Source: Actinomycetota bacterium (GTDB lineage Bacteria > Actinomycetota > Thermoleophilia > Gaiellales > Gaiellaceae). From it: a stretch of 50,744 bases of DNA. Positions 1-50,744 of the stretch are shown piece after piece. Position 1 is the stretch's first letter. The number at the start of each line of letters is the position of its first letter. Both the position numbers and the translations under genes were made by a program. The stretch covers positions 129,473 to 180,216 of the forward strand of contig PLZU01000063.1 in NCBI GenBank assembly GCA_003152275.1. The letters run 5' to 3'. The notes beneath the pieces are model-generated. The model searched no databases. It was not told where the DNA came from and saw only the letters and a program-made list of their open reading frames with translations.

Positions 1-731
1 GTGGTCTTGCCGGTGCCCGAAAGGCCGAAGAAGATCGCTGCGCGGTCGTCGTCACCGACGTTCGCGGAGCAGTGCATCGGCAGGACACCCTCGAGCGGCA
101 TCCGGTCGTTCATCACCGTGAAGATCGACTTCTTGATCTCGCCTGCGTAGAACGTTCCGCCGATCAGCACCTCGGTGCGCGACGGGTGCAGCACGATGAA
201 GGTGCCGGTACGCGTCCCGTCCTCGGCGGGGGCCGCCTCGAGCGCAGGCGCGTGCAGCACCAGCGCCTGCGGTGTGAAGCCGGTGAGCTCCTCCGGCTTC
301 GGATCGATGAACATCGTCTTCGCGAAGAGCGCGTGGTACGGATGCGTCGTCACGACGCGCACGGCGATCCGGTGCGCGGGATCAGCGCCGGCGAACGCGT
401 CGATCACGTACAGCGTCTCCTCGCTGCCGAGGAAGGCGGTCACCTTGTCGCGCAGGCGCTCGAAGGAGTCCTCCGGGAGCTCCTTGTTGCCGTCCCACCA
501 GATGCGATCCTCCGATCCCGGCTCGCGGACGACGAACTTGTCCTGGGGTGAGCGGCCGGTGTGCTTGCCGGTGTCGATGGCCAGCGGGCCGCCCTCGGCG
601 ATCCGCGCTTCGCCGCGCGCGATCGCGTGCTCGTAGAGAACCGAAGTCGACGGGTTCCAGACGATCCGGCCCGTGGCGTTGATGCCGTGTGTGGAGAGAT
701 CCACTTGCCCGCGGACGTCCATGGTTGTCAT
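1..731 (-). CDS. pckA: Phosphoenolpyruvate carboxykinase (ATP), 5' part only
   Basis: Converts oxaloacetate and ATP to PEP, CO2 and ADP, the entry step of gluconeogenesis. The N-terminal 243 codons are visible; the gene runs off the left edge. Seen: the substrate-side segment FVVREPGSEDRIWWDGN typical of the ATP-dependent family, and the kinase-1a P-loop GLSGTGKTT right at the edge, preceded by HCSANVGDDDRAAIFFG. The ATG at 731 has an AAGGAG ribosome site 8 bases upstream (complement of 740-745), which fixes the start. It is divergent from the acetyltransferase gene at 772. The family call is firm because the ATP-type and GTP-type enzymes differ completely in these motifs. Confidence 0.95.
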   Translation of the reverse strand, partial: MTTMDVRGQVDLSTHGINATGRIVWNPSTSVLYEHAIARGEARIAEGGPLAIDTGKHTGRSPQDKFVVREPGSEDRIWWDGNKELPEDSFERLRDKVTAFLGSEETLYVIDAFAGADPAHRIAVRVVTTHPYHALFAKTMFIDPKPEELTGFTPQALVLHAPALEAAPAEDGTRTGTFIVLHPSRTEVLIGGTFYAGEIKKSIFTVMNDRMPLEGVLPMHCSANVGDDDRAAIFFGLSGTGKT

Positions 732-739
732 CGGATCAG

Positions 740-745
740 CTCCTT
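740..745 (-). promoter_or_regulatory. Ribosome binding site of pckA
   Basis: Reads AAGGAG on the minus strand, 8 bases before the ATG at 731. One of the clearest Shine-Dalgarno sites in the window; it decides the pckA start. Confidence 0.7.
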
Positions 746-771
746 CCCCATGCCTCCCTATGGTATGCCCG

Positions 772-1299
772 ATGGCCGAACTGCTGCTAACCGACGGGGT
801 CGTGACGCTCCGCCCCTGGGAGAGAGCCGACGCGGCGGAGATCGTCGAGTGCATCGACGGCGACCCGGAGATCACGCGCTGGCTCGACCAGGTCCCGCAG
901 CCATACCGCACCAAAGATGCTCTGGCCTACATCCGCGGGGTCGGTGAAAGCGCCTTCGCGGTCCTGGACTCGGAGACGGGCCGAGTGCTCGGCTCGATCG
1001 GCGTCCGGTTCAGCGACGCCGGCGACGTGGGCGAGATCGGCTACTGGCTGCGCGCCGACGCGCGCGGACGTGGCGCGATCACGCGGGCGCTGCGCGTCGT
1101 CTCCGCCTGGGCCTTCGGACGTGGAACGGTCGAGCGTCTGCAATTGCGCGCGGACGTCGAGAACGTTCCGTCTCGCCGCGCGGCCGAGAAGGCGGGCTTC
1201 CAGCTCGAGGGCGTGCTGCGCAACGTGTACTGGAACGCGCGACTCGGTCGCCGGCAGGACTGGGCGCTGTACTCGCTGCTCCAGGATGAGCTCACGTGA
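772..1299 (+). CDS. GNAT acetyltransferase, RimJ/RimL type
   Basis: 175-residue N-acetyltransferase of the Acetyltransf_3 type. Opens with the strand LLLTDGVVTLRPWERAD; the acetyl-CoA pyrophosphate loop is ARGRGAITRAL (about residues 99-109), and the C-terminal half has the RimJ-like segment NVPSRRAAEKAGFQLEGVLR. RimJ/RimL relatives acetylate ribosomal protein N-termini, but many in this family act on small molecules or antibiotics, so the substrate is open. The start is chosen at the ATG before AELLLTDG because the upstream in-frame residues look non-native; an in-frame ATG at 760 is an alternative. The stop overlaps the GTG start of the next gene (GTGA), so the two are probably translated together. 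Confidence 0.85.
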   Translation: MAELLLTDGVVTLRPWERADAAEIVECIDGDPEITRWLDQVPQPYRTKDALAYIRGVGESAFAVLDSETGRVLGSIGVRFSDAGDVGEIGYWLRADARGRGAITRALRVVSAWAFGRGTVERLQLRADVENVPSRRAAEKAGFQLEGVLRNVYWNARLGRRQDWALYSLLQDELT

Positions 1300-1703
1300 C
1301 ACGCACCGAGTGCTTTCGGGCAATCCGCGCGCTTCCGAAGGAGCGGCGCCGCGCGCTGACGCGAGCCGTTCGGGCGGGCCAGGCTGTGGACGATCCCCGC
1401 GACCGCGCACTCGCCGCCGCCTGGGCGCGAACGTTCACCGACGCCTGGTGGCCGCGCTGGCTGCTGCCGCGCGAACGGCCGCGCGGAAGAGCGCGACTCG
1501 TGTGGCTGCTGCACGGCGCCTGGGTGCTCGCGGCTCTCGCGTACGCATATGTACAGCTCGCGCAGCACACGCACGGCGCCTATCGCTGGGTCGTCGTCGC
1601 ACTGCTCGTGTACGGAATCCTCGCCGTGCCGCCGCTGATCTGGTTCACGCTGCACGTGAGGTGGAACGCGCCCGAAGCCGAACGCCGGAACCGCCTGTCG
1701 TAA
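1296..1703 (+). CDS. Two-helix membrane protein of unknown function
   Basis: 135 residues with a GTG start overlapping the acetyltransferase stop by four bases, so likely translationally coupled. The N-terminal about 60 residues are soluble and Arg/Ala/Trp-rich; two hydrophobic segments follow at about 67-89 (WLLHGAWVLAALAYAYV) and 97-119 (YRWVVVALLVYGILAVPPLIW), and the tail is basic. Both termini are predicted cytoplasmic. I do not recognise a named family. Convergent with the exporter gene that ends at 1711. Confidence 0.7.
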   Translation: MTRTECFRAIRALPKERRRALTRAVRAGQAVDDPRDRALAAAWARTFTDAWWPRWLLPRERPRGRARLVWLLHGAWVLAALAYAYVQLAQHTHGAYRWVVVALLVYGILAVPPLIWFTLHVRWNAPEAERRNRLS

Positions 1704-1710
1704 CCGTGCG

Positions 1711-2607
1711 CTAGCCGCTCTCGGCCACCGGCACCGGCGTCGGCACGGTCTCCCGCCGCACGACGATCGCCACACACGCGAGCACGAGCGACGCTCCGAT
1801 GCCGATCGTCCACGTGAGCGATTCGTGCAACACGATCGCGCCCAACGCGATCGCGACGACGGGGTTCACGTACGCATACGTCGCAACCCTGCCGAGCGGC
1901 GCGTTGTCGAGCAGCCAGACGTACGCGGTGTAGCCGATCACCGATCCGAAGGTGACGAGATAGAAGAAGCCGAAGATCGAGCGCCCCGAGAACTGCGAGA
2001 AGTGCGGATGGGTGGTCGCGAGGCCGATCGGCAGCAGGATGAGCCCGCCGGCGAGCATCTCATACGACGTCGCCGCGAAGGAGTCAGCTGGGAGCGTCAG
2101 CCGGCTGGAGAGAAATGAGCCCGTCGCCCACATCAACGAGGAGCACACCACGAGGAGCAGCGACCAGAGCGGTGTCCCTCCGTTCGGTCGTACGAGAAGC
2201 ACGAGCCCGCCGAAGCCAACGAGCACGCCGACGAGCGCCGCGCGCGGCGGACGGTCGCCCGTGATCGTGCGGAGCAGAACGATCCAGAGCGGCACCGCGC
2301 CGATGATCAGCGCCGAGACACCGGTCGACACGTGCCGCTCGGCGACGAAAAGCACCGCGTTAGCGCCGGGCAGGAGCGCACCAATCAGTGCGCAGGCTGC
2401 GAGCTCGCGCCGGCCGACGCGCAGGACATGCGTGCCGCGCTTCCACGCGGTGAAGCCGAACATCAGCAGTGCGGCCGCGACAAAGCGAACGCCGACGGCA
2501 AAGAGAGGCGGGATGGTCTCGCCCGTCAGCTCGATCCCGAGGTAAGTCGAGCCCCAGATGATGTAGACCGTCCCGAGCGCGATCCAGACCCGGGCGGCGT
2601 GGCTCAT
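1711..2607 (-). CDS. EamA/DMT-family transporter
   Basis: 298-residue drug/metabolite transporter with about ten membrane helices in two EamA repeats. The first repeat begins with the characteristic IIWGSTYLGIELT segment (about residues 16-28); the second begins near SSLMWATGSFLSSRLTL. Such proteins export amino acids, nucleotides or toxic metabolites; the substrate cannot be read from sequence. The ATG at 2607 fits the beginning of helix 1. A GGAGG lies directly against the ATG, closer than ideal. An open frame continues about 265 codons upstream but is antisense to the recombinase gene and lacks family character. Confidence 0.9.
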   Translation of the reverse strand: MSHAARVWIALGTVYIIWGSTYLGIELTGETIPPLFAVGVRFVAAALLMFGFTAWKRGTHVLRVGRRELAACALIGALLPGANAVLFVAERHVSTGVSALIIGAVPLWIVLLRTITGDRPPRAALVGVLVGFGGLVLLVRPNGGTPLWSLLLVVCSSLMWATGSFLSSRLTLPADSFAATSYEMLAGGLILLPIGLATTHPHFSQFSGRSIFGFFYLVTFGSVIGYTAYVWLLDNAPLGRVATYAYVNPVVAIALGAIVLHESLTWTIGIGASLVLACVAIVVRRETVPTPVPVAESG

Positions 2608-2665
2608 CCTCCAACACTGCACGGTCCGGCGGAGGCTGCGCCGCACAGGCGTCGAATCCCTCTTC

Positions 2666-3511
2666 GTGGACGCCCACACAGCAGCCGCGCGCTTTCTCGA
2701 GTCTCCGTCGCTGGCCGACGGGACGCGCCGCGCGTACCGCGTCGACGTCACGGAGTTCTGCCGGTGGCTCGACTCGCAGGGTACGGCGCTCGACGACGTC
2801 GACGTGCGCACCCTCGTGGAGTACGTCGGGCTCCTCGGCTCGGGGCGCCGCCCCGGCGGGCGCCTCGCACCGGCGACCATCAGCCGGAAGCTCGCGGCGG
2901 TGCGAGCCTTCCTGCGCCACTCGCTCGGCGCGGCGCGCGTACCCGACGCGCGGCTTGCGCCGCGTCGTGGCCGCCGGCTGCCGGACGCCCCCCGCCAAGA
3001 TGCCGTTGAGAAGGAGCTCGCGTCGCTGGAGGGCGAGGGCCCGCTCCCTTTGCGCAATCGCGCGCTCGTCGAGCTCGTGTACTCCGCCGGGCTGCGCAGC
3101 GCCGAAGCGGTCGGCCTCGATCTGGCGGATGTGGATTTCGAGCAGGAGCTCGTGCACGTCCGCCGCGGCAAAGGCGGCAAGGACCGCGTGGTGCCGCTCG
3201 GCGAGGAGGCGGCGCATTGGGTCGCGCGGTACCTCCACGACGCGCGGCCCGAGCTGGCGCGAGGCGCGAACGACGCACTGTTTATCTCGGCGACCGGCAA
3301 GCGGCTCGACACGAGCACGTTGCGCCGGCTCGTCCCGCACCCCCATCGCCTCCGCCACGCGTTCGCGACGCATCTGCTCGAAGGCGGCGCCGATCTCCGC
3401 ACGATCCAGGAGCTCCTGGGTCATTCGTCGCTCTCAACGACGCAGATCTACTCGCACGTGGATGCGCGACGGCTGCGCAAGGTCTACGACAGCTCGCACC
3501 CGCGCTCGTAA
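2666..3511 (+). CDS. Tyrosine recombinase, XerC/XerD type (first of a pair)
   Basis: 281 residues. N-terminal SAM-like DNA-binding domain (about 1-90) then catalytic domain (about 108-275). All catalytic positions are present: Arg144 (YSAGLRSAEAVGL), Lys169 (RRGKGGKDR), His227 and Arg230 (HPHRLRH), His253 (LLGHSSLSTTQ) and Tyr262 (IYSH). Compared with its neighbour recombinase it lacks about 9 residues just before the H-x-x-R box (LRRLVPHPH against LRRLAATAGLEPGRVHPH), an odd shortening close to the active site. GTG start at 2666. Xer enzymes resolve chromosome dimers at dif; this one could instead serve a mobile element. No phage genes lie nearby. Its stop codon lies inside a GTAACA-N3-TGTTAC palindrome. 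Confidence 0.85.
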   Translation: MDAHTAAARFLESPSLADGTRRAYRVDVTEFCRWLDSQGTALDDVDVRTLVEYVGLLGSGRRPGGRLAPATISRKLAAVRAFLRHSLGAARVPDARLAPRRGRRLPDAPRQDAVEKELASLEGEGPLPLRNRALVELVYSAGLRSAEAVGLDLADVDFEQELVHVRRGKGGKDRVVPLGEEAAHWVARYLHDARPELARGANDALFISATGKRLDTSTLRRLVPHPHRLRHAFATHLLEGGADLRTIQELLGHSSLSTTQIYSHVDARRLRKVYDSSHPRS

Positions 3512-3522
3512 CAGATTGTTAC
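3508..3522. promoter_or_regulatory. Palindrome GTAACA-GAT-TGTTAC, upstream of the small gene
   Basis: Perfect 6-3-6 inverted repeat overlapping the stop codon of the first recombinase and ending 41 bases before the ATG of the small gene at 3564. The same arms recur at 3874-3888 upstream of the second recombinase. An operator for a protein of the module is the simplest reading; a recombination site is the alternative. Confidence 0.6.
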
Positions 3523-3563
3523 TTGGCGCAGTTTCGTGACGGTTGCCGAGCGACAGTGGACGC

Positions 3564-3860
3564 ATGGTTCGAAGCGGTCCGCGCATCGACTCGCGACTCG
3601 TGGCGGCTATCGCGCGTCTGGACGACGGGGCGATCCCGATCGCAGAGGTCTGTCGGCGAATCGGGAGCGAGGCGGAGTCCGCCGGCCTCACTCGGCCTAG
3701 TTACGAGCGCGTTCGCGAGCTCGTGCACCTGTCCCGCGCAGTGCGAGAGCAGCGACTCGGACCCTCCGCACTACAACTGATCTGGGAAGGCGGCGGCGGG
3801 ATGCGGGGCTACTCCGACACCATGAATCAGCTCCGGCTGCCACGCGAGGACCGGCGGTGA
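3564..3860 (+). CDS. Small putative DNA-binding protein between two recombinases
   Basis: 98 residues, basic. The middle (about 23-62) is predicted helical and looks like a helix-turn-helix: PIAEVCRRIGSEAESAG, then LTRPSYERVRELVHLSR with a Ser/Tyr/Arg-rich putative recognition helix. The tail is Gly- and Arg-rich. From memory, similar short proteins with the LDDG..PIAEV...TRPSYE pattern occur in Thermoleophilia without assigned function; I could not check this. ATG at 3564 chosen; an in-frame TTG at 3543 would add seven residues. Its gene is flanked by two identical-arm palindromes (3508-3522 and 3874-3888), suggesting it binds them and controls itself and the second recombinase. Function is inferred. 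Confidence 0.6.
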   Translation: MVRSGPRIDSRLVAAIARLDDGAIPIAEVCRRIGSEAESAGLTRPSYERVRELVHLSRAVREQRLGPSALQLIWEGGGGMRGYSDTMNQLRLPREDRR

Positions 3861-3873
3861 CCCAAGACCGGTA

Positions 3874-3888
3874 GTAACAGTCTGTTAC
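3874..3888. promoter_or_regulatory. Palindrome GTAACA-GTC-TGTTAC, upstream of second recombinase
   Basis: Second copy of the 6-3-6 inverted repeat, with identical arms and a different 3-base centre, 48 bases before the ATG of the second recombinase. Placement upstream of a start in both cases favours an operator. The differing centres argue against a strand-exchange spacer, which normally has to match. Confidence 0.6.
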
Positions 3889-3936
3889 AAGCAACGCGGG
3901 AGGCGTCGGCGGGCGCGAGCCGAAAGCAGACAGTCG

Positions 3937-4818
3937 ATGGGCTCCGCCGTCGACTCCTTCCTCGCGCTCTCGACCGCGCGGCTCGCGCCGCGCACGGTCG
4001 ACGCGTACAAGCGCGACCTTCGCGACCTCGAAGCGTGGCTCGGCGGTGCGCCCGACGACGCGACGACCGACCAGCTCGCGGCGTACGTCGCGCAATTGCG
4101 CGCCGACGGGCTTGCTGCAACGACGATCGCGCGCCGCGTCGCTGCGCTTCGCTCCTTCTACCGGCACCAGGTGTTGCTCGCCGTGCGGCCCGACAACCCG
4201 GCGGCCGAGCTCGAGCTGCCGCGGCGCCGGCGCGCACTGCCAAAGACGCTCTCACCCGGTGAGGTCGAGCGACTGATCGAGGCCGCGACGGGAACGACGC
4301 CGCGCGCGCTGCGCGACCGAGCGCTCGTCGAACTGCTCTACGGCGCCGGACTGCGAGTGAGCGAGGCCGTCGGGCTCCACCGCGCGTCGATCGATCTCGA
4401 GCGGCGGCTCGTCCGCGCGATCGGCAAAGGAGCCAAGGAGCGCGTCGTTCCGATCGGGCGGGAGGCGGTCGACGCGGTGCGGCGCTACGACTCCCGCGGG
4501 CGCCCGTACCTCGACAAGCGCCACCGGCCCGAGCTCTTCCTCAACGCCCAAGGCGGCGCACTCACTCGAGCCGGCGCATTCTTCATCCTGCGCCGCCTCG
4601 CAGCCACGGCCGGGCTCGAGCCGGGCCGCGTGCACCCGCACCTCCTGCGCCACTCATTCGCGACACACTTGCTCGAAGGCGGCGCCGACCTCCGCTCCGT
4701 GCAGGAGATGCTCGGACACGCCGACCTGGCCACGACCGAGCTCTACACGCACATTTCCGATCGCCGACGCCGCGAGCTGTATTTCCAGGCGCACCCCCAC
4801 GCGCGGAAAAAGGTTTGA
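3937..4818 (+). CDS. Tyrosine recombinase, XerD-like (second of a pair)
   Basis: 293 residues with the standard Xer layout: N-terminal SAM-like domain (VDSFLALSTARLAPRTVDAY, residues 5-24), catalytic domain from about 105. Catalytic set: Arg140 (YGAGLRVSEAVGL), Lys164 (AIGKGAKERVVPIG), His235 and Arg238 (HPHLLRHSFATHLL), His261, Tyr270 (LYTHIS). It matches XerD/XerC consensus better than the first recombinase and keeps the loop that one lacks, so if either performs chromosome dimer resolution this is the better candidate. Same strand as the first recombinase and the small gene, with 76 bases upstream containing a palindrome. The downstream 44-residue gene may be cotranscribed. Confidence 0.88.
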   Translation: MGSAVDSFLALSTARLAPRTVDAYKRDLRDLEAWLGGAPDDATTDQLAAYVAQLRADGLAATTIARRVAALRSFYRHQVLLAVRPDNPAAELELPRRRRALPKTLSPGEVERLIEAATGTTPRALRDRALVELLYGAGLRVSEAVGLHRASIDLERRLVRAIGKGAKERVVPIGREAVDAVRRYDSRGRPYLDKRHRPELFLNAQGGALTRAGAFFILRRLAATAGLEPGRVHPHLLRHSFATHLLEGGADLRSVQEMLGHADLATTELYTHISDRRRRELYFQAHPHARKKV

Positions 4819-4847
4819 CCACGTCGGCACGCGGGAGAGAAACGGCA

Positions 4848-4982
4848 ATGGCGCTCGCACCGCATCTCGCCACCCTCGCCATCGCAACCCTCGCTATCGG
4901 CTGGCTGATGGCCCTTGCCGGCCTCCAGAAGAGCGCGCTCGAGTTGAAGAGGCGCCGGCGTGTCTGCCCGACTTGCGGCTAG
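4848..4982 (+). CDS. 44-residue membrane peptide with C-terminal CPTCG
   Basis: ATG preceded by GGGAGAGA, 6 bases away. One hydrophobic segment (about residues 6-26, ATLAIATLAIGWLMALAGL), then a basic stretch LELKRRRRVCPTCG ending in a CxxC knuckle. A lone half zinc-ribbon at the cytoplasmic end suggests metal-linked dimers or a partner that supplies the second CxxC. It lies 29 bases after the XerD-like gene. I do not know a named family. The reading is supported by the ribosome site, transmembrane pattern and compact fit before the convergent HEAT-type gene. Confidence 0.6.
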   Translation: MALAPHLATLAIATLAIGWLMALAGLQKSALELKRRRRVCPTCG

Positions 4983-4985
4983 CGC

Positions 4986-5495
4986 TTAGTGCTTCGTCTG
5001 CTTCGGAGCCCTGCGCTTGAGCTGCTGCGCAACGCCCGCCGCGGCCCTGCGTAGCTCCGCGTCCGCCTCGTCGTCCTGGGCGAGACCTTCGAGCAGCACG
5101 ATTGTCTCGCGCTGCGGCGAGCCGTTCTTCAAGCAGAGGATCGCGAGGCGGCGGACGGCCGCGTTCCCGTCCGCTGTCGCCATGGTGTGCAGGAGCGGGC
5201 GGACGCTATTGATCGTGCTCGGATGGTCCCGCGACATGAGCTCGAGCGATAGGAGCGCCGACCCCCGCGCTGCAGGGCTCTCGTCGTCCAGCCCGCGCCG
5301 CAGCAACTCCTCCTTTGCGCGCCAGCGGAACTGGCCGATCGCGCGGTATGCGACGGCGCGCTCGCGGAAGTCGCCGCTTCGCGCGGCCGCCTCGAGCTCG
5401 TCACCCCACTGCGCGCGCAGATCGGCGAGCTCACGCTCGGACCCGTCCTGTGCAAGGGCGTCTGCCTTCGCCGCGGCTTCTGCGAGCTCGCTCAC
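4986..5495 (-). CDS. HEAT-repeat-like helical protein
   Basis: 169 residues, all-helical and Ala/Leu/Arg-rich, with repeat-like segments such as SPAARGSALLSLELMSRD, NAAVRRLAILCLKN and DAELRRAAAGVAQQLKRR that resemble HEAT/armadillo units. Such folds are protein-interaction scaffolds; no catalytic motif is visible. The GTG at 5495 is taken as start because upstream in-frame codons overlap the divergent dehydrogenase gene at 5536. The C-terminus is basic (KRRAPKQTKH). The partner is unknown. Confidence 0.65.
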   Translation of the reverse strand: MSELAEAAAKADALAQDGSERELADLRAQWGDELEAAARSGDFRERAVAYRAIGQFRWRAKEELLRRGLDDESPAARGSALLSLELMSRDHPSTINSVRPLLHTMATADGNAAVRRLAILCLKNGSPQRETIVLLEGLAQDDEADAELRRAAAGVAQQLKRRAPKQTKH

Positions 5496-5535
5496 TGCCG
5501 CGACTCTAACTGGCCCGTAGGTAGATTCCGGCCCC

Positions 5536-6633
5536 GTGGCGCACCGCGTAGTCCTCATTCCTGGCGATGGAACCGGCCCCGAGCTGACCGAGGCGACGCG
5601 CCGGGTCCTCGAGGCGACCGGCGTCGAGTTCGACTGGGACGTGCAAGAAGCGGGCACCGACGTGATGGACCGCTACGACGGAAACCCGCTGCCACCCGCG
5701 GTGCTCGACGCCATCCGAGAGACCGGCGTCGCGTTGAAAGGCCCGATCACGACGCCCATCGGTGGCGGCTTCCGCTCCGTCAATGTCGCGCTCCGCAAGG
5801 AGCTCGACATGTATGCGCAGGTGAGGCCAATCAAGAGCTACCCCGGCGTCCGCTCGCGCTTCAGCGATGTCGACCTGATCATCGTCCGCGAGAACACCGA
5901 AGACCTTTACGTCGGCATCGAGTACGAGCAGGGCACCGAGGACGCAAAGGAGCTGATCCGCTGGATCGAGTCGAAGGGCGGCAAGCTGCGCCACAACGAC
6001 GCGGGCATCTCGATCAAGCCGATCTCGATCACCGGCACGCGGCGCATCTTCGAGTTTGCATTCGATTACGCGCGCAAGAACGGCCGCAAGAAGATTACGG
6101 CCGTGCACAAGGCGAACATCATGAAGTTCAGCGACGGGCTCTGGCTGCGTGTTGCGCGCGAGGTTGCGGCGGAGAACGGTGACATCCAATTCGACGACCG
6201 CATCGTGGACAACATGTGCATGCAGCTCGTGCAACGGCCCGAGGAATACGACGTCCTCGTCCTCCCAAACCTTTACGGCGACGTGCTCTCCGACCTCTGC
6301 GCCGGAATGATCGGCGGCCTCGGGGTCGCCCCGGGCGCAAACTACGGCGATAGCGTCGCCGTGTTCGAGCCGACCCACGGATCCGCCCCGAAGTACGCCG
6401 GGCAGAACAAGGTCAACCCGATGGCCGAGCTGCTGTCGGGGATGCTGATGCTCCGGCACCTCGGCGAACAGTCGGCGGCGCAACGGCTCGAGCAAGCGAT
6501 CGCGGACGTGATCGTGGAAGGCGCGAGCGTCACCTATGACATGAAGCCGTCCCGCGACGACCCGACCGCGGTCGGAACGAGCGAGGTTGGAGACGCGATC
6601 ATCGAGAAGCTGGAGATAGGAGTGACCGTATGA
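5536..6633 (+). CDS. icd: Isocitrate/isopropylmalate dehydrogenase family, probably NAD-type isocitrate dehydrogenase
   Basis: 365-residue beta-decarboxylating dehydrogenase. Starts [14 protein letters not shown]; substrate region has [16 protein letters not shown] and the [12 protein letters not shown] motif, where the Ser/Asn-Glu positions favour isocitrate or homoisocitrate over isopropylmalate. Metal Asp cluster [15 protein letters not shown]; cofactor segment [18 protein letters not shown]. Size and motifs match the single-domain NAD-dependent isocitrate dehydrogenase of many Actinomycetota and archaea, giving 2-oxoglutarate and CO2 in the TCA cycle. GTG start. The stop overlaps mdh by ATGA, so the two form one operon, which supports a TCA role over leucine biosynthesis. 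Confidence 0.85.
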
Positions 6634-7559
6634 GTGCAAGGCGCAAGATCACCGTCGTCGGAGCCGGGAACGTCGGCGCGACGTGCGCGCAGGTGCTGGC
6701 GACGCGCGACTACGCCGACGTCGTCCTCGTCGACATCAAGGAGGGCCTGCCGCAAGGCAAGGCGCTCGACATCAACCAGATGGGCGCCGTGCTCGGCTAC
6801 GAGCCGAATGTGACCGGCTCGAACGGCTACGAGGAGTCCGCCGCGTCCGAGGTCGTCGTGATCACCGCCGGTCTCCCCCGTTCGCCCGGAATGTCGCGCG
6901 ACGACCTGGTCTCAACGAACGAGAAGATCGTCACGGACGTCACGCAGAAAGTGATCGTGCAGAGCCCCAACGCGATCCTCATCGTTGTCTCGAATCCGCT
7001 CGACGCGATGTGCCACGTCGCGAAGAACATCTCCGGCTGGCCGAAGGAGCGCGTGTTCGGCATGGCGGGCATCCTCGACACCGCGCGCTTCTCGACGTTC
7101 ATCTCGTGGGAAACCGGAACGTCGGTTAAGGACGTGCAGGCGATGGTGCTCGGTGGCCACGGCGACCAGATGGTCTCGGTCGTCTCTGCGACGACCGTCG
7201 GCGGCATCCCGCTGCGCAAGCTCGTCGCCGAGCCGCAGATCAAGGCGATGGTCGAGCGCACAGCGAAAGGCGGCGGCGAGCTCGTGAACCTGATGGGCAC
7301 GTCGGCGTGGTACGCGCCCGGCGCTGCGGCCGCACAGATGGTCGACTCGATCATGCTCGACGAGAAGCGTGTGCTCCCGTGCACCGCCTACCTCGAGGGT
7401 GAGTACGGGATCGACGGCCTCTACATGGGCGTCCCGTGCAAGCTCGGCCCGAAGGGAATCGAGCAGATCATCGAGCTCGATCTCTCGGACGAGGAGCAGA
7501 AGGCGATGCAGGCGAGCTCCGAGGCCGTGCGCGAAGTCGTCGGCGTCCTCTCGACCTGA
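6630..7559 (+). CDS. mdh: Malate dehydrogenase, LDH-like type
   Basis: 309 residues. N-terminal Rossmann motif [13 protein letters not shown] (10-22) with Asp35 favouring NAD. Substrate residues Arg84 and Arg90 in [11 protein letters not shown]: Arg at 84 specifies malate over lactate in this family. Asn122 (VVSNPLDAM), Arg153 (ILDTARF) and catalytic His177 (GGHGDQMV) are present. Oxidises malate to oxaloacetate. Start overlaps the isocitrate dehydrogenase stop (ATGA). A short-chain dehydrogenase follows 3 bases later, probably in the same transcript. Confidence 0.95.
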
Positions 7560-7562
7560 GCG

Positions 7563-8276
7563 ATGCGGAACGCGCTCGTCACCGGCGCCAGCCGCCGGGC
7601 GGGCATCGGCTTCGCGATCGCACACCGGCTCGAGGAAGCAGGCGCACAGGTCTTCACCCAGGGTTGGACGCCGCACGACGCAGCACAGCCGTGGGGCGCT
7701 GACGAGGGCTTCGCTCCGTCGCTCGAGGCGGACTTCGCCGATCCCGTTGCGCCGGCGCGCGTCGTGACAGCTGCACGCGAAGCGCTTGGCACGCTCGACG
7801 TGCTCGTCGTCAACCATGCGCGTAGTGGTCACGGACGACTCAGCGAGCTGATCGCCGAAGAGCTCGACGCGTTCCTGCATGAGAACGTGCGCGCGTCGCT
7901 CCTGCTCGTGAAGGAGTTCGCCGCGCAGTTCGAAGGCGACCATGGGCGCGTCGTGCTGCTGACCTCCGGTGCGCACAAGGGCCCCATGACCCGCGAGGTC
8001 GCCTATGCGGTGTCGAAGGGCGCGCTCGCCGTCGCGACGGCGACGCTCGCAGAAGAGCTCGCCGAGCGCAGCATCACCGTGAACTGCGTCAACCCCGGCC
8101 CCACCGAGACGGGCTGGGGCCTCGCCGAACTCGAACCGAAGCCGCGCATGCCGTTCGGGCGCTGGGGAGAGCCGGACGATGCGGCGCGCCTCGTCGCGTG
8201 GCTCTGCAGCGAGGACGGACGCTGGATCACCGGTCAGGTGATCGACTCCGAGGGAGGCTTTCGCCGCTCCGCGTAG
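7563..8276 (+). CDS. Short-chain dehydrogenase/reductase (classical)
   Basis: 237 residues. Cofactor motif VTGASRRAGIGFAIA (6-20), Asn84 in VVNHA, catalytic Ser135 (LLTSGA), Tyr148 and Lys152 (AYAVSKGAL). C-terminus NCVNPGPTETGW and a final VIDSEGGF are FabG-like; by sequence it belongs with 3-oxoacyl reductase-like SDRs whose substrate cannot be told. Directly follows mdh by 3 bases and is followed by a second SDR 15 bases on, so it probably sits in the icd-mdh transcript. Confidence 0.85.
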   Translation: MRNALVTGASRRAGIGFAIAHRLEEAGAQVFTQGWTPHDAAQPWGADEGFAPSLEADFADPVAPARVVTAAREALGTLDVLVVNHARSGHGRLSELIAEELDAFLHENVRASLLLVKEFAAQFEGDHGRVVLLTSGAHKGPMTREVAYAVSKGALAVATATLAEELAERSITVNCVNPGPTETGWGLAELEPKPRMPFGRWGEPDDAARLVAWLCSEDGRWITGQVIDSEGGFRRSA

Positions 8277-8291
8277 GTACTCTCGCCCGTC

Positions 8292-9035
8292 GTGGATCTA
8301 GGACTGAAAGGCCGCACGGCCCTCGTCTGCGGCGCGTCGTCCGGGCTCGGCCTCGCGAGCGCCGAGGCGTTCGCCGCCGAGGGTGCAAACGTGACGATGT
8401 TCGCGCGCAGGCGCGACGTGCTCGAGCGCGAGTCCGACCGGCTTGGTGCGCTCGCAGTCCGCGGCGACGTGACGCTTCCGCAGGATCTCGAGCGTGCGGT
8501 CGCGAAAACGATCGAGGCTTTCGGCGGGCTCGACATCCTCGTCTGGAACTCCGGCGGCCCGCCCGCCGGCACGGGCACCGACGTGACGCCCGATGCGCTC
8601 GAGCAGGCGCTCGAACTGATGCTGCAACCGGCTGTGCGACTCGTGCAGCTCGCACTACCGCACCTCGAGCAAAGCCCTGCCGGACGCATCGTCGCGATCA
8701 CGTCGCTGGCGGCGAAAGAGCCGACGCGCCACCTTGCGCTCTCGAACACGTTCCGCCCGGCGTTGACCGGCTGGCTGAAGACGCTCGCGGACGAGCTCGG
8801 CCCGCGAGGAATCACGGTCAACTGTGTCGCGCCCGGCCGCATCAAGACGCCCCGCCTCGAGTACCTCTATCCGGGCGGCCCGACGGAGGAGCAGCTGCAG
8901 GACATCCCACTGCGCCGCTGGGGCGACCCGCGCGAGTTCGGCGATGTCGTCTGCTTCGTCGCGTCCGACCGTGCGCGCTACGTCACGGGACAGACGATCG
9001 TCGTCGACGGCGGCCTCCAGCGAGCGCTCTTTTGA
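8292..9035 (+). CDS. Short-chain dehydrogenase lacking the YxxxK pair
   Basis: 247 residues, Rossmann fold with LVCGASSGLGLASA (11-24) and WNSGGPP in place of the usual NNAG. Ser138 (AITSLA) is present, but at the positions of catalytic Tyr and Lys (13 and 17 residues on) the sequence reads LSNTFRPAL, so Tyr is replaced by Ser151 and Lys by Arg155. A group of FabG-like SDRs with imperfect catalytic tetrads is known; this fits it. It may be non-catalytic or use another proton donor. GTG start 15 bases after the previous SDR; the stop shares a base with the next ATG (TGATG). Confidence 0.85.
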   Translation: MDLGLKGRTALVCGASSGLGLASAEAFAAEGANVTMFARRRDVLERESDRLGALAVRGDVTLPQDLERAVAKTIEAFGGLDILVWNSGGPPAGTGTDVTPDALEQALELMLQPAVRLVQLALPHLEQSPAGRIVAITSLAAKEPTRHLALSNTFRPALTGWLKTLADELGPRGITVNCVAPGRIKTPRLEYLYPGGPTEEQLQDIPLRRWGDPREFGDVVCFVASDRARYVTGQTIVVDGGLQRALF

Positions 9036-10045
9036 TGTCGAAGTTAGCGACGCCCGCCAAGGTGGTGGGCCTCCTCGCGGGCCTGCTTGCTCTGGCCGCG
9101 ATCATCCTCTATCTCATCCCGTCGAACGACTACCTGCTGCTTCCCGACGGCGCGCATCCGGTTGCGCCGCTCGTGACGGTGCAGGGCGGACATAACCCCA
9201 AAGGGCCAGGGGGCATCTACTTTGTCGACGTCTTTGAACGGCACGCGAGCATGTTCGAGAGGCTCTTCCCGTGGATCCACAGCGGCGCAACGCTGGTGCC
9301 AGCGAACGAAATCGTGCCGCCGGGCGTGAGCGACCAAGCAGCGCGGCAGGCCGACCTGCGCGCAATGACGATCTCGCAAAAGGTCGCCGCCGCAGTCGCT
9401 CTCCGTCGCCTCGGTTACAAGATCATCGCAAAGCCGAGTGGTGTGATCGTCGCCGCGGTCGACGGAGGGAGCCACGCCGTCGGCAAGCTTCAACCGTCCG
9501 ACTTGATCGTCGCCGTGAACGGCGTGCCGACGCCGGCGATTCCGCTGTTGCGCGCGCAGCTCGCGAAACTGAAGCCCGGCGACGCGGTCGCGCTCACCGT
9601 CGATCGCGGCGCCGAGCATCTCACTCTTCACGTGCAGACGATCGCCGACCCCGTAAACAAGAAGCATGCGATCGTCGGTTTCGCCCCGGAGCAGGCTGCC
9701 GAGATCAAGCTGCCGCTGAAGGTCCGGATCGATGCCGGCAACGTCGGCGGCCCCTCCGCAGGCCTCGCGTTCGCGCTCGAGGTAATGGAAAAGCTCGGCC
9801 GCAACGTCGACCACGGCTACCGCGTCGCCGCAACCGGGGAGATCGAGTTGAACGGCGCGGTCACCGCCATCGGCGGAATCAAGCAGAAGACGTTCGGCGT
9901 GCGCGAGGCAAAGGCCGACGTCTTTCTCGTGCCTGTGGACAACGCGGCGGATGCCAGGCGCTATGCGCACGGCCTCCGCATCATCGCTGTGAAGAGTTTT
10001 CCCCAGGCGTTGCACGCGCTGGCAACGCTGCCACCGAAGCCCTAG
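9035..10045 (+). CDS. Membrane-anchored PDZ/Lon-type serine protease (YlbL family)
   Basis: 336 residues: one N-terminal membrane anchor (about 9-29), an extracytoplasmic region, a PDZ domain (about 125-205, with GSHAVGKLQPSDLIVAVNG) and a C-terminal Lon S16 protease domain (about 215-325). The catalytic Ser is Ser241 in NVGGPSAGLAFAL and the Lys lies in IGGIKQKTFG (Lys283). The layout matches B. subtilis YlbL, which degrades membrane and secreted proteins and has been linked to cell-division checkpoint control. The ATG overlaps the SDR stop, so it is translationally coupled. The long open frame upstream of 9035 is out-of-frame shadow over the SDR gene. Confidence 0.9.
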   Translation: MSKLATPAKVVGLLAGLLALAAIILYLIPSNDYLLLPDGAHPVAPLVTVQGGHNPKGPGGIYFVDVFERHASMFERLFPWIHSGATLVPANEIVPPGVSDQAARQADLRAMTISQKVAAAVALRRLGYKIIAKPSGVIVAAVDGGSHAVGKLQPSDLIVAVNGVPTPAIPLLRAQLAKLKPGDAVALTVDRGAEHLTLHVQTIADPVNKKHAIVGFAPEQAAEIKLPLKVRIDAGNVGGPSAGLAFALEVMEKLGRNVDHGYRVAATGEIELNGAVTAIGGIKQKTFGVREAKADVFLVPVDNAADARRYAHGLRIIAVKSFPQALHALATLPPKP

Positions 10046-10110
10046 GAACAGTCGCGTTCCGTCACCGTGGAAACGGCCGGAAATTCGTCAGTTTTCGTCC
10101 GCGGCAACGC

Positions 10111-10138
10111 TTGCTTCGCGCAGGATCCGCCCTAGTAT
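10111..10138 (+). promoter_or_regulatory. Candidate promoter before the Cys-rich small gene
   Basis: TTGCTT (10111-10116), 16-base spacer, TAGTAT (10133-10138). Sits 43 bases upstream of the small gene start in a 135-base intergenic stretch. Resembles a sigma-70 site but is unproven. Confidence 0.3.
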
Positions 10139-10180
10139 CGCCGCGGAGTCCACGCCCGAATCTCTAGACAGTAAGGACAA

Positions 10181-10357
10181 ATGAGCAAGCGAGTCGAAGC
10201 AACATGCAGTGATTGCTACTTCCGCCGCGCGGGCCTCTGCGCCCTCCCGGGCGAGGACATTTGCCCCACCTTCCGTCTCCACACCGCCGGCCGCATGGCC
10301 GCGCCTCAGCAGCCGCGCCTCGTGCCCCGCACGGTTCCGGCACACGCAGCCGCATAA
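10181..10357 (+). CDS. 58-residue four-cysteine protein
   Basis: ATG with AAGGA 4 bases before it. The N-terminal half holds four Cys in CSDCYFRRAGLCAL and ICPTF, i.e. C-x2-C-x7-C-x7-C, a likely small zinc site; the C-terminal half is Pro/Ala/Arg-rich and probably disordered. No family name is known to me. It lies 9 bases before a LapA-like gene and is likely cotranscribed with it. Confidence 0.6.
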   Translation: MSKRVEATCSDCYFRRAGLCALPGEDICPTFRLHTAGRMAAPQQPRLVPRTVPAHAAA

Positions 10358-10366
10358 GATCTGCGG

Positions 10367-10645
10367 GTGCGGTTTCGGCGCCCTCCCTCCATCGACACCA
10401 AAGCGCTCCAGGAGAACTGGCAGCCGAAGCTCTACGCGCGGCTGATCGCGCTCGTCCTGCTCGCCGCCTATGCGGTCGGATTCGTGCTCGAGAACCGCAA
10501 GTCGGTATCGCTGCACTTCGTCGTCGTGACCGCGAACGTGTCGCTCGTCTGGCTGATCCTCCTCAGCCTCGCGGTCGGCTTCGTCGTCGGGATTCTGCTG
10601 TCGCAGCTAGAGCGCAGGCGCAGGCGACGGCGCACCGTGCAGTAG
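10367..10645 (+). CDS. LapA-domain membrane protein
   Basis: 92 residues with two membrane helices (about 25-43 and 57-77) separated by the LapA-type linker ENRKSVSLHFVV, and an Arg-rich end (LERRRRRRRTVQ). LapA/DUF1049 proteins are small inner-membrane proteins; in E. coli LapA takes part in lipopolysaccharide assembly control, but in Gram-positives the role is unknown. GTG start. Its 3' end overlaps the convergent aminotransferase gene by 39 bases. Confidence 0.75.
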   Translation: MRFRRPPSIDTKALQENWQPKLYARLIALVLLAAYAVGFVLENRKSVSLHFVVVTANVSLVWLILLSLAVGFVVGILLSQLERRRRRRRTVQ

Positions 10646-11707
10646 CCGTGCAAGCTTCTCGACTCCAGCGGCGATCTCGTCCGGCGACACGAAGCTGAAC
10701 GCAAGCCGCAGCGACTTCGTGCCGCCGCCGTCCGCGAAGAAATCTGTCCCCTTGACGAACGTGACGCCTGCTTCCTCGGCGCGTGCGAGCAGATCGCCGG
10801 TCTCTTCCGGCAGATCGAGCCAGATGAAGTAGCCGCCCTCGGGCCGGCTCCATCGTGCGCCGTCCGGCATGTGCCGCTCGAGAGCGTCGAGCATCGCATC
10901 GCGTCGCGCCTTCAGAAGTCCGCTCACCCGCTCGAGATTGGGCTCGAAGTTGCCGCGACGCAAGAACTCGTGCACCGTCGCCTGGGTCATGAACGGCGGC
11001 GAGATGTACGTCGAAACGGCGAGCGCTTCGATCTGCGCTGCGAGCGCCGGCGGGAGAACGAAGTAGCCGACGCGAACGCCCGGCGCGATCGTCTTGGAGA
11101 ACGACGATGCGTAGGCGACGTTCGTGCCGCCCTCAAGCTCGAAGATCGTGGGCAGGGCCGTGCCCTCGTAGCGCACGAGCCCGTACGGGTCGTCCTCGAG
11201 CACGAGCAGGTCGTGCTCGCGTGCGAGCTCGGCGACACGAACGCGACGTTCTTCGGAGAGCGTCCGTCCGCTGGGATTTTGGAACGTGGCGATGGTGTAC
11301 AGGAAGGCTGGTTTCTCACCCTCGGCAAGCGCGCGCTCGAGCGCGCCGATACTGAGGCCGTCGTCATCCATCGGCAGACCGACGATGTCGGCGCCGAGGC
11401 GCGTGAGGATCTTGAGCGGCCGGTCGTAGGTTGGCGCCTCGACGAGCACGCGCGATCCCTTGTGCACAAGCTGCTCCGCGAGGAAGACAAAACCCTGCAG
11501 TGAGCCGCTCGTGATGACGACGCGCGACGGCTCGACGCCGTGCCGCTCCGCGATCCACGCGCGCAAAGGAGCGTAGCCGCCGCCGGGGCCGTACGACAGA
11601 ACCGAGGTGCCGTCGGCCTCGATCGCCGCGCGCGCGCAATCGGCGAGCTCGGAGACCGGAAGACATTCGGGCGCGGGAACACCGCGCGCGAAAGAGACGA
11701 CACCCAC
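10607..11707 (-). CDS. PLP-dependent aminotransferase, 2-aminoadipate/LysN type
   Basis: 366-residue fold-type I aminotransferase. PLP-binding features: SGSLQGFVFLAEQL (67-80), NPSGRTLS (144-151), EDDPYGLVRY (171-180) and the Schiff-base Lys205 in SSFSKTIAPGVRVGY. The YGPGGGYAPLRAWIAERHG start is typical of the LysN/MocR-C-terminal-like group that handles 2-aminoadipate, aromatic or branched amino acids; no GntR domain is fused here. Substrate not determined. It stands alone on its strand, followed by a secreted propeller gene in the same direction upstream. Confidence 0.85.
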   Translation of the reverse strand: MGVVSFARGVPAPECLPVSELADCARAAIEADGTSVLSYGPGGGYAPLRAWIAERHGVEPSRVVITSGSLQGFVFLAEQLVHKGSRVLVEAPTYDRPLKILTRLGADIVGLPMDDDGLSIGALERALAEGEKPAFLYTIATFQNPSGRTLSEERRVRVAELAREHDLLVLEDDPYGLVRYEGTALPTIFELEGGTNVAYASSFSKTIAPGVRVGYFVLPPALAAQIEALAVSTYISPPFMTQATVHEFLRRGNFEPNLERVSGLLKARRDAMLDALERHMPDGARWSRPEGGYFIWLDLPEETGDLLARAEEAGVTFVKGTDFFADGGGTKSLRLAFSFVSPDEIAAGVEKLARLLHGAPSPAPAL

Positions 11708-11717
11708 GCCCTTGAGG

Positions 11718-13124
11718 TTACCGCTCGGGCAGGAACGCGTAGAGCTGGCCGCTGTAGTCGCCGCCGATCAGCTCGCCGCCCACCTCAATCAGTGGCGAGA
11801 GGGTCGCCGCGGCCGTTGGGTAACGCCACACGAGGACACCGGTCGTAGCGCGCTCGACTGCGAATCCGCCTGTCGATCCGCCCGTATCGGCCACAAGATC
11901 GCCTGCGACGAGCGGTTCCGGTTGCGGCCCATCTCCGGTGGCCGTGAACCACCGCTTCGTGAAACCGCACGTCGCCGTGACCTTCAACGCCATCGTGCCT
12001 TCGAGGCGCGTATTCGCCTTCGTGGCGGTCGCCGTCGAGTCGTAGAGCATCTGGGTGACCGGCGACCAGCTCGGTGCTCCGACGAAGGCGGCCACGCCAT
12101 CGCTGAGCGGGATGAAGGCATATGGCCCTTTTGCGAGCGCGTCCTGCCGCCAGACGATGAGGTCACCGGACTTGTCGTTCGCCGCGAGGAGCGCCGGACA
12201 CCCAGTCGGCTTGAAGAGCACGGGCGCCGCGCCGAGATCGACGTCCTCTCCGGCAACCGATGCGATCGGCCGGTTCACGCCGAACGTCTCCGACAGATCG
12301 GCGGAGAGCTCGACCATGCTGTCGCTGTCGCCGTTGTTGACGTCCGGCTCGGCATTTCCGATGCCGGCATAGAGCGCATCGCCGTCGAGAGAGACGGAGA
12401 CGCCACCCCAGCCCCAGACGCCGCCGAGATTGTCGGGGCCCGGAACCGGGTCGAAGACGGACGGCGCGGCCGACGGGTTGGTGACGTCATACGCCATCAA
12501 GCGGCCCTCGGCGGGCACACCGTGGCGATCGGGGGCGTCGCAGTACGAGGCGACCGGAACGTAGAGCGTGGTGCCGACAAGCTCGAGGCCTCCCCAGACG
12601 TATTCGGTCCGGCGCCGCGAAACGACCTGGACGGGCCAGCCCGGCGCCTCGCTCCCGTCGGTCAGGCGAAAAGCGTGGAGCATGCCGGTGGCTCCGACGA
12701 CGTAGAGAACACCGCGCGCAGTGTCGACGACTCCGGTCGAGCTCACCCCGTACGTGCCGCAGTTGCCGTTGGCGTTGACCGTTCCGATCGACTTCTGCCA
12801 GAGCACGGTGCCGTCGTCTGCGAGCGCGTAGACGTTCCCGCCTTCGGTGGCGGCGAACACGACGAGCCCTTGATTCGGCACGCGCGCTGCGAGCGGGGAC
12901 GCCACGATCGGGCCGGCCAGCGCCGCCTTCCAGGCGAGCGAGAAGCCCTTCACTTGCGCCGTGAACAACGGCGCGTCGGTGAACCCGGTGAGCTGCTGGT
13001 CGTGACCGAACGACGTCCACGACGCGTCGGGCACCGGCTTAGCGCCGCCGCTCGAGGCAATGGTCAACGCGGCGGCCGCTGCCACGACCAGCGCGAGAAC
13101 TCGGAGGCGCCGCACGCGTTCCAA
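11718..13124 (-). CDS. Secreted PQQ-like beta-propeller protein
   Basis: 468 residues. N-terminal signal (RRLRVLALVVAAAAALTIA, cleaved near ASSGGAKP). The mature part begins WTSFGHDQQLTGFTDAP, a typical start of PQQ-like quinoprotein propellers, and carries repeats with YALADDGTVLWQKS, VLVWRYPTAAATLSPL and GQLYAFLPE. No PQQ ligands or cytochrome site are evident, so it is a structural or binding propeller rather than a proven dehydrogenase. Ends 10 bases before the aminotransferase gene on the same strand. Confidence 0.75.
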   Translation of the reverse strand: MERVRRLRVLALVVAAAAALTIASSGGAKPVPDASWTSFGHDQQLTGFTDAPLFTAQVKGFSLAWKAALAGPIVASPLAARVPNQGLVVFAATEGGNVYALADDGTVLWQKSIGTVNANGNCGTYGVSSTGVVDTARGVLYVVGATGMLHAFRLTDGSEAPGWPVQVVSRRRTEYVWGGLELVGTTLYVPVASYCDAPDRHGVPAEGRLMAYDVTNPSAAPSVFDPVPGPDNLGGVWGWGGVSVSLDGDALYAGIGNAEPDVNNGDSDSMVELSADLSETFGVNRPIASVAGEDVDLGAAPVLFKPTGCPALLAANDKSGDLIVWRQDALAKGPYAFIPLSDGVAAFVGAPSWSPVTQMLYDSTATATKANTRLEGTMALKVTATCGFTKRWFTATGDGPQPEPLVAGDLVADTGGSTGGFAVERATTGVLVWRYPTAAATLSPLIEVGGELIGGDYSGQLYAFLPER

Positions 13125-13160
13125 CGCTAGAACTTCTATCTAAAGCGCAGGATGAGAGCG

Positions 13161-14030
13161 CTACTTCATGCGGTCGGCGACCATCTGGGCGACCTCGGTC
13201 GGCGTCGTGCCGACCTCGATCCCGCGCGCCTCGAGCGCTTCCTTCTTGCCCTGCGCGGTACCCGATGAGCCGGAGATGATCGCGCCGGCGTGACCCATGG
13301 TCTTGCCGGGCGGCGCCGAGAAGCCGGCAATGTACGACAGCACCGGCTTTTTGACGTGTTCGCTGATGAATGCGGCGGCCTTCTCCTCTTCGTCGCCGCC
13401 GATCTCGCCGACCATGACGATCAGCTCCGTCTCCGCGTCGTCTTCGAACTTCGCGATCACGTCGATGAACGAGGCGCCCACGACGGGATCGCCGCCGATA
13501 CCGACGATCGTCGAGTTCCCAAGCCCGAACTGTGTGAGCTCGTGGCCGATCTGGTACGTGAGCGTGCCGGAGCGCGACACGAGCCCGACCGACCCCTCGC
13601 TGAAGATCTCGCCGGGGATGATCCCGACGTTCGCCTTGCCCGGCGAGAGCACGCCCGGGCAGTTCGGGCCGATCATGGTGATGCCCTTCGGCCGGAAATA
13701 CGTGTACGCGCGCAGCATCTCGTGCACGGGAACGTGCTCGGTGATGCAGATGACGGTGGCGATGCCCGCGTCGACGGCCTCGTAGATCGCGTCGGCCGCA
13801 AAGCGCGCCGGCACGAAGATGAGCGAAGCATTCGCGCCGGCCTTGTCGACCGCATCCGCGACCGTGTCGAACACCGGGATGCCTTCGACGTCCTGGCCGC
13901 CTTTGCCGGGCGTGACGCCCGCGACGACGTTCGTGCCGTAGCCCTTGTTGCGCAGCCCGTGGAATCGGCCCTCGCTGCCCGTGAGGCCTTGGACGACGAG
14001 CCGCGTGTCGCTGTCGACGATGATCGCCAC
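13161..14030 (-). CDS. sucD: Succinyl-CoA synthetase alpha subunit
   Basis: 289 residues. CoA-binding Rossmann domain (VQGLTGSEGRFHGLRNKGYGT) and ligase domain with the phosphohistidine His247 in GKTMGHAGAIISG; GPNCPGVLSPGK and SRSGTLTYQI are family signatures. With SucC it makes succinate, CoA and ATP/GTP from succinyl-CoA in the TCA cycle. GTG start at 14030 shares a base with the methyltransferase stop (TAGTG), so translation of all three genes is coupled. In most bacteria sucD directly follows sucC; here a methyltransferase gene separates them. Confidence 0.95.
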   Translation of the reverse strand: MAIIVDSDTRLVVQGLTGSEGRFHGLRNKGYGTNVVAGVTPGKGGQDVEGIPVFDTVADAVDKAGANASLIFVPARFAADAIYEAVDAGIATVICITEHVPVHEMLRAYTYFRPKGITMIGPNCPGVLSPGKANVGIIPGEIFSEGSVGLVSRSGTLTYQIGHELTQFGLGNSTIVGIGGDPVVGASFIDVIAKFEDDAETELIVMVGEIGGDEEEKAAAFISEHVKKPVLSYIAGFSAPPGKTMGHAGAIISGSSGTAQGKKEALEARGIEVGTTPTEVAQMVADRMK

Positions 14031-14725
14031 TAGCTCTTTACGCCTCTCAGCACGATGGTCGGCAGCGGCATGACGCCTTCGACGACGCGGTCTCCGAGCA
14101 GCTCTCGCACCCGTGCGGCGTCCTCGCCCACGCACTCGACGCGGGCGAGCCACGGCTCGATCTCGAGCGGCCGCTCCAGGTAGCGCTCGGCCGCAAGCTC
14201 GAGGCCGGCGAGCTCGAAGAAGCTGTGCCACTCGGGCTGCGAGTAGTTGCGCACGTGACTCGGGTCGCGCACGCGGTCGGCCGCTTCCGAGGACTCGCTG
14301 ACGAACGTGTTGTCGCAGATCACGACGCGGTGTTTCGCGACGCGAGCCATCTCCTTCACCGCGGCGATCACGTCGGCGAAGTGATGCGCGGCGAGCCGGC
14401 AGACGACTGCGTCGAAGCTGCCGTCGGCAAAGGGAAGATCCTCCGCGGTCGCAGTCGTGTCGGCCTGCATGCCAGGCGCCGGATCGACCGTGACGACCGT
14501 TGCGCCGGCCTCGCGCAAGCGACGCGCGACATGACCGCCGCCCGTTGCGACGTCGAGGACGGTCACCCCAGGCCCAGGCTCGCACCACTCGACGACGAGA
14601 TCGAGATCCTCGCCCGCGGCATGGATAGGGCTCTGCCGGTACTGCTCGGCGCGATCGCTCCAGAGGTCGCTTCCCGCTCCGGCGCCTCCGCTCTTTGCCG
14701 GCTCAGTCGAGCCTACGCCGGTCAT
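14030..14725 (-). CDS. SAM-dependent methyltransferase inserted between sucC and sucD
   Basis: 231-residue class I methyltransferase. SAM motif I is VLDVATGGGHVARRL, with the acidic residue in TVVTVDPAPGM, then DLPFADGSFDAVVCRLAAHHF, the UbiE/Methyltransf_11 pattern. Substrate unknown. The ATG at 14725 overlaps the sucC stop (ATGA), and the stop overlaps the sucD start. Residues 2 to about 17 (TGVGSTEPAKSGGAGAG) do not belong to the fold: they are encoded by a repeat that also occurs beside the HAD gene at 45.2-45.9 kb. The domain proper starts around SDLWSDRAEQY. An extra gene in a conserved pair suggests acquisition. Confidence 0.88.
   Translation of the reverse strand: MTGVGSTEPAKSGGAGAGSDLWSDRAEQYRQSPIHAAGEDLDLVVEWCEPGPGVTVLDVATGGGHVARRLREAGATVVTVDPAPGMQADTTATAEDLPFADGSFDAVVCRLAAHHFADVIAAVKEMARVAKHRVVICDNTFVSESSEAADRVRDPSHVRNYSQPEWHSFFELAGLELAAERYLERPLEIEPWLARVECVGEDAARVRELLGDRVVEGVMPLPTIVLRGVKS
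14671..14721 (-). repeat. Junction repeat copy A (short form)
   Basis: On the minus strand it begins just after the sucC stop with GGCGTAGGCTCGACTGAG and ends GCCGGAGCGGGAA. It shares CGTAGGCTYGAC, AGCGGAGGCG and GCCGGAGCGGGRA with copies at 45187-45253 and 45824-45888, but lacks the internal 15 bases that form a hairpin in those. It is read in frame as the N-terminal extension of the methyltransferase. Confidence 0.75.
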
Positions 14726-15867
14726 CTCGCCAGCTCCACTGCGCGCTTCGCGCCGTCGAGCATCGTCGCCTCGGGATAGATGTTCGGCTTGCCTGCGTCG
14801 GCCAGGATTTTTCGGCCTTCCTGGGCGTTCGTGCCGTCGAGGCGCACGACGATCGGATACGTCGACATGTCGAGCCGCTCGAGCGCTTCGAGAATTCCGC
14901 GCGCGACCTCGTCGCAACGGGTGATGCCGCCGAAGATGTTGAAGAAGATCGACTTCACCTGCGGATCGCGCGTGATCACTTCGAGCGCGTCGACGACGCC
15001 CTGCGCGTTGCCGCCGCCGCCGAGGTCGCAGAAGTTCGCCGGCTTGCCGCCGACGTGCGCGACAACGTCGACTGTCGACATCGAGAGTCCTGCGCCGTTG
15101 CCACAGATGCCGACGTCACCGTCGAGCTTCACGTACGTCACGCCTTTCTCGCGTGCGAACGCCTCGAGCGGGTCGGCTGCAGCGGTGTCGCGCATCTCGG
15201 AGACGTCGGGGTGCCGGAAGAGCGCGTTGTCGTCGACGGTGAACTTCGAGTCGAGCGCTTTCACCTCGCCGTCGGGCGTCACGATCAGCGGGTTGATCTC
15301 GCAGAGCATCGCGTCGAAATCGACGAAGGCCTTGTAGAGCTTCTCGATGATTGACGCGATCTGCTTCTGCTCGCTCGCGTCCTCGACGCGCCCTCCATAG
15401 ATCAGCCGGCGCGCGATCCAGGGCTGGAAGCCCTCGGACGAGTCGACGTGAAGACGGATCAGCGCATCCGGGTTCTCCTCCGCGACCTGCTCGATCTCGA
15501 CGCCGCCTTGCGTCGTGAACATGAAGAGCGGCTTCTTCTCGCCACGGTCGAACGTGATCGAGAGGTAGTACTCCTTCGCGATGTCGGAGGCCTTCTCGAT
15601 CCAGAGCTTGCGGACGATGTGGCCGCGGATGTCGAGCCCGAGGATGTCGCGCGCCTTTTGCTCGGCGTCTGCGGGATCCTCGGCGAGCTTCACGCCGCCT
15701 GCCTTGCCGCGGCCTCCGGTGAGCACCTGCGCTTTGACGACGACCGGACCGCCAAGCGAGGACGCTGCGGCGCGGGCCTCCTCCGGCGAGACGGCGAGGC
15801 GGCCGTCGGAGACGGGGATCCCGACGCGGCGGAAGAGCTCCTTGCCCTGGTACTCGTAAAGATCCAC
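14722..15867 (-). CDS. sucC: Succinyl-CoA synthetase beta subunit (ADP/GDP-forming)
   Basis: 381 residues, ATP-grasp N-terminus beginning MDLYEYQGKELFRRVGIPV, with VVVKAQVLTGGRGKAGGVKLA for nucleotide binding, CEINPLIVTPDGEVKALDSK for metal, and the C-terminal ligase domain FNIFGGITRCDEVARGI and RLDGTNAQEGRKIL. Partner of SucD. ADP versus GDP use cannot be settled by eye. First gene of the sucC-methyltransferase-sucD operon; 47 bases separate it from the divergent small membrane gene at 15915. Confidence 0.95.
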   Translation of the reverse strand: MDLYEYQGKELFRRVGIPVSDGRLAVSPEEARAAASSLGGPVVVKAQVLTGGRGKAGGVKLAEDPADAEQKARDILGLDIRGHIVRKLWIEKASDIAKEYYLSITFDRGEKKPLFMFTTQGGVEIEQVAEENPDALIRLHVDSSEGFQPWIARRLIYGGRVEDASEQKQIASIIEKLYKAFVDFDAMLCEINPLIVTPDGEVKALDSKFTVDDNALFRHPDVSEMRDTAAADPLEAFAREKGVTYVKLDGDVGICGNGAGLSMSTVDVVAHVGGKPANFCDLGGGGNAQGVVDALEVITRDPQVKSIFFNIFGGITRCDEVARGILEALERLDMSTYPIVVRLDGTNAQEGRKILADAGKPNIYPEATMLDGAKRAVELAR

Positions 15868-15914
15868 GGCGGCGGACTCTAACGATCGGCGCCTTGCGTG
15901 CCGATTACTGCGTC

Positions 15915-16079
15915 ATGGGACGTTCAGTGATCGGCCTCTGCGGAGGATTCGGCAGCGTCGTCGGCGGCTACATGCCAGTGCTCTGGGGCGCGAGCTCGTT
16001 TTCGATGATGTCGTTTCTGTTCGGCGCGATCGGTGCCATCGTCGGCATCTGGGCCGGCATCCGCATCGCCGAGCTTTAG
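15915..16079 (+). CDS. 54-residue glycine-rich membrane peptide
   Basis: Almost wholly hydrophobic: segments VIGLCGGFGSVVGGYMPVLWG and FLFGAIGAIVGIWAGIRIAEL form two helices with GxxxG spacing, a pattern that favours helix packing or oligomers. Divergent from sucC. ATG at 15915 chosen over an upstream in-frame start at 15894, whose extra residues (MRADYCV) are not hydrophobic. Function unknown. The stop is followed at once by a GGGGTCAGACCCC palindrome. Confidence 0.6.
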   Translation: MGRSVIGLCGGFGSVVGGYMPVLWGASSFSMMSFLFGAIGAIVGIWAGIRIAEL

Positions 16080-16091
16080 GGGTCAGACCCC
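16079..16091. repeat. Palindrome GGGGTC-A-GACCCC
   Basis: Member of a dispersed family with a GTC-W-GAC core, also at 36696-36725, 43992-44004 and 50078-50113. It lies right after the stop of the small membrane gene and before the ABC transporter genes. Typical of extragenic palindromic repeats; no poly-T follows, so a terminator role is unlikely. Confidence 0.6.
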
Positions 16092-16118
16092 GCTTGAGCT
16101 CTAGCTACAGTCGCGCCG

Positions 16119-17084
16119 ATGGACGCGATCGTTGCCGAAGACCTCCGCAAGCACTACAAGGACATTCAGGCGCTCGACGGCGTCTCGTTCTCCGTGCGCG
16201 ACGGCGAGGTGTTTGGACTGCTCGGCCCGAACGGGGCCGGCAAGTCAACGGCCGTGCGCACGCTCACGACGCTGACGCGGCCCGACTCCGGCCGCGCGAT
16301 CGTCGCGGGTGAAGACGTCATCCGCCACCCGAACCGCGTGCGCCGTTCGATCGGCTATGTCGCACAGGACTCCGGCGTCGACTGGGAGGCCACCGGGCGC
16401 GAGAACCTCCTGCTCCAGGGCCGGATCCACGGCATGGCGGGTGCGCCGCTGCGTGCTCGCGTCGACGAACTGCTCGAGCTCGTCGGCCTGCGCGAGGCGG
16501 CCGACCGCATCGCGCGCAACTACTCCGGCGGGATGAAGCGGCGGCTCGACATCGCGATCGGCCTCGTCCACCGGCCGCGCGTGCTCTTCCTCGACGAGCC
16601 GACGACCGGGCTCGACCCGGAAGCGCGGGTCGCGCTATGGGACGAGGTCGAGCGGCTCGCGCAGCAGGAGAGCCTCACGATCCTGCTCACGACCCACTAT
16701 CTCGAAGAGGCCGACCGGCTCGCGGAGCGCGTTGCCATCATGAGCCGCGGCAAGATCGTCGTCGAAGGCACACCGGGGGAGCTGAAGGCGAACCTGCGCG
16801 GCGAGCTCGTAACCGTGGAGCTCGGTGACGCGAACGGTCGCATCGAGGACGCCGCGGAGATCGTGCGTTCGATCGCCGGTGCGACCGAGGTTGGCGTCGA
16901 TGGGCGGCTCGTGCGCACACGCGTGCCGAACGGCGCGCAGGCGATCCCGACGATCCTCTCGGCACTCGACAGCCGCGGCTTCCAGGTCGAGTCGGTCACG
17001 ACTGCGCGTCCGTCGCTCGACGATGTCTATCTCCACTACACGGGACGCGACTTCGCGACCGAAGACGCGGCGGGCAAGGGCTGA
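16119..17084 (+). CDS. ABC transporter ATP-binding protein, DrrA-like
   Basis: 321 residues. Walker A GPNGAGKST, Q-loop near GYVAQDSGVDWEATGRENL, signature YSGGMKRRLDIA, Walker B VLFLDEPTTGLDPEA, H-loop TTHYLEEA. The C-terminal about 100 residues (from GELKANLRGELVTV) form the extra domain seen in DrrA-type drug/lipid exporters. Partner of the ABC-2 permease that starts one base before its stop ends. Likely exports a hydrophobic compound, antibiotic or lipid; the substrate is not readable. Confidence 0.9.
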   Translation: MDAIVAEDLRKHYKDIQALDGVSFSVRDGEVFGLLGPNGAGKSTAVRTLTTLTRPDSGRAIVAGEDVIRHPNRVRRSIGYVAQDSGVDWEATGRENLLLQGRIHGMAGAPLRARVDELLELVGLREAADRIARNYSGGMKRRLDIAIGLVHRPRVLFLDEPTTGLDPEARVALWDEVERLAQQESLTILLTTHYLEEADRLAERVAIMSRGKIVVEGTPGELKANLRGELVTVELGDANGRIEDAAEIVRSIAGATEVGVDGRLVRTRVPNGAQAIPTILSALDSRGFQVESVTTARPSLDDVYLHYTGRDFATEDAAGKG

Positions 17085-17854
17085 TGCAGCTCCTGCGCCA
17101 AACGGGCTGGATGATCGTGCGCCAGCTGCGCAACTTGATGCGCGAGCCGATCTGGATCGCGCTGATGGTGATTCAGCCGCTGATCTGGCTGCTGCTCTAC
17201 GGGCAACTCTTCTCGCGGGTCGGAGCTCTGCGTGGAGGCGCGTCGAGCTACATCGAGTTTCTGACGCCGGGGATCATTTGCATGAACGCGTTCTTCGGCG
17301 GCAGCTGGTCGGGCATGGCGATGATCGCCGACCTCGACAGGCACGTGATCGACCGCTTCCTCGCCGCGCCGGCCTCCCGGTTCGCCCTCATCCTGTCGCA
17401 GGTCGTGCGCGCGGGCATCATCGCGGTGATTCAGGCGCTGATCCTGCTTCTGCTCGGGCTCGTTCTGGGCGTGCGCATCCACGGCGGCGCGCTCGGCTGG
17501 CTCGTCGTGTTCGCCGCAGCTGCACTCCTCGCAATGGCGTTCGCGGGCCTGTCACACGGGATCGCCCTCACCGTGCGCCGCGAGGCGTCGATGATCGCCG
17601 CCGCGAACTTCGTCGGCCTGCCGCTGATGTTCCTCTCGGCGATCCTGATCCCGCCAACACAGATGCCGCATTGGATCGCCCAGATCTCGCGGTTCAACCC
17701 CGTCAACTGGGGTGTGCATGCGGCCCGCAACGCAATCGTCAACGGCGGTCACTGGGGCTCGACCGGCCTCTATCTCCTGTTGCTGCTCGCAGCGGTCGCC
17801 GCCACGTCATTGTTCGCGACGTGGTCCTTTCGCGCCTACCAGCGCTCTATCTGA
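17084..17854 (+). CDS. ABC-2 type permease, DrrB-like
   Basis: 256 residues, six membrane helices in the ABC-2 pattern. Begins with an amphipathic RQTGWMIVRQLRNLMREP segment; has the conserved FLTPGIICMNAFFGGSW and, before helix 6, AQISRFNPVNWGVHAARN, which closely matches the F-NP-Y/W motif of DrrB exporters. The ATG overlaps the ATPase stop by one base. Forms the exporter with the preceding gene. Its 3' end overlaps the M23 peptidase gene by 34 bases, suggesting a three-gene operon. Confidence 0.9.
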   Translation: MQLLRQTGWMIVRQLRNLMREPIWIALMVIQPLIWLLLYGQLFSRVGALRGGASSYIEFLTPGIICMNAFFGGSWSGMAMIADLDRHVIDRFLAAPASRFALILSQVVRAGIIAVIQALILLLLGLVLGVRIHGGALGWLVVFAAAALLAMAFAGLSHGIALTVRREASMIAAANFVGLPLMFLSAILIPPTQMPHWIAQISRFNPVNWGVHAARNAIVNGGHWGSTGLYLLLLLAAVAATSLFATWSFRAYQRSI

Positions 17855-18726
17855 CGCTCGCGGCCGCGCTCGCCCTGCCGGCGGCGGCGGGAGCGACGTA
17901 CGGCTGGCCGCTCAAGCCGTTCGACCAGCAGCATGCGGTCCGGAGCTTCTTCGACAACCCGCGCGCGGAAGGCGTCGGCGCTACGTCGTTCCACTTCGGC
18001 ATCGACATTTCCGCGCCTGACGGAACGCCGGTTTACGCGGTCGCCAACGGTGTCGCGCGACTTCAGCCCGATGCGGTCGCGCTCGTCGCGGATGCGGGCG
18101 ACCGCACATTCTCGTACTGGCACGTCAATCCGACGATCCCGGATCTCGCGCACGTCGCGATCGGAGACGAGATCGCCACGATCAAGCAGGGCTTCGGGCA
18201 CGTGCACTTCACAGAGATCCACGGCGGCCGCTACGTCAACCCGCTTCGTCCCGGCGGGATCGCGCCGTACGTCGATTCGACCTCGCCGACCGTGGTGTCG
18301 CTCTTCGCAGCGGTCGGGACGCACAAGGTCGCGCTCGACTCGCTGCACGGCACGGTCGATCTCCTCGTCGACACGTACGACACGCCCCCGCCACCGCTGC
18401 CGGCCCCGCCCTGGAACCTCACGCGGGTCGCGCCAGCGCTCATCCGCTGGCGGCTCGTGCCCGAAGGCGCGACCTCGGCGCACTGGCGAACGGCGATCGA
18501 CTTTCGGTCGTTCCTCGCTCCGAAGGAGAAATTCTCCTCCGTCTACGCACCCTGGACGACGCTCAATGAGCCGGGTCGTCCCGCGCGGCTCGTGTACTAC
18601 CTCGCGCAGCGCTGGGACTCCTCGCGCCCACCCGACGGGCGCTACCGCCTGCAGGTCGCGGTGTTCGACTCCCAGGGGAACAGCGCCCGCGCGGGACTCT
18701 GGGTGACGATCGCCAACAGCCGCTAG
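17821..18726 (+). CDS. Secreted M23-family (LytM-like) peptidase
   Basis: 301 residues. Signal peptide ALYLTLAAALALPAAAGA (about 8-25). The M23 zinc site is recognisable: HFGIDISAPDGTPVYA (HxGxD) and GHVHFTE (HxH). Family members are metallo-endopeptidases that cut peptidoglycan cross-links or act as cell-wall hydrolase regulators. The C-terminal half (from about 150) contains a beta-rich stretch ending DGRYRLQVAVFDSQGN, like an Ig-type accessory domain. The GTG at 17821, inside the permease gene, is the only start that yields the full signal peptide. Convergent with accA, overlapping it by 4 bases. Confidence 0.8.
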   Translation: MVLSRLPALYLTLAAALALPAAAGATYGWPLKPFDQQHAVRSFFDNPRAEGVGATSFHFGIDISAPDGTPVYAVANGVARLQPDAVALVADAGDRTFSYWHVNPTIPDLAHVAIGDEIATIKQGFGHVHFTEIHGGRYVNPLRPGGIAPYVDSTSPTVVSLFAAVGTHKVALDSLHGTVDLLVDTYDTPPPPLPAPPWNLTRVAPALIRWRLVPEGATSAHWRTAIDFRSFLAPKEKFSSVYAPWTTLNEPGRPARLVYYLAQRWDSSRPPDGRYRLQVAVFDSQGNSARAGLWVTIANSR

Positions 18727-20471
18727 GGCTCGACTTCGAGCACGCAGATGACCTGTCCCGCTCCTACCGGCTCGCCGGTCGCGACGGAGAGCTGCGCGAC
18801 GACCCCGCCGTGCGATGCACGTACCTCGTTCTCCATCTTCATCGCCTCGACGACGCAGAGCACCTGGCCGGTTTCGACCGTGTCGCCGTCGGCGACGTCC
18901 ACGGACAGCACCGTCCCCTGCATGGGCGAGACGATCGCGTCGCTCCCGGAGGCGCCGCCGCCCCGCACGCGCTCGTTGCGCTTGCGCGCGAGCTCCCGCC
19001 ACGGCTGCTCGGGCTCGAGCGTGCGCACCTCGAAGCGGCGGCCGTCGACCTCGACCGTGCGTAGCCGCTCAGTCGTGCGGCCGTTCGCCGACGTGACCGC
19101 GGTTGGAGGCTCGAGCTCGACAACGCGCGCCGCCAGCTCCTCCGACTCGACGAGCCCGTGGCACGTCTCGCCGCGTACGAAGCATTCGTGCTCGAGCAGC
19201 GCCTTGTGAAAGCCGATCAGGCTCTTCGGGCCGCCGATCACGAACTCGTCGAGCGCGCGGAGCATGCGCCTGCGCGCGTGCTCGCGATCGACGCCGTGCA
19301 CGATCAGCTTCGCCATCAGCGGGTCGTACTCGCCGGAGATCTCGCTTCCGGCGGCGACGCCCGAGTCGACGCGCACACCGGGTCCGGACGGCTCGCGATA
19401 CGCAGTCACAAGACCGGGCGACGGCAGGAAACCGTGTGTCGCGTCCTCGGCATTGATGCGGCACTCGATCGCATGCCCGCGCAACTCCACCTGCGCCTGA
19501 GTGATCGACAGCGGCTCGCCGAGCGCGATCCGGATCTGCTCACGAACAAGATCGAGCCCGGTCACCTCTTCCGTGATCGTGTGCTCGACCTGGATGCGCG
19601 TGTTCATCTCCATGAAGAAGTACTGCCCGTCTTGCGTGAGCAGCCCTTCGATCGTCCCGGCTGAGCGGTAGCCGGCGGCCCGGGCTGCGTCGACACCGAT
19701 CTGACCGATGCGGGCGCGCAACTCCGCGCCGACCGCGGGCGACGGTGTCTCCTCGACGAGTTTCTGGTGGCGGCGCTGGATCGTGCAGTCGCGCTCGCCG
19801 AGGTGGATGACGTTGCCGTGCGCGTCGGCGAGCACCTGCACCTCGACATGGCGCGGGTCGACGATCAGCTTCTCGACGTACACGTCAGGGCTCGCGAAGT
19901 ACGACTGCCCCTGGCGCTGCGCTGCCGCAAATGCGCGCTCAGCGGCGGCTGGCGCGTGCACCTCCTCCATGCCCTTGCCGCCGCCTCCCGCCGCAGACTT
20001 GATCAGCAGTGGATACCCGAGCTCGTCGCCAAGCGCGAGCAGCTCCTCGACGGAGCCAACGGGATCGGTGGTGCCGGGAATGATCGGAACGCCCGCAGCC
20101 TGCATCGCCTGGCGGGCGCGCGTCTTCGAGCCCATCAACTCGATCGCCTCGGGCGGCGGCCCGATCCAGGTGAGCCCGGCGGCCTCGACGGCTCGCGCGA
20201 ACGCCGCGTTCTCGGCGAGGAAGCCGTAGCCCGGATGCACCGCGCCCGCTCCGGCCCTGACCGCGGTTTCAACAAGCCGCTCGATCTTGAGGTAGCTCTC
20301 CGCCGCCGCCGGCGGGCCGATCAGGTACGCCTCGTCGGCGTAGGAGACGTGCAGCGCGGCGCGATCGGCCTCCGAATAGACGGCGACCGACCCGAGCCCG
20401 AGCTCGCGGAGGGTGCGGAAAACGCGGATCGCGATCTCTCCGCGGTTGGCGACCAGAACCTTGTCGAACAT
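18723..20471 (-). CDS. accA: Acyl-CoA carboxylase alpha subunit (biotin carboxylase + BCCP)
   Basis: 582 residues. Biotin carboxylase domain from MFDKVLVANRGEIAIRVFRTL with ATP-grasp motif KSAAGGGGKGM, HPGYGFLAEN, and EMNTRIQVEHTITEEVTG at the active site; BCCP domain at the C-terminus with the biotin Lys in VVEAMKMENEV. This fused arrangement is that of actinobacterial AccA/PccA, which carboxylates acetyl-, propionyl- or longer acyl-CoA with a beta subunit; the accD-type gene at 28121-29686 is the likely partner. Substrate class depends on that partner. 25 bases separate it from divergent pgsA. Confidence 0.92.
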   Translation of the reverse strand: MFDKVLVANRGEIAIRVFRTLRELGLGSVAVYSEADRAALHVSYADEAYLIGPPAAAESYLKIERLVETAVRAGAGAVHPGYGFLAENAAFARAVEAAGLTWIGPPPEAIELMGSKTRARQAMQAAGVPIIPGTTDPVGSVEELLALGDELGYPLLIKSAAGGGGKGMEEVHAPAAAERAFAAAQRQGQSYFASPDVYVEKLIVDPRHVEVQVLADAHGNVIHLGERDCTIQRRHQKLVEETPSPAVGAELRARIGQIGVDAARAAGYRSAGTIEGLLTQDGQYFFMEMNTRIQVEHTITEEVTGLDLVREQIRIALGEPLSITQAQVELRGHAIECRINAEDATHGFLPSPGLVTAYREPSGPGVRVDSGVAAGSEISGEYDPLMAKLIVHGVDREHARRRMLRALDEFVIGGPKSLIGFHKALLEHECFVRGETCHGLVESEELAARVVELEPPTAVTSANGRTTERLRTVEVDGRRFEVRTLEPEQPWRELARKRNERVRGGGASGSDAIVSPMQGTVLSVDVADGDTVETGQVLCVVEAMKMENEVRASHGGVVAQLSVATGEPVGAGQVICVLEVEP

Positions 20472-20496
20472 GAGTGGGCCGTATTCTCCCCACTCG

Positions 20497-21042
20497 ATGT
20501 CCCCAGCCGACCAGTTGACCGTCGCGCGTGCCCTGTCGGTCCCGATCGTGGTCGTTCTCTACGCCTGGGACTTCCACGCTCACGCGTACTGGGCGACCGC
20601 CGTCTTCTGCCTTGCGATGACCACCGACTTCTTCGACGGAAGGCTCGCGCGCAGGCACGGACGCTCGTCACCCCTCGGCTCGCTGCTCGACCCGATCGCG
20701 GACAAGGTGCTCGTGCTCGCCACGATGGTGATGCTCGTCGGCCTGCACGTCGTCCCCTCGTGGATGATCGCCACGATTGTCGTGCGCGAAGTGCTGATCA
20801 CCGGTCTGCGGCAGGCGGCAATCGAGCGCGGCATCGTGATCGCGGCGCGGGACCTCGGCAAGCTCAAGACGTGGGCGCAGGCGATCGCGGCCGGGCTCGC
20901 GGGCTTCGCGGCCGCGGGCGCATGGACCGACCGCGTCGGGTGGTGGGCGATGCTCGTGGCCGTCGTTTTGACGTGCGTGTCGGGTCTCGACTACGCCCGG
21001 AGCGCGCCGGCGCTCTTCAAACGGCGCGGGGTAGCCACGTGA
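20497..21042 (+). CDS. pgsA: CDP-diacylglycerol-glycerol-3-phosphate phosphatidyltransferase
   Basis: 181 residues, about five membrane helices. The CDP-alcohol phosphatidyltransferase motif D-x2-D-G-x2-A-R-x8-G-x3-D-x3-D is complete in DFFDGRLARRHG followed by GSLLDPIADKV. Makes phosphatidylglycerol phosphate, the precursor of phosphatidylglycerol and cardiolipin. Begins SPADQLTVARALSVPIVVVL, as in PgsA. ATG at 20497 chosen; an upstream in-frame start would overlap accA. The head-group acceptor is inferred from the PgsA-like start and REVLITGLRQAA segment. Confidence 0.88.
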   Translation: MSPADQLTVARALSVPIVVVLYAWDFHAHAYWATAVFCLAMTTDFFDGRLARRHGRSSPLGSLLDPIADKVLVLATMVMLVGLHVVPSWMIATIVVREVLITGLRQAAIERGIVIAARDLGKLKTWAQAIAAGLAGFAAAGAWTDRVGWWAMLVAVVLTCVSGLDYARSAPALFKRRGVAT

Positions 21043-21043
21043 A

Positions 21044-21226
21044 CTAGACCGGGGCGAGCCCGTGCGCGTTGCACCAGTCGGTGAACCGCGCCCAGCCGCG
21101 CAGGTACTCCAGCAGCTGGGAGAAGCCCTCCTCGACCTCGGCTCGGACGGCCCAGTGGCAGTGGCCGCAGTAGCCGAGCTCGTCGACTGCCGGAGCCTCG
21201 CGGCAGCGGATGCAGTCGTCGAACAT
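21044..21226 (-). CDS. 60-residue zinc-ribbon protein
   Basis: Two CxxC knuckles, CIRC (5-8) and CGHC (20-23), make a compact zinc ribbon, followed by an acidic helical tail (VRAEVEEGFSQLLEYLRGW). Such domains bind nucleic acid or protein partners; no specific family is evident. It ends one base beyond the convergent pgsA stop and lies 30 bases downstream of a 47-residue gene on the same strand. Confidence 0.65.
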   Translation of the reverse strand: MFDDCIRCREAPAVDELGYCGHCHWAVRAEVEEGFSQLLEYLRGWARFTDWCNAHGLAPV

Positions 21227-21256
21227 GTGGGGGAAACGGCCGGGCGGCCGCCCGAG

Positions 21257-21400
21257 TTACGGCTCGTCCGGGTCGTCCCGCCCAGGCAGGACCGTCTCCG
21301 GCCACGCAGAAGCGGGCGCTTCGGCTTCCTGCGCGAGCGCCGCCACGATGGCGGACCGCTCGTCCTCAGAGGGCTGCGGCGTGATCTCGATATTCACCAC
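21257..21400 (-). CDS. 47-residue acidic protein, possibly carboxylase epsilon-like
   Basis: Starts GTG-GTG; residues read VNIEITPQPSEDERSAIVA and end PGRDDPDEP. The pattern of a short beta strand, then xPxPSxxExxAIxxAL, recalls the small epsilon subunits of actinobacterial acyl-CoA carboxylases, which bridge alpha and beta subunits. Both other subunits are encoded within 8 kb on the same strand. The resemblance is short and weak, no strong ribosome site is visible, and an unrelated small protein is equally possible. Confidence 0.4.
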   Translation of the reverse strand: MVNIEITPQPSEDERSAIVAALAQEAEAPASAWPETVLPGRDDPDEP

Positions 21401-21446
21401 TAGAAAGCCTAAAGTCGCCAGGGCCCGGCGTCGATGTGAACTACCG

Positions 21447-22622
21447 ATGGGTCGCCGCTTCGTAGCTTTTGTGCTGGTCCCGGCGCTCGCCTTTGCGAGC
21501 GTGGCGGCCGCATCCTCGTCGAAGCCCGCGTCCTGGGCTGCCCCGCAAATTCAGGTCGTCACGGCCGCTGGGCTGATGGGCGCGAAGGACGACGCCTCGT
21601 TTCGGGCGAGTGACCCGCTGACCGCGCAGTCGCTCGAAGATCTCGCGTTTGCCCTCAAGCAGAGGCTCACGCCGCCGCCCGTCGAACTGCCTCCGGTCGT
21701 CCCGCCGCCCGTCCCGACCGTGACCGACCCAACCGTGACCGACCCGGCCGTGACCAACCCAACCGTGACGGCCACGGATCCCGTCCCCCCGGTCCCCGCT
21801 CCCGTACCCGCTGCCCCGAAGCAGGTAGCTAACCCGGACCAGCCGGTGACGATGGCACAGCTCGATCTGCGCCTCGTACAGTCGCTCAGCCTCGGGAAGG
21901 CCGCGAACGAGTTCACGGCCGGGGCACGCGCCGCCGGCCTCAAGGTTCCCGGCCGCTTTGGTACCGAGGTCATTGCCCGCCTGCTCGGACTACGCCTCAA
22001 CCATCCGGCAGCCGAGGATTCGCTCGAGCTGCGGCCGACCGATCCCGCCACCCGCGCCGAGGCCGCGTACTCGGCGGCCCAAATGCTCCAGTTCCAGGGC
22101 GGGGAGGCGGGAGCCGTCCAGAGCCTCGCCGACTCCTTCGTGCTGCCGACGTTCACGGACTGGCAGAAGCAGATCCTGACGACGGCGTTCGCCCGGATCG
22201 GAATGCCCTACATCTGGGGCGGCACGAGCGACGGGACCGAGACCGAGTTCGGCATCACGTCGCGGGGCGGCTACGACTGCTCCGGCTTCGTCTGGCGGGT
22301 CTACAAGCTCCAGAGCTATCCCGGCGAGGGCACCCTCGCGTCGGTGCTCCGCGGGCGGACGACCTATCAGATGAGCGGCGAGGTGCCGAAGTCAGAGCGG
22401 ATCGGCCTCGCGAAGCTCGAGCCCGCCGACGTGATCTTCTTCGGCGACCGTGGCCCGCGGTCCCAGCCGGCTCAGGTCGGGCACATGGGGATCTATGTCG
22501 GGAACGGCTGGTTCGTGCACTCCTCGGAGTACGGGGTGGCACTCGCGCAGCTCAACGGCTGGTATGCGAAGGAGTTCGCGTGGGCCCGCCGGCCGCTCGC
22601 GGAAGCCGGCCTTGGCACCTAG
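21447..22622 (+). CDS. Secreted NlpC/P60 cell-wall hydrolase
   Basis: 391 residues: signal peptide (FVAFVLVPALAFASVAAA), an SLH-like N-terminal region (about 30-75), a Pro/Thr/Val linker with a short tandem repeat, a second SLH-like helical region (about 130-220), and a C-terminal NlpC/P60 domain. Catalytic Cys in RGGYDCSGFVWRVY and His in QVGHMGIYVGNGWF are present. These enzymes cut D-Glu-(meso-DAP/Lys) bonds in peptidoglycan stem peptides. SLH-like parts may anchor it to secondary wall polymers. ATG at 21447 gives the full signal peptide. Followed 20 bases on by a long RNA hairpin. Confidence 0.85.
   Translation: MGRRFVAFVLVPALAFASVAAASSSKPASWAAPQIQVVTAAGLMGAKDDASFRASDPLTAQSLEDLAFALKQRLTPPPVELPPVVPPPVPTVTDPTVTDPAVTNPTVTATDPVPPVPAPVPAAPKQVANPDQPVTMAQLDLRLVQSLSLGKAANEFTAGARAAGLKVPGRFGTEVIARLLGLRLNHPAAEDSLELRPTDPATRAEAAYSAAQMLQFQGGEAGAVQSLADSFVLPTFTDWQKQILTTAFARIGMPYIWGGTSDGTETEFGITSRGGYDCSGFVWRVYKLQSYPGEGTLASVLRGRTTYQMSGEVPKSERIGLAKLEPADVIFFGDRGPRSQPAQVGHMGIYVGNGWFVHSSEYGVALAQLNGWYAKEFAWARRPLAEAGLGT
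21720..21770 (+). repeat. 15-base tandem repeat in the NlpC/P60 linker
   Basis: Three 15-base units beginning GTGACCGACCC, plus a partial fourth, coding for VTDPT, VTDPA, VTNPT. A Pro/Thr linker expandable by slippage. Confidence 0.7.
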
Positions 22623-22642
22623 TACCTATTTCGAGGGATAAA

Positions 22643-22700
22643 TGCGATCTTGGGCACGATCACCCCTTCGGGTGATTCACCGTGACCCTCGGAAATCGCA
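22643..22700 (+). ncRNA. Long nested RNA hairpin between NlpC/P60 gene and 36-residue gene
   Basis: Three nested helices: TGCGAT (22643-22648) with ATCGCA (22695-22700); GGGCACG (22652-22658) with CGTGACCC (22681-22688, one bulge); ATCACCC (22659-22665) with GGGTGAT (22670-22676) around a CTTC loop. No poly-T follows, so it is not a standard terminator. It may be a leader element of the 36-residue gene, a processed 3' end of the hydrolase mRNA, or an RNA element of unknown class. It does not match a riboswitch I can recognise. Confidence 0.4.
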
Positions 22701-22742
22701 GAATCCGTTCGTCTGGCGTCCTAGTGCTCTGGAGGGAAAACG

Positions 22743-22853
22743 ATGTTGGAGTGGAAGCCTCGTCTGATCGTCCTGGTGGTGGGCCTTGCGGTCCTGGCCT
22801 CCTCCATGGGAATCGCGTTCTGGCCGATCAACTTCGGCTGGGGCGACTGGTAG
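22743..22853 (+). CDS. 36-residue membrane peptide
   Basis: Excellent ribosome site GGAGGG, 7 bases before the ATG. The product is MLEWKPR, then one hydrophobic helix (LIVLVVGLAVLASSMGIAF), then a Trp/Gly-rich end WPINFGWGDW. Single-pass with the tail probably outside. Function unknown; preceded by a structured leader at 22643-22700. Confidence 0.6.
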   Translation: MLEWKPRLIVLVVGLAVLASSMGIAFWPINFGWGDW

Positions 22854-22886
22854 TCACTCTGCTCCATCGGGGCGGAAGGGGAGACG

Positions 22887-22976
22887 ATGGTGAATCGAGC
22901 GGCAGCTCACCGCACCTCCTCGAGGCGCGCTCCCGCCCCTGATCCTCGGCCTGCGGCGGCCGTGGCGGGGCGGTGA
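22887..22976 (+). CDS. 29-residue leader peptide before the GGDEF/HD-GYP gene
   Basis: ATG preceded by GGGGAGA at 4-5 bases. The short basic reading frame ends in TGA overlapping the GTG of the downstream gene (GTGA), the layout of a translationally coupled leader. Composition (Ala, Arg, Pro) is unremarkable, so coding is uncertain; the support is the ribosome site and the exact overlap. Confidence 0.35.
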   Translation: MVNRAAAHRTSSRRAPAPDPRPAAAVAGR

Positions 22977-24778
22977 ACGCGCCCAGCTCCGTATCTCCCA
23001 GAGTTCTCGCGGTCGTGACCCCCGTCTGTTTGGCGGGGGTCACGACGATTGTGGCGGCGTGCGTGACGTACGCGCGGATGCCGCACCCCACCGCTGACGG
23101 ATTGGCGGTCGCGGGGCTCTTCCTCGGCATGGTTCTCGCCGAGCGTTTTCCCGTGCCCGTGGAGGGCGTCGACGCGGGCGGCGTCACGCTGGGCTTCGTC
23201 TTCGCGGTCGCCGCGATCGTGCTGTTCGGGTGGCAGGCGGGTGTGATCGTCGCGGCCGGAGGGCCGACGGTCACGCACCTCATCGGCCACCGCCCGCCGC
23301 TTCGCGTCGCCTACAACGGCTCGATGTTCGCGCTATCGGCCCTGGCCGGCGGTCTCGCGATCGGGCACATCCCGGAGACCTCCGTCGGCCTGCTCATCGT
23401 CCGCGTCGCGGTCTGCGCGTTCCTCTACAACTGGGTCGTCAACCTCATCCTGATCAGCGCTGTGCTGGCTGCAAGCTCGGGCAAGCCGTTCCTCAAGCTG
23501 ATCTGGGACAACGCAAAGCAGACGACCGCGCCGTTCGCGCTGATGTCGTCCGCGGCCTTGATGCTCGTCGTCTTGTGGGAGCGCTCCCCCGCGCTCTCGA
23601 TGGCGCTCATCGGCCCCCTGCTCGCGATCGCGCTCTATCAGCGCTCTACCTTCGCGGCGCTAAAGGCGATGCGGCTCGCGCTGACCGATCCGCTGACCGG
23701 CCTCGGGAACCACCGCCACTTCCACGAGCGTCTGCAGCGCGAACTCGCGCAAGCCGAGCAGGATGGCGACACACTCACCCTCTGCCTCGTGGACATCGAC
23801 GACTTCAAGCGCGTCAACGACGGCTACGGCCACCCGGTCGGCGATCGGGTGCTCGGCCAGGTTGCGGCCCGCCTGCGCCAAGGCGGAGAGAGCTTCCGGC
23901 TCGGCGGCGACGAGTTCGCGGTCCTCCTCCCCGGCCTCGACGCGCACGACGGCGTCGCGGTCGCGCGGTCGATCGTCGAGCGGGTCGGCGCCGCGCAACT
24001 CGAGCAGGTCGGCGAGCTGACGGTCAGCGCCGGCGTCGCGACGTATCCGGTGCAAGGCGTCGGACGCGACGAGCTGATCCGCCTTGCGGACAGCGCGTTG
24101 TACTGGGCGAAAGAAGACGGCAAGAACCGCGCGCGCGCGTACGAGCCGGCGTACATCGAGCTCAAGCAGCTGCAGCAACTCGCGGAAGGCACAGACCGCG
24201 CGGCGCGCTACCGCGCAGCGGCGAGCCTTGCGAAGGCAGTCGACGCGCGCGACGCTTACACGGGCAGCCACTCGGAGCGTGTCGGAGAACTTGCCGCACG
24301 GATCGCACGCCGGCTCGGCCTCGAGGACTCGCAGACGGAGCTCACGCGGCTCGCGGCGAGCCTCCACGACCTCGGCAAACTCGCCATTCCCGAGGAGATC
24401 CTGCGCAAGCCGGGCGCGCTCAACGAATCCGAGCGTCTCGTGCTCCAGCGACACCCGCAGATCGGCCACCGCATGCTCGAAAGTCTCGGCGTCGAACCGA
24501 TCGCCGATTGGGTGCTGCACCACCACGAGCGGTGGGACGGCGATGGCTATCCTGACCGGCTACGCGGCGAGGAGATCCCGCTCGGCGCGCGCATCATCTT
24601 CGTCGCCGACGCGTACGACGCGATGACGTCGGAGCGCGTGTACCGCAAGCCGCTCTCACCACGCGAAGCGCTCGAGGAGCTCGATCGCTGCTCCGGTTCA
24701 CAGTTCGATCCCGCGATCGTCGATGCATTCAGCGAGGAGCTGGGCGTCCGCTCGCGTGCGATCGAGCTCGCTTCTTAG
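22973..24778 (+). CDS. Membrane diguanylate cyclase / HD-GYP phosphodiesterase
   Basis: 601 residues. N-terminal MASE-like membrane domain with about eight helices (10-225), GGDEF domain (about 235-395) with intact FRLGGDEFAVLL and a DPLTGLGNHRHFHERL start, then an HD-GYP domain (about 410-600) with HSERV, LHDLGKLAIP and HHHERWDGDGYPDRLRGE. It can therefore in principle both make and degrade c-di-GMP. The inhibitory RxxD site is not evident before GGDEF. GTG start overlaps a 29-residue leader. Acts at the membrane; the sensed signal is unknown. Confidence 0.9.
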   Translation: MNAPSSVSPRVLAVVTPVCLAGVTTIVAACVTYARMPHPTADGLAVAGLFLGMVLAERFPVPVEGVDAGGVTLGFVFAVAAIVLFGWQAGVIVAAGGPTVTHLIGHRPPLRVAYNGSMFALSALAGGLAIGHIPETSVGLLIVRVAVCAFLYNWVVNLILISAVLAASSGKPFLKLIWDNAKQTTAPFALMSSAALMLVVLWERSPALSMALIGPLLAIALYQRSTFAALKAMRLALTDPLTGLGNHRHFHERLQRELAQAEQDGDTLTLCLVDIDDFKRVNDGYGHPVGDRVLGQVAARLRQGGESFRLGGDEFAVLLPGLDAHDGVAVARSIVERVGAAQLEQVGELTVSAGVATYPVQGVGRDELIRLADSALYWAKEDGKNRARAYEPAYIELKQLQQLAEGTDRAARYRAAASLAKAVDARDAYTGSHSERVGELAARIARRLGLEDSQTELTRLAASLHDLGKLAIPEEILRKPGALNESERLVLQRHPQIGHRMLESLGVEPIADWVLHHHERWDGDGYPDRLRGEEIPLGARIIFVADAYDAMTSERVYRKPLSPREALEELDRCSGSQFDPAIVDAFSEELGVRSRAIELAS

Positions 24779-24877
24779 CGCCGGCTCGTCGTCGCGAGGA
24801 TGTTCGGGCGAGAGGACGCTGGTGCAGGCCACTGACGAGTGAACCAGTTGCTTCTCAGGAGCGCTCGACGCTAGTAG

Positions 24878-25096
24878 CTAGCCGAAGTGACCCCAGTGGG
24901 TAGCAACGATGAGAAGCAGGCCGCTGATCGCGAGTGCTAGGCCCGCCACGATTGTCCTCGCGGCCGCGAACTTGAACTGGGACACTTGTGCCGCCGCCAG
25001 CCAGACACCGGCGAACAGGAGAAGTAGAAACCCGACTTCGGCGAGGCGTACACCCGTGTGATGTGCGAAACCGAGAACGAGGCTCATGCGGATCAT
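24878..25096 (-). CDS. Two-helix membrane protein
   Basis: 72 residues. Two hydrophobic helices, VGFLLLLFAGVWLAAAQV (about 21-38) and TIVAGLALAISGLLLIVATHW (about 48-68), separated by a short basic loop SQFKFAAAR. The ATG overlaps the stop of the OsmC gene (ATGA), so the two are translationally coupled. No known family. The 99 bases between it and the GGDEF gene end hold nothing I recognise. Confidence 0.65.
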   Translation of the reverse strand: MIRMSLVLGFAHHTGVRLAEVGFLLLLFAGVWLAAAQVSQFKFAAARTIVAGLALAISGLLLIVATHWGHFG

Positions 25097-25638
25097 TCTT
25101 CACCGCCGCTTTCATCGGAGTCGCGTGCAGGCTCGATGCTGTGGCTGACGTGCACCGGTACGCCGTTTGCGAGGGTTTGGTAGACGACGCAGTAGCGCTC
25201 TGTCAACGACAGCAACGTCTCGATGTCCTCGGCATTGGCTGAGGACACGACCTCGAAGCGCAGGCGAATCGATCGGAAGCCGACGGGCGTCTCGCGGTCG
25301 ACGGCCAGGGTGCCGCGAAAGTCCAGGTCTCCCTCCGCGATCACGCGGCCGCCGGTCACCGGGATGCCGCGGTTGACGGCGACCGACCGCAGAGTGACTC
25401 CCGCGCAGGCGACGAGGGCCTGGAGCAGCATGTCACCCGAGCACGCGAGGCTCCCATCCCCACCTGTGGCGGGGTGGAGACCCGCCTCCACCAACGCCCT
25501 TCCGGTCTGCACGGAGCAGGAGACGCCTTCGGAACCCAACTCGCCGCTCGCGTGCAGCGTGACGCTCGCAGCCTCAGGATCGTCGCGATACTTCGTCTTG
25601 AGCGGGGCCTGAAGGGCGCGCAGCTCATCGCTCCTCAT
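25093..25638 (-). CDS. OsmC/Ohr-family protein
   Basis: 181 residues. The two redox Cys of the fold are present: one in DGSLACSGDMLLQALVACAGVT (Cys66, with a further Cys78 close by) and one in LTERYCVVYQTLANG. Family members reduce organic hydroperoxides or respond to osmotic stress; the C-terminal Cys spacing looks more OsmC/YhfA-like than Ohr-like. Divergent from the DUF4242 gene, sharing a 68-base intergenic region, and coupled to a small membrane gene downstream. Confidence 0.8.
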   Translation of the reverse strand: MRSDELRALQAPLKTKYRDDPEAASVTLHASGELGSEGVSCSVQTGRALVEAGLHPATGGDGSLACSGDMLLQALVACAGVTLRSVAVNRGIPVTGGRVIAEGDLDFRGTLAVDRETPVGFRSIRLRFEVVSSANAEDIETLLSLTERYCVVYQTLANGVPVHVSHSIEPARDSDESGGEE

Positions 25639-25706
25639 GGCCAGCCTCCTTCGCCGTCGGGAATGACGTTCGGCACTGTTGTCGAGCGTCGGCTCAATTC
25701 TCTACC

Positions 25707-25997
25707 ATGCGGTACAGCGTGCCGAGGTACCTGATTGTCAGAACGTTCACGGTCGACATCGCCGAGATGCCCGTGGTTGGACGTCGCTCGAAGGAGGTCG
25801 CCCAGGAGCAGTTCCCGCAAATCATCTGGGAGCACAGCCATGTCGTCGTCGATGACGAAGGGGTCGTTCGCACGTTCTGCGTGTACGAGGGGCCTGATGA
25901 GAAGGTCATTCGCGAGCACTCTGCGGCGCTCGGCGAGCACACGATCGACTCGATCCACGAGATTGCGGGCGACGTGAGCCCGGCCGATTTTCCCTAA
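25707..25997 (+). CDS. DUF4242 / SCO4226-like protein
   Basis: 96 residues. Begins PRYLIVRTF and continues with IIWEHSHVVVDDEG, RTFCVYEGPDEKVIREHSAALG and ending DSIHEIAG, the pattern of DUF4242 ferredoxin-like proteins. A Streptomyces member, SCO4226, binds nickel as a dimer. Role unknown. ATG at 25707 used; the GTG just before PRYL is an alternative start. Convergent with the cyclase gene, ending within 4 bases of it. Confidence 0.75.
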   Translation: MRYSVPRYLIVRTFTVDIAEMPVVGRRSKEVAQEQFPQIIWEHSHVVVDDEGVVRTFCVYEGPDEKVIREHSAALGEHTIDSIHEIAGDVSPADFP

Positions 25998-28093
25998 GCC
26001 TCCTGCTCACCGAGACCGAGCAGCCTGGCGTCCTCCATATGGAAGAAGGCCTGGTGGGCGACCGCCAGCCGCCGCCGGATCGCAACCCGTCGCTCGGCGT
26101 CCTCTTCGGGCACGAGTCCGAGCGCCTCGCGGTAGAGGTCGACAGCGAGATCCTTCGCCCAGGTCCGCTCGGCCTGTTCGGCTGCGGCCACGAGGTAGTC
26201 GATCGCCCGGGTCCGGTCGCCGGCGTCGCGCCAGTGCCGGGCGAGCGCGGCGCCCGACTCGCCGACCTCCGCCGTCGCCTCTTCGAGGAAGCGCGCGCAC
26301 TGCTCGTGTCGCTCCTGGCGACGCGCTCGCGGAAGCAGGTCGTAGGCCACCTCGCGGATCAGCATGTGCTTGAAGGCGTATTGGTGGTCGCCCTCGATCG
26401 CAGAGACGCGCTCTCGGCGCACGAGATCGCGCCGCTCGAGCGCGGAGAGCAACTCGGAGAGCCGCTCTCCGTCGTCGGTCATCCGCTCGAGCGCCCCACG
26501 CCAGAACACCTTGCCCTGAACAGCGGCATCGAGCAGCACCGTTCGCTCTGCAGACGGCAGCGCATCAAGCCGAGCAGCGACGATGCCGCGGACCGTAGTC
26601 GGCAACGACGCGCCGGCCTCAGCCGATGTCTCCGTCACCGCCGCCGCGAGTTGCTCGATGAAGAGCGGGTTGCCATCTGCAGTCTCGGCGAAGAGCGCCG
26701 CCCGCTCCTCGATCTGACTGAGCGGAAGACGCGTCAAAAGGTGCATCGCGAGCTCGCGCGCCTCCGGCCCGGCGAGCGACTCGAGCTGAAGGGCCGTGGA
26801 TGATGGCAGGCCGCCACCCCAAGCCGGCCGTGTGTCGAGCAGCTCCGGCCGCGCGAGCACCAGCAAGAAGATCGGCACATCGCGTAGCCGGGAGGCGAGC
26901 ATGTCGACGAGGTCGAGAAGGCTTGCATCAGCCCAGTGCAGATCCTCGAACACGAGCACCACCGGCTGATCCCGCGCTACCGCCTCGATGAAGCCCCGGA
27001 CCGAGAAGAAGAGCGTCTCGCGGTCGGCGACGGATCCCTCAGAATCGAGCCCGAGCAGGATGGCGAGGTGATCGGCGACCGCGCGAGCCTCGTCGCCCAG
27101 CAAGGTCGCGACCGTGTCGCGCACCTTCCGGATCCCCACGTCGACCGGATCGCTCTCGAAGATGCCGCAGAGCTGCTTCAGCTGCGCAGCGAAGGCTCCG
27201 TACGCGCTGCTGTCGCGGTACGGAAGCGAGCGGCCGCGGACGGTGCGGCCGTTCAGTTCTCCCACGGCGCCGGCGAACTCGACCGCGAGGCGCGTCTTGC
27301 CGACGCCGGCCGCCCCGAGGACGGTAACGAGGTGCGGCTTTCGCTCCTCGACGGTTCTCTCCCAGATCCCGTGCAACGCCCCCAGCTCATGAACGCGACC
27401 GACGAGCGGCTGGCGCGATAGCCGGCGCTCGCCGACTGCGGTAGCGGTGCGGACAGCCAACCAGACGGCAAGCGGGTGCGCCTTTCCCTTTGCGACCACG
27501 GGCGGTGCGGGCTCGTACACGATTGCGTCGCGCGTGGCAGCGTATGTCTCCTCGCCGACGAGAATTCCGTTCACCGGCGCCGCCTGCTGCAGCCGCGACG
27601 CGGTGTTGACGACATCGCCGGCGATCATCGACTCGCCGAGCTCAGGCCGCGTCTTCAGCGAAACGAGCGCCTCGCCGGTGTTGACGGCGAGTCGCAGCTG
27701 CAGGTCAAGCTGCGCGTCGCCCTCGTTCATCTCGTCCACGCTGTCACGCACCGCTAGCGCCGCTCGCATGGCCCGCTCGGCGTCGTCGCCGAAGGCGGTC
27801 GGCGCGCCGAAGACGGCCATCACCGCGTCGCCGATGAACTTTTCCACGACGCCGCCGAATGACTGGATCTCCCGCCGGACGCACTCGTGGTAGGGCGTCA
27901 AGATGGCGTGCACATCCTCGGGATCGAGCCGTTCGGCTCGCGCCGTAAAGCCGACGAGATCGACGAAGATGACGCTGACCACGCGGCGTTCCGCGTCCGG
28001 CTGGGCGTTCGCCTCAGAGAGCGAACTCCCGCACGCGAGACAGAACCTCGCGATTTCGGGGTTTTCCTGACCGCAGGCGCTACACCGATGCAC
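25994..28093 (-). CDS. Zinc ribbon - class III nucleotide cyclase - AAA ATPase regulator
   Basis: 699 residues. N-terminal zinc ribbon with CSAC and CLAC (4-22), class III adenylate/guanylate cyclase domain (about 38-200) with metal Asp in VSVIFVDLVGFT and second Asp in KFIGDAVMAVFG, then a STAND/AAA ATPase module with Walker A GAAGVGKTRL and Walker B-like VVLVFEDLHWADAS, and a helical C-terminus (TPR-like, partial, ending soon after QAFFHMEDARLLG). Many mycobacterial and Gaiellales proteins share the cyclase-AAA layout but are longer; this one lacks extended TPRs. GTG start, 27 bases downstream of accD on the same strand, so possibly one operon. Confidence 0.88.
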   Translation of the reverse strand: MHRCSACGQENPEIARFCLACGSSLSEANAQPDAERRVVSVIFVDLVGFTARAERLDPEDVHAILTPYHECVRREIQSFGGVVEKFIGDAVMAVFGAPTAFGDDAERAMRAALAVRDSVDEMNEGDAQLDLQLRLAVNTGEALVSLKTRPELGESMIAGDVVNTASRLQQAAPVNGILVGEETYAATRDAIVYEPAPPVVAKGKAHPLAVWLAVRTATAVGERRLSRQPLVGRVHELGALHGIWERTVEERKPHLVTVLGAAGVGKTRLAVEFAGAVGELNGRTVRGRSLPYRDSSAYGAFAAQLKQLCGIFESDPVDVGIRKVRDTVATLLGDEARAVADHLAILLGLDSEGSVADRETLFFSVRGFIEAVARDQPVVLVFEDLHWADASLLDLVDMLASRLRDVPIFLLVLARPELLDTRPAWGGGLPSSTALQLESLAGPEARELAMHLLTRLPLSQIEERAALFAETADGNPLFIEQLAAAVTETSAEAGASLPTTVRGIVAARLDALPSAERTVLLDAAVQGKVFWRGALERMTDDGERLSELLSALERRDLVRRERVSAIEGDHQYAFKHMLIREVAYDLLPRARRQERHEQCARFLEEATAEVGESGAALARHWRDAGDRTRAIDYLVAAAEQAERTWAKDLAVDLYREALGLVPEEDAERRVAIRRRLAVAHQAFFHMEDARLLGLGEQEA

Positions 28094-28120
28094 CCGAACA
28101 CCCTACGACGACTCGACCGG

Positions 28121-29686
28121 TCAGAGGGGAATGTTTCCGTGCTTGCGCTTCGGCCGAGGCTCGGCCTTCGTCAGCGCGGTCTCGAGCGCGTCGATCAGCA
28201 CCGGTCGCGTTCGCCTAGGCTCGATCACGTCGTCGACGTAGCCGCGCTCGGCGGCGGTGTACGGGTTGGCGAAGCGCTCCTTGTAGTCCGCGATCAGCTC
28301 CGCCCTGCGCGCTTCAGGATCCTTCGCGTCGTCGAGCTCGTGGCGGAAGACGATGTTCACGGCGCCTTCGGGGCCCATCACGGCGACCTCGGCGGTCGGC
28401 CACGCGAAATTGAAGTCAGCGCGGATGTGCTTCGAGCTCATCACGTCATACGCACCGCCGTACGCCTTGCGCGTTATCACCGTGAGCTTCGGCACCGTCG
28501 CCTCTGCGTATGCGTACAGCAATTTCGCGCCGTGGCGGATGATGCCGCCCCACTCCTGCTCAGTGCCCGGCAGGAATCCCGGCACGTCGACGAACGTGAC
28601 GAGCGGGATATTGAACGCGTCGCACGTTCGCACGAAACGCGCCGCCTTGTTCGAGGCGTCGATGTCGAGCACGCCGGCGAGCGAGCTCGGCTGGTTGCCG
28701 ACGACGCCGATCGCGTGCCCGTGAAGCCGGGCGAACCCCGTGATGATGTTCGTTGCGAAGCGCTCTGCCACCTCGAGGAACTCGCGGTCGTCGATCACGC
28801 GGCGGATCACGTCGTGCATGTCGTACGGCTTGTTCGGGTTGTCCGGCACGAGCGTGTCGAGCTCAGGATCCTCGCGCAGCGGCGAGTCGGTCGCGACGGT
28901 GCGCGGCGCCTTCTCGGCGTTGTTTTGCGGGAGGAACGAGATCAGGTAGCGGGCGTCCTCGAGACAGGCTTCCTCGTCGGCCGAGGTGAACTGCGCGACA
29001 CCCGACTTCGCCGCGTGCGTGGCCGCGCCGCCGAGCTCTTCGAACGTCACCTCTTCGCCTGTCACCGTCTTCACGACGTCGGGGCCCGTGATGAACATGT
29101 ACGAGGAGCCTTCGACCATGAAGATGAAGTCGGTGATCGCAGGTGAGTACACGGCGCCGCCGGCGCACGGTCCCATGACGAGCGAGATCTGCGGCACGAC
29201 GCCGGACGCCTGCACGTTGCGCCAGAAGATCTCGGCGTAGCCGGCGAGCGATACGACGCCTTCCTGAATCCGCGCGCCGCCCGAGTCGTTGATCCCGATC
29301 ACCGGACAGCCGTACTTCACCGCCAGATCCATGACCTTGCAGATCTTCTCGGCGAACACCTCGCTTAGCGAGCCGCCGAACACGGTGAAGTCCTGCGAGA
29401 AGACGAACACCTTGCGGCCGAACACGGTTCCGTAGCCGGTGACCACCGCATCGCCGTAGGGACGGCGGTCCATCATCCCGAAGTTCGATTCGCGGTGGCG
29501 GACGTAGCGGTCGAGCTCGACAAATGACCCTGGATCGCAGAGCTTCTCCGCGCGCTCCCGCGCGAGCAGGAGGCCTTCGTCCCGCCGCTTCTGCACCGCG
29601 CCCTCGCTGCCCGCGTGCAGCGCCTTGTTGCGCAGCTCGCGCAGCCGCTCGAGCTTCGCCTGCGTGGTCTCGTGCGCATCGCTCAT
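28121..29686 (-). CDS. accD: Acyl-CoA carboxylase beta subunit (propionyl/acetyl-CoA)
   Basis: 521-residue carboxyltransferase with N and C domains fused, as in PccB/AccD5. Motifs: [21 protein letters not shown], oxyanion site [43 protein letters not shown], and [20 protein letters not shown]. Transfers carboxyl from biotin to propionyl-CoA or acetyl-CoA; a PccB role is more likely by overall sequence, but the specificity residue in the second oxyanion region ([13 protein letters not shown]) was not checked by alignment. Start at 29686 (before [10 protein letters not shown]). Divergent from the MFS gene at 29711. Confidence 0.92.
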
Positions 29687-29710
29687 GCGCCGGAGCCTAA
29701 CCTCCCGCGC

Positions 29711-30946
29711 ATGAGGCAACGCCTTCCTCCCGCGCTCGCGATCCGGGACTTTGGCCTCCTCTGGGCGGCACTGCTCTCGAACGGCCTGGCCTCACAGATG
29801 CTCGCCGTCGCGATCGGCTGGCAGGTCTATTCGATCCACCACCACCCGCTCGACCTTGGGCTCGTCGGATTGATGGAGTTCCTCCCGCTGCCGGTCCTGG
29901 CGCTGCCTGCAGGACAGATCGCGGATCGCCTGCCGCGGCGTGCAGTCACGGCGGGCGCATTCGCGCTGAACATCGCGATCGCGGTGCTGCTCCTCTTCGT
30001 GACCTTGGCGGGCGCCAGGTCGCTGTGGCCGTTCCTCGCGATCGCCGCGATCGCCGGAGTTGCGAACGTCGTCGGGAATCCCGCGTTGCGAGCGCTCACG
30101 CCGGAGCTCGTCCCACGAGAACTGCTGCCCGGAGCGCTTGCATTGCGCGGCGTCGCGGGCCAGATCGGAGTGATCGCAGGCCCTGCACTCGGCGGCATCA
30201 TCTTCGCCGTCGAGCCCGTGGCGGTGTACGCGACGGCGGCCGGCCTGCTCACGTTGTCGCTCGTCGCCGTCCTCGCCATGCGGCCAGTCGTGCGCTCGCT
30301 CGTCACCACCGAGCCACCGGGCTGGGACAGCCTCGTCGCCGGCGTTCGCTTCATCGTCCAAGCCCGTATGCTGCTCGGCGCGATCGGACTCGACCTGTTC
30401 GGTGTGCTGCTGGGGGACTCCATCGCGCTCGCGCCGGTGTTCGCGCAGTCGATCCTGCACGTCGGGCCGATCGGCCTGGGGGTGCTGAGAACCGCTCCGT
30501 CTGTCGGAGCCCTCGTCGCAGCGGTACTGCTCGCACGCAAGCCGCTCCACACACCGGCCGGCCCGACGCTTCTCGTCGTGGTCGCAACGTTCGGCGGCGG
30601 CATGATCGTGTTCGGTCTGTCGAAGTGGCTGCCGCTGTCGCTCGCGGCGCTCTGTCTGACGGGGTTCGTCGACATGATCAGCGTGAACATCCGCCAGACG
30701 GCCGTGACGATGCTGACGCCGCCGCAGCTCCAGGGACGGGTGAGCGCCGTCGAGTGGGTGTTCATCAGCGCATCGAACGAGCTCGGCGCGTTCGAGTCCG
30801 GAGCAGTCGCCTCCTTGATCGGCACCGTGCCGGCCGTCGTCGCGGGTGGCCTCGTGATGATCGGAATCGCCGCAACCTGGACGAAGCTTTTCCCAGCGCT
30901 CTCGCGCATGGGCCGGCTCGCCGATCTCCGCCCCGCCCAGGTCTGA
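29711..30946 (+). CDS. MFS transporter, EntS/MFS_3 type
   Basis: 411 residues, about 12 helices. Starts [26 protein letters not shown], typical of the group that contains the enterobactin exporter EntS; the inter-helix 2-3 loop [14 protein letters not shown] is the MFS signature. Mid-loop and helix 10-11 region [22 protein letters not shown] is conserved in MFS_3. Probable exporter of siderophore-like or drug molecules; substrate unknown. ATG at 29711 chosen because upstream in-frame codons lie over the divergent accD start. Confidence 0.85.
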
Positions 30947-30971
30947 CACCGCCTGTGCATAGAGTCAACGC

Positions 30972-31928
30972 ATGGAGCCGCTAGACCGCGCAACGATCTG
31001 GCCGTACGACGAGAACGGCGAGCCGCGCGCGTTCTACTACTCGCGCTACGCAAGCCCAACGGTCGTCGACGCTGAGGCGCGCCTGGGTGAGCTCGACGGC
31101 GGCGAAGCACTGCTCTTTCCGTCGGGCAGTGGCGCGACGACAGCGCTCGTCCTGTCGCTGCTGCAGCCGGGTGACACGATCGCGCTTGCGGCCGGCGCGT
31201 ACTTCGGCACCGGCGTCACCTTTCAGGCACTCGCGAAGTGGGGCCTCGACTACGTCGAGTTCGACCAGACCGGTCCGCCACCGGACGGCGTGCAGCTTGT
31301 CTGGCTCGAAGCGCCGTCCAATCCCTTCTTGACGATGCCGGATCTCGCGGCCGCGGTTGCGCACCCAGCGCCGGTCGTTGTCGACTCCACGGTCGCCACC
31401 CCCGTTCATCTGCGGCCGCTCGAGCACGGCGCCGACTTCGCGCTGCACAGCGCGACGAAGTACCTCGCGGGCCACGACGACGCGCTGCTCGGCGCCGTCG
31501 TCGGCCGCAACATCGACGACCTGCGCACCTTCCGCACGAGGACCGGAATCTCTCCCGCGCCCGATCCGGCGTGGCTCCTGCTGCGCGGACTGAAGACGCT
31601 CGAACTGCGCGTTCACCGCCAGACGCAGACCGCAACCGACCTCGCCGCACGCCTCCGGACTCATCCGAAGGTGGTGGAGGTGCGCCACCCCGGAATCGGC
31701 GGCCTGCTCTCGTTCGATGTGGCCGATGGCGCGGCCGCCCACCGCGTCGAAACGTCGACACGGGTCGTCGTAAACGCCACCTCCCTCGGCGGCGTCACGA
31801 GCGTGATGGAGAGCCGCCACCGCTGGGAAGGCGACCGCGTACCAACCGGGCTCCTGCGTTTCAGCGCAGGGCTCGAGGACGCTGCTGCGCTCTGGGCCGA
31901 TCTCGCCCAGGCGCTCGATACGGCTTAA
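30972..31928 (+). CDS. Cys/Met metabolism PLP enzyme (cystathionine gamma-synthase family), short
   Basis: 318 residues, shorter than the usual 380-400. PLP lysine is Lys163 in HSATKYLAGHDDALLG; other family features are LFPSGSGATTALVLSL, EAPSNPFLTMPDL and DSTVATP. The N-terminus enters directly at YYSRYASPTVVDAEARLGEL, missing the about 30-residue N-terminal arm that contacts the neighbouring active site, and the C-terminal domain is slightly short. Whether it is a gamma-synthase, gamma-lyase or beta-lyase cannot be determined. Follows the MFS gene by 25 bases. Confidence 0.82.
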   Translation: MEPLDRATIWPYDENGEPRAFYYSRYASPTVVDAEARLGELDGGEALLFPSGSGATTALVLSLLQPGDTIALAAGAYFGTGVTFQALAKWGLDYVEFDQTGPPPDGVQLVWLEAPSNPFLTMPDLAAAVAHPAPVVVDSTVATPVHLRPLEHGADFALHSATKYLAGHDDALLGAVVGRNIDDLRTFRTRTGISPAPDPAWLLLRGLKTLELRVHRQTQTATDLAARLRTHPKVVEVRHPGIGGLLSFDVADGAAAHRVETSTRVVVNATSLGGVTSVMESRHRWEGDRVPTGLLRFSAGLEDAAALWADLAQALDTA

Positions 31929-31979
31929 GAAGCTCCAAAACGCGTTCGGAATCCTGGCCCGTGGGCACATGTTCTGCGC

Positions 31980-34313
31980 ATGGGCATGCTGCGCGCCAAC
32001 CTGTTGCTGGTCGACGACCGCGAGGAAGACTTGCTCGAGCTCGAAACGATGCTCGAGCCGCTTGGACACCGGGTCGTTTCGGTTCGGTCCGGTAACGCAG
32101 CGCTGAAAGAACTGCTGCTCGACGACTTCGCCTGCATTCTGCTCGACGTCGAGATGCCCGAACTCGACGGATTCGAGCTTGCAACGCTGATCAAGCGGCG
32201 CAAGCGCTTGCAACACATTCCGATCATCTTCGTGACCGCGGCTCCGCAGGATGAGAAGCAGGTCTATGGCGGCTACTCGGGCGGCGCGGTCGACCACATC
32301 TTGAGGCCGCTCGACCCCGATGTCCTGCTCGCGAAGGTGTCGGTCTTCGTCGAACTGTGGGAGAAGGACTGGCAGATCCAGCAGCAGGCAGCCGAGCTGC
32401 ACGAGCAGGAACTCGACGCGCTCGAGCGTGCGAGCGAGGAGCGGTATCGCCAGCTCGCGGACGCGATGCCGCAGATCGTGTGGACGGCCGACGCCACCGG
32501 AGCTACCAACTACTTCAACCGGCGCTGGTTCGAGTACACGGGCATGAGTTTGGAAGAGGCGGGGCCGAACGCCTGGCAGCAGATCGTCCATCCGGACGAC
32601 GTGCCGTCCGTGGTCGTCCAGCGCGAGCAGACGCTGCAATCCGGCGAGACGTTCGAGGCGGAGTACCGCTTCCGCGGCGCCGACGGCCGTTACCGCTGGC
32701 ACCTCGGGCGCGCTGTACCGCTGCGAGCTGCTGATGGCAGCATCGCGTTGTGGATCGGGACGGCAACCGACATCCACGACCGCAAACGCATCGAGGAGCA
32801 ACGCAGCTTCATCGTCTCTGCCGGCGACACGCTCTCGCGGTCTCTCGACTACCGCGAGACCCTGGGACAGGTGGCGGAGCTCGCCGCCGCCAACATCGCC
32901 GACTGCTGCTCCGTCCACATCGTGGAGCTGGACGGAACGATCGCCCAGCTCGCGATTGCCTGTCGTGATCCAGCGAAGGTGGCGTTCGTCCGAGAGTTGC
33001 AGGAGGGCTATCCCGTCGACGCGGCCGCGGTGATCCGGACGGGCGAGCCAAAGCTCGTGCCTCAGCTCGGTCTCTCGTCCTACATGTGCGTGCCGCTGAA
33101 GGGCCGCGACGCCGTGCTCGGCGCGATCACCCTCGTCGCGTCAGAGTCCGGCCACCAGTTCGGCGCGGAAGATCTGAGTCTCGCGGAGGAGCTCGCCAGC
33201 CGCGCAGCGACCGCAATCGAGAACGCGCGGCTGTATCGCGAAGCCGAGGCGCGCGCACAGGCGGCGCGCGTGCTCGCAACGATCGGCGACGGCGTCTTGC
33301 TCATCGACCGGAGCGGTCGGGTGCGCCTCTGGAATGGCGCCGCGCAGCGAATCACCGGCCTGCGCGAAGACGACGTGCTCGGCAAGCCCGCCGTGGCGGC
33401 GATTCCCGGTTGGGAGGCCGTCGAACCTCGAATCCCCATCGCCAGCACCGGCGAGGCGGCGCGCGCGGAGAGCATCCCGCTTCAGTTGGCAGAGCAGGAA
33501 CTCTGGCTGTCTGTATCCGCTGTGGGTTACGAGGACGGAAACGTCTACGCATTCCGTGACCTCACCGAAGAGCGCGCGCTCGAGTCGATGCGGCAGGACC
33601 TTGTCGCAACGGTGTCGCACGAGCTGCGCACTCCGCTCGCCGCGATCTACGGCGCGGCGCTGACCCTTCGCCGCAGCGACGTCAAACTCGCGGCGGAGTT
33701 GCACGACAAGCTGCTCGAGGTGATCGCCGAGGAGTCCGACCGTCTCGCCGGAATCGTCAACGACCTCCTGCTCGCCAGTCAGCTCGACTCCGGCAAGCTG
33801 AAGGCGAACATCGTGCGCTGCAACCTGCGCGAGATCGCGCAGGTCGAGATCGAGGCCGCGCGCACACACCTGCCGGAAGGTGTGCAGCTTCAGCTCACCG
33901 CGCCGGTCGAGCTGCCAACGGTCCGTGCCGACTCGGGGCAGCTGCGGCAGGTGATCTCGAACCTCATCGAGAACGCCGTCAAGTACTCGCCTGAGGGTGG
34001 TGCGATCAGGGTCGCGCTCGAGCCGAACGATCATCACGTCCGCTTCGCGATCACAGACTGCGGCCTCGGGATTCCACCGGCCGAGCAGGGGCGGATCTTC
34101 GAAAAGTTCTACCGCCTCGATCCGCACATGAGCCGTGGGATCGGCGGCACGGGGCTCGGCCTCTACATCTGCCGGGAGCTCGTGCGCCGGGTCGACGGCC
34201 ACATCTGGGTCGAATCCGACGGCAGCTCCGGCTCCACGTTCTTCGTGGAGATCCCGCAGGAGGCGCCGGCGGCAGCGGTGGCGGCTCACCGCCGCGTGCC
34301 CAGCGCGGCCTAA
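31980..34313 (+). CDS. Hybrid sensor histidine kinase REC-PAS-GAF-PAS-HisKA-HATPase
   Basis: 777 residues. N-terminal receiver (about 6-120) with phospho-Asp56 in LLDVEMPELDG; at the conserved Lys position it reads ILRPLDPD, so Lys is replaced by Arg. Coiled-coil (130-150), PAS (about 150-270, with PQIVWTADATGATNYFN), GAF (about 280-420), PAS (about 430-530), HisKA with His547 in TVSHELRTPLAAI, HATPase with NLIENAVKYSPEGG, DCGLGIPP and GTGLGLYIC. No membrane segment, so a cytosolic sensor. Receiver-first kinases act in phosphorelays. A terminator follows directly; the receiver at 34414 may be its output. Confidence 0.92.
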   Translation: MGMLRANLLLVDDREEDLLELETMLEPLGHRVVSVRSGNAALKELLLDDFACILLDVEMPELDGFELATLIKRRKRLQHIPIIFVTAAPQDEKQVYGGYSGGAVDHILRPLDPDVLLAKVSVFVELWEKDWQIQQQAAELHEQELDALERASEERYRQLADAMPQIVWTADATGATNYFNRRWFEYTGMSLEEAGPNAWQQIVHPDDVPSVVVQREQTLQSGETFEAEYRFRGADGRYRWHLGRAVPLRAADGSIALWIGTATDIHDRKRIEEQRSFIVSAGDTLSRSLDYRETLGQVAELAAANIADCCSVHIVELDGTIAQLAIACRDPAKVAFVRELQEGYPVDAAAVIRTGEPKLVPQLGLSSYMCVPLKGRDAVLGAITLVASESGHQFGAEDLSLAEELASRAATAIENARLYREAEARAQAARVLATIGDGVLLIDRSGRVRLWNGAAQRITGLREDDVLGKPAVAAIPGWEAVEPRIPIASTGEAARAESIPLQLAEQELWLSVSAVGYEDGNVYAFRDLTEERALESMRQDLVATVSHELRTPLAAIYGAALTLRRSDVKLAAELHDKLLEVIAEESDRLAGIVNDLLLASQLDSGKLKANIVRCNLREIAQVEIEAARTHLPEGVQLQLTAPVELPTVRADSGQLRQVISNLIENAVKYSPEGGAIRVALEPNDHHVRFAITDCGLGIPPAEQGRIFEKFYRLDPHMSRGIGGTGLGLYICRELVRRVDGHIWVESDGSSGSTFFVEIPQEAPAAAVAAHRRVPSAA

Positions 34314-34336
34314 CCCTGATCCGATCAGGGTCTTTT
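34313..34336 (+). terminator. Intrinsic terminator of the hybrid kinase gene
   Basis: ACCCTGATC (34313-34321), one base, GATCAGGGT (34323-34331), then CTTTT. A 9-base perfect stem starting inside the kinase stop codon, with a T-run: the clearest plus-strand terminator here. Confidence 0.8.
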
Positions 34337-34413
34337 CGGGGAAATCTTCGAGCCGGAGCTGCACGACGAGGAGGCGAAGCCGCCGGGCGGCGGTGTAGGC
34401 GCTCGACTGACGC

Positions 34414-34866
34414 TTGGCCGCAGGCCGGTCGAATCCGGGATACCGTGGGGCCGTTCTGGGGGGTCTCGACGCGTATCGCATCCTCGTCGCCGAGGACGAC
34501 GACGACTTTCTCGCGGCGCTCGCAGCCGTGCTCGAAGCCGACGGACGGTTCGCCCTGGCCGGCCGCGCGCGCAACGGCCGCGAGGCGGTCGAGCTCGCAA
34601 GGCGATTGGAGCTCGACGCGATCGTGATGGACATCGAGATGCCGGTGTTGGATGGCGTCGAGGCGACGCTGCAGCTTCAGGCGGAGCAGCCAGAGGTGCC
34701 GGTCGTCGCGATCAGCGGCACCGACTACGAGGAACGCGTGCTCGAGATCCGGGAGGCGGGCGCGGTCGACTACGTGCGCAAGTCGCGCGTCGACGAGGAT
34801 CTCGTAGACGCTCTCATAGCGATACTGGCGCCGTGGAGATCGTCGAACTCTCTTCCGGCGAAGTAG
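34414..34866 (+). CDS. CheY-like single-domain response regulator
   Basis: Receiver domain with ILVAEDDDDFLAAL (acidic pair), phospho-Asp in AIVMDIEMPVLDG, Ser/Thr position VVAISGTDY and conserved Lys in DYVRKSRVD: a complete receiver with no output domain. The start is uncertain: a TTG at 34414 gives 150 residues, whereas the domain itself begins at DAYRILVAEDD, and no ATG or GTG precedes it in frame. It follows the hybrid kinase after a terminator, so it has its own promoter or read-through, and may receive phosphate from that kinase. The 3' end overlaps a degenerate acetyltransferase gene by 34 bases. Confidence 0.75.
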   Translation: MAAGRSNPGYRGAVLGGLDAYRILVAEDDDDFLAALAAVLEADGRFALAGRARNGREAVELARRLELDAIVMDIEMPVLDGVEATLQLQAEQPEVPVVAISGTDYEERVLEIREAGAVDYVRKSRVDEDLVDALIAILAPWRSSNSLPAK

Positions 34867-35213
34867 AAGCCGCGGCCGACGAGCTCGCGCAGCTGCTCCT
34901 CGACGCGCACGCTGCGAACATGGCACTCGGACTCTCGGGGCCGCTCACCGCAGAGCATGCCCGAGGAAGGCCGCGTCGTCGGCACGGTGCAGGTCGGCGC
35001 GGTCAAGGTCTCGGCCGCGAGCTCCTGGAGGCGGCGGTCGAGCGGGCGCGCAGCATGGGCCTAAGGCTCCTCTGGCTGACGACGCACGAAGGCACCGGCT
35101 CCGACCGCTTCTACGAGGCGGTGGGCTGGTCGCGGCTCGGCACGCTCCCGGCCTACTCGGCCAGGCCGGACGGAACGCTCGCGGGCTCGGCGTTCTACTA
35201 CCGCGAACTGTAA
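34833..35213 (+). pseudogene. GNAT acetyltransferase with damaged middle
   Basis: The frame stays open for 126 codons, but only its ends look like a GNAT. The N-terminus (EIVELSSGEVEAAADELAQL) and the C-terminus (QGLGRELLEAAVERARSMG, then FYEAVGW) are family-like. The centre (ARGRPRRRHGAGRRG) is not, while a shifted frame there reads EEGRVVGTVQVG, the expected beta-strand. Two deletions whose shifts cancel would explain this, removing roughly 40 residues of the usual fold. It overlaps the receiver gene start-to-end. A sequencing or assembly error is possible, but two compensating ones are less likely than decay. Confidence 0.6.
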
Positions 35214-35214
35214 G

Positions 35215-35285
35215 AGCCGGAGGGGGGAATCGAACCCTCGTACCCGCTTTACAAGAGCGGTGCTCTACCACTGAGCTACTCCGGC
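35215..35285 (-). tRNA. tRNA-Thr (anticodon TGT)
   Basis: Minus strand: acceptor GCCGGAG pairs CTCCGGC; D-arm GCTC...GAGC with AGTGGTA loop; anticodon stem CCGCT/AGCGG around CTTGTAA, giving anticodon TGT; T-loop TTCGATT. No CCA is encoded. The T-stem (GAGGG with CCCCC) has one A-C mismatch. It lies downstream of sigH on the same strand, as tRNA genes often do before rpmG/secE in this cluster. A TATTAT -10-like box lies at 35295-35300. Confidence 0.93.
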
Positions 35286-35294
35286 GGGCGCCTC

Positions 35295-35300
35295 ATAATA
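35295..35300 (-). promoter_or_regulatory. Candidate -10 element of tRNA-Thr
   Basis: Reads TATTAT on the minus strand, 10 bases before the tRNA 5' end. A TTGTCA at 35323-35328 is 22 bases further, too far for a standard -35, so only the -10 is proposed. Confidence 0.35.
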
Positions 35301-35329
35301 CCGTCCGAACCGTATGCAATTCTGACAAC

Positions 35330-35782
35330 ATGGAGCATCCGAAAGCTATCGGTGACCGCACGACGCTTGCAGTCATGGCCGCATTGCAGCGGCTCGGCTA
35401 TGGCCTCTACATGCCGCTTGGCGAGAACACACGGTGCGATCTGATCATGGAGAGCAGAGGGGAACTTGTCCGAATTCAGTGCAAGACGGGCCGCCTGCGG
35501 AAGGGTGCCGTCGCCTTCTCACTATGCAGCAACTACGGCCACCATCGGAACCCCGAGACCCGCCATCGCCCCTATCAAGGCCAGATCGACTTCTTCGCCG
35601 TCTACTGCCCAGAGACCAACGGCGTTTACCTAGTACCGATCACCGACGTGCCCGGAAGTAGGCAGGCGCGGCTGCGCGTCGATCCGCCACGAAACCAGCA
35701 GCGCAAGCGGATCAGGTTTGCTGCGCGATACGAGATCGCGCGCGTGACTACTGAAGGACTTCGCGCGTCTTCTGGTGCGTGA
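35330..35782 (+). CDS. PD-(D/E)XK endonuclease, group I intron-type, next to tRNA-Thr
   Basis: 150 residues. N-terminus EHPKAIGDRTTLAVMAALQRLGY, then the nuclease core GENTRCDLIMESRGELVRIQCKTGR, a PD-(D/E)XK site with Asp, and Gln-x-Lys in place of Glu-x-Lys. Then YQGQIDFFAVYCPETNGVYLVPI. This is the PDDEXK_5 pattern first described in group I intron homing nucleases; no intron is seen here. It lies between sigH and the tRNA, opposite to both, and its codon use is less GC-rich than its neighbours, suggesting acquisition. The 3' end overlaps sigH by 35 bases. Confidence 0.8.
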   Translation: MEHPKAIGDRTTLAVMAALQRLGYGLYMPLGENTRCDLIMESRGELVRIQCKTGRLRKGAVAFSLCSNYGHHRNPETRHRPYQGQIDFFAVYCPETNGVYLVPITDVPGSRQARLRVDPPRNQQRKRIRFAARYEIARVTTEGLRASSGA

Positions 35783-36410
35783 GGATCTTGCGCTTCACGC
35801 GCTGGAGTGCGTTGTCGATCGTCTTCGTGTCGCAGCCAAGCCGCTCCGCCATGTCCTCGTAGGACGAGCCTTCGAGGTAGAGGCGCAAGGCGTCGGCCTC
35901 GAGCCCGGAGAGGCCCGTACCGAGACAGCCGATGAGGCTCTGCAGCTCTTCGGTCGAGATCACCATCACCGACGGCTCGTGCACCGCCGGCCCGGGCAGC
36001 GCGTCACCGAGCGTGCACTCACCGTCCGAGTCCTGGCCGGCAGGAGTGTGGCTGAACGAGACATAGGTGTTGAGCGGCGAGTGCTTGAAGCGCGTCGCCG
36101 TTTTGATCGCCGTGATGATCTGTCGCGTCACGCACAGCTCCGCGAAGCTGCGGAACGAGGTCTCCTTGTCGGCGCGGAAATCGCGTACGGCCTTGTAGAG
36201 GCCGACGAGGCCTTCCTGGATCAGGTCATCGGAGTCGCCGCCGGCGAGGAAGTACGAGCTCGCCTTCAGCCGGACGAAACCGGTGTAGCGCCGGATGAGG
36301 ACGTCCATGGCCGCGCTGTCGCCATTACCCGCCCTCAGGACGAGCTGCAGATCCTCAAGCTCGCGTTGAGCTTTCTGCGGCGAATAGGCATGTGCGGTGC
36401 GAGTAGCCAC
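35748..36410 (-). CDS. sigH: RNA polymerase sigma factor, SigH (sigma-30) type
   Basis: 220 residues. Region 2 contains RYTGFVRLKASSYFL and DSDDLIQEGLVGLYKAVRDF (core binding and -10 recognition), followed by FRSFAELCVTRQIITAIKTATR; region 4 has SYEDMAERLGCDTKTIDNALQRVKRKI. No large region 1 or 3 is present. This is the Spo0H/SigH layout, and the gene stands in the same position as in B. subtilis (after rlmB and the NYN nuclease gene). GTG at 36410 chosen because GGGGGAGA lies 5 bases upstream; an in-frame ATG 12 codons earlier lacks such a site. Transcription probably starts from the promoter at 36474-36502. Confidence 0.9.
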   Translation of the reverse strand: MATRTAHAYSPQKAQRELEDLQLVLRAGNGDSAAMDVLIRRYTGFVRLKASSYFLAGGDSDDLIQEGLVGLYKAVRDFRADKETSFRSFAELCVTRQIITAIKTATRFKHSPLNTYVSFSHTPAGQDSDGECTLGDALPGPAVHEPSVMVISTEELQSLIGCLGTGLSGLEADALRLYLEGSSYEDMAERLGCDTKTIDNALQRVKRKILTHQKTREVLQ

Positions 36411-36473
36411 TGCGTCTCCCCCTGGCGATGCGGCGTCGTGGTGCAATCAAGTCTCACCCTAAGGTTGAGGCCG

Positions 36474-36502
36474 AACATAGCAAGGGGTCCAAAGAATTAC
36501 AA
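36474..36502 (-). promoter_or_regulatory. Promoter of sigH
   Basis: Minus strand TTGTAA (complement of 36497-36502), 17-base spacer, TATGTT (complement of 36474-36479). Gives a leader of roughly 55-60 bases before the GTG at 36410. Among the best sigma-70-like matches in the window; the -35 overlaps a palindrome. Confidence 0.55.
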
Positions 36503-36511
36503 GTCGACTTG
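36500..36511. promoter_or_regulatory. Palindrome CAAGTCGACTTG over the sigH -35
   Basis: Perfect 12-base inverted repeat overlapping the -35 hexamer, extendable to 36497-36514 with one mismatch pair. Position suits a repressor operator. Confidence 0.45.
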
Positions 36512-36530
36512 CAATGGACCCAACGTAATG

Positions 36531-36544
36531 CGAACGTGTGTTCG
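36531..36544. promoter_or_regulatory. LexA/SOS-box match upstream of sigH
   Basis: CGAACGTGTGTTCG fits the Gram-positive/actinobacterial LexA consensus CGAAC-RNRY-GTTCG at every position. It lies about 29 bases upstream of the sigH -35 box. LexA sites normally overlap the promoter, so this could control a second, unmapped promoter, or be coincidental. Confidence 0.5.
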
Positions 36545-36695
36545 CCTGCAATGCTGGCGCGAAATGCCGGTCGAATTGCGGCGACGCATCTTTCGCCACT
36601 ACGCGGCCACGGGATCTCCACCGGAATTGCTGCGCGCGCAACAGGGCCGGCGGCAGTTCGGGCTTCACCTGAGCGCTGGCAGCCGGATCAAAAGC

Positions 36696-36725
36696 GGTGT
36701 CTGACACCCACAGGTGTCAGACACC
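36696..36725. repeat. Paired palindromes GGTGTC-W-GACACC
   Basis: GGTGTCTGACACC (36696-36708) and GGTGTCAGACACC (36713-36725), four bases apart and mutually inverted by their centre base. The right copy supplies the stop of the NYN nuclease gene. Same family as 16079, 43992 and 50078. Confidence 0.7.
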
Positions 36726-37154
36726 TTCGCCGCGGCGCAGACGCTCAAGCCGTTCGAGCGTCTCCGCATCGAGCTTGTCGCGCATATCGCCGCGCGTTCG
36801 GTCGATGTGCTCGGGGCGCGCCAGCTCGCCGAGGAACATGCGCGACGACATCTTGCGCACCTCAGCGCCGGAGGTGCCGCGCACGGCCTCGTCCGACGAG
36901 ACGACTGCGACCTGCTCGCTCCGCCGGTTCTCGGCCGCGAGCCGCTCGATCAGCGAGTCCGCGTCCGGCGCCCAGCGGACGCTGAGCGGGCCGTGCTCCT
37001 CGTCGCGGCCGTGCCCGTCGAACACGAGCACGCCGCGCGCTCCCTTCGCGGCCACCCAGCTCGCGAGCAGATCGCGCAGCTCGTCCGGCGAGCCGAACCC
37101 GCCCGCGTGGAGAAGGTTGAAACCGTCGAAGAGGTAAAGCGTCGGCTCAGCCAC
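36717..37154 (-). CDS. NYN-domain (YacP-like) ribonuclease
   Basis: 145 residues. PIN/NYN-like core: TLYLFDGFNLLHAGGFG with the first acidic metal ligand, VLVFDGHGRDEE, and later VAVVSSDEAVRGTSGAEVRKMSSRMF with acidic residues. YacP-like proteins (Rae1 of B. subtilis) cut mRNA on the ribosome. The gene is in the YacP position between rlmB and sigH, which supports this. The GTG at 37154 has GGAGG 7 bases upstream; the gene overlaps the rlmB 3' end by 8 bases. The stop codon lies inside a dispersed palindrome. Confidence 0.85.
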   Translation of the reverse strand: MAEPTLYLFDGFNLLHAGGFGSPDELRDLLASWVAAKGARGVLVFDGHGRDEEHGPLSVRWAPDADSLIERLAAENRRSEQVAVVSSDEAVRGTSGAEVRKMSSRMFLGELARPEHIDRTRGDMRDKLDAETLERLERLRRGEGV

Positions 37155-37860
37155 CACGTTGCCTCCGCGCCTCATAGAGCAGAACAGCGGCGGCGACGCT
37201 GACGTTCAACGACTCCACCTTCCCGAGCTGCGGGATCGACACCTCGAGATCGCACGAGCGGCGGACGAGCGGCCGCAGCCCTTTCCCTTCCGCACCGAAG
37301 ACGAAGGCCAGGGAGCCGGAGAGATCGGTCTTCCACATCGGGCTTCCGGTCTCGCCGGCCGCCCCGGCAACCCAGAGGCCGTCGTTCCGCTTGATCTCCT
37401 CGAGGTAGCGGGCGAGGTTCGTCACGACCGCGACCGGCAGATGCTCCACGGCGCCCGCGGACGCACGGCAGACGGCTGCCGTGACCCGGGCCGAGCCGTG
37501 CGAGGGGACGACGACGCCGGTGGCGCCTGCACCCTCGGCGCTCCGGCACACCGCCCCGAGGTTCCGCGGATCGCTCACCTGGTCGAGGCAGGCGAGCAGC
37601 GGGCGGTCGGTCGCGGCAAGCTCGTAGGCGTCCGCATACTTGTAGGGCTCGCACCACGCGAGCACGCCCTGGTGGTCGCGACTCCCTGCGGCCTCGGAGA
37701 TGTCCCGCTCGAGCTTCACGTGCACGCGCGGTGGCGCGGCTTCGCGCAGCCAGGACTCGCCCTTGACCGCGCGCTCGGTCGCCCAGAGCTCAAGCACCTC
37801 ACGCTGGCCGCGGAGCGCCTCGCGCACGGCCCGCCGCCCGTAGACCTGCTCGCGAGTCAT
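37147..37860 (-). CDS. rlmB: 23S rRNA (guanosine-2'-O-) methyltransferase RlmB
   Basis: 237 residues. N-terminal substrate domain starts QVYGRRAVREALRG; the SPOUT catalytic domain has LDQVSDPRNLGAVCRSAEGAGATGVV (motif 1 with Asn and Arg), AFVFGAEGKGLRPLVRRSCD (motif 2, Glu-Gly) and SIPQLGKVESLNVSVAAAVLLYE (motif 3, SLNVS). These are the SpoU/TrmH signatures of RlmB, which methylates G2251 (E. coli numbering) in 23S rRNA. Start overlaps the cysS stop (ATGA), so translation is coupled within gltX-cysS-rlmB-NYN. Confidence 0.93.
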   Translation of the reverse strand: MTREQVYGRRAVREALRGQREVLELWATERAVKGESWLREAAPPRVHVKLERDISEAAGSRDHQGVLAWCEPYKYADAYELAATDRPLLACLDQVSDPRNLGAVCRSAEGAGATGVVVPSHGSARVTAAVCRASAGAVEHLPVAVVTNLARYLEEIKRNDGLWVAGAAGETGSPMWKTDLSGSLAFVFGAEGKGLRPLVRRSCDLEVSIPQLGKVESLNVSVAAAVLLYEARRQRGG

Positions 37861-39140
37861 TTGGGGATCAGCCGGTACCCAGGCGAATCAGCGATGTCCT
37901 GAACCTCCCAGTCACCCTCTTCGATCTCTGCCCGCAGTTCATCAGCCCGGGGGTAGTCACGCTCGTCGCGAGCTGCTTGCCGCTGTTCCGCGAGCTTGAC
38001 TAACCGCGGCGGAGGTTTGTCGAACTGCGCGAGTGTGTGGAGGCCAAAGACACGGAGACCCCGACGAACCATCTCCATCTGTCCGTCTGACCGCCATCTA
38101 TGAAGCACGGCTAGGGCCTCAGGCGTGTTGAAGTCGTCATCCAAGGCCGATTCGAAGACCTCCCATGGAAGCGAAGGGCTCTCAACATTGAGATGCGCAG
38201 CGAACGCCGCACGGAACGATCTGACTTGCGCTTGTGCTTGTGCGAGCGTCTCGTCCGTGAAGTCGATCGGCTTGCGCCAGTGCGCGGTCATGAAGTAGAG
38301 GAGCGCGACCTCTCTCCCCCACGTGTCGAGCACGTTGCGGATGGAGACGTCGTTGCCGAGCGACTTCGACATCTTCTCGCCACCGAACTCGAGCATGCCG
38401 TTGTGCGTCCAGATGCGCGCGAATTCGTGCCCGACGGCGCGCGACTGCGCGAGCTCGTTCTCATGATGCGGGAAGACGAGGTCGAGCCCGCCGCCGTGGA
38501 GCTCGAACACCGGCCCGAACGCCTCCTCAGCCATGACCGAGCACTCGATGTGCCAGCCAGGCCGACCGCGCCCCCAAGGTGAATCCCACGCGAGATCCTC
38601 ACCCGGCTTGTTCGACTTCCAGAGCGCGAAGTCGCGCGCGTCCTCCTTGAGTGGGTTCGGCTCCTGCTCCTCGACCTGGTCCGGGCGCTGGCCGGAGAGG
38701 CAGCCGTACTCGGGATCCCGCGCGACGCGGAAGTAGACGTCACCCTCGACTGCGTACGCGTGGTCGCCCTCGACGAGACGCTCGATGAAAGAGACGATCT
38801 GCGGAACGGCCTCGGTCGCCTTCGGTAGCGCATCGGGCAGCCCGAGCTTGAAGTCGCCGATGTCCTCGAGGTACCACTCCGTCGCCTGCGCAGCGACCGC
38901 GGCGCTGGGACCAGGCGCCGCGAGGATCTTGTCGTCGACGTCGGTGATGTTGTGAACAAGCGTCACGTCGTAGCCTCGGTCGCCCATCCAGCTGCGCAGC
39001 CACATGCCGAGCAGGAACGGCCGCGCGTTCCCGATGTGCGCGCGCTGGTAGACGGTCGGTCCGCAGAAGTACATCCGGATCGGACCCGGCGGCGCGGGCA
39101 GCTCCTCGAGCCGCCGCGAAAGCGTGCTGTACAGACGCAT
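37857..39140 (-). CDS. cysS: Cysteinyl-tRNA synthetase
   Basis: 427 residues. Zinc and signature motifs: MYFCGPTVYQRAHIGNARPF (HIGH as HIGN), WHIECSVMA, HGGGLDLVFPHHENE, and EKMSKSLGN (KMSKS). Charges tRNA-Cys. Slightly shorter than the 460-residue average, with a reduced C-terminal anticodon region ending VQDIADSPGYRLIP. ATGA overlap with rlmB; 5 bases separate it from gltX. A MshC-type cysteine ligase is excluded by the C-terminal anticodon domain and operon position. Confidence 0.95.
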   Translation of the reverse strand: MRLYSTLSRRLEELPAPPGPIRMYFCGPTVYQRAHIGNARPFLLGMWLRSWMGDRGYDVTLVHNITDVDDKILAAPGPSAAVAAQATEWYLEDIGDFKLGLPDALPKATEAVPQIVSFIERLVEGDHAYAVEGDVYFRVARDPEYGCLSGQRPDQVEEQEPNPLKEDARDFALWKSNKPGEDLAWDSPWGRGRPGWHIECSVMAEEAFGPVFELHGGGLDLVFPHHENELAQSRAVGHEFARIWTHNGMLEFGGEKMSKSLGNDVSIRNVLDTWGREVALLYFMTAHWRKPIDFTDETLAQAQAQVRSFRAAFAAHLNVESPSLPWEVFESALDDDFNTPEALAVLHRWRSDGQMEMVRRGLRVFGLHTLAQFDKPPPRLVKLAEQRQAARDERDYPRADELRAEIEEGDWEVQDIADSPGYRLIPK

Positions 39141-39145
39141 CGCGC

Positions 39146-40153
39146 CTAGCCTAGATCAGTACGCGCGAGCAGATCCTCGCGCGGTAGCGCGGCGATCACG
39201 GCCCAGAGCTCGGGCCCGCGCTCGCGCCCGGTGAGCGCGAGTCGTACCGCCTTCAGGTCGCCACCAACAGCCTTGAGCTCGCGCACGACTCCGCGCGCAT
39301 CGACGCCACCCTCGACGAGCTCGCGGAAGCGCTGCAGGGTCTCGGGCGCGTCGACCTCGACGCGTTCCGGCTCGAGCACCTGCTTTGCGTACTCGCGCGC
39401 CTCGCGTAGGTCACGCGCACCGCGAAGCACAGGCGCGACCGACACCGGAACGCCAACGCGCTCAGCGAGCTCTTCGTCCGAGAGCGCCGCAAGGGCCTCG
39501 ATCGACAACCGCCGCAGGCGAGAGAGGTCGAGATGGACGTCGTGCTTCGGCAGGCCCAGCTCAACGAGATACGCGTGCACAGCCTCCGGCGGGATCCCGG
39601 CCTCGCGCAGATCTGCGAGCGACGACGCTCCGTGGCGTTTCGAGAGCTTCGATCCGTCCTCGCCGAGCAACAGCCCGTGGTGCACGTATTCCGGCGGCTC
39701 CGCCCCGAGTGCGCGGATGAGCGCTGCCTGCAGCTCCGCATTCGCGCGATGGTCGGAGCCGCGGATCACATGCGTGATCTCGAGATCCATGTCGTCGACC
39801 GCTGAGGCGAGCTGATACGTAGGCGTCCCGTCCGGACGCAGGAGTGTCGTCTGGCCGAAGCGGAGCGCTCCCTCCGCGTCGGGCTCGCCGACCAGGTGGG
39901 CCGCCTCCCGATGGCGGACGTGGCGCTCGCTCTGCCGGACCGGGCCTTCGTCCCACCGGACGCCAAGCCATTCGAGGTCGGACACGATTGCCTCGGCTCC
40001 GCCCTCGACGTTGCGTGCCGGATCCGTGTCGTCGATCCGAAGCAGGAAGGCGCCGCCGTGCTCGTCAGCGAAGCTGCGATTCGCGACCGCGCTCAGAGCG
40101 CCGCCGAGGTGCAGCGATCCGGTTGGACTAGGTGCGAAGCGCACGCGAACCAC
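39146..40153 (-). CDS. gltX: Glutamyl-tRNA synthetase, compact form
   Basis: 335 residues against about 470 in most bacteria. HIGH-type RFAPSPTGSLHLGGALSA, IDDTDPARNVEGGAEAI, GTPTYQLASAVDDMDLEITHVIRGSDH and KLSKRHGASSL are all present, so the Rossmann core is complete. Missing: about 65 residues of the connective domain that follows SERHVRHREAAHL (including the Cys-rich CxC region), and part of the anticodon domain, where LDLSRLRRLSIEAL follows the core closely. It keeps a C-terminal helical domain, unlike GluQ-RS, and stands in the gltX position before cysS. GTG start. Confidence 0.85.
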   Translation of the reverse strand: MVRVRFAPSPTGSLHLGGALSAVANRSFADEHGGAFLLRIDDTDPARNVEGGAEAIVSDLEWLGVRWDEGPVRQSERHVRHREAAHLVGEPDAEGALRFGQTTLLRPDGTPTYQLASAVDDMDLEITHVIRGSDHRANAELQAALIRALGAEPPEYVHHGLLLGEDGSKLSKRHGASSLADLREAGIPPEAVHAYLVELGLPKHDVHLDLSRLRRLSIEALAALSDEELAERVGVPVSVAPVLRGARDLREAREYAKQVLEPERVEVDAPETLQRFRELVEGGVDARGVVRELKAVGGDLKAVRLALTGRERGPELWAVIAALPREDLLARTDLG

Positions 40154-40165
40154 GTACGGGCAACG

Positions 40166-40660
40166 CTACGCGACGTGGAGGCCGTCGAGCACGATCTCGG
40201 GGTATCGGGCGGCCGTCGGGACGAGCATCATCACGTCCTCCGCGGTGACGTCCCGGCGAAGCGCGCCTGCGCGCTGCGCGCGCTGCACGAGCTGCTCGAC
40301 GGCGCGGCCGAGCTCGCCCTTCTCCGGCGTGCCCGCGCAGCGCTCGAGACCTTCGATCAGCGCGAGGTTCTCGGCGTAGAGCAAGGAGACGTGCCGAAAG
40401 AACCCGGCGAACCCCTCCCACGCATCTGGCTCGTCGCGTGCGGCCAGCGCGAGTTGGGTGAGCTCGCGGATGCGCTCGTTGAGCACCGCGATGACGAGAT
40501 CGTCCTTGCTCGGGAAATTGCGAAACACCGTGCCGTGCCCGACACCCGCGCGCCGGGCGATCTCGTCGACGCTGACGTCCAGCCCTTGCTCCGCGAAGCA
40601 CTCGCCCGCCACGTCGAGCAGGCGGTCGAGATTGCGCTGCGCATCGGCGCGGAGCGTCAT
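40166..40660 (-). CDS. TetR-family repressor of the adjacent efflux gene
   Basis: 164 residues. N-terminal helix-turn-helix VDEIARRAGVGHGTVFRNFPSKDDLV (about 31-56); the ligand domain is helical (residues 65-160) with a short C-terminus. The ATG overlaps the stop of the MFS gene (ATGA), so both are one operon. A 10-4-10 inverted repeat immediately upstream of the MFS start (42099-42122) is a strong candidate for its operator, implying autoregulation and drug-induced efflux. Confidence 0.9.
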   Translation of the reverse strand: MTLRADAQRNLDRLLDVAGECFAEQGLDVSVDEIARRAGVGHGTVFRNFPSKDDLVIAVLNERIRELTQLALAARDEPDAWEGFAGFFRHVSLLYAENLALIEGLERCAGTPEKGELGRAVEQLVQRAQRAGALRRDVTAEDVMMLVPTAARYPEIVLDGLHVA

Positions 40661-42084
40661 CCGCCGACCGGCACGACGTCCGCCTGGACCACAGCCTGGA
40701 TCCGCTCGACGTCGCGACGGCGCAGCAGCACGATCAGCAGCACGAGCGCGGCGAGCACGAAGCCTGCCCCGCCCGCGAAGGCCCAGTGGAAGCCGTGCAC
40801 GAGCTCTGCCTTCGTGGTGCCGGGCGAACGGCTGGCCGCGAGCGTACTCAGGACAGCGAGCCCCAAGGCGCCGCCGATCTGCTGCGACGTGTTGAAGAGG
40901 CCGGACGCGAGACCCTGATCAGAATCCTCGAGCCCTGTCGTTGCCACGAGCGTCAGCGGCACGAACACCGCGCCCATGCCGAGCGAGGTGAGGAGGATCG
41001 AAGGCATGACGTCGGCGACGTAGGAGCCGTGCACCGGGATGCGCGCGAGCAGCGCCAATCCGACCGCCGTGACGATCATCCCGACCACGGCGACGGGGCG
41101 CACGCCGATCTTCGGCGCGAAGTGCGACGCGAGACCCGCTGAGATCATGATCCCGGCGGTGAACGGCAGGAACGCGAGGCCGGCCTTCAGCGGACCGTAG
41201 TCGAGCACCTTCTGGAGGTACAGCGAGTTGAAGAAGAACATCGCGAAGAGGCCCGACGCGACGAGGAACATCACGACGTTCGCCGCCGTTAGTGAGCGCA
41301 CACGAAAGATGCTGAGACGGACGAGGGGCGCAGTTGCGCGCAGCTCGATCAGCACGAACGCCGTAAGCAGGATTGCAGCGCCGGCGAATGTGCTGAGCGT
41401 CAGTGCTGACGTCCAGCCATCGCTCTGCGCCTTCACGATCGCGTAGACGAGCGTCATGAGGCCGCCGGTGGCGGTGACCGCGCCGGCGACGTCGAAGCTG
41501 CGCTCGGCGTGCTCGTCGATCGACTCCGGAATCAGACGGAGTGACAGTACGAACGCGCCGATGCCGATCGGCACGTTGATGAAGAAGATCCACGGCCACG
41601 AGAACGCCTCGGTCAGGACGCCGCCGAGCACGAGGCCGACCGCCGAGCCGCCGGAGGCGATCGCGGCCCAGACGCCGAGCGCCTTGCCGCGCTCCTTGCC
41701 CTCCGAGAAGGTCGTGCTGATGATCGCGAGCGCGGCCGGCGAGATGAACGCTGCGCCGAGACCCTGGAGCGCTCGCGTGCTGATCAGCCAGGTCGAGCTC
41801 GTCGCGAGGCCGTTCAGCAGGGATGCGACGGTGAAGACGACGACGCCGGCGAGGAAGAGCCGCTTGCGGCCGAGCAGGTCGCCTGCGCGGCCGCCGAGCA
41901 GGAGGAAGCCGCCGAAGACGAGCGCGTACGCATTGACGATCCACTGCAGGTTGGCCTCGCTGAGCCCGAGATCCTTCTGGATCGAGGGGAGCGCAACGTT
42001 CACGACCGTCGCGTCGAGAATGACCATGAACTGCGCGAGGCAGACGAGAACGAGGATGACCCAGGGGTTCGTCGTGTGGCGCAT
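40657..42084 (-). CDS. MFS multidrug exporter, DHA2 (14-helix) type
   Basis: 475 residues, 14 predicted helices. Opens NPWVILVLVCLAQFMVILDATVVNVALPSI, the DHA2 family signature (motif D1, as in EmrB/QacA), followed by motif A-like LGGRAGDLLGRKRLF and motif C GGSAVGLVLGGVLT. Proton-driven export of drugs or cations. The ATG at 42084 has GGAG about 4 bases upstream. First gene of an operon with the TetR regulator, and separated from the beta-helix remnant by the operator. Confidence 0.92.
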   Translation of the reverse strand: MRHTTNPWVILVLVCLAQFMVILDATVVNVALPSIQKDLGLSEANLQWIVNAYALVFGGFLLLGGRAGDLLGRKRLFLAGVVVFTVASLLNGLATSSTWLISTRALQGLGAAFISPAALAIISTTFSEGKERGKALGVWAAIASGGSAVGLVLGGVLTEAFSWPWIFFINVPIGIGAFVLSLRLIPESIDEHAERSFDVAGAVTATGGLMTLVYAIVKAQSDGWTSALTLSTFAGAAILLTAFVLIELRATAPLVRLSIFRVRSLTAANVVMFLVASGLFAMFFFNSLYLQKVLDYGPLKAGLAFLPFTAGIMISAGLASHFAPKIGVRPVAVVGMIVTAVGLALLARIPVHGSYVADVMPSILLTSLGMGAVFVPLTLVATTGLEDSDQGLASGLFNTSQQIGGALGLAVLSTLAASRSPGTTKAELVHGFHWAFAGGAGFVLAALVLLIVLLRRRDVERIQAVVQADVVPVGG

Positions 42085-42098
42085 GGAGCTCCGATCGG

Positions 42099-42122
42099 TA
42101 AGCGGACTAGCCAGTCCGCTTA
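42099..42122. promoter_or_regulatory. TetR-type operator, 10-4-10 inverted repeat
   Basis: TAAGCGGACT-AGCC-AGTCCGCTTA, perfect over both 10-base arms, 14 bases upstream of the MFS exporter ATG. Size and position are those of a TetR-family operator. Confidence 0.75.
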
Positions 42123-42157
42123 GGGTAGCCAATGCCGGCACCCCTGCGTCGACGTGA

Positions 42158-42187
42158 AGAGAGGGCGGCCCGTGAGCCGCCCTCTCT
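42158..42187 (-). terminator. Strong 12-base-pair hairpin after the beta-helix remnant
   Basis: AGAGAGGGCGGC (42158-42169) pairs perfectly with GCCGCCCTCTCT (42176-42187) around a 6-base loop. It lies 23 bases past the stop of the minus-strand remnant at 42211. There is no T-run on either side, so it may be a terminator of the T-less kind seen in actinobacteria, or a transcript-stabilising hairpin. Confidence 0.5.
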
Positions 42188-42210
42188 GGTCGTGCGCGTG
42201 AAAGCTAGGA

Positions 42211-42462
42211 CTACTTGTTGTTGTTGATGTGGTTCGGGCCGAGCGGGTCGATTGCGGTGGCGAATGTTCCGCTGTCGCAGTCGCTGGTCGCATAGCCGTC
42301 ACCGCTGATCTTGTTGTTGACGACGTGGTCGTGGTTGCCATCGCCGGCGATGCCGGCTTGGTAGCCGCAGGTCGCGCTCGAGCCGGTGAGGTTCGTGAGG
42401 CCGTCGGTCTTCGAGATCGTGTTGTTCACGACCGAGTTATTGGTCGGCGTGAGCGTATTCCG
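42211..42462 (-). pseudogene. 3' remnant of a secreted beta-helix-type gene
   Basis: About 83 residues with Asn-rich turns, NTLTPTNNSVVNNTISK, DHVVNNKISGDGYATSD and a final LGPNHINNNK, typical of right-handed parallel beta-helix repeats. No signal peptide or start is present: the sequence simply begins next to the divergent mutY start. The 5' part is gone, so it is a broken gene end with its hairpin still in place. Lower in GC than the flanks. The remainder may have been replaced when the mutY block moved in. Confidence 0.6.
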
Positions 42463-42492
42463 ATCTTCCGCGGCTCCTCTAGGCTCGGCGGT

Positions 42493-43209
42493 GTGGAGGA
42501 GCAGCTTTCGGTCTGGTTCAGCCAAAACGGGCGCGATTTGCCCTGGCGCCGGACACGCGATCCCTACGCAATCCTGGTCTCCGAGGTCATGGCCCAACAG
42601 ACGCAGGTCGATCGCGTGGTGCCGCGCTTTGAGCGCTGGCTCGAGCGGTGGCCGACGGTCGAGACGCTGGCAGAGGCCTCACCCGCCGACGTGATCCGCG
42701 AGTGGCAGGGGCTCGGGTACAACCGCCGCGCGCTCGGCCTGCACCGCGCAGCCCAGCAGGTCGCGGCGCACGGCTGGCCAAGTGATCTGACGGAGCTGCC
42801 CGGCGTCGGGCGCTACACCGCCGATGCCGTCGCGTGCTTCGCACTCGGCCGCGCGGTGCTGCCCGTCGACGTGAACGTGCGTCGCGTGCAGGAGCGCACC
42901 GGCCACGCTTTCACGGCGGCGGCTGCACAGGCGCTGATGGATCTGGGCGCGACCGTCTGCGTTGCTCGCATTCCGCGCTGCGACATCTGCCCGCTCGCCG
43001 AGGGGTGCCCGTCGCGCGGCAGCCGTTACGAGCCGCTGCGCAAGCAGGGGCCGTTCGAGGGCTCGTTCCGGCAGCGCCGGGCGGCCACGCTCCGCCTCGT
43101 CGCGGACGCGGAGCAGCCCGTCGGCGACCTCGATCCGGACGCGGTCGCGTCGCTTGCGCGAGACGGGCTCGTGCTCGTTGCGGACGGCACCGTGTCGCTA
43201 CCCGGCTAG
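42493..43209 (+). CDS. mutY: A/G-specific adenine glycosylase, short MutY
   Basis: 238 residues. HhH-GPD core: WFSQNGRDLPWRRTRDPYAILVSEVMAQQTQV (catalytic Glu in SEVMAQQT), LPGVGRYTADAVACFALG (helix-hairpin-helix), VDVNVRRV (catalytic Asp), and a [4Fe-4S] site C-x6-C-x2-C-x5-C in CVARIPRCDICPLAEGC. Removes A mispaired with 8-oxoG. The C-terminal Nudix-like 8-oxoG recognition domain of classical MutY is missing; instead a short winged-helix-like tail (RQRRAATLRLVADA) follows. GTG start at 42493. Convergent with nothing; a membrane gene follows 4 bases later. Confidence 0.88.
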   Translation: MEEQLSVWFSQNGRDLPWRRTRDPYAILVSEVMAQQTQVDRVVPRFERWLERWPTVETLAEASPADVIREWQGLGYNRRALGLHRAAQQVAAHGWPSDLTELPGVGRYTADAVACFALGRAVLPVDVNVRRVQERTGHAFTAAAAQALMDLGATVCVARIPRCDICPLAEGCPSRGSRYEPLRKQGPFEGSFRQRRAATLRLVADAEQPVGDLDPDAVASLARDGLVLVADGTVSLPG

Positions 43210-43213
43210 TACG

Positions 43214-43639
43214 ATGGCCGCGATGCTCGTCGCCGACATCGTCACCCTGCTGATTCCCGTCTGGATCCTGCTCGGCCTGATCCTGCTGCTTGGCGTCTTC
43301 GCGCTCCTCGGCCGGATCCAGAACGGCCGCTATCTGCGACCGGTCATCAACCTGATCGCCAAGGTGCCGCTCCTCAACCGGTGGATGCAAAAGGCGTCGA
43401 ACGCGGCGCTCGAGCGGTCGAACCCGGAGCTCGCGAGCGCAATGAAGAAGATGAAGCGGACCGGCGCATTGCGCGATCCGATGAAAGCGCAGGCGGCGAT
43501 GTCACAGCTCACGCGCGATGAGCGGCGCGCGCTCCTGGACATGCAGGAGCAGCAAGGGCTCGGCGTCGCACCCGAGGCGACGAACCGGCAGATGCGCCGG
43601 CGCCTCGAGAAAGCCCAGAAGAGCGCCCGGAGGCGCTAA
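43214..43639 (+). CDS. Single-pass membrane protein with basic helical tail
   Basis: 141 residues. One N-terminal membrane helix (about 8-34, VTLLIPVWILLGLILLLGVFALLG), then a charged helical domain ending RQMRRRLEKAQKSARRR. The tail contains AMKKMKRTGALRDPMKAQAAMSQLTRDERRALLDMQ, helical and amphipathic. No known family. Starts 4 bases after mutY, so probably coexpressed. Stop overlaps the convergent gene at 43636 by 4 bases. Confidence 0.7.
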   Translation: MAAMLVADIVTLLIPVWILLGLILLLGVFALLGRIQNGRYLRPVINLIAKVPLLNRWMQKASNAALERSNPELASAMKKMKRTGALRDPMKAQAAMSQLTRDERRALLDMQEQQGLGVAPEATNRQMRRRLEKAQKSARRR

Positions 43640-43950
43640 GCCGCTTCCGCGAACCGTTCCGCATACAGCGCGAGCCACATCTGAATCAGGCGTTCACGGT
43701 CGAGCGGCCCCAGCTCCTGGCCGGCCTTGCGCTCGTGGATTGCGAGCTCGTCCTCGACCATCTCCTGCGTGAACGTCTCGTCCCACGCAAGACCTCGCAC
43801 CCAGTTCTCGCACGCGCGGACGACGTCGACGCGGCCCTTCCCCGGCGAGGTCACCACGGCGGTGCTCGCGCGCCGCGCGAGCTCCTCGGTCAGCCGAGAG
43901 ATCTCGAACCGCAGGTCATCCGGCGTCCACTCTTCGAGCGGCTTGGCCAT
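43636..43950 (-). CDS. 104-residue soluble protein of unknown function
   Basis: Acidic, helical. Begins AKPLEEWTPDDLRFEISRLTEEL; centre ENWVRGLAWDETFTQEMVEDE; end RLIQMWLALYAERFAEAA. No metal, nucleotide or membrane motif. The pattern suggests a small all-helical protein-protein module. It stands alone between two convergent/divergent blocks, with a dispersed palindrome upstream at 43992. Confidence 0.65.
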   Translation of the reverse strand: MAKPLEEWTPDDLRFEISRLTEELARRASTAVVTSPGKGRVDVVRACENWVRGLAWDETFTQEMVEDELAIHERKAGQELGPLDRERLIQMWLALYAERFAEAA

Positions 43951-43991
43951 GTCACAACGGTACGGGGTGGACCGGACGTTCCGGGAAAAGC

Positions 43992-44004
43992 GGTGTCAGA
44001 CACC
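43992..44004. repeat. Palindrome GGTGTC-A-GACACC
   Basis: Single copy of the dispersed GTC-W-GAC palindrome, identical to 36713-36725, in the 65-base gap between the 104-residue gene and the GNAT-like gene. Confidence 0.65.
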
Positions 44005-44015
44005 AGACGCGCGGA

Positions 44016-44711
44016 TTAGACCCCATGCCTCATCCAGACGTTTGGCTCGACATAGGTTCCGCGGCCGCCGTCGAAATGCACCGGCACGAGCGCGCCCGGA
44101 ACGACATAGTCGCCGTCCTCCGGGAACTGGAGGCCCGTCCACTCCTCCCACTCATCGCGCGAGGCCGTCACCGTCATCGACTTCGGCGCAGGCGAGAGGA
44201 TCTCGGCCCCGAGGCGCTCGTGCGTGCGGATCCACGGGTCGTAATGGAACCCGTCTTCGCGGCGCCAGCGGACGTAGCTCTCCATCGGCGTGAGCGGATA
44301 GCGCTCCTTCCACGTCGGCCGCACGGGTGCGATCAGGCAATCGAGACCGTGTGCGGTCGCGAGACCCCTCATGCGCTCCAAAATCTCCGACGCAACCCCG
44401 GTGCCGCGATACGACGGCAGGACCCCGGCGACGACGGCGCAAAGCGTTGTCGGCTCGCCGACGACGCCGTTGCTCATCGCCCAGTCGAGGCCTCGCTGCT
44501 CGGGAACGCCGTCCCACTTGACGGGCAGGGTGCACGCGTACCCGATCGTCTCCTTGTCGTCAACGACCCAGAGCTGGAAGTCTGCGTAGACGTCGTAGAG
44601 TCTCGGCCAGAACGTCGAGATCACCTGGTCGTGGTCCATGAACTCCGGCCAGAGGCTCGGCAGCTTGCCGCTCAGGTTGCGCTCAGCGTGGGTGTACATG
44701 CGCAGCTTCAT
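44016..44711 (-). CDS. GNAT-fold protein downstream of ispF
   Basis: 231 residues. Central acetyl-CoA-type segment VVAGVLPSYRGTGVASEILERMRGLA fits the GNAT beta4-alpha3 region (R-G-T-G-V). The flanks are long: N-terminal KLRMYTHAERNLSGKLPSLWPEFMDHD and C-terminal PWIRTHERLGAEILSPAPKSMTVT. Similar proteins are annotated only as putative acetyltransferases. The ATG overlaps the ispF stop (ATGA), so it is translationally coupled to the isoprenoid genes, without an obvious chemical link. Confidence 0.75.
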   Translation of the reverse strand: MKLRMYTHAERNLSGKLPSLWPEFMDHDQVISTFWPRLYDVYADFQLWVVDDKETIGYACTLPVKWDGVPEQRGLDWAMSNGVVGEPTTLCAVVAGVLPSYRGTGVASEILERMRGLATAHGLDCLIAPVRPTWKERYPLTPMESYVRWRREDGFHYDPWIRTHERLGAEILSPAPKSMTVTASRDEWEEWTGLQFPEDGDYVVPGALVPVHFDGGRGTYVEPNVWMRHGV

Positions 44712-45187
44712 CGCTGCAACAATGCGACGGCCTGCGCGGCAAGCCCCTCACCGCGGCCGGTGAAGCCGAGCGTGTCCGTCGTCGTTGCGTGTACGGCAAC
44801 ACGGTCCACGTCGACACCCAGAGCGCCGGCGAGCTTCGCGCGCATCGCATCTCGATGCGGAGCGAGTCGCGGCTCTTCGCCGATCAGCACGACGTCCGCG
44901 TTCGCGAGCTCCCAGCCCGCCTCGCGCACGCGGCGCCACGCCTCGCGCAGCAGGACGAGCGAGTCTGCTCCCTCAAGCGACGGGTCACCGGACGGGAACA
45001 GCGCGCCGATGTCCTCGAGACCGGCGGCGCCGAGTACGGCGTCCGTGAGCGCGTGCGCGAGCACGTCGCCGTCGGAGTGACCCGCGAGCCCGCGCGGGTG
45101 GTCGATGCGCACGCCACCGAGTACGAGCGGCACGCCGTCCTGCAGCGCATGCGCGTCGAAGCCGGTGCCGACCCGGTATTCGCTCAT
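44708..45187 (-). CDS. ispF: 2-C-methyl-D-erythritol 2,4-cyclodiphosphate synthase
   Basis: 159 residues. GTGFDAHAL with the Asp-x-His zinc ligands, GLAGHSDGDVLAHALTDAVLGAAGLEDIGALFP with the second zinc His and the FPP-binding segment, and ATTTDTLGFTGRGEG. Forms MEcPP in the MEP isoprenoid pathway. The ATG at 45187 is preceded by GGAGCGGGA supplied by junction repeat copy B, and overlaps the HAD gene stop (AATGAG). Normally adjacent to ispD; here a HAD gene lies between. Confidence 0.94.
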   Translation of the reverse strand: MSEYRVGTGFDAHALQDGVPLVLGGVRIDHPRGLAGHSDGDVLAHALTDAVLGAAGLEDIGALFPSGDPSLEGADSLVLLREAWRRVREAGWELANADVVLIGEEPRLAPHRDAMRAKLAGALGVDVDRVAVHATTTDTLGFTGRGEGLAAQAVALLQR

Positions 45188-45891
45188 TCCCGCTCCGGCG
45201 TCGGCCAAGCCGCCGCCTCCGCTTCTGGGCCGGCTCCGTCGAGCCTACGCCGGCTGAGCACCTCCGCCAGTTCGTCGAGCGACTCGATCCCCACGTCGGC
45301 CTCCGACGCGTCGTGCAGGACGCCCCACGGCCCGCGGCGTATGTGCACCGCGAACATGCCGGCGCGCTTCGCCGGCAGGACGTCGTTGTCAACGCGGTCG
45401 CCGACGTACGCGATCTCGCCGGCGGGCCGCTCCGCCTCCGCGACGATCCTCTCGAAGAACTCTGGCGACGGCTTCTCGACGCCCCACCGCTCGGATGAGC
45501 CGACAAAGTCGACGTACGGGCGCACGACGTCTTCATTGAGCGCCTGCATGTTCCCGACGGCGCCGACCAGCAGCCCGCGCTCCCGCAGAACGCGCAGGCA
45601 CGGCACGGCGTCGGGATACAGCTGATCCGACGAGAACCCGCCGAATGGCCCGTCGATGCCGAGCCACTCAAACGCCTGCCGATGCGACTCGCCGCGCTCG
45701 ATCGCTGCCCCGACGAGCGCCATCAGCGTGAAGCGCGGCACGCCGTATACGTCCGCGATGCGCTCCCACGCGCGCGTCTCGTCGACGAGCGTCTCGCCGA
45801 CGTCGAACACGACCGCAGTCACCTTCCCCGCTCCGGCGCCGGCCGAGCCGGCGCCTCCGCTACTGGTGACCTCCGTCAAGCCTACGTTCAC
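45184..45891 (-). CDS. HAD-family phosphatase inserted between ispD and ispF
   Basis: 235 residues as a GTG start at 45891 overlapping the ispD stop (GTGA). Motif I VVFDVGETLVDETRAW (the second Asp is replaced by Glu: DVGET, unusual), motif II VGAVGNM, motif III Lys in GVEKPSPEFF, motif IV YVGDRVDNDV. The first 23 and last about 20 residues are low-complexity Gly/Ala/Glu stretches coded by two repeat copies. A GTG at 45822 preceded by GGAG and GGGGAAGG would give a protein starting directly at the fold and is equally plausible. The substrate is unknown. Confidence 0.85.
   Translation of the reverse strand: MNVGLTEVTSSGGAGSAGAGAGKVTAVVFDVGETLVDETRAWERIADVYGVPRFTLMALVGAAIERGESHRQAFEWLGIDGPFGGFSSDQLYPDAVPCLRVLRERGLLVGAVGNMQALNEDVVRPYVDFVGSSERWGVEKPSPEFFERIVAEAERPAGEIAYVGDRVDNDVLPAKRAGMFAVHIRRGPWGVLHDASEADVGIESLDELAEVLSRRRLDGAGPEAEAAAWPTPERE
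45187..45253 (-). repeat. Junction repeat copy B
   Basis: 67 bases reading, on the minus strand, from CCGGCGTAGGCTCGACGGAG to GCCGGAGCGGGAA. Encodes the last about 22 residues of the HAD protein and ends on the ispF start codon, giving it a GGAG 5 bases upstream. Shares about four fifths of its bases with copy C by eye. Confidence 0.75.
45824..45888 (-). repeat. Junction repeat copy C
   Basis: 65 bases, minus-strand sense CGTAGGCTTGACGGAGGTCA... to GCCGGAGCGGGGAA, starting at the ispD stop codon. Contains a perfect hairpin GGCGCCGGC-TCG-GCCGGCGCC, degraded in copy B and deleted in copy A. Read in frame as the HAD N-terminus. Confidence 0.75.
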
Positions 45892-46553
45892 AGCCACGAT
45901 GCGATCTTCGCGAGGTCGTCGGCCGTCGTGACCTTCATGAGGCGCGGATCGCCTTCCACCATCTTCACCCGCCCGCCCGCGGCCTCGACGAGCCCGGCGC
46001 AGTCGGTCGCCTCTGCACCGCCGGCGACGGCACGGCGGAATACGTCCGCGACGAAAGCCTGCGGTGTCTGCACGGCATAGAGCGAGTCCCGCGCCACCGT
46101 CTCCTCGATGCCGCCGTCCGGGCCGACGCGCTTCAGCGTGTCGGACACCGGGATCCCCGGCACTGCGCCGTCCCAGCCCTCCGAGAGAGGCGCGAGCACC
46201 CGCCCGATCACCTCGTCGGAAAGCAGCGGCCGTGCCGCGTCGTGCACGAGGACGACGAGGGCCGTGGCGGGCACCTCGGCGAGGCCGGCGCGAACCGAAT
46301 CGGTACGGGTCGCACCGCCCGCGACGCACGCGTTGGCCTTGCCGCAACCGAGCTCCTCGGCGAGCAGGATCGCCGGCTCTTCCCAGCCCGCCGGCGCGAC
46401 GACGACGATCCCGTCGATCCAGTCGGAGTCTTCGAGGCGGCGCAGAGGCTCGGCGAGGAGTGGATCCTCACCGAGCTTCGCGAACGCCTTGGGATGTTCG
46501 AGGCCGAGCCTCTCGCCGCGACCTGCTGCGACGAGGATCGCCCAAACCGACAC
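45888..46553 (-). CDS. ispD: 2-C-methyl-D-erythritol 4-phosphate cytidylyltransferase
   Basis: 221 residues. Nucleotide-binding start ILVAAGRGERLGLEHPKAFAKLG, GGATRTDSVRAGL, VLVHDAARPLLSDEVI and DSLYAVQTPQAFVADVF, ending ATDCAGLVEAAGGRVKMVEGDP: the full IspD motif set. Third step of the MEP pathway. GTG start at 46553, 25 bases after the carD stop, likely in the same operon. Its stop marks the start of junction repeat C. Confidence 0.94.
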   Translation of the reverse strand: MSVWAILVAAGRGERLGLEHPKAFAKLGEDPLLAEPLRRLEDSDWIDGIVVVAPAGWEEPAILLAEELGCGKANACVAGGATRTDSVRAGLAEVPATALVVLVHDAARPLLSDEVIGRVLAPLSEGWDGAVPGIPVSDTLKRVGPDGGIEETVARDSLYAVQTPQAFVADVFRRAVAGGAEATDCAGLVEAAGGRVKMVEGDPRLMKVTTADDLAKIASWL

Positions 46554-46578
46554 CTATACCGCCGACATGGGCCGCGAG

Positions 46579-47118
46579 TTACGCAGTCGCGGCGACGGCC
46601 TTCTTCTTCGAAGCCGTCGTCTTCTTCTTGCCGTTGCCGCCGGGGGCGAGCACTTCCTCCAGCCACTCGGCGCATTCGTCCTCGTCCATGGTCTTCGCGT
46701 ACATCAGCTCGGAGGCGAGGATCTTCTTCGCCTTCACGAACATCTGCTTCTCGCCCGTGGAGAGACCCTTTTCGTGATCGCGGAGAGAGAGGTTCCGCAC
46801 GACCTCGGCAAGCTCGAGGACGTCGCCCGTCTTCATCTTGTCGCGGTTGTGCTTGAAACGGCGGTTCCAGTTCTTCGGCATCTCGGTCGATCCGCCCGTA
46901 AGTGCCTTCAGCACGACGGCGACTTCCTTCTCGCCGATCACCCGGCGGAGGCCGACCGCGTCGGCGTTTTCGGACGGCACCTGCACCGTCATGTCGTTGT
47001 GCAGGATCTTGATCGTCAGGTACTCGCGCTTCGTCCCGAGAACCTCGCGCGACTCCTTCTTGACGACCGTCCCGGCACCGTGGTGCGGGTATACGACCTT
47101 GTCGCCGATCTTGTACAA
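46579..47118 (-). CDS. carD: CarD-family transcription regulator
   Basis: 179 residues. RNAP-interacting Tudor-like domain (KIGDKVVYPHHGAGTVVKKE, then YLTIKILHNDMTVQVPSENADAVGLR) followed by the helical DNA-binding domain with KNWNRRFKHNRDKMKTGDVLELAEVVRNL. CarD binds RNA polymerase beta and stabilises open complexes at rRNA and other promoters; it is characteristic of Actinomycetota and some others. A Lys/Ala-rich tail (GKKKTTASKKKAVAATA) extends beyond the family core. TTG start with AGGGGAG about 7 bases upstream. A terminator lies between it and disA, so it has its own promoter. Confidence 0.93.
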   Translation of the reverse strand: MYKIGDKVVYPHHGAGTVVKKESREVLGTKREYLTIKILHNDMTVQVPSENADAVGLRRVIGEKEVAVVLKALTGGSTEMPKNWNRRFKHNRDKMKTGDVLELAEVVRNLSLRDHEKGLSTGEKQMFVKAKKILASELMYAKTMDEDECAEWLEEVLAPGGNGKKKTTASKKKAVAATA

Positions 47119-47151
47119 GCCTTGCTCCCCTCTCTTCGCTGCGTATCCGCC

Positions 47152-47179
47152 AAAAGAGCCGGCGCGTGAGGGCGCCGGC
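47152..47179 (-). terminator. Terminator of the radA-disA operon, before carD
   Basis: On the minus strand GCCGGCGC-CCTCAC-GCGCCGGC (47179-47158) followed by TCTTTT. An 8-base GC stem and T-run. Lies 72 bases after the disA stop and 39 bases before the carD start. A weaker hairpin with a GGGTTTTTT tail lies at 47200-47237. Confidence 0.75.
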
Positions 47180-47250
47180 CCGAGAATGACCAGTTTAGCA
47201 AAAAACCCTGGGAAAAGCCACTTTTTCGGGTGTTTTTGCGTCCGGCGCCG

Positions 47251-48405
47251 CTACAGCTGGAGATAGCGGTCGACGAGATTGTGCTCCTGAAGCCGTCTCA
47301 GCCCTTCCCGGATCTCGCGGGCACGGACGGCGCCGACCCCCTCCACGGCCTCGAGATCCCGCTGGGAGGCCCGGACGACCGCGTCGAGAGTCTGGAAGTC
47401 GCCTACGACTCGCCCGATCACCGGCTCGGGCACTCGCGATATGTGCGAGAGCACCCGGTAGCCGCGTGGCTGCACCGAAGTGTCGAGCGGGCTCGTGCCC
47501 CGGGGATAGCCGAGCAGCTCGGTCAGGCGGTCGAAATCGAGCAGGCCCTGGTAGCGAAGCGCGCCCAGGCCCTCGAGGGCAACCGTCGCCTCGGGCCCGT
47601 GGCCAGCCGCGTGGTAGTCGCGCACGATCGCATCGCGTTCCCCTGGCACGTTGCCGACGAGCTCTTCGAGCTGAAGGCGGATCAGGCGTCCCTCGCTGCC
47701 AAGCTCAACGCAGTCGCGACCGATGCGCTCCGCCATGCGCGAGGTCATCTCCGCGCGTTGCAGCGTGACGAGCACGTCGTCGAGCACCACGGCGTTCTGA
47801 AATTCGAGTGCGGTCAGACGGGTGAGCACCTGCTCGAGCCGTACCCGGTAGGTCTCGAGCGTTCCGAGCGCCTGGTTCGTCTTCGCAAGCACGTCCGCGA
47901 CCGGATCGAGCTGATACCGAGCCGGGCCGACGAAGACGGTAACCGTCTCGCGCTGCTGCGAGACGGAGACGACGAGCGCCCCCGTCTGCTTCGCGACGCG
48001 CTCGGCCGTGCGGTGGCGGGTGCCCGTTTCGTCGGAGGGGATCGTCGGATCTGGCATGAGCTGGACGTTCGCCCAGGCGAGCCGCTTGATCGCGGAGTCG
48101 ACGATGATCGCGCCGTCCATCTTCGCGAGCTCGTAGAGGAGCTGCGGCCGGAACGGCGCGTCCAGCCGGATCCCGCCTGAGTAGAGGAAGGAAAGCTCCT
48201 GCGGGTCGCCGACCACGATCAGCGCTCCTTCGCGCGAGCGGATCACGTCGTCGACAGCCTGCCGGATCGGGGTGCCGGGCGCGATCGTCTCGATCGCCGT
48301 GAGCAGCTTCGGATCGCGACGCGGATCGTCGTCGGACGGCGTGCGCGTGAAGCCGAGATCGCTCAGGCGCTCAGGCCTCGTCGTCTCCTTTGGCTCGTTC
48401 GGCAT
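47251..48405 (-). CDS. disA: DNA integrity scanning diadenylate cyclase
   Basis: 384 residues. DAC domain (about 35-170) with the active-site segments DGAIIVDSAIKRLAWANVQL and SDETGTRHRTAERVAKQTGALVVSVSQQR (the DGA and RHR motifs of c-di-AMP synthases). Central helical linker (about 190-310), and C-terminal helix-hairpin-helix ending LEAVEGVGAVRAREIREGLRRL for branched DNA. Makes c-di-AMP from ATP; scans DNA for lesions. The ATG at 48405 overlaps the radA 3' end by 35 bases, as expected for radA-disA coupling. Confidence 0.94.
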   Translation of the reverse strand: MPNEPKETTRPERLSDLGFTRTPSDDDPRRDPKLLTAIETIAPGTPIRQAVDDVIRSREGALIVVGDPQELSFLYSGGIRLDAPFRPQLLYELAKMDGAIIVDSAIKRLAWANVQLMPDPTIPSDETGTRHRTAERVAKQTGALVVSVSQQRETVTVFVGPARYQLDPVADVLAKTNQALGTLETYRVRLEQVLTRLTALEFQNAVVLDDVLVTLQRAEMTSRMAERIGRDCVELGSEGRLIRLQLEELVGNVPGERDAIVRDYHAAGHGPEATVALEGLGALRYQGLLDFDRLTELLGYPRGTSPLDTSVQPRGYRVLSHISRVPEPVIGRVVGDFQTLDAVVRASQRDLEAVEGVGAVRAREIREGLRRLQEHNLVDRYLQL

Positions 48406-49729
48406 CGAGTCCCGCTTTGATTGCCTGGCGCAACGTTTCCGCCTGGGTGACTCGAATCTTGCCATGCGAGGGCGTACCGGCCGGGGCCACCACCGCTTCG
48501 AGCCCAAGCTTTGTGCACTCCTCGAGGCGCCGGTCCGCCTGCGTGGCCTCGCGGAGGCGGCCGGTGAGGCCGATCTCGCCGAACGCCGCGGTCGCGGCGC
48601 GAACGGGGAGGCGCCGCGCGGCCGAGGCGATCGCGAGCGCCACCGCGAGATCGGCGCCGGGCTCGTCGATGCGCACGCCGCCCGCGACGTTGACGAAGAC
48701 GTCGGCCTGCCCAAGCCCGATGCCGGCGTGCCGGGCGAGTACGGCGACGATCATCGCGAGCCGCTTCGGATCGACGCCTGTGGCGACGCGCCGCGGCATC
48801 GCGAGGTCGCTCTGCGCGACGAGCGCCTGCACCTCGAGCAGGATGGGGCGCGTGCCCTCGAGCGCGCACGCGACGGCCGCGCCCGGCTCGCCGTGGACGG
48901 TCCGCCCGAACACCTCGGACGGGTCCGCGACGCCGACGAGGCCGGCGCCCGTCATCTCGAAGACGCCGATCTCGTTCGTCGAGCCGAAGCGGTTCTTCAC
49001 GGCGCGGAGCACTCGGTGCGCGCGGTACCGGTCGCCCTCGAACTGCAGCACGCAGTCGACGAGGTGCTCGAGCACGCGCGGCCCTGCTACCGATCCGTCT
49101 TTCGTCACGTGGCCGACGAGGATCGTGGCGACACCGTTCTCCTTCGAGACGCGCAGCAGTCGGCCGGCCGCCTCGCGCACCTGCGCCACCGAGCCGGGAG
49201 CGGAGCCGAGTTCCGCCGAGTAGAGCGTTTGCACCGAGTCGATCACACAGACGGCGGGACGTTCGGTCCGGAGCGTCTCGCACACGACGTCGAGCTCGGT
49301 CTCGGCGAGGATCTCGACGTTCGCAGCGCCGCCGAGCCGCTCCGCGCGCAGCTTCACCTGCGCGACCGACTCCTCGCCCGTGATCAGGAGTGTGCGGCGC
49401 TCCTTGCTCATCGCCTGCAGCGCAGTGAGCAGGAGCGTCGACTTGCCGACCCCGGGCTCGCCGCCGACGAGCACGAGCGACGCCGGAACGATCCCGCCGC
49501 CGAGCACGCGATCGAGCTCCGGGACGCCGGTCGAGATCCGCTGCGCCTCCTCGACCTCGACGTCCACAAGGCGCAGGAGCGGCTTCGGCGGCACCTTGCT
49601 GCCGCCGAGTCTCCCGACGACCTCCTCGACGAGTGTCCCGAACGCGTTGCAGCCTGGACACTTCCCGAACCAGCGGCCGGCCGAGTATCCGCACTCGGTG
49701 CACGCAAACTGAACAGCCGGTTTCGCCAT
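48371..49729 (-). CDS. radA: DNA repair protein RadA (Sms)
   Basis: 452 residues. N-terminal C4 zinc finger CTECGYSAGRWFGKCPGC, RecA-like ATPase with Walker A GGEPGVGKSTL, the RadA-specific KNRFGSTNEIGVFEM motif, and a C-terminal Lon-like domain (from about 270, VATGVDPKRLAMIVAVLARH onward). A branch-migration helicase in recombination repair. Normally next to disA, as here. Its start is followed upstream by a 365-base region with a terminator and palindromes. Confidence 0.95.
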   Translation of the reverse strand: MAKPAVQFACTECGYSAGRWFGKCPGCNAFGTLVEEVVGRLGGSKVPPKPLLRLVDVEVEEAQRISTGVPELDRVLGGGIVPASLVLVGGEPGVGKSTLLLTALQAMSKERRTLLITGEESVAQVKLRAERLGGAANVEILAETELDVVCETLRTERPAVCVIDSVQTLYSAELGSAPGSVAQVREAAGRLLRVSKENGVATILVGHVTKDGSVAGPRVLEHLVDCVLQFEGDRYRAHRVLRAVKNRFGSTNEIGVFEMTGAGLVGVADPSEVFGRTVHGEPGAAVACALEGTRPILLEVQALVAQSDLAMPRRVATGVDPKRLAMIVAVLARHAGIGLGQADVFVNVAGGVRIDEPGADLAVALAIASAARRLPVRAATAAFGEIGLTGRLREATQADRRLEECTKLGLEAVVAPAGTPSHGKIRVTQAETLRQAIKAGLDAERAKGDDEA

Positions 49730-49783
49730 GCAATCCAGCCTACGGACGCTTCCGGACGCCTTCCGCGCAGCTTCGTGACGGCA

Positions 49784-49815
49784 AAGAAAAAGCGGCCCCG
49801 CCGCAGGGGCCGCTT
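49784..49815 (-). terminator. Strong intrinsic terminator after the clpC transcript
   Basis: Minus strand AAGCGGCCCC (49815-49806), loop TGCGGC, GGGGCCGCTT (49799-49790), then TTTCTTT. A 10-base stem and T-run: among the strongest terminators in the window. Sits 280 bases past the clpC stop. Confidence 0.85.
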
Positions 49816-50090
49816 CGTCTTTCTGAGGGGGAGTTACTGAGGGGGAAGTGCTGAGGGGGGAAGAGCATCTGGCCCCCGCCGCATCGGGGCCAGAGGGGAT
49901 GTGCCGTCTGGTCTGGATATTTGCGGAAGCCCGACGGTTGATTCGTCCCCTTTCGGGTGGTTCAGCGCGCTACTTCACCTTCTCGGGGGAAGCACGGCTC
50001 CGGGGCCGCGCACACGCTCAGTCCGCGGAGCGGGGCGAGGTGGCCGCAGCTTGCCCCCTCCGCATCTAACGAATAACAGCGGGGTCAGAC
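49816..50090 (-). ncRNA. Candidate structured RNA or long 3' UTR after clpC
   Basis: About 275 bases with no open frame but several hairpins: CTGGCCCC/GGGGCCAG (49869-49893), and GCGGAG+GGGGC with GCCCC+CTCCGC (50025-50063). With three C-rich CCCCCTC motifs near the end and a strong terminator, this resembles a C-rich regulatory RNA that could pair with ribosome binding sites. It may equally be a processed clpC 3' UTR. No known RNA family recognised. Confidence 0.3.
49823..49864. repeat. 14-base tandem repeat, CTGAGGGGGAAGTG
   Basis: Three units at 49823, 49837 and 49851, diverged at a few positions. On the minus strand the transcript reads CCCCCTCAG three times, just before the terminator. 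Confidence 0.6.
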
Positions 50091-50113
50091 CCCGCTAGGC
50101 GGGGTCTGACCCC
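50078..50113. repeat. Paired palindromes GGGGTC-W-GACCCC
   Basis: AGCGGGGTCAGACCCCGCT (50078-50096) and GGGGTCTGACCCC (50101-50113). The right copy encodes the last residues of ClpC (GSDPA), so the repeat replaced or trimmed the natural end of the gene. Confidence 0.7.
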
Positions 50114-50744
50114 AGATCGTCGTCGTCGGAGGAGACGGGCTCCTCGGGCGGCACGGTCACCTTTTCCGGCGTGACATCGCCGGGGATGAACGTGATGTCG
50201 ACCTCTTCACCCGGCTCGCCGTCCTCGTTCACCTTGCGGCTGACGAGGATCGTGGAGCCCGGCTCGATCGACCGGCCGAGGACGTAGTCCGCGAGCGGGT
50301 CCTCGATGAGGCGTTGAATCGCGCGGCGCAGCGGCCGGGCGCCCATCGCCGGGTCGTAGCCCTTGTCGACGAGCAGCTCCTTCGCGTCGTCTGTGAGCTC
50401 GATCGTGACGCTGTGCAGCGCCATCTGCTCGCGCAGCCGCCGCATGATGAGATCGATGATCACCGTGATCTCTGGCTTCGAGAGCTTGTGGAAGACGATG
50501 ATCTCGTCGATGCGGTTGAGCAGCTCGGGGCGGAACACCTTCTTGAGCTCGCCCATCACGCGCGACTTCATCTCCTCGTACGACAGGCCCTGCTCGTCGC
50601 CGACCGCGAAGCCGAAGCCCTGGTTTTTCGAGATCTGGCTGGCACCGATGTTCGACGTCATGATCACGATCGTGTTCCGGAAGTCGACGCGACGACCTTG
50701 CGCGTCGGTCAGCTTCCCTTCCTCCAGGATCTGGAGCAGGATGT
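50095..50744 (-). CDS. clpC: ATP-dependent Clp protease ATPase ClpC, 3' part
   Basis: The last 216 codons are visible; the gene runs off the right edge. Seen: the end of the second AAA+ domain, LLQILEEGKLTDAQGRRVDF, sensor-1 region TIVIMTSNIGASQI, arginine finger FRPELLNRIDEIIVFH, and sensor-2 GARPLRRAIQRLIEDPLADYVL. ClpC unfolds proteins for ClpP, and in Gram-positives is encoded next to radA-disA. The acidic C-terminal tail (EPVSSDDDDLGSDPA) ends inside a palindromic repeat, so its last residues may be repeat-derived. Confidence 0.95.
   Translation of the reverse strand, partial: ILLQILEEGKLTDAQGRRVDFRNTIVIMTSNIGASQISKNQGFGFAVGDEQGLSYEEMKSRVMGELKKVFRPELLNRIDEIIVFHKLSKPEITVIIDLIMRRLREQMALHSVTIELTDDAKELLVDKGYDPAMGARPLRRAIQRLIEDPLADYVLGRSIEPGSTILVSRKVNEDGEPGEEVDITFIPGDVTPEKVTVPPEEPVSSDDDDLGSDPA

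What the first reader, a model, noticed from the sequence alone, without database searches (positions are those of the whole stretch)
14671..45888. A translated repeat that sits exactly at gene junctions and can supply ribosome sites
Three copies (14671-14721, 45187-45253, 45824-45888, all minus strand) share CGTAGGCTYGAC, AGCGGAGGCG and GCCGGAGCGGGRA. Each begins within a few bases of, or ends at, a stop/start overlap: after the sucC stop, after the ispD stop, and on the ispF start. Each is open in the frame of the neighbouring gene, adding low-complexity Gly/Ala tails. The 3' end GGAGCGGGRA works as a Shine-Dalgarno for ispF and possibly HAD. Copy C carries a perfect hairpin; copy A looks like the same element after loss of 15 bases between direct GGCGCCGG repeats, which keeps the frame. 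The pattern recalls palindromic elements that insert into genes in frame in Rickettsia, but here the target is the intercistronic junction.
Basis: seen in the sequence. Interest (0 to 1): 0.85.

Follow-up and report, generated by a model that had tools for sequence, protein, structure and literature searches.

The report
Mobile hairpin relay between bacterial genes
A short repeated piece of DNA sits mostly at the joints between neighbouring genes in one family of actinobacteria, where it likely jumped in, and it often carries a tiny reading frame that overlaps the end of one gene and the start of the next, which would let both genes go on being translated.

Summary
The window copies belong to a dispersed repeat with about 30 copies in this genome, patchily present in one actinobacterial family. 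All 57 congener loci aligned to 21 copies lack the full element; one has a possible remnant. Anatomy: a 5-bp covarying stem round a conserved 16-nt loop, a GGAG-rich spacer, a second covarying hairpin, a GGAG tail.

Of 134 classified copies, 85 lie at same-strand stop/start junctions; random 60-nt spans give 3.0%. In 41 of 102 same-strand copies a 23-28-codon ORF starts at an NTGA overlap with the upstream stop and ends in an NTGA overlap with the downstream start, in phase in 41 of 42 testable cases. Two reading frames are used, so phase rather than peptide seems kept. GGAG lies 5-8 nt before the downstream start in 56 of 89.

The closest known kind is the mycobacterial MIRU, a repeat described as mobile whose ORF couples at -4 nt. 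I read this as a MIRU-like relay element; kinship by descent was not tested. Mobility and coupling are inferred, the mobiliser is unknown, and whether the left arm comes from the target or the element is unsettled.

The parts
45827..45891 (-). Copy C, ispD/HAD junction: whole element, arm to tail
   Evidence: R1 match 45827-45892, 76.9 bits; both congener loci aligned lack it and read GTGA once
45887..45891 (-). Copy C left arm GTGAA; holds the ispD stop TGA (45888-45890) and an overlapping GTG
   Evidence: sequence; the ORF from this GTG is open through the element into HAD, 235 codons
45871..45886 (-). Copy C conserved loop CGTAGGCTTGACGGAG
45835..45855 (-). Copy C second hairpin, 9-bp stem, 3-nt loop
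   Evidence: predicted fold; family covariation
45831..45834 (-). Copy C tail GGAG, predicted Shine-Dalgarno for GTG 45820-45822 (8 nt between)
   Evidence: sequence; spacing statistics
45189..45254 (-). Copy B, HAD/ispF junction: whole element, read as the C-terminal tail of HAD
   Evidence: R1 match 45189-45255, 80.9 bits; both congener loci aligned lack it
45234..45249 (-). Copy B conserved loop CGTAGGCTCGACGGAG
45197..45217 (-). Copy B second hairpin (one of nine pairs mismatched; not in the predicted fold of this copy)
45184..45187 (-). ATGA: HAD stop TGA overlapping ispF start ATG, just right of copy B; GGAG (45193-45196) ends 5 nt before the ATG
14673..14722 (-). Copy A, ligase/methyltransferase junction: copy without the second hairpin, read as an N-terminal extension
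   Evidence: R1 match 14673-14723, 50.9 bits, 15 model positions missing
14722..14725 (-). ATGA: ligase stop TGA overlapping methyltransferase start ATG at the left end of copy A
14702..14717 (-). Copy A loop CGTAGGCTCGACTGAG (one change from consensus)

Best explanation
This is a dispersed two-hairpin repeat of roughly 66-72 nt that likely spreads as a non-autonomous mobile element and is predicted to act as a translational relay where it lands on NTGA stop/start overlaps. Shown: it is present in some species and absent from the same junction in congeners; it is strongly concentrated at same-strand gene junctions, in the sense orientation; and in 41 of 102 same-strand copies there is an NTGA overlap on either side of it with an open 23-28-codon frame between them. 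Inferred: the ribosome that ends the upstream gene starts again on the overlapping NTG, reads the short relay ORF in whichever of two open frames the insertion gives, ends on the second NTGA, and there starts the downstream gene with help from the element's GGAG. Where the frame fits differently the element appears as an N-terminal extension (16 of 102), as a C-terminal extension that ends in NTGA (11 of 102), or stops the upstream gene at its own TAG (7 of 102 with a start to the right, 1 without). The peptide is probably irrelevant, since two frames are used (30 and 11 copies); the phase is what is kept. The variable but matched stem arms probably reflect recognition of the folded single strand, DNA or RNA, by an unknown mobilising factor, pairing with the target, or mutational correction of the palindromes. 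I cannot tell which.
For: Copy number: 30 model matches in G000, 25 in G014, 17 in G005, 14 in G002, 13 in G036; 15 of 61 genomes have at least one (in which 84 first-look candidates per genome were scored). Absence elsewhere: 57 of 57 aligned congener loci for 21 copies lack the full element (3 of the 60 fetched loci were not aligned). Location: 85 of 134 copies at same-strand junctions, against 1.0% of 4,000 random points or 3.0% of 4,000 random 60-nt spans. Orientation: 102 of 109 copies with co-directional neighbours are in sense. Relay: 41 of 102, lengths 23 (27), 24 (12), 26 (1), 28 (1) codons; the right NTGA is in phase with the left NTG in 41 of 42 (binomial p 8e-19). Span and start offset trade off, for example 60+3 and 61+2. 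Ribosome site: GGAG to start 5-8 nt in 56 of 89; GGAG intact in 78 of 85 junction copies against 36 of 49 others, Fisher p 0.006. Stems: pairs 1-5 of the first hairpin are Watson-Crick in 136, 136, 127, 118 and 88 of 138 (shuffled means 112, 50, 58, 44, 46), while pairs 6-8 are at or below chance; 118 cells changed on both sides against 20.7 shuffled.
Against: No transposition was observed and no mobiliser was found. A target duplication is not general: for 77 copies with other arms a shared 4-mer is seen in 29, null 29.8; for 51 with TGAG arms 41, null 39.9. There is some excess of shared 5-mers over all copies (39 of 128, null mean 26.5, highest of 300 shuffles 39; 41 of 157, null mean 23.3, highest of 500 shuffles 39), which the common ATGAG ends may explain. 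In-phase lengths could partly follow from a fixed element length plus duplication of NTGA, without selection. 61 of 102 same-strand copies are not relays, and none of the three window copies is. Nothing shows that the frame is translated. The first hairpin's outer stem is in the predicted fold of 1 of 7 copies as RNA and 0 of 3 as DNA. Gene calls are from a home-made codon score, not annotation; 9 of 134 copies were unclear.
Confidence: 0.72

Rival explanations
1. It is an ordinary miniature mobile element with no translational role; junction bias arises only because insertions elsewhere kill genes, and NTGA overlaps are where a 4-nt duplication does no harm.
For: Copies with arms other than TGA are at junctions less often (39 of 78) than TGA-arm copies (46 of 56); 5 of 102 same-strand copies are tolerated inside one ORF, one of them, with its orthologue in a second genome, as an in-frame insert in a conserved protein. 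In 3 of 11 aligned pairs of related copies the element is less conserved than its flanks.
Against: Relay lengths differ (69, 72, 78, 84 nt) yet are in phase in 41 of 42, and tail GGAG is better kept at junctions. In 8 of 11 aligned pairs of related copies the element is more conserved than its flanks, 4 of them at nominal p below 0.05 (best 65/68 against 300/388, p 0.0002); the pairs are not independent.
Confidence: 0.3
2. It is a REP-type palindrome moved by a Y1 (RAYT) transposase, the GTAG inside the loop being the tag and the arm pairing the guide/target pairing of the IS200/IS605 group (that group's mechanism is recalled).
For: GTAG is in the conserved loop; Y1_Tnp occurs in 11 of 13 genomes with the loop; alternative complementary stems are described for REPs (PMC3733652, passages); at L039 and L048 the left-arm letters are also in the congeners' empty sites.
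Against: Y1_Tnp is also in 31 of 48 genomes without the loop (Fisher p 0.31) and gave no match at E 0.001 in G006 (95% complete, 8 copies) and G013; no copy lies in the 4 kb round the only Y1 match of this genome. At L041, L047 and L057 the arm letters are not in the aligned congener loci, though these are too diverged to decide.
Confidence: 0.15
3. It is a cis-regulatory RNA that regulates operons, spread by duplication, with stems kept by RNA selection.
For: Strong covariation of both stems and 102 of 109 in sense.
Against: The genes at the window's three junctions are unrelated; no Rfam match at gathering in the window and none at an element in five loci; copies in tandem with different arms; the predicted RNA fold lacks the first stem in 6 of 7 copies.
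Confidence: 0.1

Closest known systems
Mycobacterial interspersed repetitive units (MIRU)
   Same: Short dispersed repeat (40-100 bp, PMC2734929 passages), described as apparently mobile, inserting at start codons so that its ORF couples to the gene with -4 spacing, likely with little effect on that gene (PMC12548453 passage). The same outcome is seen here in 41 of 102 same-strand copies.
   Different: Records with it are mostly labelled Thermoleophilia or other Actinomycetota; two covarying hairpins with a conserved 16-nt loop; two reading frames used; also N- and C-terminal extension outcomes. Sequence kinship with MIRU was not tested, and I do not know whether MIRUs share these features.
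Rickettsia palindromic elements (RPE)
   Same: Open in frame and tolerated in coding sequence (PMC10969869 passages).
   Different: RPEs are about 150 bp and sit inside genes; here 5 of 102 same-strand copies are inside one ORF.
GTAG-tagged REPs with RAYT transposases
   Same: Palindromic, many copies, alternative complementary stem residues (PMC3733652 abstract and passages).
   Different: GTAG is inside a loop and not a terminal tag; no link with a Y1 gene found.

Membership tests
MIRU | Dispersed repeat of 40-100 bp in several places of one genome | tested here: met
   30 matches in G000; core span 53-62 nt in the 138 copies kept, a range set by the filter
MIRU | Insertion at start codons with an internal ORF coupled at -4 nt | tested here: met
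   architecture in 41 of 102 same-strand copies; in phase in 41 of 42; coupling itself not assayed
MIRU | Sequence homology to mycobacterial MIRU | not tested
RPE | In-frame insertion mostly within protein-coding genes | tested here: not met
   5 of 102 same-strand copies inside one ORF; 6 of 134
GTAG REP / RAYT | Unpaired GTAG at one end of the palindrome | tested here: not met
   GTAG lies within the 16-nt loop between the covarying arms
GTAG REP / RAYT | Repeats flank or accompany a Y1 transposase gene | tested here: not met
   no copy in 4 kb round the G000 Y1 match; presence not associated (p 0.31)
Classical MITE | Target-site duplication | tested here: inconclusive
   GTATGAGC once in 5 of 6 congeners and twice in L039; shared 5-mers somewhat in excess but shared 4-mers not, within arm classes
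Classical MITE | Terminal inverted repeats | not tested
   none seen by eye in the alignment
Known RNA family | Match to an Rfam model | tested here: not met
   window: only a tRNA; five loci with copies: one match far below its gathering score, not at the element

The most novel reading that the evidence does not exclude
A frame-agnostic translational-relay transposon: a mobile element that lives on NTGA overlaps, open in two frames with a stop in the third, so that wherever it lands both neighbours survive. Its hairpin arms are rewritten in concert from copy to copy around an invariant loop, by target pairing or palindrome copying, so that each copy carries its own matched stem; the passages I read describe no such step for a relay repeat.
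Probability: 0.25. Interest if true: 0.8.

Novelty: new variant of a known kind. Interest (0 to 1): 0.66.

Why it matters
If right, mobile repeats that preserve translational coupling are not a mycobacterial oddity, and overlapping stop/start codons are a recurrent safe harbour for mobile DNA in gene-dense genomes. The family gives many natural experiments: the same junction with and without the relay in related species, two reading frames, and stems that vary while staying paired. Together they could test how far the ORF, the stems and the GGAG each matter for coupling.

Tried and rejected
General target-site duplication: not kept as a rule, kept for some NTGA places. Y1 transposase as mobiliser: no association. 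Spread by phages or plasmids: one copy used as query gave no match in the plasmid or phage collections; 23 viral contigs share the 16-mer but the model gives at most 25.5 bits, so these are read as chance. Rfam: nothing at an element. Conserved peptide: rejected, two frames are used. An autonomous larger element with the same ends was not systematically sought. Papers: the listings showed no such repeat in this class, but most subscription journals are not held, and the original MIRU papers were not read.

Not settled: whether the left arm is host target or element. In the ThpR-like gene the filled copies read TGG-AACGCG before the loop and the empty sites TGG-CGN-GAACGC or the like, so most of the arm could be host sequence after a small deletion, or come with the element.

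Rows dropped: 216 loop-bearing places include single hits in unrelated genomes, read as chance; 157 had a recognisable tail; 138 unique copies with a span of 53-62 nt were used for stems, 134 with enough flank for context, 102 same-strand for relay counts, 128 for the duplication test (tandems removed), and 96 for the model. The copies come from several genomes and public contigs, identical ones counted once; some are orthologues or paralogues and not independent. Exact-loop copies were the starting set, so loop invariance is partly by selection; the model found copies with 1-2 loop changes, and these were not added to the counts. One search puts L082 inside a gene, with the C-terminal extensions. 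A note overstates the stem changes of L219/L250; the right count is 3 of 9 pairs on both sides and 1 on one side.
Full report
What was checked. The loop dodecamer CGTAGGCTYGAC occurs 32 times in the 3.25-Mb, 105-contig genome against 2 for the reversed control. A blastn search with copy C gives 22 matches at E below 1e-4, itself included.

Anatomy. I printed loop-bearing places and aligned 96 copies. Reading 5' to 3' in the sense of the neighbouring genes: a 5-nt left arm; the loop CGTAGGCTYGACGGAG; a 5-nt right arm complementary to the left; a spacer of the type CAAGGAGCGGAGG; a 9-bp hairpin; and a tail CGGAGCGGG. In 138 unique copies with both parts, arm pairs 1-5 are Watson-Crick in 136, 136, 127, 118 and 88, with shuffled means 112, 50, 58, 44 and 46; pairs 6-8 are at or below chance, so the stem stops sharply at five. 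There are 24 different 4-nt left arms. Both helices covary (118 doubly changed cells against 20.7 shuffled). The second hairpin is in 5 of 7 predicted RNA folds; copy A has lost it and copy B folds otherwise. The outer stem of the first hairpin is in 1 of 7 (L062) and in 0 of 3 DNA folds, so if it forms it may need a partner or a moment that these predictions do not model.

Distribution. The covariance model finds matches in 15 of 61 genomes (own and related): 30 in this one, and 25, 17, 14, 13 and 11 in G014, G005, G002, G036 and G001 (84 first-look candidates per genome were scored, so counts may be low). The exact loop is in 28 of 299 genomes of the class, up to 39 places in one (G260). All but two of the 28 (G043 and G158, one place each) are in the window's own family, over nine genera, with many copies in some species and none in others of the same genus. 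One exception is a full copy in a MAG labelled Burkholderiales (L117), possibly a mis-binned contig. With one copy as query there was no match in plasmids or phages; nothing credible in viral contigs or Rfam.

Empty sites. I joined the flanks of 29 places in this genome and searched the 16 genomes of the genus, then fetched 60 congener loci and aligned 57 of them to 21 copies. None has the full element; 0-12 nt stand in its place. One of them (L277, the G002 locus of copy L042) carries, a few bases on, ATGAGCGTCGGCTCGACGG followed by GGCGGGGAAG and ATGA, which looks like a shortened copy. At L039, five of six congeners read GTATGAGC once where this genome has it twice, on either side of the element. 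Over all copies shared 5-mers at the two ends are in some excess (41 of 157, null mean 23.3, highest of 500 shuffles 39; 39 of 128, null 26.5, highest of 300 shuffles 39), but within arm classes shared 4-mers are not (41 of 51 against 39.9; 29 of 77 against 29.8). In a ThpR-like gene the element is an in-frame insert in two species and absent from the other congeners aligned. There the left arm could be host or element.

Gene context. With a codon-usage score trained on 33 long window ORFs, 85 of 134 copies lie at a same-strand junction, 16 between genes of opposite strand, 9 are unclear, 7 antisense, 6 before a start only, 6 within a gene, 3 other and 2 after a stop only. Random points give 1.0% junctions and random 60-nt spans 3.0%. 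Copies with TGA in the arm are at junctions in 46 of 56, the rest in 39 of 78.

The relay. Among 102 same-strand copies: 41 have an NTG overlapping the upstream TGA, an open frame of 23 (27 copies), 24 (12), 26 (1) or 28 (1) codons, and a TGA overlapping the downstream NTG. I allowed CTG as a start here. 16 open the downstream gene from the left NTGA as an N-terminal extension; 11 extend the upstream gene to a right NTGA; 13 more extend the upstream gene without such an overlap; 7 stop the upstream gene at the element's TAG with a start to the right and 1 without; 5 have separate stop and start; 5 are inside one ORF; 3 have a left NTGA but no relay ending in NTGA. The right NTGA is in phase with the left NTG in 41 of 42 (p 8e-19). 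30 relays use the frame VGSTE and 11 the frame RRLDG, so peptide identity is not kept while phase is. The tail GGAG is 5-8 nt from the start in 56 of 89 and is better kept at junctions (78 of 85) than elsewhere (36 of 49; p 0.006).

Evolution of the element. In the related copies L219 and L250 (flanks 181/194 and 186/200 identical) the second hairpin differs at three of nine pairs on both sides and at one pair on one side, all pairs kept, with 3 of the other 49 positions changed. Over 11 aligned pairs of related copies, some of them paralogues in one genome and not independent, the element is more conserved than its flanks in 8 (nominal p below 0.05 in 4) and less in 3 (p 0.047 in one, L219/L250). 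Selection on the fold, copying between palindrome arms, or exchange between copies could each do this; I cannot separate them.

Comparison. A 2025 review passage describes MIRUs as apparently mobile repeats that insert at start codons so that an internal ORF couples at -4 nt, which likely limits the effect on the gene (PMC12548453). That is the architecture found here, and the 40-100 bp size also fits (PMC2734929 passages). It looks set up to work like a MIRU; whether it is one by descent was not tested. REP/RAYT and RPE membership fail on tested features. The mobiliser is unknown.

Noticed in passing
L082 and L087, around the loop: The in-frame insert in a ThpR-like gene is shared by G014 and G006 with the same arms and the same few bases on each side, yet it is absent from five genomes (G001, G005, G009, G011, G013) whose right flank is 85-94% identical to that of G014. 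Independent insertion at one site, repeated exact loss, or short-tract exchange would each be notable.
   Followed up: partly
L219, L250 and L071: Copies at the same N-terminus in three species have second-hairpin stems that differ yet stay paired.
   Followed up: partly
L277, 28 nt or so after the aligned junction of copy L042: What looks like a shortened copy of the element (loop start and tail only) between two ATGA overlaps.
   Followed up: no
L116, L144, L142, L147, L157 (one genome), L101, L075: Places with the loop but without the second hairpin, some in tandem at about 30-nt spacing; possibly a smaller relative of the element.
   Followed up: no
G000 C51 and C77 (L044, L051), L096, L136: Tandem first hairpins with different arms next to each other.
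   Followed up: no
L117: A full copy with arms TGAG/CTCA and a relay-like right end in a MAG labelled Burkholderiales; mis-binning or transfer not examined.
   Followed up: no
G000:C104:65609-65799: A second stretch, 83% identical to the flanks of the element-bearing gene in L047, without the element: a paralogue or a foreign contig in the assembly.
   Followed up: no
window 11519-11605, + strand: A weak model match (19.9 bits, E 0.011) that may be a decayed copy or chance.
   Followed up: no
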